Source: Melastoma dodecandrum (lineage: Eukaryota > Streptophyta > Magnoliopsida > Myrtales > Melastomataceae). Taken from it: a stretch of 64,000 bases of DNA. The translations under genes and the position numbers were made by a program. Position 1 is the first letter of the stretch. Every line of letters starts with the position of its first letter. Location of the stretch: positions 810,001-874,000 of the forward strand of contig JARUPY010000164.1 of assembly GCA_029817715.1 (NCBI GenBank). The letters are read 5' to 3'. The notes under the pieces are model-generated. The model saw nothing but the letters and a program-made list of their open reading frames with translations. It ran no database searches and was not told where the DNA came from. Of this stretch, positions 1 through 64,000 are shown piece after piece.

Positions 1-137
1 CTCGAGGATTGTACTGATGTAATGGATTTTATTGCTAAGGAAACATCTTACTCTTTCAGCCGCAGCCATAAACTAGGGAATCTCCTCTTCAGAATTTCTT
101 TATGAGTTCGCCAAATAGTGGGCTTGTAAGGCTTCAG

Positions 138-1260
138 CTATTTCCCATTAATTTTCAACTCGTGAGAACACCCTTTGAGGTCAGTTAAACGATATAAGAT
201 CTTGGAGAATGCATCCTTCACTCTAAACGGGCCTTCCCAATTTTGTGACCATTTACCAAGAAAATAATCTCGAGTGCCTACTGGATGAACCATTTTCCAC
301 ACCAATTCTCCTTCTTTAAAGCTTTTGTTATGATGTCTCATCATTCTTCTTTTGTGAACATCCAATCTATTTGCCGCTTTTATGCACAAACTCTCGAGGT
401 ATTCATTGTCTCGAGGGAGTTCTTCTTCTCGATCCACATCCTGATTTGCTTGATTCACTCGAAAAGATTTATACTTTATCTCGATGCGAACAATACCCAC
501 ATACTAGGTTATATGGTGCTTCCCCGGTGCTGTCCCTTTTGGTGACTCTTAGGCCCCACAACGTCTCGAGGAGTATTTCATGCCACCTCCTAGGATTGTT
601 GTCAATCATCATCTGGATCACATTTTTAGTAAGCTTGTTGGTAGATTTCGCTTGTCCGTTAGACTGCGAATAATACGGTGAGGAGTTATTGATGATGAAG
701 CCGAACTCTCTCGAGAATTCTTGCATATGTTCTTCGTTGACAGTTCAATTATCCACTACTATGTTATACGGGAGGCCAAAACGAAAAAAGATGTTTGTCT
801 TAATAAACTCGATTCTCTGATAAGCTTTGGCCTCTACCCACTTGGTAAAATAATATATAGCCACCAATATATAGGAGTCTCCCATACTCGAGTGAGGTCT
901 AATCCCTCCGATTATATCTAGAGCCCAAGACTTAAATGGCCATCGCTGTGTCACTGAATTTAATTCGATTGCCGGGGCGTGAATTATGAGTCCAAATCTC
1001 CAGCATTTTCTACAACCCTTAGCCATCTCGATGCAATCCTTCTTCATGGATGGCCAATAAAATCCATGCATTTGGATCATCCAGTACATCTTTAACCCCG
1101 ACTGGTGGGTTCCACATAACCCTTCATGTGTCTCCATCATAATTGGTGTTGCTTCCTCTAGGTCGACACAACTGAGTACTACTCCTTCTTTGGTTTTTCT
1201 ATATAAAAGATTATCTAGGAGTACATATTATATGGCTGCTAGTTTAATCTTTCTCTCGAC
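138..1260 (-). pseudogene. Tat integrase, broken into three frames
   Basis: The N-terminal zinc-binding part (around 1140-1000) has the GLCGTHQSG and CRKCWRFG segments of the gypsy H2C2 domain. The core follows, with WALDIIG and the TKWVEA segment near 900-840. The second core part is in another frame at 469-726 (YYSQSNGQAKSTNK, then WHEILLETLWGLR). The C-terminal domain is in a third frame at 138-500 and contains the GKWSQNWEGPFRV segment. Catalytic function would need at least two frame corrections, so the gene is dead. It closely parallels the integrase at 17150-17900, which is the main reason to place this element in the same lineage. The stretch 1141-1380 aligns with the linker upstream of that integrase. 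Confidence 0.88.
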
Positions 1261-1380
1261 TTGCGAGTTTGGGTTTTCTAAGGATTCAACATAAGGTAAT
1301 CACCGATCTTCACCTGCCTTCATGACGTCTAACATATAATTAGACGCTCCTTATAATGAAACTCGTACAACAACTCCTTT

Positions 1381-2299
1381 AGAGCTACCGCTAACTCGTG
1401 TCTAGAGTTGCACTCATGTAGGTGAGTCGAGGATTTTCATCATAACAAAAATTGATACTAATTAAAGGATCCGAAGTTGAAACAATGTTTCTCGACTATA
1501 GCCATCGAGTTGAAGAGAAAAACACTTAGAAATGGCCTAGAATTAAATGAGAAAGATGATGGTGCGTTACAACGCACTTTTTCAAAATTAGAATAATCAA
1601 AAGAATGTGCTTCTTATTACACATAAACCATTCCTCGACTTCTTCAACCTTCATAATTTCCTTCTCGTAGGAGGGCCCCAACTTCGCATTCTCATCTTGC
1701 TCTCGAGCGTTGTCCTCTTGCTCTCGACAGCTTTTCTAGTGTGGTACTCGACATCAGTGAATTCAACATCTCCGATTCTGATTCCAACCTGAGTTAAGAC
1801 GATCTCGCCCTCTGGCATGCCCCGAGGCCTCTCACCGAACCAAGTGATGGTCAATCCTTCTTCAAGCAGAAGCATCCTTGATTATTCATGAGCTCCTCAT
1901 CATCTAAACCTTCTATGGTGAAGCTGAACAGGGGAACGATGCCTCTGCCTTGAGGAGTGTTATCGTCATCTTTGCTTCCCCATCCGCTCGGGATTATAGG
2001 TGGGTCAACTCTTGTAGCCTCAGTCTGGTGAGTCACGACTTTCTCGACCTCCGGGTTCAACGACCTATCCTCCTGGTTGTCTTTCTTCTCCTATTTCTCC
2101 TTCTCGGGTTCTACAATGGAATATAGAAGCTTAGATTCGCAAGAATAGTTATTCTTATCAGCTCGCCCGGGCTCTATTTCATCATCAAGTCATATCATCA
2201 ACTATCTGTGTAGAGTCGAAGGTATAGCAGCGGCCTTATGTAGCCAATCTCGACCCATGAGGGCATTGAAAGCTAATGCGATATCTAACACGAAAATGG
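1381..2299 (-). other. degenerate Tat interior, RT/RNase H not recognisable
   Basis: This is where reverse transcriptase and RNase H should lie. Short open stretches at 1651-1875 and 1851-2060 have no RT signature (no YxDD box, no RNase H aspartates that can be placed). The CTCGAG/CTCGAC-rich composition continues through it, so it probably still belongs to the element. Confidence 0.5.
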
Positions 2300-3190
2300 T
2301 AGTTTCCATCTCATGCCTTCCAACTTGGTGGTTTACTTAGAACACTCCCATACACTCGGACTTCTTTCCATTAAATGCTGTAATCGACATCCCTGTGTCT
2401 GTCAATTGCCACCTTTTCTTACCCATTGCCAAGTAAGTTTCAAAGGGAAGGATGTTGATCGTGACTTACCATTGTCCACTAACACCTTGTTTTTTCCTCA
2501 CTCCGTCAAAGTCCACTGTAATGTACATGGAATGGATATGTTGTCTCATCCCGAGGGACGGTTTCTCGAACCAATGGAGCGGATATCCTCTTGGGAATCT
2601 CATGCTCGATTTAGGGACTTTACATACCGCGCCACTAGTGAGCTTAACCATTTTACCTTCTCTCGAGAAGCTGGCAGGAAGCTCGACTCGTTACAGGAGG
2701 TTACCATAGGATCTTTGTCCTCTTGACACTCCTCGGGGGTCCCTTCCTGTAGAGGTACGTAGTCTATGTAATCGTCATAGGTAGCATCTTCTTCTTCTTC
2801 ACCTTCTGCTTGCGGCATCTCTTCTCGAGGTTCATCCGCCTCTTTTGGTGAACCACTTGTGCTTCTCCTAGCCTCCCTTTGAGTCCGTCTTAGGACTTTT
2901 TTGCGTGCCGCTTTCGGGATCACTATTTTCTTCCAGACTCTCTGCCACTCTGATTGTGGGTCTCCCGAGGTTTCTCTTACAATTCGCCCGAAAGTCTTAA
3001 CTGGGCGTTTGAGGTAAACAAAATCTTTCTTTTCTGGATCATAGCCCTGAACTTCCTGCATGTTAGATTCAGTAATGACATAATCAATAAAATTGGTGGT
3101 GAGATTACCTGTAATCTCACTTAGTGCACATTCGAGGAATGAAAAATCTATTCGGGGCGATCAGCTTGCACTTCTCGCACAGCATCTCTT
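2300..3190 (-). pseudogene. Tat gag-pro region with retropepsin remnant
   Basis: Around 2450-2480 the minus strand encodes a KVLVDNGKSRS segment, which fits the active site of plant gypsy retropepsins (VLxDxGS), with Asn where Thr or Ser is usual. Upstream, 2600-3061 is an acidic and lysine-rich linker ending in VARYVKSLNRA. At about 3150 a CEKC dipair sits in the segment EEMLCEKCKLIAP, a possible zinc site. The reading frame shifts between these parts. The assignment as protease is from the motif and its position between gag and integrase. Confidence 0.6.
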
Positions 3191-3353
3191 CCTCAAGGAA
3201 GCGAGCAATCTGTGGCCCTTCTTGTATCAGCTTCGGATTAATTTGTGCTACGGCTTTTCCTTTTACCTCAGCAGCACCTCTTTCAGCCTGGACTGGTTCC
3301 GGAGCAGGATCATCTTGCTTCAGGGACTTCTCCAGAGCCTTTTCTCGAGTGCT

Positions 3354-5257
3354 TCATTCAGCCTTGCCTCGTCCATTCAGTCGCTCATTCACATGAGGCC
3401 TATTGATCTGCTCGCTTTCATCATGCTGCCTTTGTTGGTACTCACGACCAGTGGACCCAGATGAAGAACTTCCTAAGGGATGCATCGAGTCAAAACGGGA
3501 GTACGATGATACCATTCCCATCGCCACTTCCTCAAGCTGAGTCAGATCATACCCATGCTCTCTTTGTTGATTTGCAAATACCGGTGGAAGTTGCGACACT
3601 TATCTTTGGAGTGGGAAGCATCCAGATGCCAGTGGCAGTGCTCCTCATGGATCTCTCGAGCAAGGCAATTCACCACTTACCTCTCGACCAAACACTTGAA
3701 AAGCCTGTTTACGATAGTGGTCTCTCTAGATACTTTGATTCCCTGTGATGTTCGAGTGTAAGTCTCGAGGTAAAGAACATACACATCATCATCAATGCAT
3801 TTAGTACACTTATTTTCATTCTCGAGAGAATACAGATGTAATATAGGCTCTTCGCCAAAAGGGTTTTCATCTATTGTATTCGACTCATTCACTTCAACAA
3901 ATTTTAATTCCTCTCACTCAATTAAGTCTTGAATTAAGTTCCTAAAATGCACACACTCTTGAGTTGAGTGAGTGAATGTCCCATGCCATTTGCAGTGTTT
4001 CCTATGTTTCTCTCGATCATTTTGTTGCAACTTATAACCAGGCCTGAGCTTTATACGCCCTTGCTGGTACAACCAATCGAAGATCTTATCCATATGTTCT
4101 ATGTCAAAGGAGAATTTTCTCTCCTCTTCAAACTATGGAGAAGCTTGAGCTTTAGAGTTCTTCTTCACTAGAGGCTCACATACAGTTGGCTCTCTTTAAC
4201 AAACTCGGCTAAATCGATTTCAACCCATTCAGCCTGACAATTTCTAATCGAGTGAAACTCCTTTAATAGGAGATTGTGATATTCAGTGGATCGTCTTGAG
4301 AGTTTGTAGAAATCTCGAAAACGTTCTCCCTGAAGTTTCTTCCTTATTTCTAAAGGCAAGGCGTTATGTGCTATCACGAGCTAATCTCACTCAGCCAAGC
4401 TATTGCACATTTCAACAGGTTCTTTATAAACTTCACTAGGAACAAAGCATGACTTTCCCCAGGGATTTGTTTTCCTTTACAGGATTTCTCCTAGTGTGAT
4501 CACTGAATCTAACCTATCGAATGCTTTAAGAAACTGTGTTTGCATTTCGATCCAATTCGGGATAGTGTTTGGGAGGAGTCTCGAATACAAGCCAAAACAT
4601 CTCCAGTCAGGGAATTTGGAAACAACTTAAGTTTTAGCATATCATTATTCGACATTTCTCCCATTTGATAAGTGAGCCTGGCTATGTGTTCTATTGAGTC
4701 ATTTCATCTTCTCCCGAAAACAAGGTGAAATTAGGAATCCTATATCCTCGAGGTATCTCTATCCCTCGTTCTATGTGCTCAGTGATTGGACTCCTATATA
4801 GGCGTACATCTTCGGTCCTTGCGCCTGGCACCTTTTGAGCTACAACTCGAGCAATTTTTCCACTCAAGTCAACACTAGGATTAGGACTTGTTTTTAGACT
4901 AAATTCATTTTCCCTAGGTTTGTAATAAAAACTCTCAATTTTCTTAAGTTGTTGGCCTAGGGGAGGATGAATTAGACAAGCATTCTGCTCGAGATCTATA
5001 ACTGTAGGCTTGACATTCTTATCAGGTACCAGACTTCTCGAGCTACCTACACTTATTCCATTAGAAGCCCCGAGAGATGGTTCGGTTCGTTCATCATGTG
5101 AACCTACACCATTAACCTTTTGCTTTTGAACAATTCTAGTGTTTGCCATGAATGGTTTTTCACCTAAAGGGTCATAATTTTTCTCAGACCTATCACTCTT
5201 AAAGAAATTCAAGGCATCTATCACCTCCTGAATTTTTTCATCCATTCGAGCCTCCAT
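3354..5257 (-). pseudogene. Tat gag, broken, with two Cx2Hx4Hx4C motifs
   Basis: The N-terminus starts near 5257 with MEARMDEKIQEVIDAL and reads to the capsid-like part GYRIPNFTLFSGEDEMTQ. The retrotransposon gag core follows in a second frame at 4680-4400 (LKLFPNSLTG) and then MIAHNALPLEIRKKL at 4377-4168. Near 4030-3960 there is a Cys/His motif C-KW-H-GTFT-H-STQE-C. A second motif of identical spacing, C-HW-H-LDAS-H-SKDK-C, lies near 3640-3600. Both differ from the usual CCHC knuckle because the second Cys is His. The duplication of this motif within one gag is worth noting. Several frameshifts separate the parts. Confidence 0.75.
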
Positions 5258-5429
5258 CTCCCTATAACTTTTTGCTAACTCTAATTTTAATTTTCTTATA
5301 GCATCGCCAAACTCTTGTTTGCCTGTATAGTCATCAGGCGAATATTCTCGCCGGGGATTATCCGGGGGCCCTATGGGGGCACCACCGAGTCATTTTTCAA
5401 AGGCTTCTCGTGGATTTTCCGAATTCTGA

Positions 5430-5453
5430 CTCCCACTGCGGTCGCCAAAAACG
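5430..5453 (-). other. primer-binding-like site of Tat element
   Basis: Just inside the LTR the minus strand reads TTGGCGACCGCAGTGGGA. TGGCGACNNNNNTGGGG-like primer sites are usual for Tat elements. The matching tRNA was not identified by eye. Confidence 0.55.
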
Positions 5454-6478
5454 TGTTGGTACGGAATTTATTCCCTGCAACACGTATCGAATTTTACAAT
5501 GATATTGTGGTCGCCGTAAAGTGAAAGTAATTGCAATACCAGAATTTAATACGACGGTACTGAATTTACAGCGTTTAGTGTTGTACACTGTAAAGTAAAC
5601 GAGTGCAAGCATAATAGATATACACAACTTTCGAATTTAATGCGACAATATTGAGCTTACAACGTTACACTTACAGACATGACTTGAACGGGAAACAACA
5701 GAAAAGGCCTCGTGACGCTTCACGACGAGAGGCGGTCGAGGCGAACTCCTTTTGTAGAATTCATCCTTGTCGAGCGATGGAGACGTCAATGGCATCGAAC
5801 AGGATCGACAGTACCGAGGATGGAGCACGACGCCGGACAGAATCAACGACGTCGTGGGCGGAGTCGAAGTGATAGCAGGTCAATGGCATCGAACATGATC
5901 AACAGCACCGAGGGTGGACCGCAACGCCAGATAGAATAAATGGCGTTGAGAGTCGGCGGAGGGCGTCAACAACGCATGACATAATCAATAGTGCTGAGAT
6001 TGGAGGATAAAGGAACGAAAGTAAAGATAAAAGACTCAAGTCCATGTTTGAGTTGCTGTGTGTTGTTGTTTGTTCTGTTGCGAACCTTTTATATCCCAGA
6101 ATCTGGCTGTTGCGATTGTTCTAACAGTCCAGGATCTTCTTAGATCGTGTACATGATCTTATTCCTATTTTGTAGGAACCATGCACGTCGTGTTTTGATT
6201 GGCCTTTCTGGGTTTGCCACGTGTCCCATTCCCTTGACGTAAAGTAGACGTGGTTTGGCAAAGTTCTCGAGTTACGAGACAGTGTTCACGTCTCGAGCTA
6301 CTCTTGGTAATTTACATCTCGAGCACGGTTAATCTTGAGCATTCGAGGGATGTGTCTCGAGCAATGCTTCATTGCCTTCTCGAGCGAGATTGATGGAACT
6401 TCGCTTCTTCGGCCCAATAAGGACGAAGCCCAGGAATTCATGTGAGTCGACAGTTGTCCAATGGATCGGGACAATACA
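5454..6478 (-). repeat. 5' LTR of the first Tat element
   Basis: The LTR runs from TGTTGGTACGG at 5454 to ACAATACA at 6478 on the plus strand, about 1025 bp. The inner end is placed by alignment with the inner end of the Tat LTR at 14212 (both share a conserved GTGGTCGCC stretch some 50-70 bp in) and by the primer site that follows. The outer end is placed only by the TGTATTG terminus and is less certain. A TATA box for minus-strand transcription, GATATAAAAGG, is at about 6087-6097. Five of the CTCGAG copies cluster between 6266 and 6384. Confidence 0.7.
5785..6010. repeat. about 90-bp tandem repeat inside the Tat LTR
   Basis: GTCAATGGCATCGAAC occurs at 5785 and 5879 (94 bp apart), and a more diverged third unit begins at 5964. 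Each unit continues with a GATCRACAGYRCCGAG segment. The repeats lie in the LTR upstream of the R/U5 part in element sense. Confidence 0.75.
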
Positions 6479-6990
6479 TAAATATTCCAAACAAATACAT
6501 ATTAAGAGACGCGATTCCCCTTCCAGTTATACTTCTTATAAAGAAAATTATATATCCTCGCAAAGTTCCTTACTAATATTACAGAGCTGCGATTCTATAA
6601 AAATTTGGGGTGTCAAAGTTTGTAATATAAGAACTTGGGTGATAATTTGCCTCCTTATTAAAGTGATCGTTGGGCCTTTGCATCGAAACCATTTGATTAG
6701 CTACAACAAAAATATCAATTGGAATAATTTTAAACAATGTGCCTAAAGCTTTCTCATCGAATCTAATTGTTTTCTTTGAATAAAAATTAGTATAATAGTT
6801 CGATCTGTTTGGAATTTTTTTGTTTGAGTATCGATTAATTATATATTTTTATGTTGCTTTTATTTTGTTTTATTTTATTAAAGTACATTTTATAAAAACG
6901 GATTGTAACTTAACACAATATATGAAATCTCACTAAAATGTTGTGATCGTTAAAATTATTTGTAAATTATAGTCTAAGATGAGTGCCCAC
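6479..6990. other. AT-rich spacer, nothing recognised
   Basis: AT-rich sequence between the Tat LTR and a copia fragment. No reading frame, RNA or repeat that I can support. Confidence 0.5.
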
Positions 6991-6999
6991 ACAATTGAT

Positions 7000-8220
7000 T
7001 TACTAGAGAAGTACATTGTGCCATGATTCCTCAACTTTCTACCTGCTTATTTCGGATTGATCAAGATTGCTTTTAATACTCAAGGAGGGAGTTCAACAAT
7101 GAATGAGATGATCACTCGTTGTGTTGTTAAGGAGGGGAAGATCAAGAAAGATATGGGGCTGAGTGTTTCTATAGTAACCAAACTGGAACAAGTTTCAAGA
7201 AAGGAAGACAACTTCAAAAGGTGTTCAAATCTTGGAACTGACGGGGACCTTATACCTTTATGAAGTATGGTGTTGGTCAGAGGATGCGACTGTGTATACT
7301 AAAGGTAATATTAAGTGTTTCTTTTGTGAGAAAATTAGACACTTGAAGAAAGCTTGTTACAAGTATAAGAATTGGCTTGAGAAGCAAAAGAAGAACATGG
7401 GAGGCAAACCATCAGCTTTGGTTTGTTTTCAATCAAATCTTATCGATGTTTCTATGAATACTTGGTGGATTGATAGTGGAGCATCTGTTCATATTGCTAT
7501 TACCTTTCAAGAGTCTCAGATGCAAAGGTTGTCACATGAATATGAAGGCAATGTAAAAAGTGGGGAATAATACAAAAGCTGCTATTATATTTGTTGGAGT
7601 TGTTCGACTTCCCTTATATTCCAGCTTTGAACTTGTTTAAAAGTATTTTATATATTCCAACTTTCAGAATAAAGATTATTTATGTTTTTATTTTGGACAA
7701 ATTAAGATTTAGTTGTTGGTTTCAGAATGGCTTAATGCATTTTTATCGTTGAATTCAAAAGTTGTGGGTAGTGCGACATTGTCCAATGACCTCTATAGAA
7801 TGGATTTGGTATCTTTGTATGGCGTTGAAACCCTGTGTGTTCAATATTCTATTCCTATAAGAGTTTTGTCTAATGAGAACTCTTAAATACTGTGGCATAG
7901 ACGTTTGGGTAATATATCTAAAGAGCATGTGAAACATTTTATAAAGGACAACTTGCTTTCCTCTCTTGATTTCAGTGATCTGGAGACTTGTATTGACTGT
8001 GTCCGAGGAAAGTTGACGAAGACTCGGAAGAAGAGAGCCACACATAGTGCTGGATTTTTTGAGATTATCCATACAGATATCGGCGGACCTCTTGAGACTA
8101 CTTTGTGCGGAAATAGGTATTTAATCACCTTCATAAGTGATTTCACATGCTACGATTATGTGTTTCTAGAAAAGAAAAATAGAAGAAAGATGCTTTGGAG
8201 AAGTTAGAAGTTGAAAATTA
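7000..8220 (+). pseudogene. Ty1/copia gag-protease-integrase fragment
   Basis: A gag C-terminal part at 7057-7263 leads into a zinc knuckle at about 7315-7360, CFFCEKIRHLKKAC (Cx2Cx4Hx4C). The copia protease site WWIDSGASVHI follows at about 7460-7490. After a decayed stretch, a GAG-preintegrase and integrase start is seen at 7905-8207: H and C residues in DLETCIDCVRGK, then EIIHTDIGGPL with the first catalytic Asp. The sequence stops abruptly near 8220, before the second Asp. RT and RNase H are absent. Many stops and shifts are present, and no LTR was found on either side, so this is a truncated fossil. Confidence 0.85.
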
Positions 8221-8247
8221 GTTGGAGAAAATAATTAAGATTGTGAT

Positions 8248-8318
8248 ATTAGATATGGTAACGAGTGTTGATACAAGCTCCAAACTCTGATAAATATGGT
8301 AACGAGTGTTGATACCCC
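8248..8318. repeat. 42-bp direct duplication
   Basis: ATATGGTAACGAGTGTTGATA occurs twice, starting near 8253 and 8295. It looks like a local duplication at the broken edge of the copia fragment. Confidence 0.7.
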
Positions 8319-8620
8319 AGGTTTTCCAACAAAATCAAAAAAATGATAAAAATCACCAAAAATCCACAAGATCAAATAAAAGCAAACAAAAAATATTTTG
8401 TTCCCTTAATACTTGCTCTAAAAGTTCTAACAATCCATTAGAAAAAGGAAAAAATAAAATCTTAACAAAAAAATCACGAAAAATATTCACATAAGGCACA
8501 CACGGAGAAGACATATAGAATGGACACTCGAGAGAAGAAGTTGCGGCTTAAAAAAAGCAGATAGCTTTTCTCTTTCACGTATGCTTAGGTACGTCATCAT
8601 GTGGCGTTCCCGGCATGCCG
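8319..8620. other. AT-rich spacer, nothing recognised
   Basis: A-rich sequence with no supportable coding or RNA feature. Confidence 0.4.
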
Positions 8621-9148
8621 AGCAAGCCATCCTTATCATTCACTCCTCACCATTTATGGACTCAAGCCTTTAGCCCTGTCGAACTAACGCCTATGAGTGA
8701 TGCGAGATCAGTCAGCCGGGATGCTGAAGAAAGTGCAAAAGTGATGAGATTGCTCCATGAGAATATTCGAGCACCAATCGAGAAGGCTAATCGTCGTTAT
8801 CAGGAAATGGTCAATCGATGACGTAGAGAGAAGATTTTTCAACCCGGAGAATTGGTGTTGGTTCATCTGCGGAAAGAACACTTTCCTGCCAAAAGGAAGA
8901 ACAAGTTGATGTCTCGAGCGAAAGGATCTTTCAAGATCGTCGAACACATCAATAATAATGCCTACAAGGTCGAATTACCCGGAGAATATGGAGTATCCGC
9001 CACTTTCAAAGTCAAGGACCTCATACCGTATGTTGAAGATGAGGATTCTGTGAGTTTGAGGGCAAACTCTCATCAACAAGGGGAGGATGATACAAGGATC
9101 ATCGACGTACCATCGACTAATGCTCTCAACTTGCTCATCATCGACTAA
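8621..9148 (+). pseudogene. Ty3/gypsy integrase C-terminal fragment (Del/Tekay type)
   Basis: The frame contains PVELTPMSDARSVSRDAEES, then the helix RAPIEKANRRYQEMVNR and a TGA stop at 8819-8821. It resumes in the same frame with FQPGELVLVHLRKEHFPAKR and the conserved DLPGEYGVSATF-like tail (here VELPGEYGVSATFKVKDLIP at about 8971-9030). This GPF/GxY tail is typical of integrase C-termini in chromovirus-type gypsy elements. A one-base shift near 8655 is suggested because the expected SPF and YGLKPLAP segments are in different frames. Upstream pol is missing. Confidence 0.85.
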
Positions 9149-9880
9149 CTTACACAACGTTGAAGCAAGGGTCCGTCGAAGCAAGTCACCAACGAAGTAC
9201 GAACACGTCGAAAGCATGCTGTCGAAGCAGAAGCAACTCCAGTTTCCAGATCATTCATCATTTTCCAGTCATGCATGAGCATTTATGTTTGTTGCATTTC
9301 CAATAAGCCATTTATGGTACCCGTCCATGAATCTGGCCTTGCATGCATCTTATCTAAGTTCATTATCTTGCATTTATGTACTTGTTCTGGTGATCTCTAT
9401 ATAATGAGCGCCCTTGTAAGCATTTAAAAAAACTTTTTTTTATCAGATTATAAACCCTTTTAAGACTTTGTTGTTCTATCCGAAGTGAGTGGATTCTCCT
9501 TCAACCTTGTTCTTCATTGGGTAGATTGTAAGTGTGGATTGAGTTGAGCGTATCAATCGGTGGTGGTGTATCTGTATCCATGGTCACACGAGTTATCCGA
9601 GTTGTTCTTTCACAATGGTGATTCTGTATCCGTAGAGGTTGAATCTCAACCTATCATTTTTCCCCTTATTCAGTCTTCATCATTCCAGTCGCAACCCCTT
9701 ACACAACCTTCTATCCATCTCCACGTTTCACTCCATTCCGCATCCTTAGTGACGTTCCCCTTCGTTTTTTGTATTGGAATCATATATTCCTTGCTGACCC
9801 CACATCAGCAAGCCATCCTTATCATTCACTGCTTACCAACACAAAGACAATATGTTTCTTAACACTTGGATGACTAAATG
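9149..9880 (+). repeat. probable 3' LTR remnant of the chromovirus fragment
   Basis: Downstream of the pol tail lies a TATA-like CTCTATATAATGAGC at about 9395-9410. Then comes a U5-like stretch ending in ATCAATCGGTGGTGGTGTATC near 9555, as often seen at the end of Tekay-type LTRs. No second LTR or target duplication was found. A 24-base segment at 9807-9830 is identical to 8621-8644. Confidence 0.45.
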
Positions 9881-10914
9881 TCCTCCGACAGCATCATTTC
9901 TCTCGGTTTCAATCCAGTAACTTCACACCACGCTTCCCTCTTCTCCGAAAGAGTCACGATGGTAAATCCAACCCCACTTGCAACGTTCAGGCTCAACAGC
10001 AGCAAAGATTTGAATCCGCCTTACAGGATAACAACGTCTAGGTACTCTCATTCCTTACCTCGTCGAGATTCTCGTGTGTTGGCTTTTTTTGCTTTCTTTT
10101 TTGCTTTTCGTGTAGAAAGTCGCCATCCTTTGTGAAGATTAAAAAGACGAAGAGTCGTCCTTGCAGGTAAAAAAGCGACGAAACCTCAACCATCTGTAAC
10201 ATCATTTCTCTTGCTTCCAATCCACAACAAGTTGTCGGTCTCATCCTTCCTATGATGATCCTATCCTGGCACAATGTCGTTTCATACTTGCAAGCCCCAA
10301 GATCCAATCGGCAGCATTATTGTGACCCTGCCGTACCAGCAGCGATGGTGTCTTTCTCCCCGGCAGCAGCCTGTAGCGAACTCACCCAACTCCTCGGTTG
10401 CAGCAACGTCAGGATCGTCCACAGTATTTATGCCCGAAGTTGCAGAGATATCCCCTACTTCTCCAACAATTCCAGAAGCTCCAAACTCCAGTACACGGCC
10501 ATAGCGGCCAGTCCCAGTTCGGCTCCTGGAACGGCGACTCGATCCCATGTCTCCTGAGCTGAAATCGGCGAATGAAGATGGTGCGGCCTTCCTTGGTCCA
10601 GACCCCAGTCACAACCCGACCACAACTAGAGAGCCTCCAGTCTTGACTCCTCCTGCCCTAACCTCCCGGTGATTCGGCTGCGCCTTGCCCCAAGCCAGCC
10701 GTGCTTTATCTCACCTCTTAAGCCGAACATCGTCGACACACGCCCAAAGCGGCTCCATAAGTCGACACCATACCCAGCAATCAGATCCACTGCCCCTCAT
10801 TGACCAGCATAACTGTCATCTATCCTCAATCCTCCCGATGATACTGTGACCCGAGCATCAGCCTCATTCCGGCTTCTAAACGCAAGGCAACGAAGCCACA
10901 AAGTATTGGAAACA
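9881..10914. other. no recognisable gene
   Basis: GC-richer sequence with open stretches (for example 9878-10135 and 10252-10557 on the plus strand) that carry no domain I recognise. The Pro/Ser/Thr-rich stretch at about 10390-10560 could be the spacer between integrase and RT of a copia element, but this is a guess. Confidence 0.3.
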
Positions 10915-10984
10915 GGTTATATAGCAAATGGTAAAATTTCTCTTTGCCAAGGAGAAGATGCGGGTTCGATTCCCGTTATCCGCC
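10915..10984 (+). pseudogene. trnG-GCC: plastid-derived tRNA-Gly(GCC) pseudogene
   Basis: The anticodon arm CTCTTTGCCAAGGAG and the T arm GCGGGTTCGATTCCCG match the chloroplast trnG-GCC sequence, as does most of the body. The 5' acceptor strand GGTTATA no longer pairs with the 3' strand TATCCGC at three positions, and a base near the D arm is missing. It is therefore a nuclear plastid-DNA remnant rather than a working gene. Confidence 0.8.
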
Positions 10985-11087
10985 CGGGTCAATTTGAATT
11001 GGTATTTTCACAATCAAAGTTATTCGAGCTTCGTCGAATGGAAAAATCCAATTTAATGAAGATTTCGCTCACCCCACGCGTACGCGT

Positions 11088-11113
11088 CACGGGTTCGATT
11101 CCCGCTATCTGCC
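11088..11113 (+). pseudogene. second partial trnG-like 3' end
   Basis: CACGGGTTCGATTCCCGC followed by TATCTGCC repeats the T arm and 3' acceptor of the tRNA at 10915-10984, about 120 bp downstream. A short TCGTCGAATGG piece upstream resembles its D-arm side. It suggests a duplication of the plastid fragment. Confidence 0.6.
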
Positions 11114-11900
11114 TGGGTATTCCTACCGTGTTCCTGTCCCTCCGACACCTTGAGGATTCAACCAGATCGGACCTCCTCTCCACAGCTCCCCGTTGGCATT
11201 GCTTACACCCACGATCCTGGGGATCCCATGCCGGGATGCTCGTGGATGAGGTGATGGAGAAGATGGGTTTGGGAAAGCATAAGGGTGGGAACACATCCCG
11301 ACATTTGATATTCCAGGAGCGTGCCTTACGGACAACCAATGCACGCATCACATTCAACGCATTCAAGAAAATAAAGTTATATATATTCGAGGATTTAATT
11401 TGGATTCTTAAATATCAAGACCCTTAGAAGATGGCTTCGCACTCATCAACTTACCGCATCAGCGGCTTGCTAGGTTTGCCGTAAACCTTTATATATAACA
11501 GCACAAGAAGGTACAATGCTAACGGGCGCATTCTCAGGAGCTAGAAAATGGTACAAATCCCGCTCATCCTCCACCCGATTCTCTCTTGAATTCCTTTCGG
11601 TTTAGAAATTGTCAAGGGCGTTACTCAATCTATGTTGCTTGTATTTCATCTGAAAAAAAAAAACAATTTTTAAGGAGAAATATTTTTCAAGAATGACTCA
11701 CGTAAACATTTTAAGCATTATTGGGCTCAAGATCATTTTTTTTAATGTTAAACAATTTCTTTTCAAAAACCGAGCTCAAACAAATTTGAACATCGGAAAA
11801 ACATAATTTTAACGCGTCCATCTTCTATGTGATGCATGCGATTTAGTAATCCCTAATTTCCAAACCTAAACGAATCTCTATAGTTTTTCTAACTTGAACT
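11114..11900. other. nothing recognised
   Basis: Mixed-composition sequence, no convincing coding, RNA or repeat feature. Confidence 0.4.
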
Positions 11901-11904
11901 TAAA

Positions 11905-12035
11905 ATAAGTTAGTGGCGACTCCTTCATGTTTTTGAAATCCGAGGCCTTATCGTCGTGGGAGGATATCCATGTTAGATGGAACCGGAAACGGAATCCACC
12001 CGCGACAGCGAGTATGATGGATAAGTAGAATTTGC
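11905..12035 (+). repeat. Tat LTR-end/leader remnant with primer-site-like motif
   Basis: TTAGTGGCGACTCCTTC at about 11909 is followed by a GAGGCCTTATCGTCGTGGG stretch and CCCGCGACAGCGAGTATGAT. This order is familiar from the LTR end and leader of plant Tat-type gypsy elements. No coding region follows. Confidence 0.45.
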
Positions 12036-13228
12036 CTTGTTATTTATGCGGTGAGGTATAATAACCCAACTTTTATGATTTTCTATTGTATAAAATGATT
12101 AGAAACATATCTATGGGTAAGGAGTAATGGCATGGGTGCTCAAGGAATGTGGAAAGTTTGTTTAAATTTATGATGGAATGTGTCAAGAGTATTTGGAATT
12201 GATGGAACATTTAGGAGAAAAGATTGACATGTATGGTTTCGTGGCTGACATGTATTTTATCAAGTTTTGCACGTGCGAGTTGACCAATACGAACGATCAA
12301 AACTTTTCGGGCAAGTTGTGTGTTAATATGTGCAAAATCAAGGGGTGATATGTGGGAATATTACTCAAGGTTTGCGGAGGAAGCATTGAAATTAATTAAT
12401 AATAATTATTAGTGGATGGAAGAGATGTGGGCCACGTCTCCTTGGTCCACAAATCGAAAAAATAAGTTTTCCCTTTAAAGGAGACAAAGGGAAGATCGGG
12501 TGACGTGGGAGAAAAAAGAGAAAGAAAAAGACAAAAGGAAAAAAGGGAGAAGACCGAAGGGACGAAAAAGTAACCGTGGTTAGAAGTGTCGATTTGCAAG
12601 AGGGCATGACTAAGAAGTAAAGCTGGAGAACAACAAAAGGAGGACAAGACTCGAACGTCAGAGAGCTTGGTTGAAGGAAGGGTGGAGACGGGTCTCGGTT
12701 GAAGCGTGTGTGAGGTACGACCCCAACCCTTTCCTTCTTCATTTTTCCTTTTTGTCTAAGGCTATAAGCTTCTCAACCTTTTTACTAGCATTCATAATAA
12801 GGGATGATATAGTTGGTTGTATTTAATGTGGGTGTGTGCGATCCATCAAGGGTTATATTTAGTTTGTGCGTAATTAGGGAAATGAATGGTGGGTTGGACC
12901 GACAAGATCACGGTGGCTTGTAATCGCCGAGATAACATAGGTCAAGTGTGAATCAACCAATGTCAGGGCGATGTTAAGTTAGAGTGTGTGAAGCCATGCA
13001 TGGAATCCTTTGATATGTTCGATACGGTCATGAGGAGGAAAATCCTCTTTGAGAAGCGTGACATATGTATGCCTTGCCTCGTGACATATTAATGTGTTGT
13101 CACAAAATATGTTTGCCCCCTTTATGATATGACAGTCGGTGAGAATTGGGATTAGTTAAATGATGTTGGTGTCGGGTCCCGACACATTTAACCATTTCTT
13201 ACAAGGGTGAGATGACCCTTGGTAATTC
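12036..13228. other. nothing recognised
   Basis: About 1.2 kb without a supportable gene. A purine-rich block at 12510-12560 makes open reading stretches on the opposite strand that look like composition artefacts. Confidence 0.4.
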
Positions 13229-13402
13229 ATGGATCCTAGCCTATTTATACCGGATGGGAGAATCCGAGTTTACATTATGCAGGTGAGAGGACCCAAGCCT
13301 GTTTATACTGGGTGGGAGGATACGAGTTTACGTTAGGCGAGTGGGAGAAGCCGAGCCTACTTATACCAGATGGGAGGATCCCGAATCCGTGCGATGACTA
13401 GA
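13229..13402. repeat. 58-bp tandem repeat, three units
   Basis: GCCTATTTATACC, GCCTGTTTATACT and GCCTACTTATACC start at 13239, 13297 and 13355, exactly 58 bp apart. Each is followed by a GGRTGGGAG segment. The units are diverged, so the array is old. Confidence 0.85.
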
Positions 13403-13487
13403 ATTGCACATGAATATGGATATTCCACCTGAGTCTTGTAACTTAATTGGATGTGAGATTTGATGAGGTTGGATGGCCCAAAAATGG

Positions 13488-14211
13488 TAAAAAGGTCATG
13501 TTATAAGTGATATAGTCAAATAAAAGGTTTCAACTATCAAGAAACATTCAACCCTATTGTTAAGCATACTACAGTTAAAGTATTTTTTTGTCATTGGATG
13601 ATATACATGGATGGTACATTCATCAACTTTATGTGAACAATGCCTTTCTAAATGGAGATTTGGATGAAGAAGTCTATATGCATCTTCCTCAAGGATTTGA
13701 TGTTTAGGTGGAGAGTGCACATAAGCGAGTTTGTCAAATAAATAAGTCTCTGTGTAGTCAAGGAGGAGAATAGGCCATGGAACATCAAGCTCATTGGCTG
13801 CCTTATAGCTCTGGGATTTATTTAGTCAGAAGCAAACTATTCCTTATTTACATGAAAGTCAAATGATGCTTTTGTAGCTATACTAGTATATGTCGACGAT
13901 ATGACAATAGTTAGCGACAATCTTGATGATTTTAGAAGTTGATGCATTGTGTGTTTAAGCTTAAAGATCTAATGCAAGCGAAACATTTTTCGAGATATGA
14001 AATAGCTCGATCTAAGGATAGAATACTGGTGTCCCAAAAGAAACACGCCTTGGAATTGCTTGAGGATGTAGGTCCGTTGGCAACTAAACCTACAAATATA
14101 CCTTGGATGCTAAATCACAAGCTAGTGCAGATTGCTAAAGACTTATTTGTCAAATCCTCTAGTTTATAAGTAGCTAGTGAGGTGGCTGATTTACTTAATG
14201 AATACAGGGCC
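13488..14211 (+). pseudogene. copia reverse transcriptase, left part of a split gene
   Basis: FNYQETFNPIVKHTTVK is at about 13527-13580, then VNNAFLNGDLDEEVYMHLPQ near 13632-13690. The catalytic YVDD box is at about 13888-13900, and FSRYEIARSKDRILVSQKK at 13990-14045. Frames change several times. The gene breaks off at 14206-14211, in the IYLMNTGP segment, where the Tat element at 14212 begins. Its continuation (GPDINFVVQVLSQFMS) is on the minus strand at 45115-45230, 31 kb away, which is key evidence for an inversion. The GGGCC at 14207-14211 is one half of the Tat target duplication. Confidence 0.85.
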
Positions 14212-15333
14212 TGTTCGCGTCGAAAACGGATCACGTCGGAAATATTTGGCAATGATACTCACAGGGTTTGTAGATGTGGTCGCCAATAAGTAAATGAAAT
14301 ATATTGAATTAAATATGCGAAGTATTACAATTAAAATAAGGTGCTTACAGCCATAAAAATAAAGCAAGGACGATGGTGCAACAACGTAAACTTGCTTCTG
14401 AGCGCTGCAGACAAAGAGGCGAGGTCGTAGACTTACCACTGGGCGCTAAAGTCTTGCGAATCCACACGATGGGGACGTCGTAGACTTGGCGCTGGGCGCT
14501 CTGAACTTGGGAGTCTGGGCGATGACGTCGTAGACTCGATAACAGAGTGCTGTAGACTTGTGAGTCTGGGCGATGACGTCGTAGACTTGATAACACAGTA
14601 CTGTAGACTTGCGACTCTGAATGGCGAAGCTTGGTTGCTGGGCTTGGTGGACGGTGTGTGGTTGAATGTAGAGGCGGATGTAGATACCAAGGCTACGGTT
14701 GCTCACCCTGGTGGTGGAGTCGAAGGCGGAACTGCGTGCCAGGACTACGATGGCTCGTCCTGGCGGTGGAATGCTGGCGGGGAGTTGCTACCAGGGCTAC
14801 GGTTGCTCACTCTGATGGTGGAAGTGAAGGCGCAGTTTGGCTGTCAGAGTTACGGTTGCTCACTCTAACGGTGGAAGTGAAGACCAATGAAACTTTAAGA
14901 GTTTCGCCCAGGTCGGGGAATCCTAACAACTAAGGGGTGACAAGCAAATAAAGCTTCTGTTGGCTGATTTGATCGTGTTTTTTCCAAGGAAGATCTCCTC
15001 CCTTTTATACCCGGTCTGTTACGACCTCTGAAGTTCCTCTAATCTAAACCACCCCGGTGGATCTCGGAGTCAACAAACTGTCCTCTAAGAAGTGCCACTC
15101 GTGCGGACGTGGGTTGTAGACTCCACTGACTTCGGAGATAATCCATCCTTTGAGACGTGTGACCTGCGCAGACGTGGGTCGTAGACTCCCACTGCTCTCG
15201 GGGTCACTAATTAGTCTTGTGCAGATTAGGGCTTTAGGCCTGGTGTGAGCGCTGTGTCCTGTCTCACGCGGGCGCCGCGTCCTATTGTGGGCTTTGTCAG
15301 ATAGTAGGCCTAAGATAGTCCATCATGTCAACA
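14212..15333 (-). repeat. 3' LTR of the second Tat element
   Basis: It runs from TGTTCGCGTC to CATGTCAACA (1122 bp), with TG...CA ends. A TATA box, GGTATAAAAGG on the minus strand, lies at about 15000-15012. The LTR contains two internal tandem arrays. One is a 52-bp array with GAGTCTGGGCGATGACGTCG around 14510 and 14562. The other is a 51-53-bp array with TACGGTTGCTCAC-type units starting near 14691, 14742, 14795 and 14848. Confidence 0.9.
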
Positions 15334-15349
15334 TATGCCCCCCTATTTT
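15334..15349 (-). other. polypurine tract of the Tat element
   Basis: The minus strand reads AAAATAGGGGGGCATA directly before the 3' LTR start TGTTGACATG. Confidence 0.75.
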
Positions 15350-15390
15350 GCTGAGGGGACTTCTGTCGCCTAAGCATTTCTGACATTTGA

Positions 15391-16882
15391 TTGCGTCGAA
15401 AGAAACTCTTCGTCTTCTTCCTTCAAGCTTTCTTGAAAACCCTTGTAGACTTTATGAAACCCTCGTTTCTTGCCTTGATCATGTCTACTCTTGCTGCTTT
15501 CCAATGGCACTCCCAGCGCGCTGGACCCTCCGGCATGATCCAGACTAGCGACAATGGGCTGACATTGGGTCCTGTTCTTGACCCTGCCCTCTTCCCCGGC
15601 GTGGTACCGCATGAGTGAGCGCTGCAACTGGGTCCCCTTTCCTGCCGGCCAGTCCATTTTGAGACGCCGACGGAAGCTCACCCCGGCCCGGGCCTATACT
15701 GGGATTCAGTTTTGACAGTCAGGGACTTGGTCTACGTGTCGAAGGGGGTTTTTCCTTCGAAGTCTACAACCCCCAGCTCTATGCAAGGCAGGTCGGCTTT
15801 GTACAGAGCTCTTCGGTGCCCATCTCCGACACCTCCAACATGTCAATCAACACGAGGGTTTCCACCAATTTTTCCTAGAAAACCCTCCAGGCATTGATGA
15901 GTCTCTTGACCAGGAAGACGGAGCTCCAGCATATGAAGTTTTCTTCTAAGTCTGCACCAGTCTTGGCCACGGAATTTTTTACCGTTCAGTGGGCAATCAC
16001 GTTTGATACCCTGCTGAAGAGGATGTCTTTCCTCCGGACCTCCAAGGAGCCGGATCTTTATCTGTCCTCTGAGATGATGCTGTAGACAGGATAGAAGCCG
16101 CTTCCTGGTATAGACTTATACTCATCTTCTTTTGCCCTTTGAATTGAGAATTCTTATCAGATGTAAATTGCAGTCTTGAATGTAGACTCAGGGGACTCTT
16201 CACCAGAGAGCGGCCCTCCTCACCCGGCTGTTTGACCCGTCTTTGCCGACAAGCCCTTGCCTCCAAGGGCAAGCAGGTTGAGTAGGGAGCGCCCAGCAAG
16301 CGCAAAGCTCCTACCCCTAAGCCCTCTGATTCTGAGGAGGACGTACCGATTTCTGTTTCCTTCAAACGTCGCCGACCTGCCATTCAGGATCCGACCCTAA
16401 TCTCTGTCAAGGCACCGGAGCCTTCAGGGACCTCTTCTATGAGGTATGCGATGCTTTTTACTATTGAGTACTGTGACTTTTCTTCAATTAAATGTACGGC
16501 ATTGTTTTCAGGAAAACGACTACGATTCTGAGCACGCCCCCTCTAATTCCCCAAGTGGCTGAGTCTCCTCGAGAAGCTGTACGTAATCTCGTGTCTACGC
16601 CATTTCCTGTTTTAAAGCCTAAAACACTTTATTCTCTCTCTAGGGTCCAAATCAGTCCGGGGAATCCGACCCTAAGGAAGAAGCTTCTGATGAAGCCAAT
16701 CTGCCTCCTCCTTTCGAGGTATGCATGGCAGGTGTAGACTTTGTTTGTTTAGTTTCTATATTGATGTTAAATTTCGATTTCAGACTATTCCTTCTCCAAT
16801 CCCTGAAGTCCCAGCTGCTGAGGAGCTGGAGGCCCCTGCTGTTACAACAGCTGCCATTCCAGAGGTGGTAGACAGGCACTAA
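15391..16882 (+). pseudogene. spliced antisense gene carried by the Tat element
   Basis: Between integrase and the 3' LTR, the strand opposite to the element reads as a spliced gene. Three short introns fit GT...AG: 16444-16511, 16579-16643 and 16719-16783 (68, 65 and 65 bp). Splicing them out keeps one frame open from about 16270 to a TAA at 16880-16882. The encoded tail is acidic and Pro-rich (for example SDSEEDVPISVSFKRRRPA, then SESDPKEEASDEANLPPPFE, then PEVPAAEELEAPAVTTAAIP as separate exons), with a KRRR basic patch. The upstream part, 15391-16260, has several stops and frame changes and a TAG at about 16278. Tat elements are known to carry additional antisense ORFs between pol and the 3' LTR; a plant mobile domain could not be confirmed here. 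Confidence 0.7.
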
Positions 16883-17149
16883 CCCATCGGCCAGCCGACC
16901 TCCCAGCCAGCCGTCAAGCGGGACACCTGGGGAAGGAACTCCGAGCTGCCTGCCTGGGTGACTTTGATCACCTGATGGCGAATGCGGGCCGTGTTGGGAG
17001 GCTCCTTCACATTGAGACAATCTCTGAATACCAGTTTAAGGACTCTTCAAAGTTGCATCAAGGAAATTGAGGACTCCCCAGCCACCACTATCGAGATGTA
17101 GGCAGCTTGCGAGGAATGGGCATCGTCTTGTAGACAAGGTTGGCTGACA

Positions 17150-17900
17150 CGAAGCGACTTGTGTCTTGGGCAACACTGCGTCATGGCCGTAGACTAGCAC
17201 GAATGGAGTTTCCGCTGTGCTTTCGCGCTTAGTGACTCTTAGAGCCCATAGTGTATCATTCAGTACTTCATGCCATTTCTTTGGATTAAGCCCGACCATC
17301 TTTGGGATTTTATTTTTAATTAATTTATTGGAGGCTTCGGCCTGTCCATTCGCTTGAGGATAATATGGAGTGGAATTCAGGATTGAGAAGCCAAACTCTT
17401 TGGCAAACTCCCTCACTCTTGTATTGTTAAAAACCCTCATGTTGTCTACAACAATGTTCTGGGGAATGCCGAATCGATAAATGATACAAGTCCGCAGAAA
17501 ACTAATGAATTCATTGTGGTCAATTTTCTTGTAGACTTGAGCTTCTACCCACTTGGTAAAGTAATCTGTTGCTACTAAGATGAACGCATCCCCTCGACTA
17601 GAGTGAGGGTGAATTTCCCCTATCACATCTAGAGCCGAGGTCCTGAAAGGCCAAGGTTTGATCACGGGGGTAAGGTCAGCTGCTGGGGCACGAGTTATTG
17701 GGCCATGTCGTCGGCATTCTTGACATTCGTTGGCCATTTTAATGCAATTTTTCATCATTGACGGCCAGTAAAAACCTTGTCTACGAATAATCCAACACAT
17801 TTTTATCCCTGTCTGGTGTGACCCACAGAGTCCCTCATGGGTCTCCATCATTATTGGAGTAGCCTCATCTAAGTCTACGCATCTTAAAAGGACTCCGCTT
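17150..17900 (-). pseudogene. Tat integrase, C-terminus deleted
   Basis: An open frame starts with the zinc-binding part ETHEGLCGSHQTG and CQECRRHGPI. The core follows: the first Asp in SALDVIGEIHPHSS, TKWVEAQVYKK, the second Asp in QNIVVDNMRVF, and the YYPQANGQAEASNK segment with the catalytic Glu. The core is intact to LVYGHDAVLP near 17170. Beyond that point the frame runs into sequence antisense to the neighbouring gene, so the C-terminal domain is missing and a deletion of pol together with the end of the antisense gene is inferred near 17150. The core is unusually well preserved compared with the integrase at 138-1260. Confidence 0.9.
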
Positions 17901-18061
17901 GTATCCCTCCTAAAGAGTACACCATCCTAGAGGACGTATGACAATGCCTGAACTTTGATTCGCTGTTTGGCCTCCTGACTGGGGTCTGATAAGAAGTCTA
18001 CTATTGGTTTCCTGCAGTCTTTATCTTGGCTCATTATGTCTACGGCCATGATATTGTTTTC

Positions 18062-18600
18062 TTACTGCAAATGCGATCCTATTTCGGGTATGTTACCCCG
18101 TTCTGTCCTGTTTTTATATCCTGAAGCTAACTGCGCTAGGCTATTAGCTATTACATTTTCATCACGTCCCACAAATTGAAAAGTGATATCTTCAAATCGT
18201 GCGACTAGCCGCTGTACTGTCTCTAAATAGGGCAGTAGCTTGCCTTGACAAGTGCATTCTTCGTTAACTTGGTTAATGATTAACCGAGAATCTCCCCTGA
18301 CACGGGCTTGCTTTGCCTTTAGTGCCATGAGTTCCTTCAATAGCATTGTTAGTAGGTATTACCTGTAGACGAAAGGCTAGTATGATGCCTTTACCCATCG
18401 GGGATATTATATGAACTCCTACCCCTACTCCATTCTTAGTGGATGAGCCGTCAAACTACGCCTGCCAGACCTCTTGGGTCGCTTCTTCTTGTTCTATAGA
18501 TAAGGCCGGGTCATGGTCGACTAGAAAATCAGCCAGTGCTTGTCCCCTGACTGACTGTTGAGACTTATATGTCAGATCATATGGGGACAGAATTAAGGCA
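18062..18600 (-). pseudogene. Tat RNase H (with end of RT)
   Basis: The segment GQALADFLVDHDPALS near 18540-18490 is the RT-RNase H connection of Tat elements. FDGSSTKNGVGVGVHI gives the first RNase H Asp at about 18440, directly after an in-frame TAG. Further on come LMALKAKQARVRGDSRLIINQV, with the DSRL Asp, and the DENVIANSLAQLAS segment near 18150. A frameshift occurs near 18350. The upstream RT is deleted and the 5' LTR is joined at about 18610. Confidence 0.88.
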
Positions 18601-18613
18601 GTGCTTGTCCCCC

Positions 18614-19206
18614 CGAAAACGGATCACACCAGAAATATTTGGCAATGATACTCACAGGGTTTGTAGATGTGGTCGCCAGTACGTAAATGAAATAGATTGA
18701 ATTAAATATGCGAAGTCTTACAATTAAAATAAGGTGCTTATAGCCATTTGCTTCCGCGCGCTGCACACTAAGAGGCGAGGTCGTAGACTTGCAAATGGAC
18801 GATGTAGTCTTGCAAATCCGGACGATGGGGACGTCGTAGACTTGGCGCTGGGCGCTGTGAAGTTGGGAGTCTGGGCGATGAGGTCGTAGACTTTATAACA
18901 GAGTGCTGCAGACTTGGGAGTCTGGGCGATGACGTCGTAGACTTGATAACAGAGTGCTGTAGACTTGCGACTCTGAATGGCGAACCTTGGTTGCTGGGCT
19001 TGGTGGACGGTGTGTGGTCGAATGTAGAGGAGGATGTGGATACCTAGCCTATGGTAACTCACCCTGGTGGCGGAGTCGAAGGCAGAATTGCATGCCGGGA
19101 TTACGGTGGCTCGTCCTGGCGGTGGAATGCTGGCGGGGAATTGTTACCAGGACTACGGTTGCTCACTCTGATGGTGGAAGTGAAGGCAGAGTTTGGCTGT
19201 CGAAGC
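18614..19206 (-). repeat. 5' LTR of the second Tat element, 3' part only
   Basis: It aligns with 14222-14846 of the 3' LTR, including the GTAGACTT-rich tandem units. It ends at GTTTGGCTGTC (19199), directly beside an Athila LTR at 19208. The 3' LTR continues GGCTGTCAGAG at this place; the sequence from CAGAG on is found, inverted, at 45704 and below. Confidence 0.88.
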
Positions 19207-19207
19207 T

Positions 19208-20659
19208 TGATAACTCTATGAATATAGAGTTATTTGGGACTCTTAACGGGACTTTACATGGCTAGCTAGATGAGTTTATGTTAGAGTTTTACAAGTTTTT
19301 ATCGTATTTTTACTTCATTTTAGTTTTAAGTTACTTTTGTTATTTTATTAAATCTTGAGCTAATTTTGAAAGTAACTGGAACCTAGTTGATGCATCTTAA
19401 ATTTGTTTTGATTTGATGTTGGTAAATGAAGAGAATCATAAGTTGGGCAAGTGAAAATTGGACGAAGATTGATAAAGTGCTGAAAAGTTACAGAGAGAAG
19501 AAGGACGCGTCCATCAATCTCAAGGACGCGACCGTGCGAAATCAGTAGACTACAGAGAGCAGAAGGACGCGTCCCTCAATCTCAAGGACGCGACCTTCGA
19601 CGATCTGTACAAGATCTTGTCAAATCAATTGATTCCTTCATTATTACGATTTGAAGAGAGATGAGGCATCAATTAGTTACTATTTTTATTATTCTTAGGT
19701 TATTTTGGTATTTAGTTACTTTCTTAGGCTTCTTAGAATCTTTGAGAATATTAGGAAATCTTTTAAGGGAACAATATATTCTCTAGGATAGCCTAAGGAG
19801 GAAATAGAGTTTTTCATTGGGTTTTAGTTTTTTTAGACTTTTGCTCTGAAGAAAAAGGAGAGATGCCGACTAGGGTTCAAGAGAAGATCCGGACGAGGCG
19901 ACTACCGACCAGATCGGGAGATCGGGAGGGCGTTCCTTACCTATTTTCCTTGATTTTTATGTTGATGTTATTTTCTTCTGAACTTTGGATGTTTTCTTAT
20001 TTTAGTATGAACTAGTTTTCTTATATGGGGTGCTAAATTTATTTTTTTCAAGGTGATTTTGAACGTGATTTATTTTATTTGAAAGTCTGATGTTCTTTGA
20101 TGTGCTTGCGTGTTTATGTTTCTGAAATACGATTGGCGTCGGTTTCTGAAATAACTCGGATTACCTTAGCATCGGGAGGTGTAAGATTAATTTGAAAGGA
20201 AAATCAAAGAACATGTTAATAGAAACCGGATAAAGGGATATCACAGTTGATATTAATTGGATTGACTATTGGGAGTAGATTAATAGAAACCGTAGATAGG
20301 GATATCACGGTTAATGTTAATTGAATCGAATGCTAGGAGTTAATTGAATATAGATCGTAGGGATACGTCTAATAATACGAGAGCATGATTTAAATCCTCG
20401 AACAGCTTTATCTAAACGTTCGATTGATCCACGACAAGTTAAGTAAATCTAGTTGCCCTAGGCTTTCTTATCGATATTTTTTTGTGATCCTTGCTTATTT
20501 TATTTTAGTAATTTTCTTCTAATCCTTCATTTATTCTGTTAGTCTAGATAATATTTAGCGGTTTAATTGGTATTCAGGAACAATTAGTCCTCGTGGGAAC
20601 GATATCTTACGTGCTATAATCGATTCGTGCATATACTTACGCACAACACATTTTTAGCA
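19208..20659 (+). repeat. Athila LTR
   Basis: It starts TGATAACTCTATG and ends TTTTTAGCA (or CACAACACA at 20650), 11 bp before the primer site, about 1452 bp. AGGACGCGTCC with a CTCAAGGACGCGACC unit occurs twice near 19503-19600. It is closely similar to 45708-46770 on the other strand. It is only distantly similar to the LTR at 25660, so these two are probably not a pair. Confidence 0.8.
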
Positions 20660-20670
20660 GGAAAAGTTTT

Positions 20671-20688
20671 TGGCGCCGTTGCCGGGGA
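20671..20688 (+). other. Athila primer-binding site
   Basis: TGGCGCCGTTGCCGGGGA, the usual primer site of Athila elements, complementary to the 3' end of a tRNA-Asp. Confidence 0.9.
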
Positions 20689-20806
20689 CTAATTGTTATT
20701 TCTTGATATCAATAGCAGACTCATTAATATTAGACTAGATTTTTTTTCTTTTTTTTCGTTTCATTTTTCTTTCTTTGATTTTTTTTTTTAAGATTACTCT
20801 CGGTGG

Positions 20807-22467
20807 ATGCGACGTAGCCGAAGTGCTAATTCTTTGGAGTATAACCCTGAGATCGAGCAGACGTGTCGTGCTCTAAGGAAAGAAGCAAAGCTTAGAAAAC
20901 AACAAGAAAAGATTGCTCTTGAAAATAGAGACATGGAGAATCATAAGGCACTTGGAGACAATGCAATTCCATCCGTGGGTGAGTCCAGACAGGTATTCGA
21001 AGACCCGCAATAGCAGCAAATAATTTTGAGATCAAGCCGGCCATCATCCAATTGGTGCAGAATCAATGTCAATTTGGTGGAAATGTCAGTGATGAGCCGA
21101 ATGCCCATATTGCGAGTTTTCTCGAGATCTGTGATACGTTTAAGAGCAATGGTGTGTCCGATGACGCGATCCGACTGAGATTGTTCCCATTTAGCTTATG
21201 GGACAAAGCGAAGGCGTGGTTATATTCTCTCACGCCAGGTTCAATTACGACATGGGATAACTTAGCTAGAGAGTTCCTCACCAAGTTCTTTCCACCCATG
21301 AAGACGGTGAAGTTGAGGCGAGATATTACTACTTTTATGCAACTCGATGGGGAGACCTTGTACGAGGCATGGGAGCGATATAAGGAATCACTCCGGAAGT
21401 GTCCACATCATGGCCTTCCGAAGTGGCTGATCGTGCAGACATTTTATAACGGATTGTTACCTACAGTTCGGACATCGATTGACGCAGCAGCTGGTGGAAC
21501 ATTAATGGCAAAACCAACCGATGAGGCGTACACACTGCTGGAAAATATGGCGATCAACACCTACCAATGGGGCAATGAACGAGGACAGATGAGAAAACAA
21601 GGCATGACGAATGTGGATTTGCTGACAAATATAAACGCCAAGATTGATGCTCTCACAAAGATCATGCAAGGGCAACTGAAGATGAATGTTATGAATTGCG
21701 AGGTCTGCGGAGGAGAACACAACTCTGGTGAATGTGTGGAGACGGCAAATTATATGAGTAACTTCAACCGATGGGCAGGTAATCCATTTTCTAATACTTA
21801 CAATGCAGGTTGGAGAAACCATCCCAATTTTTCTTGGAGAGAGACACAACAACATGGACAGCCTGCTGGACCAAGCTCAAACATACACATGAAGCAAAAT
21901 TTTGAGCCTCCGGGGTTTCAACAACAGCCACAACAAGTTGCAAAGGAAAAGGTAAGCATTGATGGCATGTTACAATTGATTTCTTTATAAAACTCTTCTA
22001 TAAAAAGTCTTGAAGCATCGATGAGGACCATGGAGAACCAGATGGGTCAACTAGCATATGCGATCGCCTCGAGGCCATCGGGAAACATACCGAGTGACAC
22101 CGAGATCAATCCAAGGTCAAAGGAACAATGTAAGGCAATGAACCTCAGAACCGGAAAGGTAATCAACGAATATATTGGTTCCTCAAGCCAGGAAAACAAG
22201 GCGTCGTTCGAGGAGGAACTTGGACAAAAGGGCATCAAGCAATCTGTAGATGAAAGAAGTGCATCTGAGCAAACCCTTCCTGAGATTTCTTCTTCAGAAA
22301 ATCAACCCAACAAGGTAATAGCTGATCCCAATGAAGGACAAGAAGAAAAGAGAAGTCCTGAACTCACTAAGGAGTGCTTCATCGTATTTCTGCAGTGCAG
22401 TTTCACCAAATTTTCGTACAACTACCCAAAGTTTCTATACTTTTGTTCTTCGACGGTGCATCTATAG
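20807..22467 (+). pseudogene. Athila gag, frameshifted and truncated
   Basis: The N-terminus begins MRRSRSANSLEYNPEIEQ at 20807 and loses frame before 21000. The main gag frame runs from about 21020 to 21990 with ANNFEIKPAIIQLVQNQCQF, the core WDKAKAWLYSLTPGSITTWD, FFPPMKTVKLRRDI and a zinc-binding CEVCGGEHNSGEC (Cx2Cx3Hx4C) near 21698-21736. A TAA at 21988-21990 interrupts it; the same frame continues with MENQMGQLAYAIASRPSGNI to about 22370. Protease and pol do not follow; the element is cut at about 22470. The decay is light: one shift and one stop. Confidence 0.9.
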
Positions 22468-22869
22468 GGTAATGAATGATGTGTCCTCCAGATCGAAGGA
22501 CGGGACTATGACGATGCACCACATCCATATAGCAGCGGAGGATGTGTCTTTCCCCGAATAAAAAAAAAGTAAATTTAAGTATTATGGGGGTATGCGTGAT
22601 ACGAATAACCCTAATTTGTCCCCCCGAATCTTCATCGAGAATGATGGAATGGGACGACCCCGACCTCAAGCACTCCATCACTTACCAAAAGGCGAATACC
22701 CAGTCAAAATCGGGATCATAAGAAGCTCACCCATCTCAGCGGGTGTTCTCCTTGACATCCGTGGATAGTTGGGAGCAATTGTCCCTCGGCTTCCTACTCT
22801 CCCTTGTCATTCTCAGGTTAGATCTCCTTGCTTGTTTTCATTAGCCTCTACTCGATTTGGTGAAATAGA
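22468..22869. other. junction region, nothing recognised
   Basis: Sequence between the Athila gag and the env-like ORF of a different Athila copy. It holds a short open stretch near 22480-22560 and no domain I recognise. Confidence 0.4.
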
Positions 22870-24640
22870 TAAATTGGATCGAAGATAAATTGGCCAAGAA
22901 AGGGTGTAGATTCTAAATGGGCTTCTGAGGTTGCATTAGGCCGATTTACTTAGGCTGTGGAGAAATGGAAAGTGTTTGTTGTTGAGTGTAGATTCTTTTT
23001 ACCGTTTAAGAAGTCATTTATTCATTAGGCTATACGTCTTGTAGCCACTAAGGGTTGGAACAATTTTTTGGCACCTCGTGAACCTGCGGTTCATGTCGTG
23101 GTAAGAGAATTTTTTACTAATAGTCCCAATCAGAAGAATTATTTGGTGTAGGTGAGGGGAAAATATATTTCGTTTGATGGCACAACTCTAAATGAATTAA
23201 ACTTACCCATCCCCAAAGTCAATGAATATTTGGAAATGGTGACCGGTTAATTTACACGAACACAAGCTGAAGTTGTGAGTCAAGTATTGACGATGATGGA
23301 AGTATCTTGGATAATGGCTCAAAATGAATTCATGGAAATTCCACGAAGTGCCCTAATTGAAATGGCAAAGGTTTGTTTAATTTTGTGGCGTATACAATGT
23401 TACCAGTCATTTGTGCAAAAGAGAGCGTGTGGTTTTGATTTATGCCTTCTTAAGGAGAAAAGGTCTCAATGTGGGTAACCTGATCCACAAGGCCATTGTT
23501 CAACCAGCCTACAACACAATGGGGATTTTAGTATCCATGCTTTATCACCATTCTCTATCGCCAAGTTGGGGGTCCCATAACTAATCACAAAGAGATTGTC
23601 CAGTACAGCACACTAATGACAAAAGAGTTTGTTAAGCCAAGCAGGCTAGAGCATCAAGTTCTAAAGGAGGGGTAGCTACTGTCACAAGGGTAAAACGTTT
23701 CGAACGCATTATGAAGCACTTTCTTTTATTTTTACACTATTTCGAACGCCCCTATGCGGCGTCGCACTCAATCCTAAGCACGACTAGCCTTAAACCTACA
23801 CGCAATGGAAGCCTTTGTATTCGTATCTAGAGTTCCTTTTGAGAAAACCCAACCCTTTATTAGTACAAGGAATGTACAACTCTCAAATCCTAAGCCTCGT
23901 CACTTTACAAGCCTTCTTATAGGGACCGTGGTTATTCACCAAGCAATACAATCAATCCAAGGGGGTATGATAAGTAACCACCCTCTAATATCCTTTAGGG
24001 TCGCACTCTTACCAATCTATGCACCCCTTATAAGTGTTGTGGCTGTCCAAGGGGAACCCACCCAAGGAACATACCTTTTCACAAACACCCCCTAGTAGGT
24101 CATATCCTTACATATGCACCTCCTCACAAAGTGACACGTCCATTACTCATGTCTCTTCACGAACCTTGCTCGTTAGACCGCCCACGAGCATCCCTTATGC
24201 CTCCATGCCTGAGTATTCTGGTCACGTTGCGCCTCCTGCCAAGCTTCACTGTTCGAGTACCAACTCGAACCTCACTTGATCTGTCAAGTGTCAACGAACA
24301 CACCTACGCTCGTTGTTGTCCATGCGCTCCGACCCATGGAAACTGCCCAAGCAGCCTCGCTCAAGCTTCCGTAAACGACGGGCACCGACCCTCGTCTTGT
24401 CCCCATGATAGCTACCATTGAAGAACACATGCATCTGCGGGAAATAAATGACAAAATCCGATCATCATATGTAGAGCATTATTTCAAGATGGTGGAAGAG
24501 ATGTTTCGCTTCCATGGTGCAACCTCTGGAATGGAAATGACGGGACATCCTAGTATCCTATCATTCAAGACTATCAGAAAGAAGAGCAGTCTTCTTCAGA
24601 CAATAATGTAGATCTACAAAGCTCAAATATAGAAAATGCA
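22870..24640 (+). pseudogene. Athila-associated ORF (putative plant transposon protein domain), interrupted
   Basis: With several stops (TAG near 23017 and 23150), the frame reads KGWNNFLAPREPAVHVVVREF, then VRGKYISFDGTTLNEL and AQNEFMEIPRSALIEMAKV to about 23480. This fits the putative plant transposon protein domain found downstream of pol in Athila and SIRE elements. The frame is open again at 23600-23672, where a 729-bp insertion (23680-24408) interrupts it, and it resumes after 24415 with EEHMHLREINDKIRSS. The C-terminal part is probably the coiled region. Function is unknown; it is often called env-like without direct evidence. Confidence 0.7.
23680..24408. mobile_element. 729-bp insertion with 7-bp flanking duplication
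   Basis: The insert begins TGTCACAAGGG and ends CCCCATGA. TAGCTAC flanks it at 23673-23679 and 24409-24415. The reading frame of the env-like ORF is continuous across the flanks when the insert is ignored. There are no clear terminal inverted repeats. It may be a solo LTR of an unknown family with a longer than usual duplication. Confidence 0.65.
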
Positions 24641-25648
24641 TATGAAACTAAGGACTAGATCTATGTAGTGATAGGTGATTGTGTCGGTCGCTTTGAGTTT
24701 GGATATTCCCTAGAAGTTGTCTTTTAATTTTGTTAGGTCATGTTTAGGTTGAGTCTAAGTGTGTCAAATTCCTTGGTAAAACTTGATAATATCATTGATG
24801 AGCTGATCATTATTCGATGATGAGTAATTATACATGTGCTCACGACGTATGGAAGAGTAAAAATGGAGCCTAACTGGTGATTAGACTTAACTTTTTTAAA
24901 AGGGCAATGATATTTCGGTATGGACTATTATTGATTGAAAACAATTCTAAAAATATAATAACGCATGGTAGTTGGTGTTGAGTGGGACTGGTTAATCATT
25001 GATAATCAAGTCTTGGGTAGAAAAATATAACTAAAGAAAAATAGTAAAAAAAATAGTTATCAATGCTTTGAGTACCAATGTTTAGGCTCTTGAAAGAAAA
25101 TAAAATAAGTGTGACTGAAATGCGATTGGCTCCTAAATATGTAATTGTGGTGTTAGTCTTTTTCGGTGTACGTAAGCATAAGATCTGAGGGGTGCTTCAT
25201 TTTCCTAATGCTTCGGTCCAACTAGACCGTGAGCTATTGATCAAATACTGGTTACATGTGTACACTATAATGTGATGATACATTTAATGTCGCGTAGTTG
25301 AAATGAAAGTTTGTGAATGAAAACAAGTGTTAAAAAACCTGTGGATGAGTGGATGGTTGGTGTTTGGCTAGTTTCCTACTAAGTACCGATCTAGTACATA
25401 TGATTGGAAGTCTTTAATTGTTGATTTCACTGCATGACATTTCGAGCTGATCATTGTGAACAATTAATAAAGTTTACCAAATTGAATAGTTTTTCTTGAC
25501 AAATGACTTGACCATGGGGAGTGACTAATTGCATTGATGAGAATAGATAGCATGTCATTCATATTTAATAAAATCAAGTATTGTAAAGGTGTGTCCTATG
25601 TTTTCTTTTTTTTTTCTTTTCATTTGCTCAAAGAATAGCGAATTATAG
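24641..25648 (+). other. Athila 3' untranslated region
   Basis: AT-rich with no gene. Around 25100-25340 it is similar to 48145-48360, which lies downstream of another Athila env-like ORF (shared elements include the GTGGTGT-GAGTCTT and CAACTAGACC-type segments and a GATGATACATTTA block). That shared order supports its being the region before the 3' LTR. A polypurine tract, GGTCCGGGGGTG, ends it at 25659. Confidence 0.65.
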
Positions 25649-25659
25649 GTCCGGGGGTG

Positions 25660-26980
25660 TGATAACTCTAGTATATTTATTTCGTATTCTAACCGGTGCT
25701 TTATGTGGTTAGTCATTCGACTTGATTGGTTTTAGTATGTTTTGGTTCATTTTCTGATTAGTTTAGTTTTAGAGTATGAATTGTTGTTTCCTTATATTTT
25801 CAGTCTATCTAGGAATAAATTAGTAGTCTTATTGATGCATATTGGTTTTTTATTGATTTGTTGTTGGAAAAAGTATAACTTGAAGTTTGGACGGAAACAA
25901 ACTAAGGTGGGTAACCAAGGCTAGAGAGTAGATGAAGGACGCGTCCGTCTAAAGGGAGTATGCAACATTCGACAATCCGTGTAAAATCTGGTCTAACCAC
26001 TTCAAACTTCCTTCAAATTTCGTTCTTCGAGAAAATAGCATTAATTGTTACCTGATTTAGTCCTTCTAGGATATTTTACTTAGTTTTAGTCTATTTTATT
26101 ATTGTACATCTTATTTCGATTTGGATAATCTTTAGGAAAGGGGATACTATTTATATTTTTAGATCTAACCCTAGAGGGGAGATAATTCTTTTTTGGAGAA
26201 GACATTCTATCAGGAGACGAAGAAGACGGAGACAGCTAGGGTTCAAGTGGAGATCAAGACGAGGCCACTACTTCCCGAAATAGAAGATTGGGATTGATTA
26301 TTATTTGTCGTCGTCGTTTTCTCTTGAACTTGGATAGATTATTATTTTAAATAGGAACTACTTTTAATTTTTTGGAATTCGATGGAACCAAGAAATTTTA
26401 TTTAAAGAGTGAAATCTTTTTTTTCGTGTTATAGAATTCATGTGGTTATTTATTCATATCTTAATCTTAATGTGGTTAATTGATTTGTCACCAATTAATT
26501 TGATTTGGACACCTATTCGAGCATGGAAAAGTTGTTTAGGGTAAGCTGTGGATTGGATATCCTATGTTAGCGTTATGTTTGAAAACAGAGCTAATCCGTG
26601 AGAAAGATGTGAATATACAGATCATCTTAGGTGGATATTTAGGGTTGACATATAATGGGTTCCCACTAGTTAATTACTTAGGAATAGAGTGATTAACTCG
26701 AAACAGAGAATACATCCTAAGAGCACTCGAGAGAGGCGTAAAGATTTAATTGAACACTAGGTCAGAACTTAAGAAAACGATAATCGGAGAAGTGAAGGAA
26801 CAAGTTGATTAATTCATTATAGGAAGTTGATAATCCTATGCTTTTCTTCATTGATTGAATTATAGTTTTATGTTCGCATTTTATTTCCAACTTCATCCTC
26901 CTTCCATCTTTGTTGACTTGACGTTACTTTAGTGAATCGTGTGACCGATAGAAAAATTTCTATGTTTATTCTCGCTGAGA
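25660..26980 (+). repeat. older Athila 3' LTR
   Basis: It starts TGATAACTCTAG after the polypurine tract. It keeps the landmarks of the LTR at 19208 in the same order: the GACGCGTCC segment near 25930, the AGCTAGGGTTCAAG block near 26230 and the repeated CCGTGAGAAAG-type region. The two are strongly diverged, and the 3' end is not sharply defined. Confidence 0.65.
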
Positions 26981-27584
26981 ATGACCTCTACTTGCCCCAT
27001 CGACGAGTTAATTGTGTTTGCTAGAGTATTTTAATTTGTCACCTTCAACAATCGTGATAATATGCTGATATTTTATTTCCTTTGTCTTCTAGATATTGAC
27101 CTATAAAAACTACGACATATGTTACTTTTTACTTTTTTTTTTGTTGAATAATCATAAGATGTTATCGTATTATTTTATCAGAAGTAAAAGTTATGTCTCG
27201 ATATGAGGATAGCATTCTGTTATTTGTTTATTACTTTCATCAATGAATTGACATGATTTGATACCACTCGTGTGCCCAAAGCATAAATCCAATAGCCAAA
27301 TAGGATGTCCAAATAGGAACATTCACGCCCGAACTGATAAACCAACGTGATATTAACAATATTACAAAGAACAAGTTCTTTCAAAATGGATTATTTATCC
27401 CACTGTCGAAGGTGTGTCCTCATTATCGACATATGGGCTTTTTTCCTAGGTGTTCATTTTATATGCACGTGGTTTAAAATTAATGCCCATTATTGTCTCG
27501 TTGTGATACCGGGGGCATTCCACCCAAAAATGCAAAGTTTGAACGCATTAACTAGAACTAAACTAGATTCCTTGCCCTTGAGAA
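26981..27584. other. nothing recognised
   Basis: An AT-rich spacer. An open stretch at 27347-27595 (+) has no domain I recognise. Confidence 0.35.
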
Positions 27585-29159
27585 TGTTACACTAAGAAGG
27601 GGTGAATTAATGTTAAAGTCCAATTAAGGATTTTTAACTCTTTTTCAACAAACCCCGAAGTGGAAGAAAGCTTATGTAAAACAGAACCGTAGAGACAGAT
27701 TTCTGTAAGACAGAACGTACGAATGTAACTGCGATTTGTTTGATGGATGCAAAGCTTTTATAGTGGTTCGACAACTTGCCTACATCTAATCTTCACCCAA
27801 AATTCGATTACAGAAGGTAATACGTGATCAATCTTTTATAGCACAAACCAAAAGGCTCTGTACCAAAGATGACTGAGCTGTACCACACAAATCAGAAGTT
27901 TCTGTATGAAAGGTGACTCGGTGCATGCATTAGCATGACTAATAAAGGTAACCGGTTATTGGACGTTTTTGTCGGGTGGTGTCCTCGCCTGCATAGCAAC
28001 CCACCACGACTTCCTTCGAGACTTTTTACTCCGGCGGTGTCTCCACTTGCACAGCAACCCGCTATGACTTCCAAGGACTTTTCACTCCAGCGGCGTCCCC
28101 TCCTGCACAGCAACCTGTTACGACTACCCTTGTGCGATCCCTCGAGACAGCGACTAAGCAGACATAAAATCCCTACCCATGGTTCTCCCGTACACATAGA
28201 ACGCACAACAGAAGCTGGTCAGTTTCTTATCTTCTGTGCTCCTAGGGTATCTGCCCTTCTCTCCAGTCCAACTACATGTTGGCCACGCCAACAACCTGCC
28301 GCACACCTCCACCAACGTCTCCTGTAGCCTCCAACCAAGAGTCTCTCGTGGTACCCAGATCACTTTCCCAAAAGACTACACCAATGCTACAGCCTTCTCT
28401 AGCTCACGTCCCTCATGTGTGACTAATAATCAAACGAAAAGATTACAAGGTCTGAGCACGCTCTCTGATTTTTACACAGTGTTACACGTACCGAGACTGT
28501 GGCTGAATGACTCTAATTATACTAGAAATTCTAAGTTTAAACCTAGATGGTGATAGTTGATAAATCAGCCTTCTGCACACAACGACAACAAAAGATTAGA
28601 TAATACTACAATATTATATTTACAAAACGAACCACTCAGCCAAATATTCATTAGGTAATCAGATCATATCAATAGGATTATGATTTGATAACATTCCATG
28701 AAAAATGTGATACAGAAGGTTCTGCTTAAAACTGATCAGCAACCTTCTACGAATGGAGGTAATTTAAGATGAACTTCCATAAGTATCAAATCGATTTTAT
28801 TCTATCTAAGACATCTAATTCAATGAAGCTAGAGAAATGATGTGGATAATTGTCCGAAATAACGGTTCCTTGGTGGTCAATTGGAATCACAGAGGTTGCA
28901 GACAACCTTGCAAAACCTTTCATAAATAGAGAATATATTTCCTCCAATGGAAAATATAATTCATATTATAAATATTTGGTGTCATAGTCCATGGATTTCG
29001 ATCAGATTGATCGATTCCCCTTTAATTTCGTAACTAAATAATTATTTAATCACATAAATATTTTATATGCAAAGTTCTCAACATGAGTAGCTTCTACATT
29101 GTAGATGGTTGACTTTTGTTTCACGGAAGACAAAGACTTATCATCAAAACCATCTCACA
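27585..29159 (-). repeat. SIRE-type copia solo LTR
   Basis: On the plus strand it starts TGTTACACTAAGAAGGGGTG and ends near CATCAAAACCATCTCACA, about 1575 bp. It shares both ends and general layout with the LTRs at 39515, 49362 and 52591. No polypurine tract or primer site adjoins it, so it is a solo LTR. The flanks GAGAA and GAACA are not a clean target duplication. AGAAGGTT or AACCTTCT occurs at about 28714 and 28741. Confidence 0.75.
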
Positions 29160-30879
29160 GAACATAATGAATAGTTTCTGTGGCAATATATAACAAAAAT
29201 AGAGAAAATAAAATGCATGTTTTTTGTATATAAGAATTTTCCAAGCGATGGTGTGAATGGGAAGATAATTCGCAAATTCAAGCGAGAGTAACACTAGATA
29301 AAGCGGCTATGATGAAAACCATCCAGGCGAGTGTGCTTGTGGAAAGTCGATCGAGGGATCTAGGTGAGTTTCATGTGGGCGTTAACACTAAATTTTAGGC
29401 TTCAATTTTTTGTATACGTTTCTCATTTTACAAGTCCAAAAGTAAAAGCGTGGGTAAGGAAAGTCGCTAGCTTAGAATCGCTCCTAAAAGGACAAACACT
29501 AAAAATCGCGCTGAGCATTTGAGGACATGAACAATCAAGGAAGAACTCGAATTAATTATGAAAGGGAGAAGTCGAGTTCTTGACAAGACATGAACAATCA
29601 AGGAAGAACTCGAATTAGTTATGAAAGTGAGAAGTTGAGTTCCTCACAATGATAGGAGAGAAGTCAATTGCCAACGTTTCTCATCAAATAACCCAAGATC
29701 TTCAGCATTTTCTCAAACATATTCAACTACTTCCAACAATCTTCAATGGTTTCTCCAACAATTTATTTATTAGTCTATTATAAATAGGTTTCTTGCTTTT
29801 CCTTGTAAGAGATAAACATTAACCCTCACAGTGTCACTTTTTGTCTTACACCTTTCTTTCTTTCACCACTTCTGTATTTCTATAACAAAGGCTGTAAGTG
29901 TAGTTTCTATCTAATACAATCACTATTTGTTTCATACTTCGTGTGATTTCCATTGGCTTTCAGGTGATCACATTTGCACCATGACTTTTACACACTCTGG
30001 CGAGTGCTCCAACGACCCGCGTTCGGGTAAAGCGGCCATGATAAAAACTTTCCGATGGGGGTGAATGTAAGAAAGTGGTTCCAGAAGAGGGTGCTCGTAA
30101 GAGGTTGTCGTGTCGACAAGGGTGATTAGAAGGTAACATGCAAAAGCCCAACCATAGAGCGACTCATGGTGTTATCCATTGCTCTCATTGGAGATTCCCA
30201 TTCAGAGGGCTTCTAAAATTAGCCATTATTTGCAATGTAGTACCCAAATTAGAGGACTTCTAGAGTTAGTCACAATTTACTATGTACAATTATTATTTGA
30301 TTACTTTGTATACTATCTTTTGTTGAAGAATCTTTGTACCTTCTGTGTTACTTTCTAAGAAAGTGTTTTTGTACCTTTTGTATCTCTTTGTACACGAAGA
30401 ATAGTCCTCATATCTTTTATTATTGCTATTTGTATTCAAGGCTGATACTCATCCCATAATCTTAAAAAAATGGACGTAAGCTATTAGAAAACCACTTTTA
30501 ATCTTTGTATCTTATTGACTTTCTTTACCACCTGGCATTCTAACTAATAATTGAGTAAAAATCAATTATAGAAAGAAGTTATAGAGTCACGAAAGCTCGG
30601 CTTGGGGCAGAAGCCTTTAAGGTTATGCACTAAATTTTTCTCAATAAAGAAACCTTTCATGTATTGGAGTGGACTTCTTAAGATCAAGCTTGGACTAAAC
30701 AAAAATCTACCTTAAGGTTCTGTACCAACCTTCTGTCACTACAGAAATATTTCATGTTCATGAGTTGAATTTATAAATTTAACTTTGGCCGATTAAATTA
30801 GTAGAAATTTGTATGTTGAAACATTTATAGCTCTGTAATAACTTATACTAAAATAAATACCTTTCAAGTTATGTAGTAG
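29160..30879. other. non-coding, LTR-like elements, 63-bp repeat
   Basis: A promoter-like CTATTATAAATAGG is at about 29776-29789. It is followed by a CT-rich leader and GGCTGTAAGTGTAG near 29890, similar to 42315-42330. AAGCGGCYATGATRAAAAC occurs at about 29298 and 30032. No coding region could be supported. It looks like decayed LTR-type sequence. Confidence 0.4.
29524..29645. repeat. 63-bp tandem duplication
   Basis: GACATGAACAATCAAGGAAG starts at 29524 and again at 29587. The two units differ at only a few positions, including AATTAATTATG versus AATTAGTTATG. Confidence 0.9.
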
Positions 30880-31085
30880 ATCCGTAGATCAAGTTTTGAC
30901 TAATTCACTTCATAAAGGCTTATTTATCAGATATATCCTCAACTTTACTTGTTTTTTCTGATCTATCCCGGAGTTTAAACTGTATCTCTAGGTAGCCTGT
31001 ACTTTCGACCTGTTTCAAGTTTATCATCTTCTTTTCAGTACCTAAGTTTTTCTCAGACAACAAGAAAATTAATTCTTCTTAAGCG

Positions 31086-31097
31086 GCTCTGATACCA
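31086..31097 (-). other. tRNA-Met primer-binding site of the pararetrovirus
   Basis: The minus strand reads TGGTATCAGAGC, complementary to the 3' end of initiator tRNA-Met, the standard primer site of Caulimoviridae (also used by copia elements). No copia coding sequence adjoins it. Confidence 0.85.
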
Positions 31098-31583
31098 AAA
31101 TATTCTTACAGGAATCGAACTTAAGAGGGTTTTCTCAATTGTCTTTGTCGCCGGCGTTCTGCCAACCTCGAATACTCGTTTGAGTATCTCGAACTTGCCG
31201 CAAACCCAAGATTGGATTTACCTTCAAGAAAATACTCCTCGAATTCACTTCGCTGAAATGCTTGTCAGTCGATCCACTACAGTGTTTAGTAATCCCGTAG
31301 TAGAATCCTTGCCAACCCCGTGATCCAAATGGAGCAATTCTGGGTTAGGACAATCAGTCATACGAATGACTCGTGCACTTGCACTTCTCTCAGATTCTCT
31401 TTTCAAAAAAGAAAAGCATAAACAACACAAAGGATGTTTATCATACCTTAATCACCAGGATAGCTCAAAGGGTTCACCAAGCTTCCGCACTATGGAACTT
31501 CAAGAGTGAAGAATTCCTCAAATTTGGGGAATTGAGTGGAGAGGCTCTTCTGTGTCACACCGAATGCCCTTACCTCGAGGGTC

Positions 31584-31591
31584 TTATATAG
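31584..31591 (-). promoter_or_regulatory. TATA box of the pararetrovirus promoter
   Basis: The minus strand reads CTATATAAGACC, about 360 bp after the end of the last ORF and about 490 bp before the primer site. This fits the position of the pregenomic RNA promoter. Confidence 0.65.
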
Positions 31592-31943
31592 ACACTCCTC
31601 ATCCAAAGGTTTCGGCCCTTAGGCTTCAATCCTTCCAAGGTTCTGATCTAACGATCTGACCTTCCGTTAGTCTTAACCAGTTTTGGTTAATTCTAACCAC
31701 CTTACTCTTGATTCCTTAAGGTATTTTCGGATCATTTATTAATGTTCCCGGAGGACGATCAAAGAATTTTTAACTCAGAGAGATGTGAGAGAAAATTCTC
31801 TATTCAGATCGCCTCCCCAAATGAGGTAGAGGACTTGTGAATATATACACAAAGGAGCTGGTGCATAGACACTGTTTGCCAGCTCAAAAGGAATCTAAAC
31901 TGTTGCAAAAGTTAGTGGGGTCCTAATGACCGACAAAAATGTC

Positions 31944-34214
31944 CTAGTCTAACTTTATACAGTTGTCTTCTCCCGTCTGCATTGTTGTTGGCTCTTGGGA
32001 GAGTCCTTCATTGTTGTTGGCTCTTGAAGTCTCGCCAACTCCTTCTGTTTCTGAGAGTCCCGGTGGGTCTTGAACCGCCTTAAGAATTTGTTGGGCTCTC
32101 TCATCATATTCGATTTGCTGATTTAAGGTCTTGTCTGTAAAATCAGCAATCTTACTCCAAACCTCGAAGGTGTCGGTTCGGAGGTGCAACTCAGAGTTCT
32201 CTCGCCTCCAGAAGCTATCCAGAAGGTCGAGCATTCTCTGCCATCCTCAGTCTCCTGCTTGTTCGTCTATAAGCCTCATATTTGACCGAAGAATCGTGAC
32301 GGTAATTATACCATCACAGAGCACGTAGTATTCGTCCTTGCGGGCTAACACATGCTCCAGCACATCTTTAAGGAACTCAACTTTTATGGCTTTTCGGACT
32401 GTCTTGTCCTTGTAGTATTTCCGCCATAAACCTCTCTGATCGAGGTCCTGTCGTTGAGGTTCCACCAGACGTCTACTCTCACAAGGGTGGATGTCCCATA
32501 CTTGCAGATTTTGAAGTATCACCTTCCCATACTGCGGATGGTCTTCTTCCTCCCTTATTGTGCTAGTAATCAATGCCGTGGCATACTTTGGTCCGTAGCC
32601 TAGGCATCCGAGCACAAACCTTACCAACATAGGCAGTGGTTCCATACACTCTGGTTCTGATATATCGATCTCCAGTATGTCTACGAACCCAGCATATACG
32701 TAAGGTGCTACTACTCCCACCATATCTGAGGGAATTCTCAGAGACGGCCACTTCCCCGATATCCAGTGTAGATACGGTTGAAGTACAGTGTTTTCCTCAA
32801 GCGAGGATTCACTCATGTCTACTGTTACCCTTGGGACTTCATACTCATTGACTTCCCCTGGTATTATAGACATCGTTGTGGAGAATATCTGCTGTCTTTC
32901 CTTTTCAACTCGGGACAGCTCCTCCTCACCTGAAACCATAATCGATAGCTTATACTCCAGATCTTTGATGTACTCAACGGTCTTTCTTGCGAAAAACTCA
33001 ATTTGGCGCCTGTCATCATGCTTGATGCCACCCATGAGTCCTCCACAGACCACAGACGCATCCCAACTTAGGGATTCATCCTCAAATGAGTCTTGATCAA
33101 AAAACCAGGATCCTCCCAGATCCTCTTGGGTTTTCCCAACATGGCCTTTGCCATCGTGATTCTTATCATCGTGAACACTTTCACCAGACTCTTTGACTGA
33201 GTCTCTTATAGGAATTGCTTCCTCAAGGCTTTCTTTCTTTTCAAGATTACCTTCCAATGCTGCGTAAGCACTTCCAAAGTCGAAGTATTGCTCACACTCC
33301 ATTGCAGCCGTTTCCTCTGGTTCTGCCCTTGGTGCAGGGTCTACCACTTGAATTGGCTCGCCAATTAAGGCCTTAAACTTAGCCTCCTCCTCAGCATACT
33401 GTGTTTCCATCTCCTCTTTCTGTTTCTCCTTGCTTTGTAACAAAGCTTTGTAGGATTTCACAGCTTGATTAATGGACATTTTCTGCTCTTTGGCTAAGTG
33501 GTTTCTGCAGTAGTTAAACTGCTCTATGGTCAAAGGAGACCACCAAGGTTCTTCAACCTTTCCGTCCTTCTTAGGACCATCCTTTGCATAATCATCCCCT
33601 TTGGGACCAGAAGACCCAAGCCTCTTAGCTTTCCTCTTCTTCCTGGCTTTCTCCTCTGACTCGGCTTTTGCCTTATCTTTCAGAGCTACCATCTTCACAT
33701 ATCCTCTGGAGCTTTCCTCCTTTGGATCTGTCATCTTCTCTTGAAGATCTTTCTTCATGTCTCTTCCAGAGTTGGTGTTACCCTTCTCTTTCAGATCCAT
33801 CTTCCCTTTCTGGTAATCCTCCGCTTTTTCCTTAGGATTGGTTATTACCTTTCCCTTAGATCTAGCTATCCCCTTCTGGGATTCTTTCGCCTTTCCCTTA
33901 GATTTGGCCTCAGCCACTTTGGGATTGGCCATCTCCTTCTGGAGATCTGGTTTCGCCTCACTCTTGGAGTCAGCTTTTGCTTTCTCCTTAAGTTCAGCCT
34001 TCCCCTTCTGGGAATCCGCAGTTTTCAGCTTCTTGGGACAGTCGTAAGAACGATGTCCTAGTTGCTTGCACTGCCAGCAGAGCACTGCCGCCTTCGTTCC
34101 TGAAATGGAACCAACATCACTATGCTCACTTTCTCCCTTGTTAGGACATACCTTTCGGGAGTGTCCCTCCTTCTTGCATCCCCAGCATATCTTTCTCTTT
34201 GCAGTAGGATCCAT
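31944..34214 (-). pseudogene. pararetrovirus second ORF with two CCHC knuckles
   Basis: The first ATG is at 34214 (MDPTAKRKICWGCKKEG), overlapping the end of the RNase H frame by 74 bp in another frame. Two zinc knuckles open the protein, CWGCKKEGHSRKVC and CWQCKQLGHRSYDC. A 150-residue low-complexity region of repeated KGKA/KEKA units comes next, then a basic patch KARKKRKAKR. A segment WWSPLTIEQFNYCRNHLA leads into a coiled-coil-like region and a longer folded-looking C-terminus. A TGA at 32247-32249 interrupts the frame, which stays open to a TAG at 31944. By position it could correspond to the transactivator/viroplasmin or the second ORF of other genera, but I see no diagnostic motif. Function unassigned. 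Confidence 0.7.
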
Positions 34215-36309
34215 CTGCAGAGTTTTTAGAAAAAGAGGTGTTTGCAAGTGCTCTAGAGAGAGAGTCAGCTATTATGTTGTGGTCGGACTTAATGTATTCG
34301 ACCTCGTATTTATAATAGCTTAATTGTTCCTGCAACCTTAAGAGTCTAGTTTGCCTAGCTTCCTTAAGGTTCAGACTCATAAACCTTTTTACATAGGTCG
34401 AGTCAGAGCGCACTAAAAATTCTTTCGGTGCCAAAAAGATGTAAAAGGCCTTTATTCCTTTTTTTAAGGCCAATACCTCCTTTTCATGTATCGGCTATCT
34501 TAGTTCATACCCCTTGAAACTTCCCGACCAGTATTTGCACACCGGTTCTGGTTTTCGTCCTCTAATTTTGAGGACTGCTCCCCAAAATTCTTCAGAAGCA
34601 TCAACTTCCAAGACTAACTCATCCTTGTCAGAAGATAGAGCAAGTTGTGGGAAATTTTTCACCTTTGCTTTAATCCTTCTAATGGATTGAGTGTCTTCAT
34701 CTTCCCATATCCAAGTATTTGTAGAAGAGGTTTTCTTCGAAATCATACTTAAGTCTCTGGAAAGATCTTTCACAAACTTTCTCGCATAGTTAGCGCATCC
34801 ACAAAATCTCTGGACTTGCTTTCTATCCTCAAGTCTGTCAGGGAAATTAACTATTTTCTCAGCAATATGATTTTGCAGTTTAATTTTTCCCTGCTCAATC
34901 TCCATGCCTAGAAAATTAACTGATTCCCTAAACCATTCTATCTTTTTCTCTGATAGAATCATGCCCTCCTGTCGGAAGACATCAGTCACCTTATCAAGGT
35001 GTCTCATGTGGTCGTCCTCAGTCTGACTGTAGACTAACACATCGTCAATATAGACCGCACAAAATTTTCGGACCTGCTTGAAAGCATTATCCATTTTGCG
35101 CTGAAATACGCCTGGAGCATTTTTCAGACCGAACGGCATAACCAGCCATTCAAACATTCCTTGCGGAGCATTGAAGGCAGTTAGAGGAACCGACTCTTCC
35201 TCCATCTTGACTTGCCAGTATCCACTTTTCAAGTCAAATTTAGAGAAGAACTTTGGTTGGCTCAGACTTACCCTATCAATTAAATCTCCCGCAGTGGGAA
35301 TCTTATAGCCATCATCTTTTGTAGCTTTGTTAAGCTGACGATAATCTATAACCATTCGTGCTTTCCCTCGCACCTGCTCGGCATGATTAATAACCATAAA
35401 GGCAGGACTAGAATGTGGACTGTAACTGTCCCTAATCAAGCCTTTTCCAAGCAACTCAGGAATTTGTTTGTCAAACTCCTCAACCATCTCAGCCGTATAC
35501 GTTATGTTTCTGGCTCTTATAATTGTTCCGGGATCTTTCAACTCTAATCTAGCTTTTAGGCCATTTCGAGTCCATAACTTTAGTGGATCTTTACTAAAAT
35601 TATCGGCTAGTTTTATTAGGAACTTATCCCATTTCGTTCCTATTAACTTAACAGCCATGCACACTTCTTGTTTTGGAAACAAGTCGTCATACCAGTTAGA
35701 ACTCCTGGTATTCGTTGGAGAAAACAGAGTTTGTTCCCATGACTCGTTCTCATCCAACCGTATATCACCACGTTGAGCTCGCACTCTAAAAGCTCTTTCA
35801 CATGGGATATCACCACAGTATTCCGTCCGTTTTACCGGATAAAAGCCAAATTTTAACCGCAGTCTAGGCTCTTGTAGAATACTTATCTTTATACCACCGA
35901 TGGAAACATCGTTTTCATTCTGCACAAAAGGAAGGTTTTCCTTCTGACCCTTCAAAAAGGCGTTACCAATAATGATGTCGGCCTCTAGTAAAGGATGTGC
36001 AAGAATCTCTTTAATGATGAACTTTTGTCCACCAATAAAGACAGGCACATTGCTTGTCTTATGGCCTACCACTGTGGCCATACCATCGACGTTAACCATG
36101 TGGATGGGTTTCTGCAGTGGTTTCCACCACTCATCTGGTAGAGCATTGAGTCTTGCACATGTTATGCTACACCCAGTGTCTATCAAAGTATCTAGAGAAT
36201 ATTCATAGTATCCAGGAAATTTGAAAGTTAGAGCTACATATGTGCTCAAGTCTTCCTTCCTAACACTAAACCCAATATTATCAAGTACTATCTGGGATGG
36301 TTCTATCAT
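34141..36309 (-). pseudogene. pararetrovirus protease, reverse transcriptase and RNase H
   Basis: Retropepsin comes first, with LDTLIDTGCSITCARL near 36190-36140. Reverse transcriptase follows, with VIDYRQLNKATKDDGYKIP near 35350-35300, the palm motif FDLKSGYWQVKM near 35220, and the catalytic AVYIDDVLVYSQ at about 35060-35025. The RNase H part continues after a TAG at 34495-34497: FLVRSDSTYVKRFM and DHNIIADSLSRAL keep the expected Asp residues. The natural end is TAA at 34141. No integrase follows, as expected for Caulimoviridae. Apart from the single internal TAG at 34495 and the upstream TAG at 36364, the frame is open for over 2 kb, so the integration is not ancient or decay has been slow. 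Confidence 0.92.
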
Positions 36310-36363
36310 CCTCCAGATATCGTCTATTGATATAGACCTTTGCTCGGCTATTTGCTCAATAAC

Positions 36364-36804
36364 CTAACAAACTTCAGGAATCTTAGATAAAGAGTTTTCC
36401 ATACTGGTAACTCTTAACATCCGTATAGACTCCTCTCTCGTTTGGTCTACAGGGTCTTCATAGACTGGTAATGATACCTGTCTATACCCTACGATTCTAC
36501 CCGTATGTTGCGACGGGGCTCTCGAATCAACAGACCTTCGAGACATTTCTTCTATTAGTGGTGGAGCAGATGCTTCTGCTGGTCGGGACACAATTATGAC
36601 CTCTCCCACATCACTAGCTCTAGAAGAAACTTCAGAGAGCGTATTTGCTCTTGGCTCTCTTAGGAGTGGCATCCTCATAGGCAGATGCCTATCAGCTCTA
36701 AAACTGTCTCTAGATGGTTCACCCAACATTAAAGTAATTTCGTTACCTCTTTGTCGGATATTGGCCGCACTAATCGGCCTAGAGCTACTACTAGGTTCAG
36801 TCAT
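36364..36804 (-). pseudogene. pararetrovirus polyprotein linker
   Basis: A 146-codon segment between the movement-protein-like domain and protease. It is in the same frame as both, bounded by TAG at 36808 and TAG at 36364. It is Ser/Arg/Pro-rich without a recognised domain. Both TAGs sit in the context TAGGTTAT. Confidence 0.6.
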
Positions 36805-36807
36805 AAC

Positions 36808-38169
36808 CTAGTTTCTTGGCCAGGTTAACTCCAATGGGTTTACCTCCCGCCTGTGAAACAGTTGGTAGTTATTATGACCTTCTTCGAACAACTCAGTAAG
36901 TCTTGAGATGTTCCTCACACCAGGACTAGTGGTATTTACCAATCGGTAAATTACTCTAGTGTGATACGCCAAAAACTTGGCCTGGGAATTCATTCTATCC
37001 ATATTCATTGATTTGATTCTCAAGGTCAATGAATTTCCCAAACAGCGATCGTTTAGGGCCATCATGAAATTTGTATGGACCTGGAACCATACAGGGCCGT
37101 GTGCTAGGTTGGCCTGTATTCCTGATATCAGCTGATCTCTAAACTCTCGCCATCGTTTATCGATCACAGCTGCTACCACAGGACTATCCGCCGGAAGATG
37201 GAATAGCGGGATAAGTCCTACTTGGATCAACCCAATGTGTATATAATTATATACACCTCTCGCACGTTGCATGGTTTCCCTAATGCGTTGTACGTTGAGT
37301 AATGGGATATCCAACGTCTCAAGCTCCGTATTTGTAACTTGAGCCGCTGCCTCTGTTTGTGAAATGTCTATTATCGATCTAAAATTGAATCTCGATATGT
37401 TATAGACCTCCCTCATATTAACATTAGGCAACCTCCATTCCAGAACTGACTGGGATGGATCTTCATACTGGTGGGTTTCCTCCAGTACCTGATTAGATGC
37501 TTCCAACGGAACCATCTCGTCACCATCTCCGTTTTGCTCTGCTCTCATCATAAACAGATGCATTTTCCAGAGATCAGAGTCATCGTCTGAGTCTGTATCA
37601 TAATCTGACACTATCTCATAAATCGACTCTACTTCCGAGTCTAAGTCGAAAATCTCCTGCTCATCGATTGGTTCATAAGCAAAGACTTCTTCCTCATGAC
37701 TCCTGTCATCTAGGAAGACCATCTGGAGTCTTTCTCTCCTTTGGTTCTTCTTCGCACAACTATCCGCTTTGTGGTCTTTTGAACCACAAAACCAGCAGCA
37801 ATTGCAACTGCTCAAAGGTTTCCCTTTAGGATATTTAGGCTCTCTGCCATGCTTTCTTTTGAAGGCATCGATCCTATCTTTATCCTTCAGGTTATCTCTT
37901 CTCCTCACAAACCTCCTTGGTTTGTAAGCAGGACCTCCTTTTTGCTTACGCTGGAAGTCCTTCTTGGGCCAAACTTTCTTTTTGTTGTACCCAACAAACT
38001 TCCTCTTCTGAGGAAAGTTTCTTCTCTTCAAAGAGTCTCCTGGAGTACTGCGAGTATCGCATCCATACCTCTTAGGCACATACTCAATTTGAGAACAACA
38101 GCTCTTGTTCAGGTAAGGTAGCTTCTTAGCCGCCTCTTTAACCTGGAGCTCAGTACATGCTTTACGCAT
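36808..38169 (-). pseudogene. pararetrovirus coat-protein zinc knuckle plus movement-protein-like domain
   Basis: This 453-codon frame starts with a basic region (KRRNFPQKRKFVGYNKKKV) and then a CCHC knuckle CWFCGSKDHKADSC at about 37760-37800, as in Caulimoviridae coat proteins. An acidic stretch (DYDTDSDDDSD) follows. The second half, about 37430-36810, contains YNYIHIGLIQVGLIPLFHLP and FRDQLISGIQANLAHGPVWF, which resemble the 30K-type movement protein of the family. The order coat protein then movement protein is unusual, because most described genera have the movement protein first. The frame ends at a TAG (36808-36810) and continues in the same frame two codons later. Confidence 0.7.
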
Positions 38170-38386
38170 TGCGTACTTTACCGCCTGAATCTTACCTCCG
38201 AGTCCAGAGACAATCTTTTCCTCACTCAGAAGTAATTCATAGGCCTTTTGCGCAACTTCCGGCCAAGGTTCTAGAAGTTTTGCAAAAAAAGGTTCCTAAT
38301 ATGAACTGTTGTGATACTACATCCAGATTGTAGTAATACTTCTGGAATTCACACATGTAGCTATCAAACCAGCACATATCATAGAT

Positions 38387-39325
38387 CTATAGTTTAACTA
38401 GAGCTGTCAACGACTGCACTTTTTCCACAGTTTCAGTGGATAATGAAAAACCACAGAACTCACGTTTTAGGGCATCAGCTATTATTGCTAATACTCCATC
38501 AACCGTCAGCGCCTGATCTATCTTTTCCTTAATGTCTGTGTGCGCCACTAAGGTTTTCCAATACTTCTGCGTTGTACCCATAAGGGCTGCCACACATAAT
38601 TCGTAGACTGCTCCAGGAGGTACTCCTCCTACAGATGCCGTCATCCGAATAAGTGATAACCACTCATCTATCTTTTCAGATACGTGCTTCTCACAGTCAA
38701 TGTCCAGAAAAGCACCAGGGGTAATTATCGGCTTTAAAATATTATCCCTTGGGACAAACTCTTGTTTAGTCCGATGAGGATAATCAGGCCTGTAAATTTC
38801 CCTCTTCGCAGTTACCAGTTCGTTAAACGTTCTGTTGTCTAAATGAACTGGAGTATCTTCTACCAGACCTAAGGCTTTCCTTAAGTCTTTTGCCAACTCC
38901 CCACTTTGGGAATTCAAGTTTGCACTTCGCCTTTGTGAGTCTAAAATGTAAGGAGCCACTAACTCCTTATACATCTCATCCACACTCTTGCCTTGATTCT
39001 GTTTGGAATTTCTTCCTCCCAGATTCAATCTTTCGACTGGTTTTCCCGTAGTACTTTTCAGTCCAGAGGTCGCCTCGGCTTCAGGCCTTTTTAAACCTCT
39101 TTCTCTTTCCAGAGCATTTAACATTGTGTTTACAATGGAGCCTACTTCCTTTGCCATTTGGTTTCGGCTTTCTAGACTTTCATTGCTCCCCTGAATGGTT
39201 TGCTGAGTTAAAATATCATTTATACTCTTGCTAACTCCAAAAGGAGACAATCTAGCTTCTGGAACGAACTCCAAACGCGATGCAGTCCCAGAAGGATTTC
39301 CTGAGGATTTTCCTTCTCCAGCCAT
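38387..39325 (-). pseudogene. pararetrovirus coat-protein N-terminal part
   Basis: A 312-codon frame begins with ATG at 39325 (MAGEGKSSGNPSGTAS) after a short leader. It ends at a TAG at 38387-38389, after which the same frame stays open for about 100 bp before a frameshift near an A7 run at 38284-38290. The start was chosen because it is the first ATG after a stop-rich leader. The segment PGAVYELCVAALMGTTQKYW and the hydrophobic pattern fit capsid sequence, and the zinc knuckle in the next frame supports this. Coat protein is the best reading but rests on position and on the knuckle rather than on a diagnostic motif. Confidence 0.6.
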
Positions 39326-39514
39326 TCAGAAAATCTTATTTTGGAACTTTGATGGATATTTTCGAAACTGTGTCAAAGTTTAGGATACAGAGAGATATTT
39401 TATAAACCTTAGGGTAGATTGGAAAAATTTTGTAACTTTGGGATATCTTTGATAAAGTGCCCCTTCATAAAAACTTGAGTTCAAGAAAATTTACGGTTCT
39501 GCATCAATGTTTTG

Positions 39515-41101
39515 TGTTGGTATTATTTTGATGATGAGCCATATAAAAGTATGACCTTCTGCGAGACAAAAGAATGGAATACATTGCAGAAGCCATTACC
39601 TTCTGTTAGGAAATATTTTTATTAAATATTTTTATTCAATCACGAAAATTAAAAGAAATATTCTTTGGAATTATTCTTAGTGATTAAGATATTCAATCTG
39701 ATCAATTTCGTTAATAAATAATTTTAGGAATTAATTTATTTCCTAATTATCTTTTTTTAAACCTTCTATAAGGTTATCCCTTATTCATTAAATATTATTT
39801 ATTGGATAATTATACACCTCATATGTTCACATTCACTGAATCATGTCATGGATTGGACAAAATGTAATTTGGAAATAAATTTTAAATTATTTCCAAATAC
39901 AAAAGGTTGCTGACGTGTCCAGCCGGAATCTTCTGTATATACATTATTCAAAGAAACTTCATTAATTCATATTTTAATTGGTTTAATTTGAATCCCAACT
40001 AATATTGGTTCGGAGTGACATATTTGGAAATAATTTACTAATTATTTATTTGTTGTCTTTTATGTGAAGATGCTAGTTTTGTCAAGTTTCACCTTCTATG
40101 TTAAGCCTAGAATTTTTGTATGCAATATAGAAGTCAGTCCCTCTCACTGTAACAACGAAAAACGAAAAAGAGAGTATAGAATACATATAAATACTAAGAG
40201 AGTCTTACGAGTTCGATTTTTAGTATTCTTAAATGTTGTTAGCCACAAACGGAAGGAACTGTTACTATACAAGGTTGTAGCGTTAGTGAACCTTTTAGGA
40301 GAGTGACATGGGGAACACGAGGGACTCTTGATTGGAGGCTATAGGAAACATTGGTGCAGGCGTGCGGCTGGAGGCTGACGTGGCCAACGTGTAGTGGGCC
40401 GGAGAGAAGAGCAAATACCCTAGGAGCACAAAAGGTGAGCGACTGGCCAGCTTTTGTTACATTATGTATGTGCAGGAACCCAGGACAGAGACTGATGTAA
40501 GTCTGCATGGGGCTTGCTGTGGGCGGCTTGTTGCGTGCTTGCATAGGGCTTGCTATGTGCTTGCGTGGGGTGTGCCGTGTAGTCGCTATCTCGAGGAGGT
40601 CGCGCAGATCGTATGGAGCCGCCAGAGGGAAAATCCATTATTGGATAGGGATTGTTGTCTGTTTGCGTAGGGTTTGCCACGTGCTCGCATGGGGCTGCCA
40701 CGAAGTCGTTGTCCCGAGGGGATTGTGCAACGAAAGCCTCAGTGAGGAACTGTGCAGGCGAGGACACCACCTGAGGAAAACGTCCAAACATTTTGTTAGC
40801 CACGTTTACACATGCAACGAGCTAATCGTGCATCACATTCTGTAATCGCTACCACGTTTTGTTTTAGTGATAACCATTCAAATCTTGGGCGAGAGTTGAC
40901 GTAGGCAAAGATTGCCAAACCAATTTAAATATCCTTGTGTCATACGAATAATTTGGGATATGTTCCGCAGCTTCTGTTTCAAAGAAGCTGTTTGCAAGGT
41001 TCTATTTTATAGATGATTTCTTCAGTTGCGGGATTTGTCGAAAATGAATTAAAAATCCTTAATTAGACTTTAACACTAATTCACCCCCTCCTAGTGTAAC
41101 A
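39515..41101 (+). repeat. SIRE-type copia solo LTR with intact target duplication
   Basis: The LTR runs TGTTGGTATTATTTTGATG...CCTAGTGTAACA, 1587 bp, flanked by TTTTG at 39510-39514 and 41102-41106. It has no internal region. The ends match the LTRs at 49362-51269 and 52591-54564. It sits in the leader side of the pararetrovirus, so it inserted after the virus integrated and later lost its interior by LTR recombination. Confidence 0.92.
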
Positions 41102-41106
41102 TTTTG

Positions 41107-42919
41107 CTACTGCACGAACCTATCACGACCATAACTGACAATACAGATCAAGTTTCGACTACTTCCACATGGTTTATTACACCAACAAGGCATATGCAAT
41201 ATTACACGGTGTTGAATGTGGCAACTAATCGTTGAACTACATTAAACATTCGTATGTTGTTTATATATTATCTATAAAACGGTTCTGTATTGATAAATTA
41301 ATGATAAGTAGATTATTGTCCGGGTCTAATCCTCTAAAATAATGTGTTGGCTTTCCGGCCTTGGAATAGAAAAAATTATAAAGGGGACTTCGACCCCTTG
41401 AACGGGTCAACCGTCTCGATTTAGAAGCTCAATGAGGACTTATGGAGCAAGTGGTTAAGTAAAGGAAAATTCTATATTGATGCCGGCAACGAGGGGATTG
41501 TCGTATACGTCCGCTCAGGGGGAACTCACGGGATGAAGAGTTAATCCACTCAAATAAGACTTTGGCCGGTGCTTTTCGTTTTTTTTTTTATTTCGTGAGC
41601 ATGGGGGCCATGACTGAATTTTCTTACCTAATCAATTAATATTTGACAGTATCGAACACGTTTTTGCAGTCGTCGTCGTTGTCCGGTTGCTTTTACTTGA
41701 CCAAGAGCCATGAAAAAGCACGTCAACAAGGGATTGGTTGGAATGGTGATGGGTCGTCCGCAACATGTTGGCTTCTTGACAACGGCGAACCCCCCTCTAC
41801 TGAACGTGGAACAAGTGTCATGTTGGCTAGGGAATTCTTTAATTCGACAACCTCTCTCTCACTGAGTTGGTTATTTTAAGGTTAAAACAAAAGCTCCCAT
41901 GGTAAATCGTCATTTTGGGCCTCGAAGGCTGGAGCGCCGATGGTGGGCTTGCATCGAGGAGAGTCATTATCATCTCTGCAATAGATGGAGTTTTGAATAT
42001 GAGTACTACATCGAAGAATGTAGTCGAAGCACTCAAGATCGAAACTATGATTAGAGCTTTTCGAAGAGAAATGTCCTGGCTGTATCAAAGAAGATGAAGA
42101 TTGTTCTAGTAGAGTCATTGAAGATATAATAATCTATAATTAGTTTTAGTAGAATAAACACGTATTTAATGTGTTCAGGACGACGGTTACTTGGGTTATC
42201 GCCTATAAATAAGTCATTCTCAGTCAATTGTACATACAACACAATCACTCATTGATCCCAAAGGGCTGCTTGATTGTTGTCTGCTTGTAAAGTGTTCATG
42301 TGAAGTTTCTGTAATGGCTGTAAGTGTTCAACTTTTGTGTTCTCGGTTTCTTTGTCTTTAATTTGTTCTTTTACGTTATTGGTGACCGCATTTCTTCAAC
42401 GCTTTAGTCCCTGATATATTGCGACGTTCACGCAAATTGCGTTTAAGGAGAAAAGGTAAAATTAATCACATTCACAACGATCACCATAGACTTTCCAAGA
42501 AGCGCGCTTGGGTCAACTAATATTGTCCGAAGTTTCATAAAATAGTTGTTCTTAAAAATAAACGACTCGTTTTTTTTAAACAATTATTTTTTATGCTTAA
42601 TTTAACATTGAAACCAAACGTACAAACAAGAATATTAACATTAAATCGCTTGAGAAATTGGAAGGGCCACTCCAATGAATTATTTGTCTAAAGCAATGAC
42701 TATTCCGAAGTCATTATATCTAAACTAAAAATTACTAAAAGATTCAAACGCATGAATTGGCCGAATGAAAGTAATGAAAGACTTTTGGGGAAGACCAAGT
42801 CAATTCAGTCAATCTAAGAAAGGAAGAAAGACAAATAAAAGTCATCGACTTGGAAATTGGGTGCGATGCTTCCCCCAATTATTTCTTAAAATAATAAAAG
42901 AATTTTTATCGGCTAGGCT
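41107..42919. other. intergenic, no gene recognised
   Basis: 41107-41200 may be displaced pararetrovirus leader: its GATCAAGTTTCGACTACTTCC resembles 30897-30920. A promoter-like GCCTATAAATAAG at about 42199 and GGCTGTAAGTGT at 42317 suggest a decayed LTR. Open stretches at 41643-41879 and 41915-42097 carry no known domain. Confidence 0.4.
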
Positions 42920-42927
42920 TATAAATC
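42920..42927 (+). promoter_or_regulatory. TATA box of the AAA ATPase gene
   Basis: TATAAATC lies 72 bp upstream of the start codon, after GGCTAGGCT. The short leader that follows is CT- and CA-rich. Confidence 0.6.
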
Positions 42928-42998
42928 GCCACTTTACCCTCCCCGTGATCAATTCATAAACAAACTAGGCTCAATTTCATAAACAACCACCAAGTGAT

Positions 42999-44604
42999 AT
43001 GGCAGCCAATTCCCCAGACTCCAAGAATATGGTCGCCACTGTGAAAGCCGTTGCCTCTGCTGCTGCCTCAATCACCGCCTCTGTAATGCTCGCCCGTTCC
43101 ATGGCCCAGAACATCCTCCCCCCAGGTTTCGAGCACTTCATCTTCTCCGGGATCAGGAACTTCTTCTCCCGCCTCTCCAACGAGCTCACCTTGGTGATTG
43201 AGGAGTACGATGGCCTCGTCTGCAACGAGCTTTTCGAGTCCGCCCAGATTTACCTCGCCTCGAGGGACTCCTCGTCCTGTTCCCCCACCCAGAGGCGCCT
43301 TCGCGTGACCAAGCCTGGGAAGGAGAAGAACATTATCGTTACCATGGACAACAGCGCAGACATACCAGATGAGTACCGGGGGATCAAGCTGAAATGGTAC
43401 CTGGGAACTAGGAGGATTGAGTCAGGGTATCAGAGGCATGGTGATATGAGCTCGAGCCTCCACTACGAGATCCGCTTCTTCGAGCTCAGCTTCAACAAGA
43501 AGGACAAGCTCGCCGTTCTTGACGGGTACCTTCCCTACATAATAAACGAAGCGAGGTCCAAGAAACAGGAGAAGAAGACGCTCAAACTGTTTACCCCAAA
43601 TTTTGACCGTGTCTACCCCTCACGGTTGTCGGACGCCTGGACACCCGTCAACCTTGACCATCCGGCCACATTTGAAACCTTGGCGATGGAAGCTCAACTC
43701 AAGGACCAAATTTTGGATGATCTGAGGAGGTTTGTGAGGAGGAAGGACTACTACAGGAGGGTTGGCAAGGCGTGGAAAAGAGGATACCTGTTATACGGAC
43801 CGCCCGGGACTGGGAAATCGAGCTTAGTGGCCGCCATGGCAAATTACTTGAACTTCGATGTGTATGACCTCGAGTTGACGACAGTGAGGTCAAATTCCGA
43901 CCTCAGGAGGTTACTGGTCGGGACGGCAAACCGTTCGATATTGGTGGTGGAGGACATCGACTGTACCATTGAGTTCAAGAATCGGTTGAGCAAGAAGGTT
44001 CAAGTCGACCCATCAGGATTCGTCCAAGAGAAACAACAGGTCAACATTTTTGCAAATTCCTAATTCAACGATGAATTCGTATGCGACATTTATTTTCTAG
44101 TACTTTGCATCCTGATGATAAAAAAATTATTTATCAAAATAGGTGACCTTATCTGGGTTCCTAAACTTCATCGACGGGATATGGTCGAGCTGTGGGGATG
44201 AACGGATCATAGTGTTCACAACCAACCACAAGGAAAAGCTGGACCCTGCGCTTTTGAGACCAGGGAGAATGGATGTACACGTCCACATGTCATATTGTAC
44301 GCCCTGTGGGTTCAGGCTTCTGGCTGCCAATTACTTGGGAATAGAACGACACAGTCTGTTTAAACGTATAGAGGAGGCGATTGTTGAGGCGAGGGTGACG
44401 CCAGCAGAGGTGGCGGAACAGCTGATTAAGCATGACGAGGCGGACGAGGCTCTGGAGTACATGATGGCGTTCCTTGGGATGAAGAAGAAAGAAAACGAAG
44501 AGAAGGAGCTGGCAGAAGCCAAAGAAGGAAATGAGAAGGTTGAAGTCATCGGGGATGAAAGGGGAGTCGATTCTGTGATTGACGAGGGTGAAGGCAAAAA
44601 CTGA
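42999..44604 (+). CDS. AAA-type ATPase, BCS1-like (HSR4/OM66 family)
   Basis: Two exons, 42999-44039 and 44143-44604, joined over a 103-bp GT-AG intron with phase 0 (GAG AAA CAA CAG, then GTG ACC), give 500 residues, the usual length of this plant family. A hydrophobic N-terminus at residues 12-38 fits a membrane anchor. The plant AAA-associated N domain follows (ARSMAQNILPPGFEHFIF to about 140). The AAA module has Walker A GPPGTGKSS at about residue 267, Walker B ILVVEDIDCT at about 314, and in exon 2 the NHKEKLDPALLRPGRMD box with the arginine finger. The C-terminus is Glu/Lys-rich. Relatives sit in the mitochondrial outer membrane or ER and respond to stress and pathogens. No lesion is visible. 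It lies inside the proposed inversion. Confidence 0.95.
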
Positions 44605-44689
44605 ATTGATTTAATTAATATCGTACTTGGGCTACAAATAATGGTCGGTTTGTGGGGGGGAGGGAAGAACGGGAGTACTACGTATCGCG
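44605..44689 (+). other. 3' flank of the AAA ATPase gene
   Basis: Short AT-rich 3' UTR-like sequence after the TGA. No clear polyadenylation signal can be singled out. Confidence 0.4.
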
Positions 44690-45114
44690 TTACATGTCCA
44701 CACCGTCCCCACAGTGCGTACCGTCCCTTTGTGCGAACCGTCCCTTTGACTATCCTTATTCACATCAACTAGGCTGGCATGAACATGGCGTTGAGTTGTA
44801 ATACTATGAATTTGTATGGATTCATATATATGAACAATGTACTAGTACATGTACCGTACAGTACTAGTTAGTACATTATACATATATACAATGTTAATAA
44901 TTATAAATGTACTAATCAGTATAAAAATTTTACTGTTAATGTTAGTACAATGTACTAACTAGTACTAGTACATGCACAGTACCGGTTAGTACATTATACT
45001 AACGAAAATTTAATAAAATTATAGTAATTACAAACCGTACTAATTTGGTTAGTAAAATGTACTAAAAATTGACAAAATTTAGTACATTGCGCGGGACGTC
45101 CCGCGGGACGTGAT
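44690..45114. repeat. GTAC/CTAGTAC-rich palindromic repeat, MITE-like
   Basis: It opens with repeated GTGCGTACCGTCCCTTT and GTGCGAACCGTCCCTTT. It continues with many TAGTAC/GTACTA palindromes (for example TGTACTAGTACATGTAC at about 44837). It ends TTTAGTACATTGCGCGGGACGTCCCGCGGGACGT. CCGTCCC at the left and GGGACG at the right suggest terminal inverted repeats. The array at 48360-48715 is related in layout and in its right end. Confidence 0.55.
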
Positions 45115-45230
45115 TTCTTCACATATCTTAATTAACACTGGATGCTGCTACAAGATGAGCCTTTGAAGGCTTACTCATAAACTGAGATAACACTTGCACA
45201 ACAAAGTTTATATCAGGCCCTGTTGACATG
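45115..45230 (-). pseudogene. copia reverse transcriptase, right part of a split gene
   Basis: The minus strand reads GPDINFVVQVLSQFMSKPSK and AHLVAASSV. This is the stretch that normally follows the LIYLxxTRP segment, where the RT at 13488-14211 breaks off. The shared GGCCC target duplication (45226-45230) confirms that both parts come from one copia element interrupted by the Tat element. Confidence 0.85.
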
Positions 45231-45704
45231 ATGGACTATCTTGGGCCCACTCTCTGACAAAACCCACAATAGGACGCTGCGCCCGCGTGAGACAAGATGC
45301 AGCGCTCACACCAGGCCTAAAATCTGCACACGACTAATTAGTGACCCCGGGAGCAGTGGGAGTCTACGGCCCACGTCTGCGTAGGTCACACGTCTCAAAG
45401 GATGGATTATCTCCGAAGTCAGTGGAGTCGACCACCCACGTCCGCATGAGTGGCACGTCTTAGAGGACAGTTTGTTGACTCCGAGAACCACGGGGGTGGT
45501 TTAGATTAGAGGATTTTCAGAGGTCGTAATAGACCAGGTATAAAAGGGAGGAGACCTTCCCTTGGAAAAAACACGATCAAATCAGCCAACAAAAGCTTTA
45601 TTTGCTCGTCACCTCTTAGTTGTTAGGATTTTCCGACCTGGGCGAAACTCTTAAAGTTTCATTGGTATTCACTACCACCGTCAGAGTGAGTAACCGTAGC
45701 TCTG
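45231..45704 (+). repeat. Tat 5' LTR, 5' part, displaced
   Basis: It starts TGTTGACATGATGGACTATC and ends CCGTAGCTCTG, matching the minus strand of 15333 down to about 14848. A TATA box, GGTATAAAAGGGA, is at about 45537-45549. No polypurine tract precedes it, so it is the outer end of a 5' LTR. Its broken end abuts the broken end of 18614-19206 to within one base when both are laid on the complete LTR at 14212-15333. Confidence 0.88.
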
Positions 45705-45707
45705 TCC

Positions 45708-46775
45708 TGCTAAAAATGTGTTGTGCGTAAGTTTACACACGAATCGATTATAGCACGTACGATATCGTTACCACGAGGACTAATTGTTCCGGAATACCAA
45801 TTAAACCACTAAATATTATCTAGACTAACAGAATAAATAACGGATTAAAAGAAAATTACTAAAATAAAATAAGCAAGGATTACGAGAAAATATCGATAAG
45901 AAAGCCTAGGGCAACTAGATTTACTTAACTTGTCGTGGATCAATCGAATGTTTAGATAAAGTTGTCCAATGATTTTAATCATGCTCTCCTATATATTAGA
46001 CGTATCCCTATGACCTATATTCAATTAACTCCTAGCATTCGATTCAATTAACATTAATCGTGATATTCCTATTTATGGTTTCCATTAATCTGCTCCCAAT
46101 AATCAATCCAATTAATATCAACTGTGATATCCCTATCTCCGATTTCTGTTAACCTGTTCTTTGATTTTCCTCTCGAATTAATCTTACACCTCCCGATGCT
46201 AAGGTAATCCGAGTTATTTCATAAACCGACACCTATCGTATTTCAGAAACGTAAACACGCAAGCATATCAAAGAACATCAGACTTTCAAATAAAATAAAT
46301 CACGTTCAAAATCACTTTGACAAGTCTAACAAATTTAGCACCCTAGATAAGAAAACTAGTTCAAAATCACCTGGTCGGTAGTCGCCTCGTCCGGATCTTC
46401 ACTTGAACCATAGTCGGCACCTCTCATTTTTCTTCAGAGCAAAAGTCTAAAAAAATTAAAACTCAATGAAAAACTCTATTTCCTCCTTAGGTTATCCTAG
46501 AGAATATTGTTCTCAAAGATCCTAAGAAGCCTAAGAAAGTAAATAAATACCAAAATAACCTAAGAATAATAAAAATAGTAACTAATTGATGCCTCCTCTC
46601 TCTTCAAATCGTAATAATGAAGGAATCAAGTGATTTGGAGAGATCTTGTACAGATCGTCGAAGGTTAGCGTCCTTGAGATTGTGGGACGCGTCCTTCTGC
46701 TCCCTGTAGTCTACGGATTCCGTACGGTCGTGTCCTTAAGATTGAAGGACGCGTCCTTCTGCTCTCTGTACTATC
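45708..46775 (-). repeat. Athila LTR, 5' truncated
   Basis: On the minus strand it ends TTTTTAGCA at 45708, matches the LTR at 19208-20659 closely, and is cut at about 46775, just upstream of the second AGGACGCGTCC unit. It is the inverted partner of the left LTR and the probable right breakpoint of the inversion. Confidence 0.85.
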
Positions 46776-46880
46776 TAAAGTGCACAAAAACCCAGTGCAG
46801 CTGCAACGCAATGAAAAAAATAAAATATATACATATAAAAACTATAAAATTAATAATAAATAAATAAATACAAAGACATC

Positions 46881-47960
46881 TTGATGCTACCTCCCCGTCA
46901 TACCCTAATCACTATTGACTATGTTGTAGAAGGGTGCCGACACCACTCTCACAGCCATTCGGATGAAGCGGTTCAAAACTACCAAGAGTCAATGTTGAGC
47001 CGAATGTTAATTCTAGAATGTGGGTTTGAGATAAGCAATAAATGCATGGAAAATTATATGTTCCATATTAGGCACATGCGCTGGACACAGTTTTGTGCCC
47101 CTCCTAAAGTTGCATTGGTTCCACTAATGAGGGAATTATGTGCTAACACGAATACTTATCATGAAAATCGTGAAAGCATTAGATTTTGAGGTATGACTGT
47201 TGTATTTAGTGCTCAAACAATTGTTGAACTATTTGATCAGGACGCATTTATAAAATACCTTAATGAGGATTTTAATGTTGATGATGTGCTTTAATGTTGA
47301 ACTAGAACATGAGCAACATGGAAGAAGTAGTGAAAGAATGAACCTCTGGCATTATATGACAGGGATATCTGAGTCGAAGCCAAAATATGGGTTCGTTTTG
47401 CCCAGGTGAGACTCGTTCCGAGGACGAACACAAATAGTGACAAAGGAATGAGCAGCTTTTGTGTTTTGCATATTGAAGGGAATGAATATTGATGTGGGCA
47501 AAATTATAAACCAAAGGTTGTATAAAGCGTTAAAAAATACTCACCTTGGCTCATGGTTCCCATCGTTGGTGTTTCAGTTATGCAGGAAGGCAGGGGTATA
47601 ATAGGATCATACATAAGAGATTCCTCACCCCGAGAAACCAATTACCAAGGCCATACTGTTGAAAATTTAACATGAGGTTGAGCACAAGAATGATGCCCCT
47701 ACCGACACTTTTTATGGTGACTACCCTGATGGTGGTCATGCCATTCCTTTCGGAAGCACACCTATTGCCCGAGAACAATGGACGACGATGGAGGAATTTA
47801 TAATGTATTCAATTACGTGCCATCAAAAGTCCGTCGAAATTCAAAGGCGAATCACTACAGCGCTGAATGTGGATTTATCGGACCTTGGCTAGCAACCAAT
47901 TCTGCCGTCGACGTTTGATGAGGAAGATGAGGATAGCGATTATGACGATACGTCATTATG
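46881..47960 (+). pseudogene. Athila-associated ORF (putative plant transposon protein domain)
   Basis: The open part 46881-47189 contains HIRHMRWTQFCAPPKVALVP and LMRELCANTNTYHENRE. After a TGA at 47189 the frame continues with GMTVVFSAQTIVELFDQDAF, and further on the segments WFPSLVFQLCRKAGV (about 47560-47600) and DGGHAIPFGSTPIAREQWTT (about 47732). Several stops interrupt. It corresponds to the ORF at 22870-24640 and lies directly upstream of a similar 3' UTR. No pol is seen upstream. Confidence 0.7.
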
Positions 47961-48359
47961 AGTACCCTTCTCCTCTATCTCTTTCGTTTCCTTCTCATTT
48001 ATTTTCTTTTGTACCGAGGACGTTGCTCAGTCTTGGTTTTGCGGTGTTATGTTGCATTGAGTAAGTGGTGTCTCCTGAGAAAATGAGATTGCAAGGCTCT
48101 GAGTACCAATATTCTGGTGCTAAACAAAAAAGAAAAAATGAGATAGTGCATGAATATGTGCTTGTGGTGTGAGTCTTCCATGTTTGCTCGAGTGATTGAT
48201 CTTAGGAGTGCCTCATCACCTAATGCCGTGGTCTAACTGGACCAGGACTCATTGATTGAGAGCTTGTTACATGAGATTTTGTCAGAATTTGATGATACAT
48301 TTAGAGTCGTGCAACCTAAAAAAATGAGAATGAAGCTATGCATTGAAAAAGTCATAAAA
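47961..48359 (+). other. Athila 3' untranslated region remnant
   Basis: Similar to 25100-25340 (CAACTGGACC, TGTTACATG and GATGATACATTTA blocks in the same order). The 3' LTR is missing; a palindromic repeat follows. Confidence 0.6.
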
Positions 48360-48715
48360 CCTTGGATGAGTCTTTGTACATTGTATATGTTTTGTACAAT
48401 ACTAGTAAATCACTGTATAAATTTATACAAATATCCAAGCATTTACAAATACATGTTTTATACATTTGTACAAAATTGTATAGTGATTTACTAGTAATGT
48501 ACAAAACAGTGAAATGTACGGAGAATGTACAAAAGAAACAATGTTCCATTTTGTACATTTGTACAAACATGTATAAAATAAATATTGTTTTATTTTGTAC
48601 ATTTGTACAGAATTAGACAGATATTTACTAGTAATGTAAAAAAACTAATTTTTTTTATACATTTGTACTAAAAAGGGTCAAAATTTTATACATTGCACTT
48701 AATGTCCCATGAGGG
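48360..48715. repeat. TGTACA-rich palindromic repeat
   Basis: TTTGTACAATACTAGTAAATCACTGTATA at 48390 (in pieces) is followed near 48478 by its near reverse complement, TATAGTGATTTACTAGTAATG, so a long hairpin can form. Further TTTGTACATTTGTAC copies follow. It ends TTTATACATTGCACTTAATGTCCC, as does the repeat at 44690-45114. Confidence 0.6.
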
Positions 48716-49049
48716 GGACGTTAGCCGCCTTCGCCTGCAACAGGTTTTTTCGATGGAAAACAAGACGGGTTTTTAGACGAAAGAAGGGCGCCTCTGGTCG
48801 CACTTGTGTTTTTTTCGGTAGATGCCTTAAACAGTTCCCTATATACTAAAAAACAAAGGAAAGGGGCAAGTGCTAATGGAACTTTTGCTTGTACAAGAAA
48901 CTTCATGATACGTGCCTACATCTTGATTGACTATTTTTCTCGATTATAGAAGATGAATTTTGATAGCCACTCTAACAAAAATTCATACTCTTCGTGTTCT
49001 TTCCAAGTCGATGAATCCTTACTAAGGTGCTAGGTTTTTATTGATCCGA
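48716..49049. other. nothing recognised
   Basis: Spacer without a supportable feature. Confidence 0.35.
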
Positions 49050-49361
49050 TTCTCTATTTGGGTAATTCTAATTTACAGTATGCTTCTCATATACATATCA
49101 CCCAGTCAAAAATATAATGTCGGTAAGAGTGATTGGCAGGGTACCTTCTGGAAAATCGAAGCAGTTTGCAGTTGGGTTCCACTGTACAGACAAAGCAGCA
49201 ACTAGGTGGGGATTAACTCTCATGAGCTCAATTGATGCTTCGACGAGATTGAAAATAACAATGGATTTCAACTTCTCTTTGTGAACTCTCAGCCATTCGC
49301 CAACCCATTCTTCAAAACTAGTACCTGAACTGACAACAGGAAATGCGTGTATGTTGGCCCA
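49050..49361 (-). pseudogene. plant mobile domain (PMD) fragment
   Basis: The minus strand encodes FEEWVGEWLRVHKEKLKSIV, then VNPHLVAALSVQWNPTANCF and FPEGTLPITLTDIIFLTG, followed by a TGA. This fits the start of the aminotransferase-like plant mobile domain found in MAIN-type genes and in some transposons (a WxPxTNxFxxPxGExTITLxDvxxLxGLP pattern). The SIRE-type LTR adjoins it at 49362, so the upstream part is cut off or lies beyond 54565. Confidence 0.65.
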
Positions 49362-51269
49362 AAGATTACACTAAGAGGGAGGTGAATTAGTGTTAAGTCC
49401 AATTAAGGAATTCTTAAACGCTTTTTCACAACCTTCACAGCGGAAGCAAGTTGCTATAACACAGAACTTGTGAAATAGACTTCAAAATGATTCGAAGAAG
49501 ACAAAGGATTTTATAGTCGTTCGATGAATGCACCTACGTCCACTTTCGATCGTTTTCACTAATACTTTGAAATAGTGATTACAGTGTAGAGGGTTGAACC
49601 TTCTGTGGTACAAGAAAATAGTTTCTTTAACCACGGGGCGGTTAGAATAGCTTAACGAGTGCAAGAAACTCTCTTGCTGAATTTTGGATGAGTCTAGGTC
49701 GAATCACAAAGAAATCAACCAGACTTGCGTGAGCACAGAACCTTGGCTGGAAGCGTCAGCCTTCTGGGACGCTGTAGTGGATTGTCGCTTCTGTGGATCA
49801 GCGAACAGATTCAACGACGCTTTCTCCAAGTCTCTGATGTGCTTCTCTTTTTGTATTTTTTGTTTAATCTGCAAAACAAAAAAAGATAACCCGTCTACAG
49901 TAGGTTGTAGTCCATCACCACTTACGCTTGTTGCAGAACCTTCTCTTAGACCTGCTGTACGCCCACCTGGCGTTACAGACAGCTTTCCCGGCCAAGTCCT
50001 TCGGATTCACAACCAACGACGCCTACGGAGTGGCTTCACCATTGCACACCTGTTGTAATCACACAGACAACAAAATAACCAACTACAGAAGGTTGGAGGT
50101 CCCTCACCACTGAACGGCTGCTACGGACTCCTTCTCTTTGACCAATTCTGTACGCCGATTTGCCAACCAACGAACCTTCTCCCCAGGCCTTGGTGCACGC
50201 AGTCCAACGTCACGGACAAAGTTCCGGTCGAGTCCCTCAGATCCGTACGCAACGACGTCACCGGAGCGGCTTCACCCATGCTCAACCCGCTGTAGTCACC
50301 TCCTATGAGAACGCTTGCCTGGAGTCTACATTCCTGCACACTCACACACACGTTAAAGCACAATAACGCTGTTGAAATGTCAAGACTCATGCTTTGATCT
50401 TTCAAAATTTTAATTTAAAATGTTTTTAGGTTTTTCTCTTATATAAAGGTCTCGTCCTCCTGTAAAGATGGAAACTTATTTGGGGATAATCACCGACTGA
50501 TTTCAGATCAATCGGATCATCCACTAATAAGATCTCATTTTACAGAAGGTTGGAGCCTAATTCGGTCAGCAACCTTCTATAGTAGGAAAGAAAGAATATT
50601 TTATTTCCAACTTAAGAAATCTGATAATGGACACGTTTATTTATCTTTGGAAACTGTCCACAAATAATTTTTTATTAATTGGACGTTTTATTCCCCAGAT
50701 ATTACATTATAGAAGGTTCGGCCACTCGCAGCAAATTATCCATATATACAAGGAAATAATCAATTAATTATTTCCAAATTGACATAAATCGTCCTAGATA
50801 ATATTTTCATTTTATTTGGATGAAATTTAGGTGAAAAGTTTAATTGAAAGTTATTTCTAAATAACATTATTCTTTACAGAAGGTTAGATAGAAATTTCCA
50901 AAAATAATAAAATAATTTTCTTGATTGGAAAAATATTTTATATTTGGCTTTCAATCACTTGTCTCATCAGATAGGTATTTAATATTAATTCAAATAATAT
51001 TCCTAAGAATATCCCCTTTTTGAATTAATAAAATAATTAAGATAAGCAATAATTAATTAACAATTAATTAATTATTAAAATACCTAATTATAGAAATATT
51101 CTCGAATCACGTTTCTAGATCTGAAATGATCATTGGAGGGTGAAGAAAATATTTTCGCGATATTTTTCCTTGATTATGAAGCATATCTTCGTTACAGGAG
51201 GTTACACAATCTGTAGTGTCATAGCAGGTCAAACCTATTGTTTGACTTATCATCAAAATCTTGTCAACA
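49362..51269 (-). repeat. 3' LTR of the SIRE-type element
   Basis: From AAGATTACACTAAG to CATCAAAATCTTGTCAACA, about 1.91 kb, over 85 % similar by eye to 52591-54564. It contains an internally repeated GTCCCTCACCAC/ACGGACTCCTT region near 49900-50300. Confidence 0.85.
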
Positions 51270-51286
51270 ATCTCCCCCTTTTTGAT
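51270..51286 (-). other. polypurine tract of the SIRE-type element
   Basis: The minus strand reads AAAAAGGGGGAGATTG directly before TGTTGAC, preceded by TTGTCATCATC, the familiar SIRE/Maximus signature. Confidence 0.85.
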
Positions 51287-51929
51287 GATGACAAAACATT
51301 GATGCATAGGAGATTTGTTCATGCAAGATGACGTATCAAGCTCCCCCTAAGATAGAGATAGTAGGGTTTGACACTTTATAGAAGGTTCAACACGGCTTTA
51401 CTTTTGAAGAGTGTAAAAGCTTCTGAGTAAGAATATAGCTTGAACAGATTACAGGGACAAGGCTCCTGTATATTTAGCCCGACAGTAGCATGTGCTTCTG
51501 CACTCCCAGCAAAAATGAGTTATACTCAAATTTTGCTTATCCTTATAGAAGGTTAATAGACCTCATAGTAGGTTTGTCCTTCTATCCCGCTAAATATCAC
51601 AAGAATTCTTGTGGTTTTAAGAATTAGCAAACGTTATATCTCCGTGTTATCTCCCCCTTGATTGTTACTTACTATTTTTCAAAATTCTCTAAAATCTCTC
51701 TCCCTTTTTCGCATATCAAAAAGAATGGAAGAAGAAGTGAAGATCTAAGATTCTGTAGAAGGCATTCCCACAATAGTACCATACTGTAGAAATAGTTCAT
51801 CCCAAGACGGGGTACACATGTTATTATGACCATTAAGATCTTACAGGATCTGAAAGTAAACAGAACACATCACTGCAGATTGTCACGAAGGAGCTGATCC
51901 TGATGTGCAACAATGATGACCAACTCAGC
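51287..51929 (-). other. 3' untranslated interior of the SIRE-type element
   Basis: No open frame. It contains AGAAGGTT at about 51379 and 51547. Confidence 0.5.
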
Positions 51930-52631
51930 AACCTTCTCCTTGAGGACCTTAAGTTCCTCAGTTAGTGCAATAAGCTGTCGCTGCACATCTTTGATGAGAT
52001 TAGGCAGTGAGGAGGAGGATGAACCTTTGTGAGGGTGATCCAGTGTTGGAACCGGTGGAACTGCAGCCTTCTCAGCAACAAGTCCAGGCTTTTTAGAAGT
52101 AGCAGGTGCTTCCTTCTGTCAACTTTCTTTTCCCTTAGATTTCTGGACTCAGCCACTCCCAGTCTTCACGTATTGCATGCTTACAATAATTTGTCTACCA
52201 AAATTCCCAACCCACCATTTTTCAAGTGCGGTGGCAGGATTTGGATCAATTCCATGAAGTCGGAGGAGAGCAGCAACCACATGACCATAGGGGAGGGCTT
52301 TGTCCTTTGCTTTTACACATGCTTCCATGTGACCAAAAACAAGCGCCCCTAGGTTGCACGGTCTTCCCGACAACAGATGCTTCATAATCTGAGCATCCTT
52401 GGGAGTCACCGCATCCACGCTTCCTGTCCGTGGTAGGAGACAGAAGATCACTGATCGATGGAGAATCCTCTTGGGAAGCTCCGAAGCAGCAGACTCAAGG
52501 TACTGTGGCACTTTCACTTTTGATCCAAGGATCACACTGTATGACTGACTCTTGTTTGGCATGGGAAGAACAGGATGTTCTGAGCAGCCGAAGATTACAC
52601 TAAGCGGGGGGTGAATTAGTGTTAAGTCCAA
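51930..52631 (-). pseudogene. post-pol ORF of SIRE-type element (plant transposon protein, coiled coil)
   Basis: The frame contains LGSKVKVPQYLESAASELPK, then DAQIMKHLLSGRPCNLGALV and LPYGHVVAALLRLHGIDPNP, ending KTGSG with a stop at 52149. It resumes in the same region as LTEELKVLKEKVAELVIIV, a heptad-like coiled coil at 51962-51900. The core resembles the putative plant transposon protein domain also seen at 22870 and 46881. In SIRE1 an ORF with a coiled coil at this position has been called env-like; membrane segments are not seen here. The first about 10 residues of the open frame are derived from the LTR end, a mark of the deletion. Confidence 0.65.
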
Positions 52632-54564
52632 TTAAGGAATTCTTAAATGCTTTTTCACAACCCCTCACAGCGGAAGCAAATTGTTATAACACAGAACTTG
52701 TGAAATGGACTTCAAAATGATTCGAAGAACACAAAGGATTTATAGTGGTTCGGTGAATGCACCTACGTCCACTTTCGGTCGTTTTCACTAATACTTTGAA
52801 ATAGTGATTACAGTGTAGAAGGTTGAACCTTCTGTGGTATAAGAAAATAGTTTCTTTAAGCACGGGGCGTTTTAGAATATAGCTTAACCAGTGCAAGAAA
52901 CTCTCTTGCTGAGTTTTGGATGAGTCTAGGTCGAATCACAAGGAAATCAACCAGACTTGCGTGAGCACAGAACCTTGGCTGGAAGCTTCAGCCTTCTGTG
53001 ACGCTGTAGCGGACTGTCGTTTCTGTGGATCAGCGAACAGATTCAACGACGCTTTCTCCAAGTGTTTGGACGTCTCTGATGTGCTTCTCTTTTTGTATTT
53101 TTGGTTTAATCTGCAAAACAAATAAAGATAACCCGTCTATAGTAGGTTGCAGTCCCTCACCACTTACGCCTCCTGTAGAACCTTCTCTTAGACCGGTTGT
53201 ACGCCCACCTGGCGTTACAGACAGCTTTCTCGGCCAAGTCCTTCGGATTCACAGCCAACGACGCCTACGGAGTGGCTTCACCATTGCGCACCTACTGCAA
53301 ATGCACAGACAACAAAATAACCAACTACAAAAGGTTGGAGGTCCCTCACCACTGAACGCCTGCTACGGACTCCTTATCTCTGACCAACTTTGTACGCCGA
53401 CTTTCCAACCAACGAACCTTCTCCCCAGGCCCTGGTGCACGCAGTCCAATGTCACGGACAAAGTTCCGGTCGAGTCCCTCAGATCCGTACGCAACGACGT
53501 CACCGGAGCGGCTTCACCCACGCTCAACCTGCTGTAGTCACCTCCTGCGAGAACGCTCGCCTAGAGTCCACATTCCTACACACTCACACATATGTTAAAG
53601 CACAATAACACTGTTGAAATGTCAAGACTTATGCTCTGATCATTCAAAAAATCGAATTTAAAATGTTTTTAGATTTTTCTCTTATATAGAGGTTCCGTCC
53701 TCCTATAAAGAAGGAAACTTACTTTACCAAATACGAAATATGACCAGATTCATTCCCAACATGTAAAAATCATTTAGCGACAATCTCTGATTGATTTCGG
53801 ATCAATCGGATCATCCAATCATAAGATCTCGTTTTACAGAAGGTTATAGCCTAATTCGGTCAACAACCTTCTATAGTTGGAAAGAAAGAATATTTTATTT
53901 CCAACTTGAGAAATCTGATAACGAACACGTTTATTTATCTATTGGAACTGTCCATAAACAATTTTGTATTAATTGGACGTTTTATTCCCCATATATTACA
54001 TTATAAAAGGTTCGACCAGTCACAGCAAATTATCCTTTTATACAAGGAAATAATCAATCAATTATTTTTAAATTGACATAAATCGTTCTAGATAATATTT
54101 TTATTTTATCTGGATGAAATTTAGGAGAAAAGTTTAATTGAAAGTTATTTCTAATTAACATTATTCTTTACTGAAGGTTAGATAGAAATTTCCAAAAATA
54201 ATAAAATAATTTCCTTGATTGGAAAAATATTTTATATTTGGCTTTCAATCACTTGTCTCATCATATAAGTATTTAATATTAATTCAAATAATATTCCTAA
54301 GAATATCCCTTTTTGAATTAATAAAATAATTAAATAATCAATAATTAATTAACAATTAATTAATTATTAAAATATCTAATTATAAAAAAAATTCTCTAAC
54401 ATGTCTCTTGATCTGAAAAATAATCATTGGATGGTGAAGAAAATATTTTCGCGACATTTTTCCTTTATTACGAAGCATATCTTTCGTTACAGGAGGTTAC
54501 AACTTCTGTAAAGTCATAGCAGGTCAAACCTGCTGTTTGACTCATCATCAAAATCATGTCAACA
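52591..54564 (-). repeat. 5' LTR of the SIRE-type element
   Basis: From AAGATTACACTAAGCGGGGG to CATCAAAATCATGTCAACA, about 1.97 kb. It differs from the 3' LTR by scattered substitutions and short indels, including about 60 extra bases near 53725-53770. Confidence 0.85.
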
Positions 54565-55917
54565 GTGTAACCCATTGTCGTTCGACTAAACCGTCCATGA
54601 TCAATTTTCGGGGTCAACAGAATCTTTTCGACAAATCGAAACAAAGGTGGGGTCGGACAATAGGTATTTCGGCAGTACAAAGACATTTTTGAAAGGGTGA
54701 GAGCCGAAAAATGGTCGATGCTTATTTTCCCTTCTTTCTTAATTTCTGAATCCTCTAGATCATTCGTCAAACCTAAAATCAGCATGAACTTGGTAAGACT
54801 GGAAAAGCTTGCCCTCACCTTATGGAGGAGTATGGTTGTAGAACATTAGTGGCGCCATTGCTATAGATGATCGCAAGATTTCAGACTGTGGTGAAAGCTT
54901 GGTGAAGAAGGAGAGGTTGAAGATGAAAGGTCTAGGTTTTTTGCTAGAAGAGAAAGTTGTAAGACGTGGGCACTAACGTCAGAGGCTTTATAAGAGAGTG
55001 ACATAATGTTTGCATGGGAAACTATTTTGGGCCTAAGCTCAATTATTGATACAGTCGATAATCGACAAAACTAGTCGAAAGATGTCAAAGAAGTGTTGGT
55101 GTATGAAGCAAGGCTAGTTGAAGATGTTCAGTCGATTGAATCAAGTGTCTCCTCAAGCCGAACGATGTCGGTAATGTTCCAATCAAATGTGAAGGTTGAT
55201 GGTCAATAGAAGCAAATGATGGAATGAAGCCGAAGGTGGGGTCTGACAATAGGTACTTTGGATTGTAATAAGACACAGACAATCACTTTTGACCCTTGAC
55301 GGGTTGTCTTCTATTCAATATAGTGATCAGATTTGTTCGATGGTAAGTATTTTATTCTTTCATCTTGTTACTTTTTGTTGAATTTACAGCAGCCACAATT
55401 CTTTTTCAGTCTCTATTCATATCACAGGTGTTGGTTTCTTTTCACGTAAACAATACGCCCTAGCTATACACAAGTGATGGAAAACGTACTCGCATCCTGG
55501 GAATGGTAAATCCTGCACCAAAGGGTGTCCAAATCATATCCGTCTCGCATCTTCGTTTGCGAGTACAAAATATAGGTGGAATATTGCAATAGCTAAATTT
55601 CTATTAAATAAATTGAAACAAGTTAAAAAAATAAATAAATTTTAAGGCATGGCTTATCATGTCAAATATAAGTTGTCTAACCTGGTGTCAGTATCCTATG
55701 TACGTCCATGCATCATCTTGTAGTGTTTCCTTGCATAAAGAAATGAGCAAGGGGCTTCAACCATCTTCAATGCCTTGAAATTAGCTTTTTTAGCCAAAGC
55801 CCATTTCTATTCATCCACTTTCGGATACTCAACCTGTTCGTGACATTCCACTGAAAATTCGAGTATCAATTCTTCTCGACTCACTTCTTCTGACTCCTTA
55901 ATACCTTCAGAATCCCA
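54565..55917. other. decayed sequence, short direct repeat
   Basis: AAGGTGGGGTCGGACAATAGG at about 54640 recurs, with one change, at about 55232. On the minus strand, 54565-54818 is open (CRNTYCPTPPLFRFVEKILL) without a domain I recognise. It abuts the SIRE LTR and could be part of the gene interrupted there. Confidence 0.35.
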
Positions 55918-56400
55918 AATCAGAAATGAATCCTCTTCGAAGTCTTCTCCTTTATCAAAATAAGCTCAACTTCTTTATTCTGAATAATCACATCTCGAGC
56001 TCTCTCTTCTTGGTGAATGTTTGCTAGGATGGATATCGATTCTCCTCGAACATCTCCATTCCAGGCGTACTCTTGTTCATCACTGGCGGAAATGAAAAGA
56101 AGATTTAAGAACATACCATCTAGGCGGTTCAACTGGACAGTCGAATAGAGGGTCCTCGAGACACTTGAATGCAGAATTGACTGGTAGGGACGTTTCTCTT
56201 TCATCCCAAACCAGTCGTTTGCTTGATGATGATACTCCACCGGTTCTCAAATAATGAAGTCGAGATTGAGTATCCATAAGGCACTGATAAAGTAGAGCGA
56301 CGCGCACCACATACTTCAGATCTGCAATTTTCTCCTCCAATGTCATCCCACATCTGAATCTATTCGCCATTAGTTCCACCGTACGCTAAACAACAGCCTT
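55918..56400 (-). CDS. hypothetical two-exon gene fragment
   Basis: The minus strand has an open stretch from about 56379 (MANRFRCGMTLEEKIADLKY to DPLFDCPVEPPR) ending at a plausible donor ATG|GTATGTTC near 56095. A plausible acceptor TTTCCGCCAG at about 56083 opens a frame (EQEYAWNGDVRGESISILAN) to a stop at 55920. Such an intron would be very short, about 30 bp, so a frameshift in a pseudogene is an equally good explanation. I recognise no domain, and there is no start codon support upstream. Confidence 0.25.
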
Positions 56401-57480
56401 GCATCTACGATAACCTGCGCCCTTCAAAGCACCACCCGGACTGAACAAAACGATTGAAAAATGATAGAACTCAGACCGCCGTTGGATACAACCAGAGCAC
56501 CACTAGGATTGCCACGAGGGTTGAATGCCACACAACCGGATACAGAAACACCACTGGTTATGGGAACGCTCGGATAAAAATTCGACATGCTTGAAATCCA
56601 CCAAACGATAAGAGAAGTTGCGGAAAGTTCTTACGAGAATTTGGCGGCTCTCAAATTTGGGCAAAATATTCAAAAGGTCCTATCTTAACCCTAAACACAA
56701 AGGTCATATTTATAGATGACACAAATTGGGCTAAACCTAGATTCCAGATAGCCCAAAATAAAGAAAACGAAATACTAACTAAAAAGATGTTTGAACTGAT
56801 TACTTAAAGGAATTGGGCCTGACGTTCGCTGGGCCACCATCATGCAGTCCCGAGTTCGAGCGGTCTCGGGTCTTCCCTAGTCTCGAGTTTCCCTTGAGCA
56901 AGTAGAAGCTGACCTCGAGACGGACGTCGTCCTCCTATTATCGAGATGGACTTGCTCTCTTGATCTCGAGACAGCTATCCAGATGATCTATTGTCTTCAC
57001 AAGTTGACGCCGCCTTCATGATCTCAAGACGAATTCATGTCTTCTAGAGTTGAACACTCAACTCGACCTTTTCAAAACTGTCAAGGTAGTCTCCATCTCG
57101 ATGCTTCTCTTGATTCGACCTCGACTTGGCCAACTCGTATCACATTCATTCAAGAGATACTGGTGGCATGTTGGGTTCCAAACTCGATCAATCAGACGGT
57201 TGTGAAGAAGATAACTCTACCTCGAATTACCTCAAGTCGAAGTATCTAGAGTTGGTCGCGATTTCGCATCAGGAACATCTGGGCATCAAGGATTTCGCTT
57301 GGCTCAGAACTTGTTTAAAAATTTGTATACGCTGAATAATATAAAACTTTCACTTATTGGTATATGTTTTTGTTTTGGATTATTCAGAAGATGTAATCAA
57401 AAGCACATGGGACATTTCATTAAAAACGTTTCATAAATGAAGAGTTATCAAATGTGGCTGATAACAGGAAAATTATTGCG
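56401..57480. other. spacer; CTCGAG-rich stretch
   Basis: No gene recognised. 56875-57010 holds several CTCGAG copies and may be a relic of the first Tat family, but no longer similarity was found by eye. Confidence 0.35.
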
Positions 57481-57876
57481 TAGGGATTGATGGAACAAGA
57501 GAAGTTGGATTGCTTTAACATTCCTCTGTTCTCCCCTTGTCCAAGAGAAGTGGTGATGGAGGTCGAGGATCAAGGAGCATTCTCTATCACTCATTTGTCT
57601 GTCTCGGAATTAAGCTGGAGCAGTTACAGTGACGAGCCAGACCCGAGAGGGTTGTTCGTCGATGACAACTACGTCCTGGCAAGGAGTGTAAGGGCCGTGG
57701 TGGAACCTATACTTCTAAACCACTTTGGCGGGGAAATCATTGAGGATTGCTTCGAGAGGTATCGGAAGCTGATCGCTCTTCGGGTGTCGAAAGAGAAGCC
57801 GAATTTAATCAAAGTCATCGTCTCCCTTGTGAGGAATTATGACTGCGCCTTGATAAATGTAATAAAAAGAAAATAA
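57481..57876 (+). pseudogene. SABATH methyltransferase C-terminal fragment
   Basis: The frame reads GLMEQEKLDCFNIPLFSPCP, then VEDQGAFSITHLSVSELSW, VRAVVEPILLNHFGGEIIED and CFERYRKLIALRV. These are the conserved C-terminal segments of the salicylate/jasmonate/benzoate carboxyl methyltransferase family. A TAG at 57481-57483 stands directly before GLMEQ, where the family usually has Glu. The N-terminal two thirds, including the S-adenosylmethionine site, are absent upstream. It is a gene fragment or a last exon stranded by rearrangement. Confidence 0.8.
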
Positions 57877-58239
57877 AAAAATCCAAGAATTGGAGTACGG
57901 CGAACATAAAATTGTTTGGTTTTCTCTGGTCGTACGTGTTTGTTTGATCTACAATAACTAATTTTAAATTTGTGGTGGTGATGTCGAGCTTCGTGTGTTC
58001 AAACTAATTTTATTTGTTTTACAATTTTACCTCTTTGAAAATGCGAAGTGTCTTTTAAAATATTTCCCGAAAGCATTCGATCGTCACTTAACTGTTTTTA
58101 TAGGTGAATGTGGATTATTTTGCATATTTTTCGTATCGTATCACATGATATAATTCGCAATCACGGAACTTAATCTCCTCCTCGATGACATTCCAAGTAA
58201 TTCTTTTTCTTTTTAATTTGATTAATTTTAACCTTTTTA
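57877..58239. other. AT-rich spacer
   Basis: Nothing recognised between the SABATH fragment and the copia 5' LTR. Confidence 0.4.
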
Positions 58240-58608
58240 TGTTAAATGCCATGTTAAATATCAAATTAATTTGAATTCTCATTTAGTGTGGCAGTGGGGT
58301 GGTGTTGATGGCCCTGGTAGTGGGGTGAAGTTAATGACTTAGGAATTAAGGCATAGTAAATGCTTTCTCTAGATCTTCCTTAGGACACTATAAAAGGAGA
58401 ACCAGTCTCCAAATATTATAGTGCAGGTAAGAAAAAACACCAAGAAGGTATTTTGGTCATAAGAAAAGAAAAAGGCTCCGCAGTTAGCCAAATATCATGT
58501 CCAAGTTTCCTTGTTTCTTATTTCCAGAAACATTTCGCTGTGTCGTAGCAGTTCCGCAAAACCCTTCCTGTGCGACAGCAAAGCACTGCTTTCCAAATAA
58601 TCCCAACA
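58240..58608 (+). repeat. copia 5' LTR
   Basis: TGTTAAATGCC...AATCCCAACA, 369 bp. A TATA-like CACTATAAAAGGAG is at about 58386. Confidence 0.88.
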
Positions 58609-58613
58609 AATTT

Positions 58614-58625
58614 TGGTATCAGAGC
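58614..58625 (+). other. copia tRNA-Met primer-binding site
   Basis: TGGTATCAGAGC, 5 bp after the 5' LTR. Confidence 0.93.
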
Positions 58626-58635
58626 GCAGCAGGTG

Positions 58636-59474
58636 ATGGCTACGTCTTCCAGCAACCAAATCCCGATCTTTGATGGAGAGCACTATGATTATTGGAGTTC
58701 GTAAATGGAGACTATGTTTCTCTCACAAGATTTGTGGAGGATCGTTGATGGAGGCTTTGAAGAAGACGACGAATTGTCAAGTAAGGAAGAAGGTACAGGA
58801 GAACAAAAAAAGAAGGCAAAAGAAAACGTGATGAAGAATGCGATGACGTTGCGGATCTAGCAACAATCCGTAAGCAAGACGATTTATCCGAGGCTTTATG
58901 ATCTCAAGAAGGCAAAAGAAGCATGGAGCGTGCTAAAGAAAGAATTTCTAGGCTCGGAGAAAGTAATTTCCATCAATCTTCAAGGCTTGTGGAAGGATTT
59001 TAACAACTTGGCCACGAAGGAGTCCGAAACGGTGAAAGATTACTTCTCGAGAATGGTTGAAATCATGAATAAAATCAAGTATTGCGGTGATGAAGTTCCT
59101 GACAAGAAGGTTGTGGAGAAAGTGTTGAGAAGCCTGCCGTAGAAATTGGAGCACGTTGTTGCTGTGATTGAAGAATCGAAGAATTAGGGTAAAATTTCTG
59201 TTTATGAGCTAGTGGGTTCGCTTGAAGCACATGAAATAAGAGAAAGTAAGTACTCAATCCCATTGAACAAGTTTTTCAAATGAAGTTAAATGTTTCAGAA
59301 ACGAAGTCGGAGCAGAAGGAGCCTACTGTGAACAATAGCAGAGAGTTTTATGGTCGTGGACGTGGAGGCCGTTCTCGAGGAAGAGGCAGAGGACGAACAA
59401 CAAGCCAGTTCTACGGTAGAGAAGACCATTCCTTGAGTAGATCTGGAAATTCAGAAGGTAGTTGCTATATTTAG
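58636..59474 (+). pseudogene. copia gag
   Basis: It starts MATSSSNQIPIFDGEHYDYW at 58636, then a TAA at about 58702. It keeps KKAKEAWSVLKKEFLGSEKV and TVKDYFSRMVEIMNKIKYCG, the usual UBN2-type gag, with TAGs at about 58858, 59140 and 59185. An RG-rich tail, GRGRGGRSRGRGRGR, is near 59352-59398. The zinc knuckle and protease that should follow are missing. A 19-bp duplication of AAGGTAGTTGCTATA (59456 and 59475) marks the deletion. Confidence 0.85.
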
Positions 59475-59479
59475 AAGGT

Positions 59480-60704
59480 AGTTGCTATAAAGATTGAAGG
59501 AAAGGGAATCGTTGTTGTGAGAGCAGAAAATGGTGAAGAAAAGCATATTAATGATGTGTTTTATTCTTCAGGCATTACTTAGAATCTTTTTAGCTTGAGA
59601 CAAATGATAAAGAGAGGTTATAAGATTACCTTTGCTGATAGTGAATGTGAGATCGTTGACAAAAATGAGAAGAGGATCGTTGTAGTGAAGATGACGGCGA
59701 ATAACTTATTTCCGCTGAAGATGAATTCGTTCTTGAATGTTACATTGAAGAGTGAAGTTATTGATGGAGCTCAGTTATGGCATCTGCGATATGGACATTT
59801 GAATAACAAGGGCCTAACGTTGTAAAAAGAGAGGAATACGGTCATAGGTCTTCCAAAAATTCAGCCAACAACAACATCCGTCCGTGAAGGATGTGTGTAT
59901 GGGAAGCAACATCGTCTTCTATTTCCCAATACCTCTTGAAGAGCTAAAGCCCCACTTGAGTTGGTGCATTCTGACATTTGTGGTCCAACCCAAACTCCAC
60001 CGATCGGTAATAGGAGATATTTTCTCTTATTTGTTGATGATTACACTCGTATGATATGGGTATACTTTCTTGAAAAGAAATCGGAGGCTTTCACTACTTT
60101 TTTGAGTTTCAAAGCCAATGCAGAGAAGCCAAGTGGATATCAAATAAAGACTTTGAGGACAGATCATGGATGAGAATTCATTTACAAACCATTTCTAGAT
60201 TATTACAAGCAACAAGGCATACAACGACAGCTTATTATGAAGTACACACCTTAGCAGAATGGCGTTGCTAACAGGAAGAACAGGACTATTGTTGAGATGG
60301 CTCGAAGTATGCTCAAATGCAAGTGTTTTCCGAATTCATTGTGGGCTGAAGCTGTGAATACAACGGCTTACATTCTTAATCGATCACTGACGAAAGCTGT
60401 TCAAAACACGACGCCTTATGAAGCATGGCATAAGAGGAAAACCGTGATTGATCACTTGAAGGTATTTGGATATGTAGCATATGCTTTTTTGAATAAGAAG
60501 AATGAGAGGTTTGATGAGAAGAGTGAGAAGCTAATCTTTATTGGTTATAATGAAGAATCTAATGGTTATCGTTTGTTTGACCCAAAGACTAACAATCTAG
60601 TGATTTCAAGAGATGTTATTTTCGATAAGAATGCAGCGTGGAAGTGGGAGAACGAGTCTTCTCAAACTCAGCCACGTTTTCTTATCCAGAAGCACCAGCA
60701 GTAG
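59480..60704 (+). pseudogene. copia integrase
   Basis: The pre-integrase part LWHLRYGHLNNKGLTL gives the two His; only one of the two Cys remains (REGCVYGK). The core has the first Asp in VHSDICGPTQTPP, the second in LRTDHG, and NGVANRKNRTIVEMARS where the family has Glu at the underlined NGVAE position, here Asn. AEAVNTTAYILNRS and HLKVFGYVAYAF complete the core. Stops occur at about 59822, 59938, 60171 and 60250. Losing the catalytic Glu alone would inactivate it. Confidence 0.9.
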
Positions 60705-60799
60705 TGCCTTCTCAAAACTCACTGATACAGCAGCAGCTAATTCCTCAAGAGAGTAAATTCAGATAATGAAGATTATGCTGATGATATGCAACCAAGGAG

Positions 60800-62079
60800 G
60801 TATCGCTCCTTAACTGAAGTTTACGAGTAAGCTAACTTTGCACTTGCTACGTTTGAGGCGTAGAATTTCGAAGAGGCCGCAAAAGAAGGAAAATGGAGAA
60901 ATGCAATAAAAGAAGATATTTTTAGTATCGAGAAGAATGATATTTGGTCCCTCGTAGACATTCCTAAAGGAAAAGAAGCAATTCACTTGAAATGGGTATT
61001 CAAAATAAAGTTCAATGAGGATGAAAGTGTACAGAAGCACAAGCCTCGTCTAGTAGCAAAGGGTTACTCATAATAGCCGGAGTTGATTTCACTGAGACGT
61101 TCGCCCCTGTAGCCGGGATGGAGACTATTCGAAGTGTGCTAGCACTTGCCGCACAAATGGAGCTTGAAGTGTTCCAACTTGATGTGAAGTCAGCCTTTCT
61201 CAATGGAGTACTAGATGAGGAAGTGTATGCTCAACAACTGCAAAGGTTTGTTGTTAAAGGACAAGAAGACAAACTGTATCGACTTCGCTAAGTGTATGCT
61301 CTCTATGGACTGAAATTAGCACCGAGAGCATGGAATTTCATGATAGATTCCTACTAGCAGAAGAATGGATTTGAAGTAGGAATAGATTCAGGATAGAGTC
61401 CTACTTGCTTCTTTCAAATCCATTCTGTTGTCAAGGTTCATGAACAATCCCATCCAGACTCATTTTGTAAGTATGTTGTCAAAGTGTAAGTATGTTGTCA
61501 AGGTTCATGAATAATCCCATCAAGACTCATTTTGCAGCAGCGAAGCGTGTCTTACGTTATCTTCAAGGAACAAAGAATGTTGGTTTGAAGTACACAAAAG
61601 AATAAGACAACAACCTTGTGGGATATGTTGATAGTGATCGGGTAAGAAGTGTTGATGATCGAAGAAGTACGTTAGGATATCTTTTCTGTCTTGGAACAAA
61701 ACCCATCTCCTGGAGTTCGAAGAGGCAAGCTACTGTAGCGTTATCATCAGTTGAAGCAGAATACATTGCAGCAAATGAAGCAATTCGTGAAGCAGTATGG
61801 TTAAGAAGGTTATTGCTGGAGTTACAGTAGAAGATTGCTCATCCAACAACAGTATTCTGTGATAGTCAGTCAGCCATTGCTATGACGAAGAACCGCGTGT
61901 TTCATGCAAGGACAAAACATATTGAATTACGCCATCACTTTATCAGAGAAATGGTGATGACGAAAGAGAAAATTATGGAGTTTATTCATACCCAAGAACA
62001 GCTCGCTGATGTTCTAACAAAGGCTGTGAATTTCGAGAAGCTCGACTTGTTCAAGAAATTTCTGAAGATTACAAATTAA
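60800..62079 (+). pseudogene. copia reverse transcriptase and RNase H, palm deleted
   Basis: RT begins with WRNAIKEDIFSIEKNDIWSL, KWVFKIKFNEDESVQKHKPR and FQLDVKSAFLNGVLDEEVYA (about 61170-61230). After APRAWN near 61325 the sequence is scrambled. The YVDD palm motif is missing, and 61360-61543 holds an inverted repeat and a tandem duplication instead. RNase H resumes with AAKRVLRYLQGTKNVGLKYT near 61537, [20 protein letters not shown] near 61708 and CDSQSAIAMTKNRVFHARTK near 61858, ending at 62079. Confidence 0.9.
61360..61543. repeat. inverted and tandem repeat replacing the RT palm
   Basis: GAATGGATTTGAAG (61363) faces TTCAAATCCATTC (61413) as an inverted repeat. GGTTCATGAAYAATCCCATC with GACTCATTTTG occurs at about 61434 and 61503 as a direct repeat. 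Confidence 0.8.
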
Positions 62080-62097
62080 GATAGGGGTGTTAAATGT

Positions 62098-62451
62098 CAT
62101 GTTAAATGTCATATGCACTCTCATTTGGTGTGGTAGTGGGGTGGTGTTAATGGCCTTGGTAGTGGGGTGAAGTTAATGACCTAGGAATTAAGGCACAGTA
62201 AATGCTTTCTTTCTCTAAATCTTTCCTATGACACTATAAAAGGAGAAGCAGTCTCCAAAGTTGTAATACGTGTAAAAAAAGACCAAGAAGGTATTTTGGT
62301 CGTAAAAAAGGAAAAAGGCTCCGTAGTTAACCAAACATCCTCTCCAAGTTTCCTTGTTCCTTATTTCCAGAAACACTTCACTGTGTCGTAGCAGTTCCGC
62401 AAAACCCTTCTTGTTATACAGTAAAGCACCACTTTCCAAACAATCCCAATA
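62098..62451 (+). repeat. copia 3' LTR
   Basis: TGTTAAATGTCATG...CAATCCCAATA, about 354 bp, preceded by a polypurine tract, AAGATAGGGG. Confidence 0.88.
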
Positions 62452-63531
62452 ACTTATATGTTGTTTGATAAATGAGAATCATTTGGAATAATAATTTTAA
62501 ATATAATATGTTAAAAGACAGAGAAATAATTGGGTATTTAATATAATATATGGAAATAGTGTTGTACAACATAGCTTCTCTTAGTCGAGGCAACTAACGG
62601 CAATATGTGAGGAACAAACGTGACATCATGCTGGCGACTAACGTAATCTCCATGACATCCGGTCCAATTTCAACACAGCCAAATTATGAGCTGCCATTTA
62701 CTTTGGCCATTTTGTCCGAGCGTTTCAAAAATCGAGAATTTACTTGAAAAATATAATCCTTTACTATTCAAATATGATAATATTGTTTATTCTTTTTTGG
62801 CGATGCAACAACTTTATAACGATTGAACACGACCTTCGATGTCCATTGGACCATGCATGCTTATAAATAAATGTCGAATTGAATGCATAAAGTAAACGAT
62901 AATGGGTGCGTCGGAAGATGACTTAAGTTAGGCATTGGATGATTTTAAACTTACGGTGATTTTAGAAAGGGATGGCATTTTTCCCATTTACAGGGGTACC
63001 GAATCAAAATAAAACAAGGAACACTTTTGGTCTCGCTGGCCGAAGGAAGAACAGCTATTTGCCGCATATCACTCATGGAAGAGAAAACAGGAAACGCGTT
63101 TTAACCTTGTTAATCGCCCGCAACCCTAATTATATGTTACTCGCCGGCTTACGGGTGTAGTAAAGTTTAAGTCAGACAAAATCATCGTATAAAAACCTCT
63201 TAGTTATTAAAAAAGGGGACAATGATGTAAATTACTTCAATTTTCATATGTACAAACCCCAACTAAATGGAGTGCTGCTTGGCCATACACCAGTCTTAAG
63301 TAGTTTACATTCCCATAGGCATCCAATTTTGCAAGAGCCAAATTGATAGCTACTAATTAATCCCACATTTAGATGGAACAACCCCGTCCTCCTTCAATAT
63401 TAAGAAATAATTACACTTTAAAATTAATCAAAAGATGAAGAAGCTAAAATATGCAAATGCCACCAATCATCAAAATTGTTGTTTTTTTTTTTTTTTTGTG
63501 CCCTCACGACAACCCAACCCTTTTTGGGGGC
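62452..63531. other. intergenic spacer
   Basis: AT-rich, no gene recognised. The T-run at 63480-63498 lies just downstream of the auxilin-like gene in its sense direction. An open stretch at 62972-63160 (+) has no known domain. Confidence 0.4.
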
Positions 63532-64000
63532 TTACCGCTCTTCCGAGTTGAACTTGTTCCAACCTTCCTGCAAATTTAGCCAGGGTATCCAGAATGTCAT
63601 CATACAGAAGGTGCAATGGGTCTCTAATTACGAGCATTGTGAATGGTGAGTGCCAACAGGGTAAGGCGGAAACCTTGAGGAGATCGAAAACCTTCTCACA
63701 TATGTACTTCTGCTGGATGCTCGCCCCTCTTTGTTGCAGTTTATCTGGGTGTACGCACAGAGTGGCCTTCCGGTAAGCTTTCTTCACTGCAGCCGATGTT
63801 ATCACTTCTGTCAAAGGAACCGGTTGCCACCCACTGTCAGGTCCTAATATCTGGAACAAAAAAATAATAATGAGAGAGATTTACTCAGTGCATAGAAGAA
63901 TTCTCAAGAAGGCAAGTCTGATTTCGTATGCAGCTGATAATTATTGTGGGGGAATCGAGCTTCACATATTGCAACGTCGACAGCAATGCCCGCAAATTCC
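63532..64000 (-). CDS. auxilin-like J-domain protein, C-terminal exons
   Basis: Three exons are seen on the minus strand: 64000-63966 (open at the window edge), 63850-63674 and 63567-63532, with GT-AG introns of 115 and 106 bp, both in phase 0. The encoded end reads [64 protein letters not shown] and [11 protein letters not shown] with a TAA. The HPDK motif of the J domain is intact. The order and the very C-terminal position of the J domain are those of plant auxilin-like proteins, which recruit Hsc70 to uncoat clathrin-coated vesicles. The rest of the gene lies beyond the window. It looks functional in the visible part. Confidence 0.93.

Follow-up and report, generated by a model that had tools for sequence, protein, structure and literature searches.

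Inversions that arise when two chromosome breaks are repaired by non-homologous joining are a known kind of rearrangement. Inversions are also generated by ectopic recombination between transposable elements in opposite orientation, for example by Galileo in Drosophila (PMC2775673) or between inverted repeats (PMC8232201), and by transposases, as in the alternative transposition described for maize (PMC8225341). We present here an inversion in Melastoma dodecandrum that can be read from the retrotransposons at its ends. The genome searched was an assembly of 373 Mb in 607 contigs, and the window, i.e. the complete stretch of 64,000 nucleotides that was analysed and to which all coordinates refer, is located on one contig of 2.98 Mb. 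There is good support for a flip of the segment 22375–46770 (24,396 bp), with torn retrotransposons, nested as well as neighbouring, at both breaks. An inversion of about 25 kb had been proposed in a preliminary description of this DNA; it is borne out here with a measured length of 24.4 kb and by a separate test of the far breakpoint.

The locus resembles inversions made by non-homologous repair in its reciprocal joins, which are without long homology and have an overlap of 1–2 bp, and in the loss of DNA at one of the breaks. It differs from them in that both breaks are located in retrotransposons and that nested target duplications take the place of an outgroup genome. With ectopic recombination, as far as the two accounts cited describe it, it has in common that the inverted stretch has transposable elements at either end; however, the Athila LTRs were not opposed beforehand and the joins lie outside the sequence common to both partners. 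As in the maize case, a stretch bounded by transposable elements is inverted in a plant, whereas here no element end is found at either join. The kind of rearrangement is ordinary and the preservation of this example is good. A small inversion can be established here without an outgroup, using nested target duplications and repeat copies from a single genome.

The copia fragment and the Tat element

A degenerate fragment of a copia reverse transcriptase (RT) is present in two parts on opposite strands. The frame of its 5´ part (13500–14206, plus strand), ...LVRWLIYLMNTG, stops in 14207–14211 and resumes as PDINFVVQVLSQFMSKPSKAHLVAA on the reverse complement of 45215–45115, the 3´ part of the fragment (45115–45215, minus strand); both parts were identified by eye, from the translation. 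The continuation on the opposite strand had been recognised before, with a position of 45230 that has to be corrected to 45220. Next to the two parts the target duplication of a Tat element is located, with GGGCC at 14207–14211 (plus strand) and the same five bases on the minus strand at 45216–45220 (GGCCC on the plus strand). This duplication is exact. It was already part of the preliminary description, in which the right-hand Tat coordinates were 10 too high (45231 instead of 45221).

The Tat element lies on the minus strand, since its integrase ORF (17036–17851, minus strand; PF00665, 3.8e-09, and PF17921, 7.8e-06) is encoded there and a PPT-like stretch, AAAATAGGGGGG, adjoins the whole 3´ LTR (14212–15333, minus strand, TG...CA). 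The two integrase domains on the minus strand and the PPT-like stretch beside a TG...CA LTR are the hallmarks seen of this putative Tat element (Ty3/gypsy). The names copia and Tat are presumed from the preliminary description and from general knowledge; the features examined here are domains and LTR ends.

The 5´ LTR of Tat is divided into two halves with opposite orientation. The proximal half (about 18610–19202, minus strand) is not inverted, and its positions 18614–19201 match 14221–14845 with 86%. The distal half (45221–45702, plus strand) is inverted and matches the reverse complement of 14845–15333 with 92%. In the alignment the two halves meet at the target of the Athila insertion, as had been seen before with slightly different cut ends, which are 19202 and 45702 and not 19199 and 45704. 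At this target the Tat LTR reads GGCTGTCG followed by AAGCT on the left and GAGCT followed by ACGG on the right, and the intact partner reads GGCTGTCAGAGTTACGG. Two split sequences and two target duplications, one nested in the other, give the same orientation. This arrangement can hardly be due to chance, because the Tat and Athila LTR pieces align over 425–659 bp at 86–92% and the two target duplications are at the predicted places.

The Athila insertion and its LTRs

The element located at this target is presumably an Athila (Ty3/gypsy), a name based on the preliminary description and on the PBS; long LTRs and gag are found in the window and an integrase in the genomic copy L009. The 5´ LTR is whole (19208–20664, plus strand; ends set from other genomic copies) and is followed by the PBS and a gag region that is cut at 22374 (20665–22374, plus strand; PF03732 at 21052–21990; 92–95% to four full-length copies). 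Comparison with the copies revealed that the 3´ LTR (45703–46770, minus strand) is without about its first 283 bp. Thus, opposed Athila LTRs do stand at both cuts, as had been stated earlier, but their ends have to be set to 19208–20664 and 45703–46770, and the right LTR is truncated. This truncation, the stop of the Athila gag at 22374 and the visible target duplication of Athila had been overlooked.

The 5´ LTR has at least 41 matching stretches in its own genome, itself included. Other genomic copies place the true end of the LTR at ...AGCAGGACA, five bases beyond the end ...TTTTTAGCA assumed before. Ten solo LTRs have both flanks outside the element (among the copies listed; L026 and L031, with a common flank, are one site present twice), and all ten carry a 5-bp duplication, exact in nine and with one mismatch in one, flanking TGATAAC...AGCAGGACA, AGCAGAACA or AGCATAACA. 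In the four full-length pairs the duplication is exact in two, has one mismatch in one and is absent in one (C592). In the preliminary description the target duplication of the Athila in the window was thought not to be visible (AAGCT versus GGACA), but it appears once the LTR end is reset: AAGCT is located at 19203–19207 (plus strand) and GAGCT on the reverse complement of 45698–45702, the last 5 bp of the Tat distal half, and four of the five bases match.

The relationship of the two LTRs was analysed in a tree of 33 sequences, consisting of the two window LTRs and 31 other copies; L017 and L018 (window flanks, not LTRs) as well as C606, C606a and L005 (duplicates) were dropped beforehand. 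The two window LTRs are sisters in this tree (aLRT 95.9, UFBoot 99). They have eight rare states in common, which is the third highest number among 528 pairs. A gene-conversion switch point was sought in the same 33-sequence comparison: the common rare states are located only at LTR positions 596–1432, and none is present at positions 283–595, so that this part is uninformative. By plain identity the nearest relative of the right LTR is the left one. The left LTR is 92.7% identical to the right LTR and slightly more similar to copy L002 (93.2%), which is in line with the pair being old and its family expanding rapidly. Since four of five bases of the target duplication match and the LTRs are sisters in the tree, they are the 5´ and the 3´ LTR of one insertion. 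They were therefore direct repeats before the event and not the cause of the inversion.

Breakpoints and their former neighbours

Breakpoint 1 (22374|22375) is located in the Athila gag, where the homology to full copies ends at 22374–22376 in all four alignments (92–95% identity). Breakpoint 2 (46770|46771) lies inside the Athila 3´ LTR, which starts at its own LTR position 283. The ancestral ends have 2 bp (AG) in common at the first and 1 bp (A) at the second breakpoint, and by eye no homology longer than this overlap of 1–2 bp is present at the joins. Between the end of the kept gag and position 283 of the 3´ LTR about 5.06 kb of Athila are absent. In the C606 copy this gap corresponds to 5,061 bp, which were not found in the window or in 10 kb on each side of it, except for relatives with 70–71% (X, Y) and the left LTR.

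Both breaks have the same far partner, a 5´-cut Athila-like element termed Y. A part of its leader, displaced by the inversion, is found at 22375–22461 (minus strand), and the rest of the element, identified with Y-family relatives, at 46771 to about 48324 (plus strand), comprising the leader 46771–46958, remains of a PF20167-type ORF from 46959 onwards and the 3´ part. PF20167 was detected by Pfam in two Y relatives, L061 and L062; for the ORF of Y in the window itself (46881–47189) there was no Pfam match.

If 22375–46770 was flipped, the reverse complement of the sequence starting at 22375 should once have adjoined 46771. This prediction was tested with Y relatives, sought with 46700–48050 (44 rows), of which the upstream DNA of 25 was used. 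Outside the window's own contig the Y matches begin at 46959 or later, so that the leader stretch tested is not part of the matched sequence. The threshold was set at 99.5% of first-order Markov shuffles, and 200 random 87-mers from the window served as decoys. The reverse complement of 22375–22461 (87 bp) was above this threshold in 17 of the 25 upstream regions, the unreversed sequence in none (0/25). No decoy reached 17 regions (0/200, maximum 10). When 100 shuffles were scored in all regions, the best reached 48; 15 of the 17 positive regions exceed this value, and two are below it (L074 with 44, L077 with 42). Thus, when the segment is turned back, its far flanks are contiguous in 17 of 25 upstream regions, and eight are without a match (L056, L057, L059, L060, L065, L068, L075 and L076). 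A strict colinear order was found in only 13 of the 25 regions, since the leader is repetitive.

The joined flanks align across the join in all 17 positive regions with scores of 84–152, each higher than its own join in the wrong orientation (highest 98) and than either half. The automatic count gave 21 of 25 spanning alignments; four (L059, L065, L068, L075) were left out, having scores of 35–69, within 3 of or below those of the wrong-orientation joins. The Y copies have a common ancestry and some are possibly one site present twice, so that the 17 positives are not independent. On the distal side the loss amounts to a few bases at most, as judged against distant relatives; the alignments of Y relatives contain many gaps around the far join, so that such a small loss is possible. 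A reading frame runs across the restored far join; it was not used as evidence.

An older, 5´-truncated Athila-like element, X, is located next to the displaced leader (22461–27063, plus strand; LTR about 25658–27063; PF20167 in a relative, below the cut-off). Its relatives were tried as partners of both breaks and rejected. For the first break the piece scored 34–42, no better than shuffles (maximum 42); for the second break scores were 43–65, and one of eight loci, C493 reversed (65), exceeded the highest shuffle score of 58. Besides this score, it speaks against the breakpoint given here that a permissive BLAST search aligns 46670–46849, across the present second break, to the X-family locus L053 reversed at 63%. 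Beyond the break the aligned sequence is AT-rich, and this part, taken alone, does not surpass the shuffles in L053 (53 versus 58).

Order of events and other explanations

The following history is very likely, judged from one assembly. Tat would have inserted into the copia RT fragment, duplicating GGGCC, and Athila would then have inserted into the Tat 5´ LTR, duplicating A/GAGCT. The chromosome would next have broken in Athila, once or more, and in the Y leader some 24 kb away, with the loss of about 5.06 kb of Athila, and the segment between them would have been rejoined in reversed orientation by end joining with 1–2 bp of common sequence. Loss and inversion would have been one event, and the middle of the segment would have remained free of other rearrangements. 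The breaks were probably joined after the Athila insertion by end joining and, we infer, not by template-switching repair. To our knowledge, LTR retrotransposons are without a cut-and-paste transposase.

The divergence of the LTR pairs follows the order of nesting, with Tat (K80 0.0877, se 0.0095) older than Athila (K80 0.0765, se 0.0089), a difference that is not significant. Assuming 1.3e-8 substitutions per site per year, the Athila insertion dates back about 3 million years, and the inversion took place after it.

Loss and inversion are separable in principle: Athila might have been deleted first and a conservative inversion might have taken place at the scar later, or Athila might have been inserted already deleted. 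In such a history a second break would have had to fall only a few bp from the scar, and the scar is present in none of the four full Athila copies compared; we regard it as unlikely. An assembly error that flipped the piece is very unlikely. An assembler could go astray at the opposed Athila LTRs, and some loci are present twice in this assembly (L004/L005, L026/L031); however, a misjoin at the LTRs would place the breaks within the LTRs, and two reciprocal joins with 1–2 bp overlap on one 2.98 Mb contig would both need to be false. Moreover, the Athila LTRs differ by a K80 of 0.077, and a second haplotype of 41300–42900 was not seen, the own copy being the only one with more than 80% identity among the 41 matches listed.

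The mechanism favoured in the preliminary description was crossing-over between the two Athila LTRs, which are indeed opposed, stand near both ends and are 88–92% alike in two pieces. It is nevertheless highly improbable. On the side facing Tat, both LTRs adjoin the Tat target with a duplication matching in four of five bases, they are sisters, and as LTRs of one element they were once direct repeats, between which crossing-over leads to a deletion and not to an inversion. The exact ends are a misfit, too: the join at 22374|22375 is in gag, outside the left LTR, and the one at 46770|46771 cuts the right LTR at position 283, so that the two joins are not both inside recombining LTRs; nor are the LTRs derived from different insertions with exchanged flanks. 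The far partners are the Y leader and not an Athila LTR. The approach that reveals the inversion also locates both breaks with almost single-base precision and rejects a tempting story of LTR recombination; where LTRs in opposite orientation flank an inversion, they may be its victims and not its cause. That the short piece 45115–46770 alone was moved and reversed, and not the whole 24.4 kb, as might be suggested by the copia fragment, which by eye abuts DNA of a different origin at 45115, is scarcely credible, since the Y leader at 22375–22461, 24 kb away, would then not continue, in reversed form, the sequence from 46771 onwards.

The inversion of the whole segment, our preferred reading, has turned the two Athila LTRs into inverted repeats at a distance of about 25 kb, which could flip the inner part in the future. 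In relatives such as L062 the Y leader consists of units of roughly 40 bp (length estimated by eye) with the self-complementary word GTGCAGCTGCAC; the units in the window's own Y leader are decayed. There is a slim chance that such arrays form hairpins and break repeatedly, making Y-family leaders recurrent inversion breakpoints in this genome.

The cargo listed in the preliminary description is located within the inverted stretch. It comprises an At3g28540-type AAA ATPase gene (42999–44604, plus strand; PF14363, PF00004, PF25568), an endogenous pararetrovirus with movement protein, A3 protease and RT (32247–39325, minus strand; PF01107, PF02160, PF00078) and two solo-LTR-like copies.

The junction between X and Y

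Within the inverted segment, at 22431-22461, the leader of Y, the Athila-like element that the inversion split, adjoins element X, an older Athila-like element. When the segment is turned back, X and Y lie head to head, and each of them is a 5'-truncated Athila-like element. The X/Y junction at 22431-22461 is a second scar, which is older and lies adjacent to the inversion breakpoint. By eye, the Y leader (22375-22461 and 46771-46958, as well as the Y-family loci L058, L061 and L062 elsewhere in the assembly) appears to be made up of units of approximately 40 bp in a row, and in L062 these units contain the self-complementary word GTGCAGCTGCAC.

Interior of the Tat and Athila elements

The end of the Tat 5' LTR was seen by eye to adjoin later-pol-like sequence directly (at about 18606-18614), and the Tat interior seems to be without its front part. 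In the Athila gag, a match to the Rfam family snoR71 was found on the opposite strand (21310-21416, minus strand), with 57.6 bits against a cut-off of 40. Perhaps this family was seeded from retrotransposon copies, or the gag contains a snoRNA-like stretch.

Other repeats and duplicated loci

The endogenous pararetrovirus at 32247-39325 on the minus strand has a number of long open frames. On either side of it stand solo-LTR-like copies (27583-28862 and 39799-41103), which are inverted relative to each other and highly divergent (K80 about 0.5). The direct repeats at 49359-51282 and 52588-54577, about 1.9 kb each (K80 0.086), resemble the LTR pair of a short element. There are also matches to the neighbouring 10 kb: 59807-61102 matches the right-hand neighbour (L018) at 89% in inverted orientation, and 5518-6443 matches the left-hand one (L017) at 86%. 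Some loci (L004/L005 and L026/L031) are present twice with identical flanks, so in places the assembly carries a second haplotype or has contigs in duplicate.
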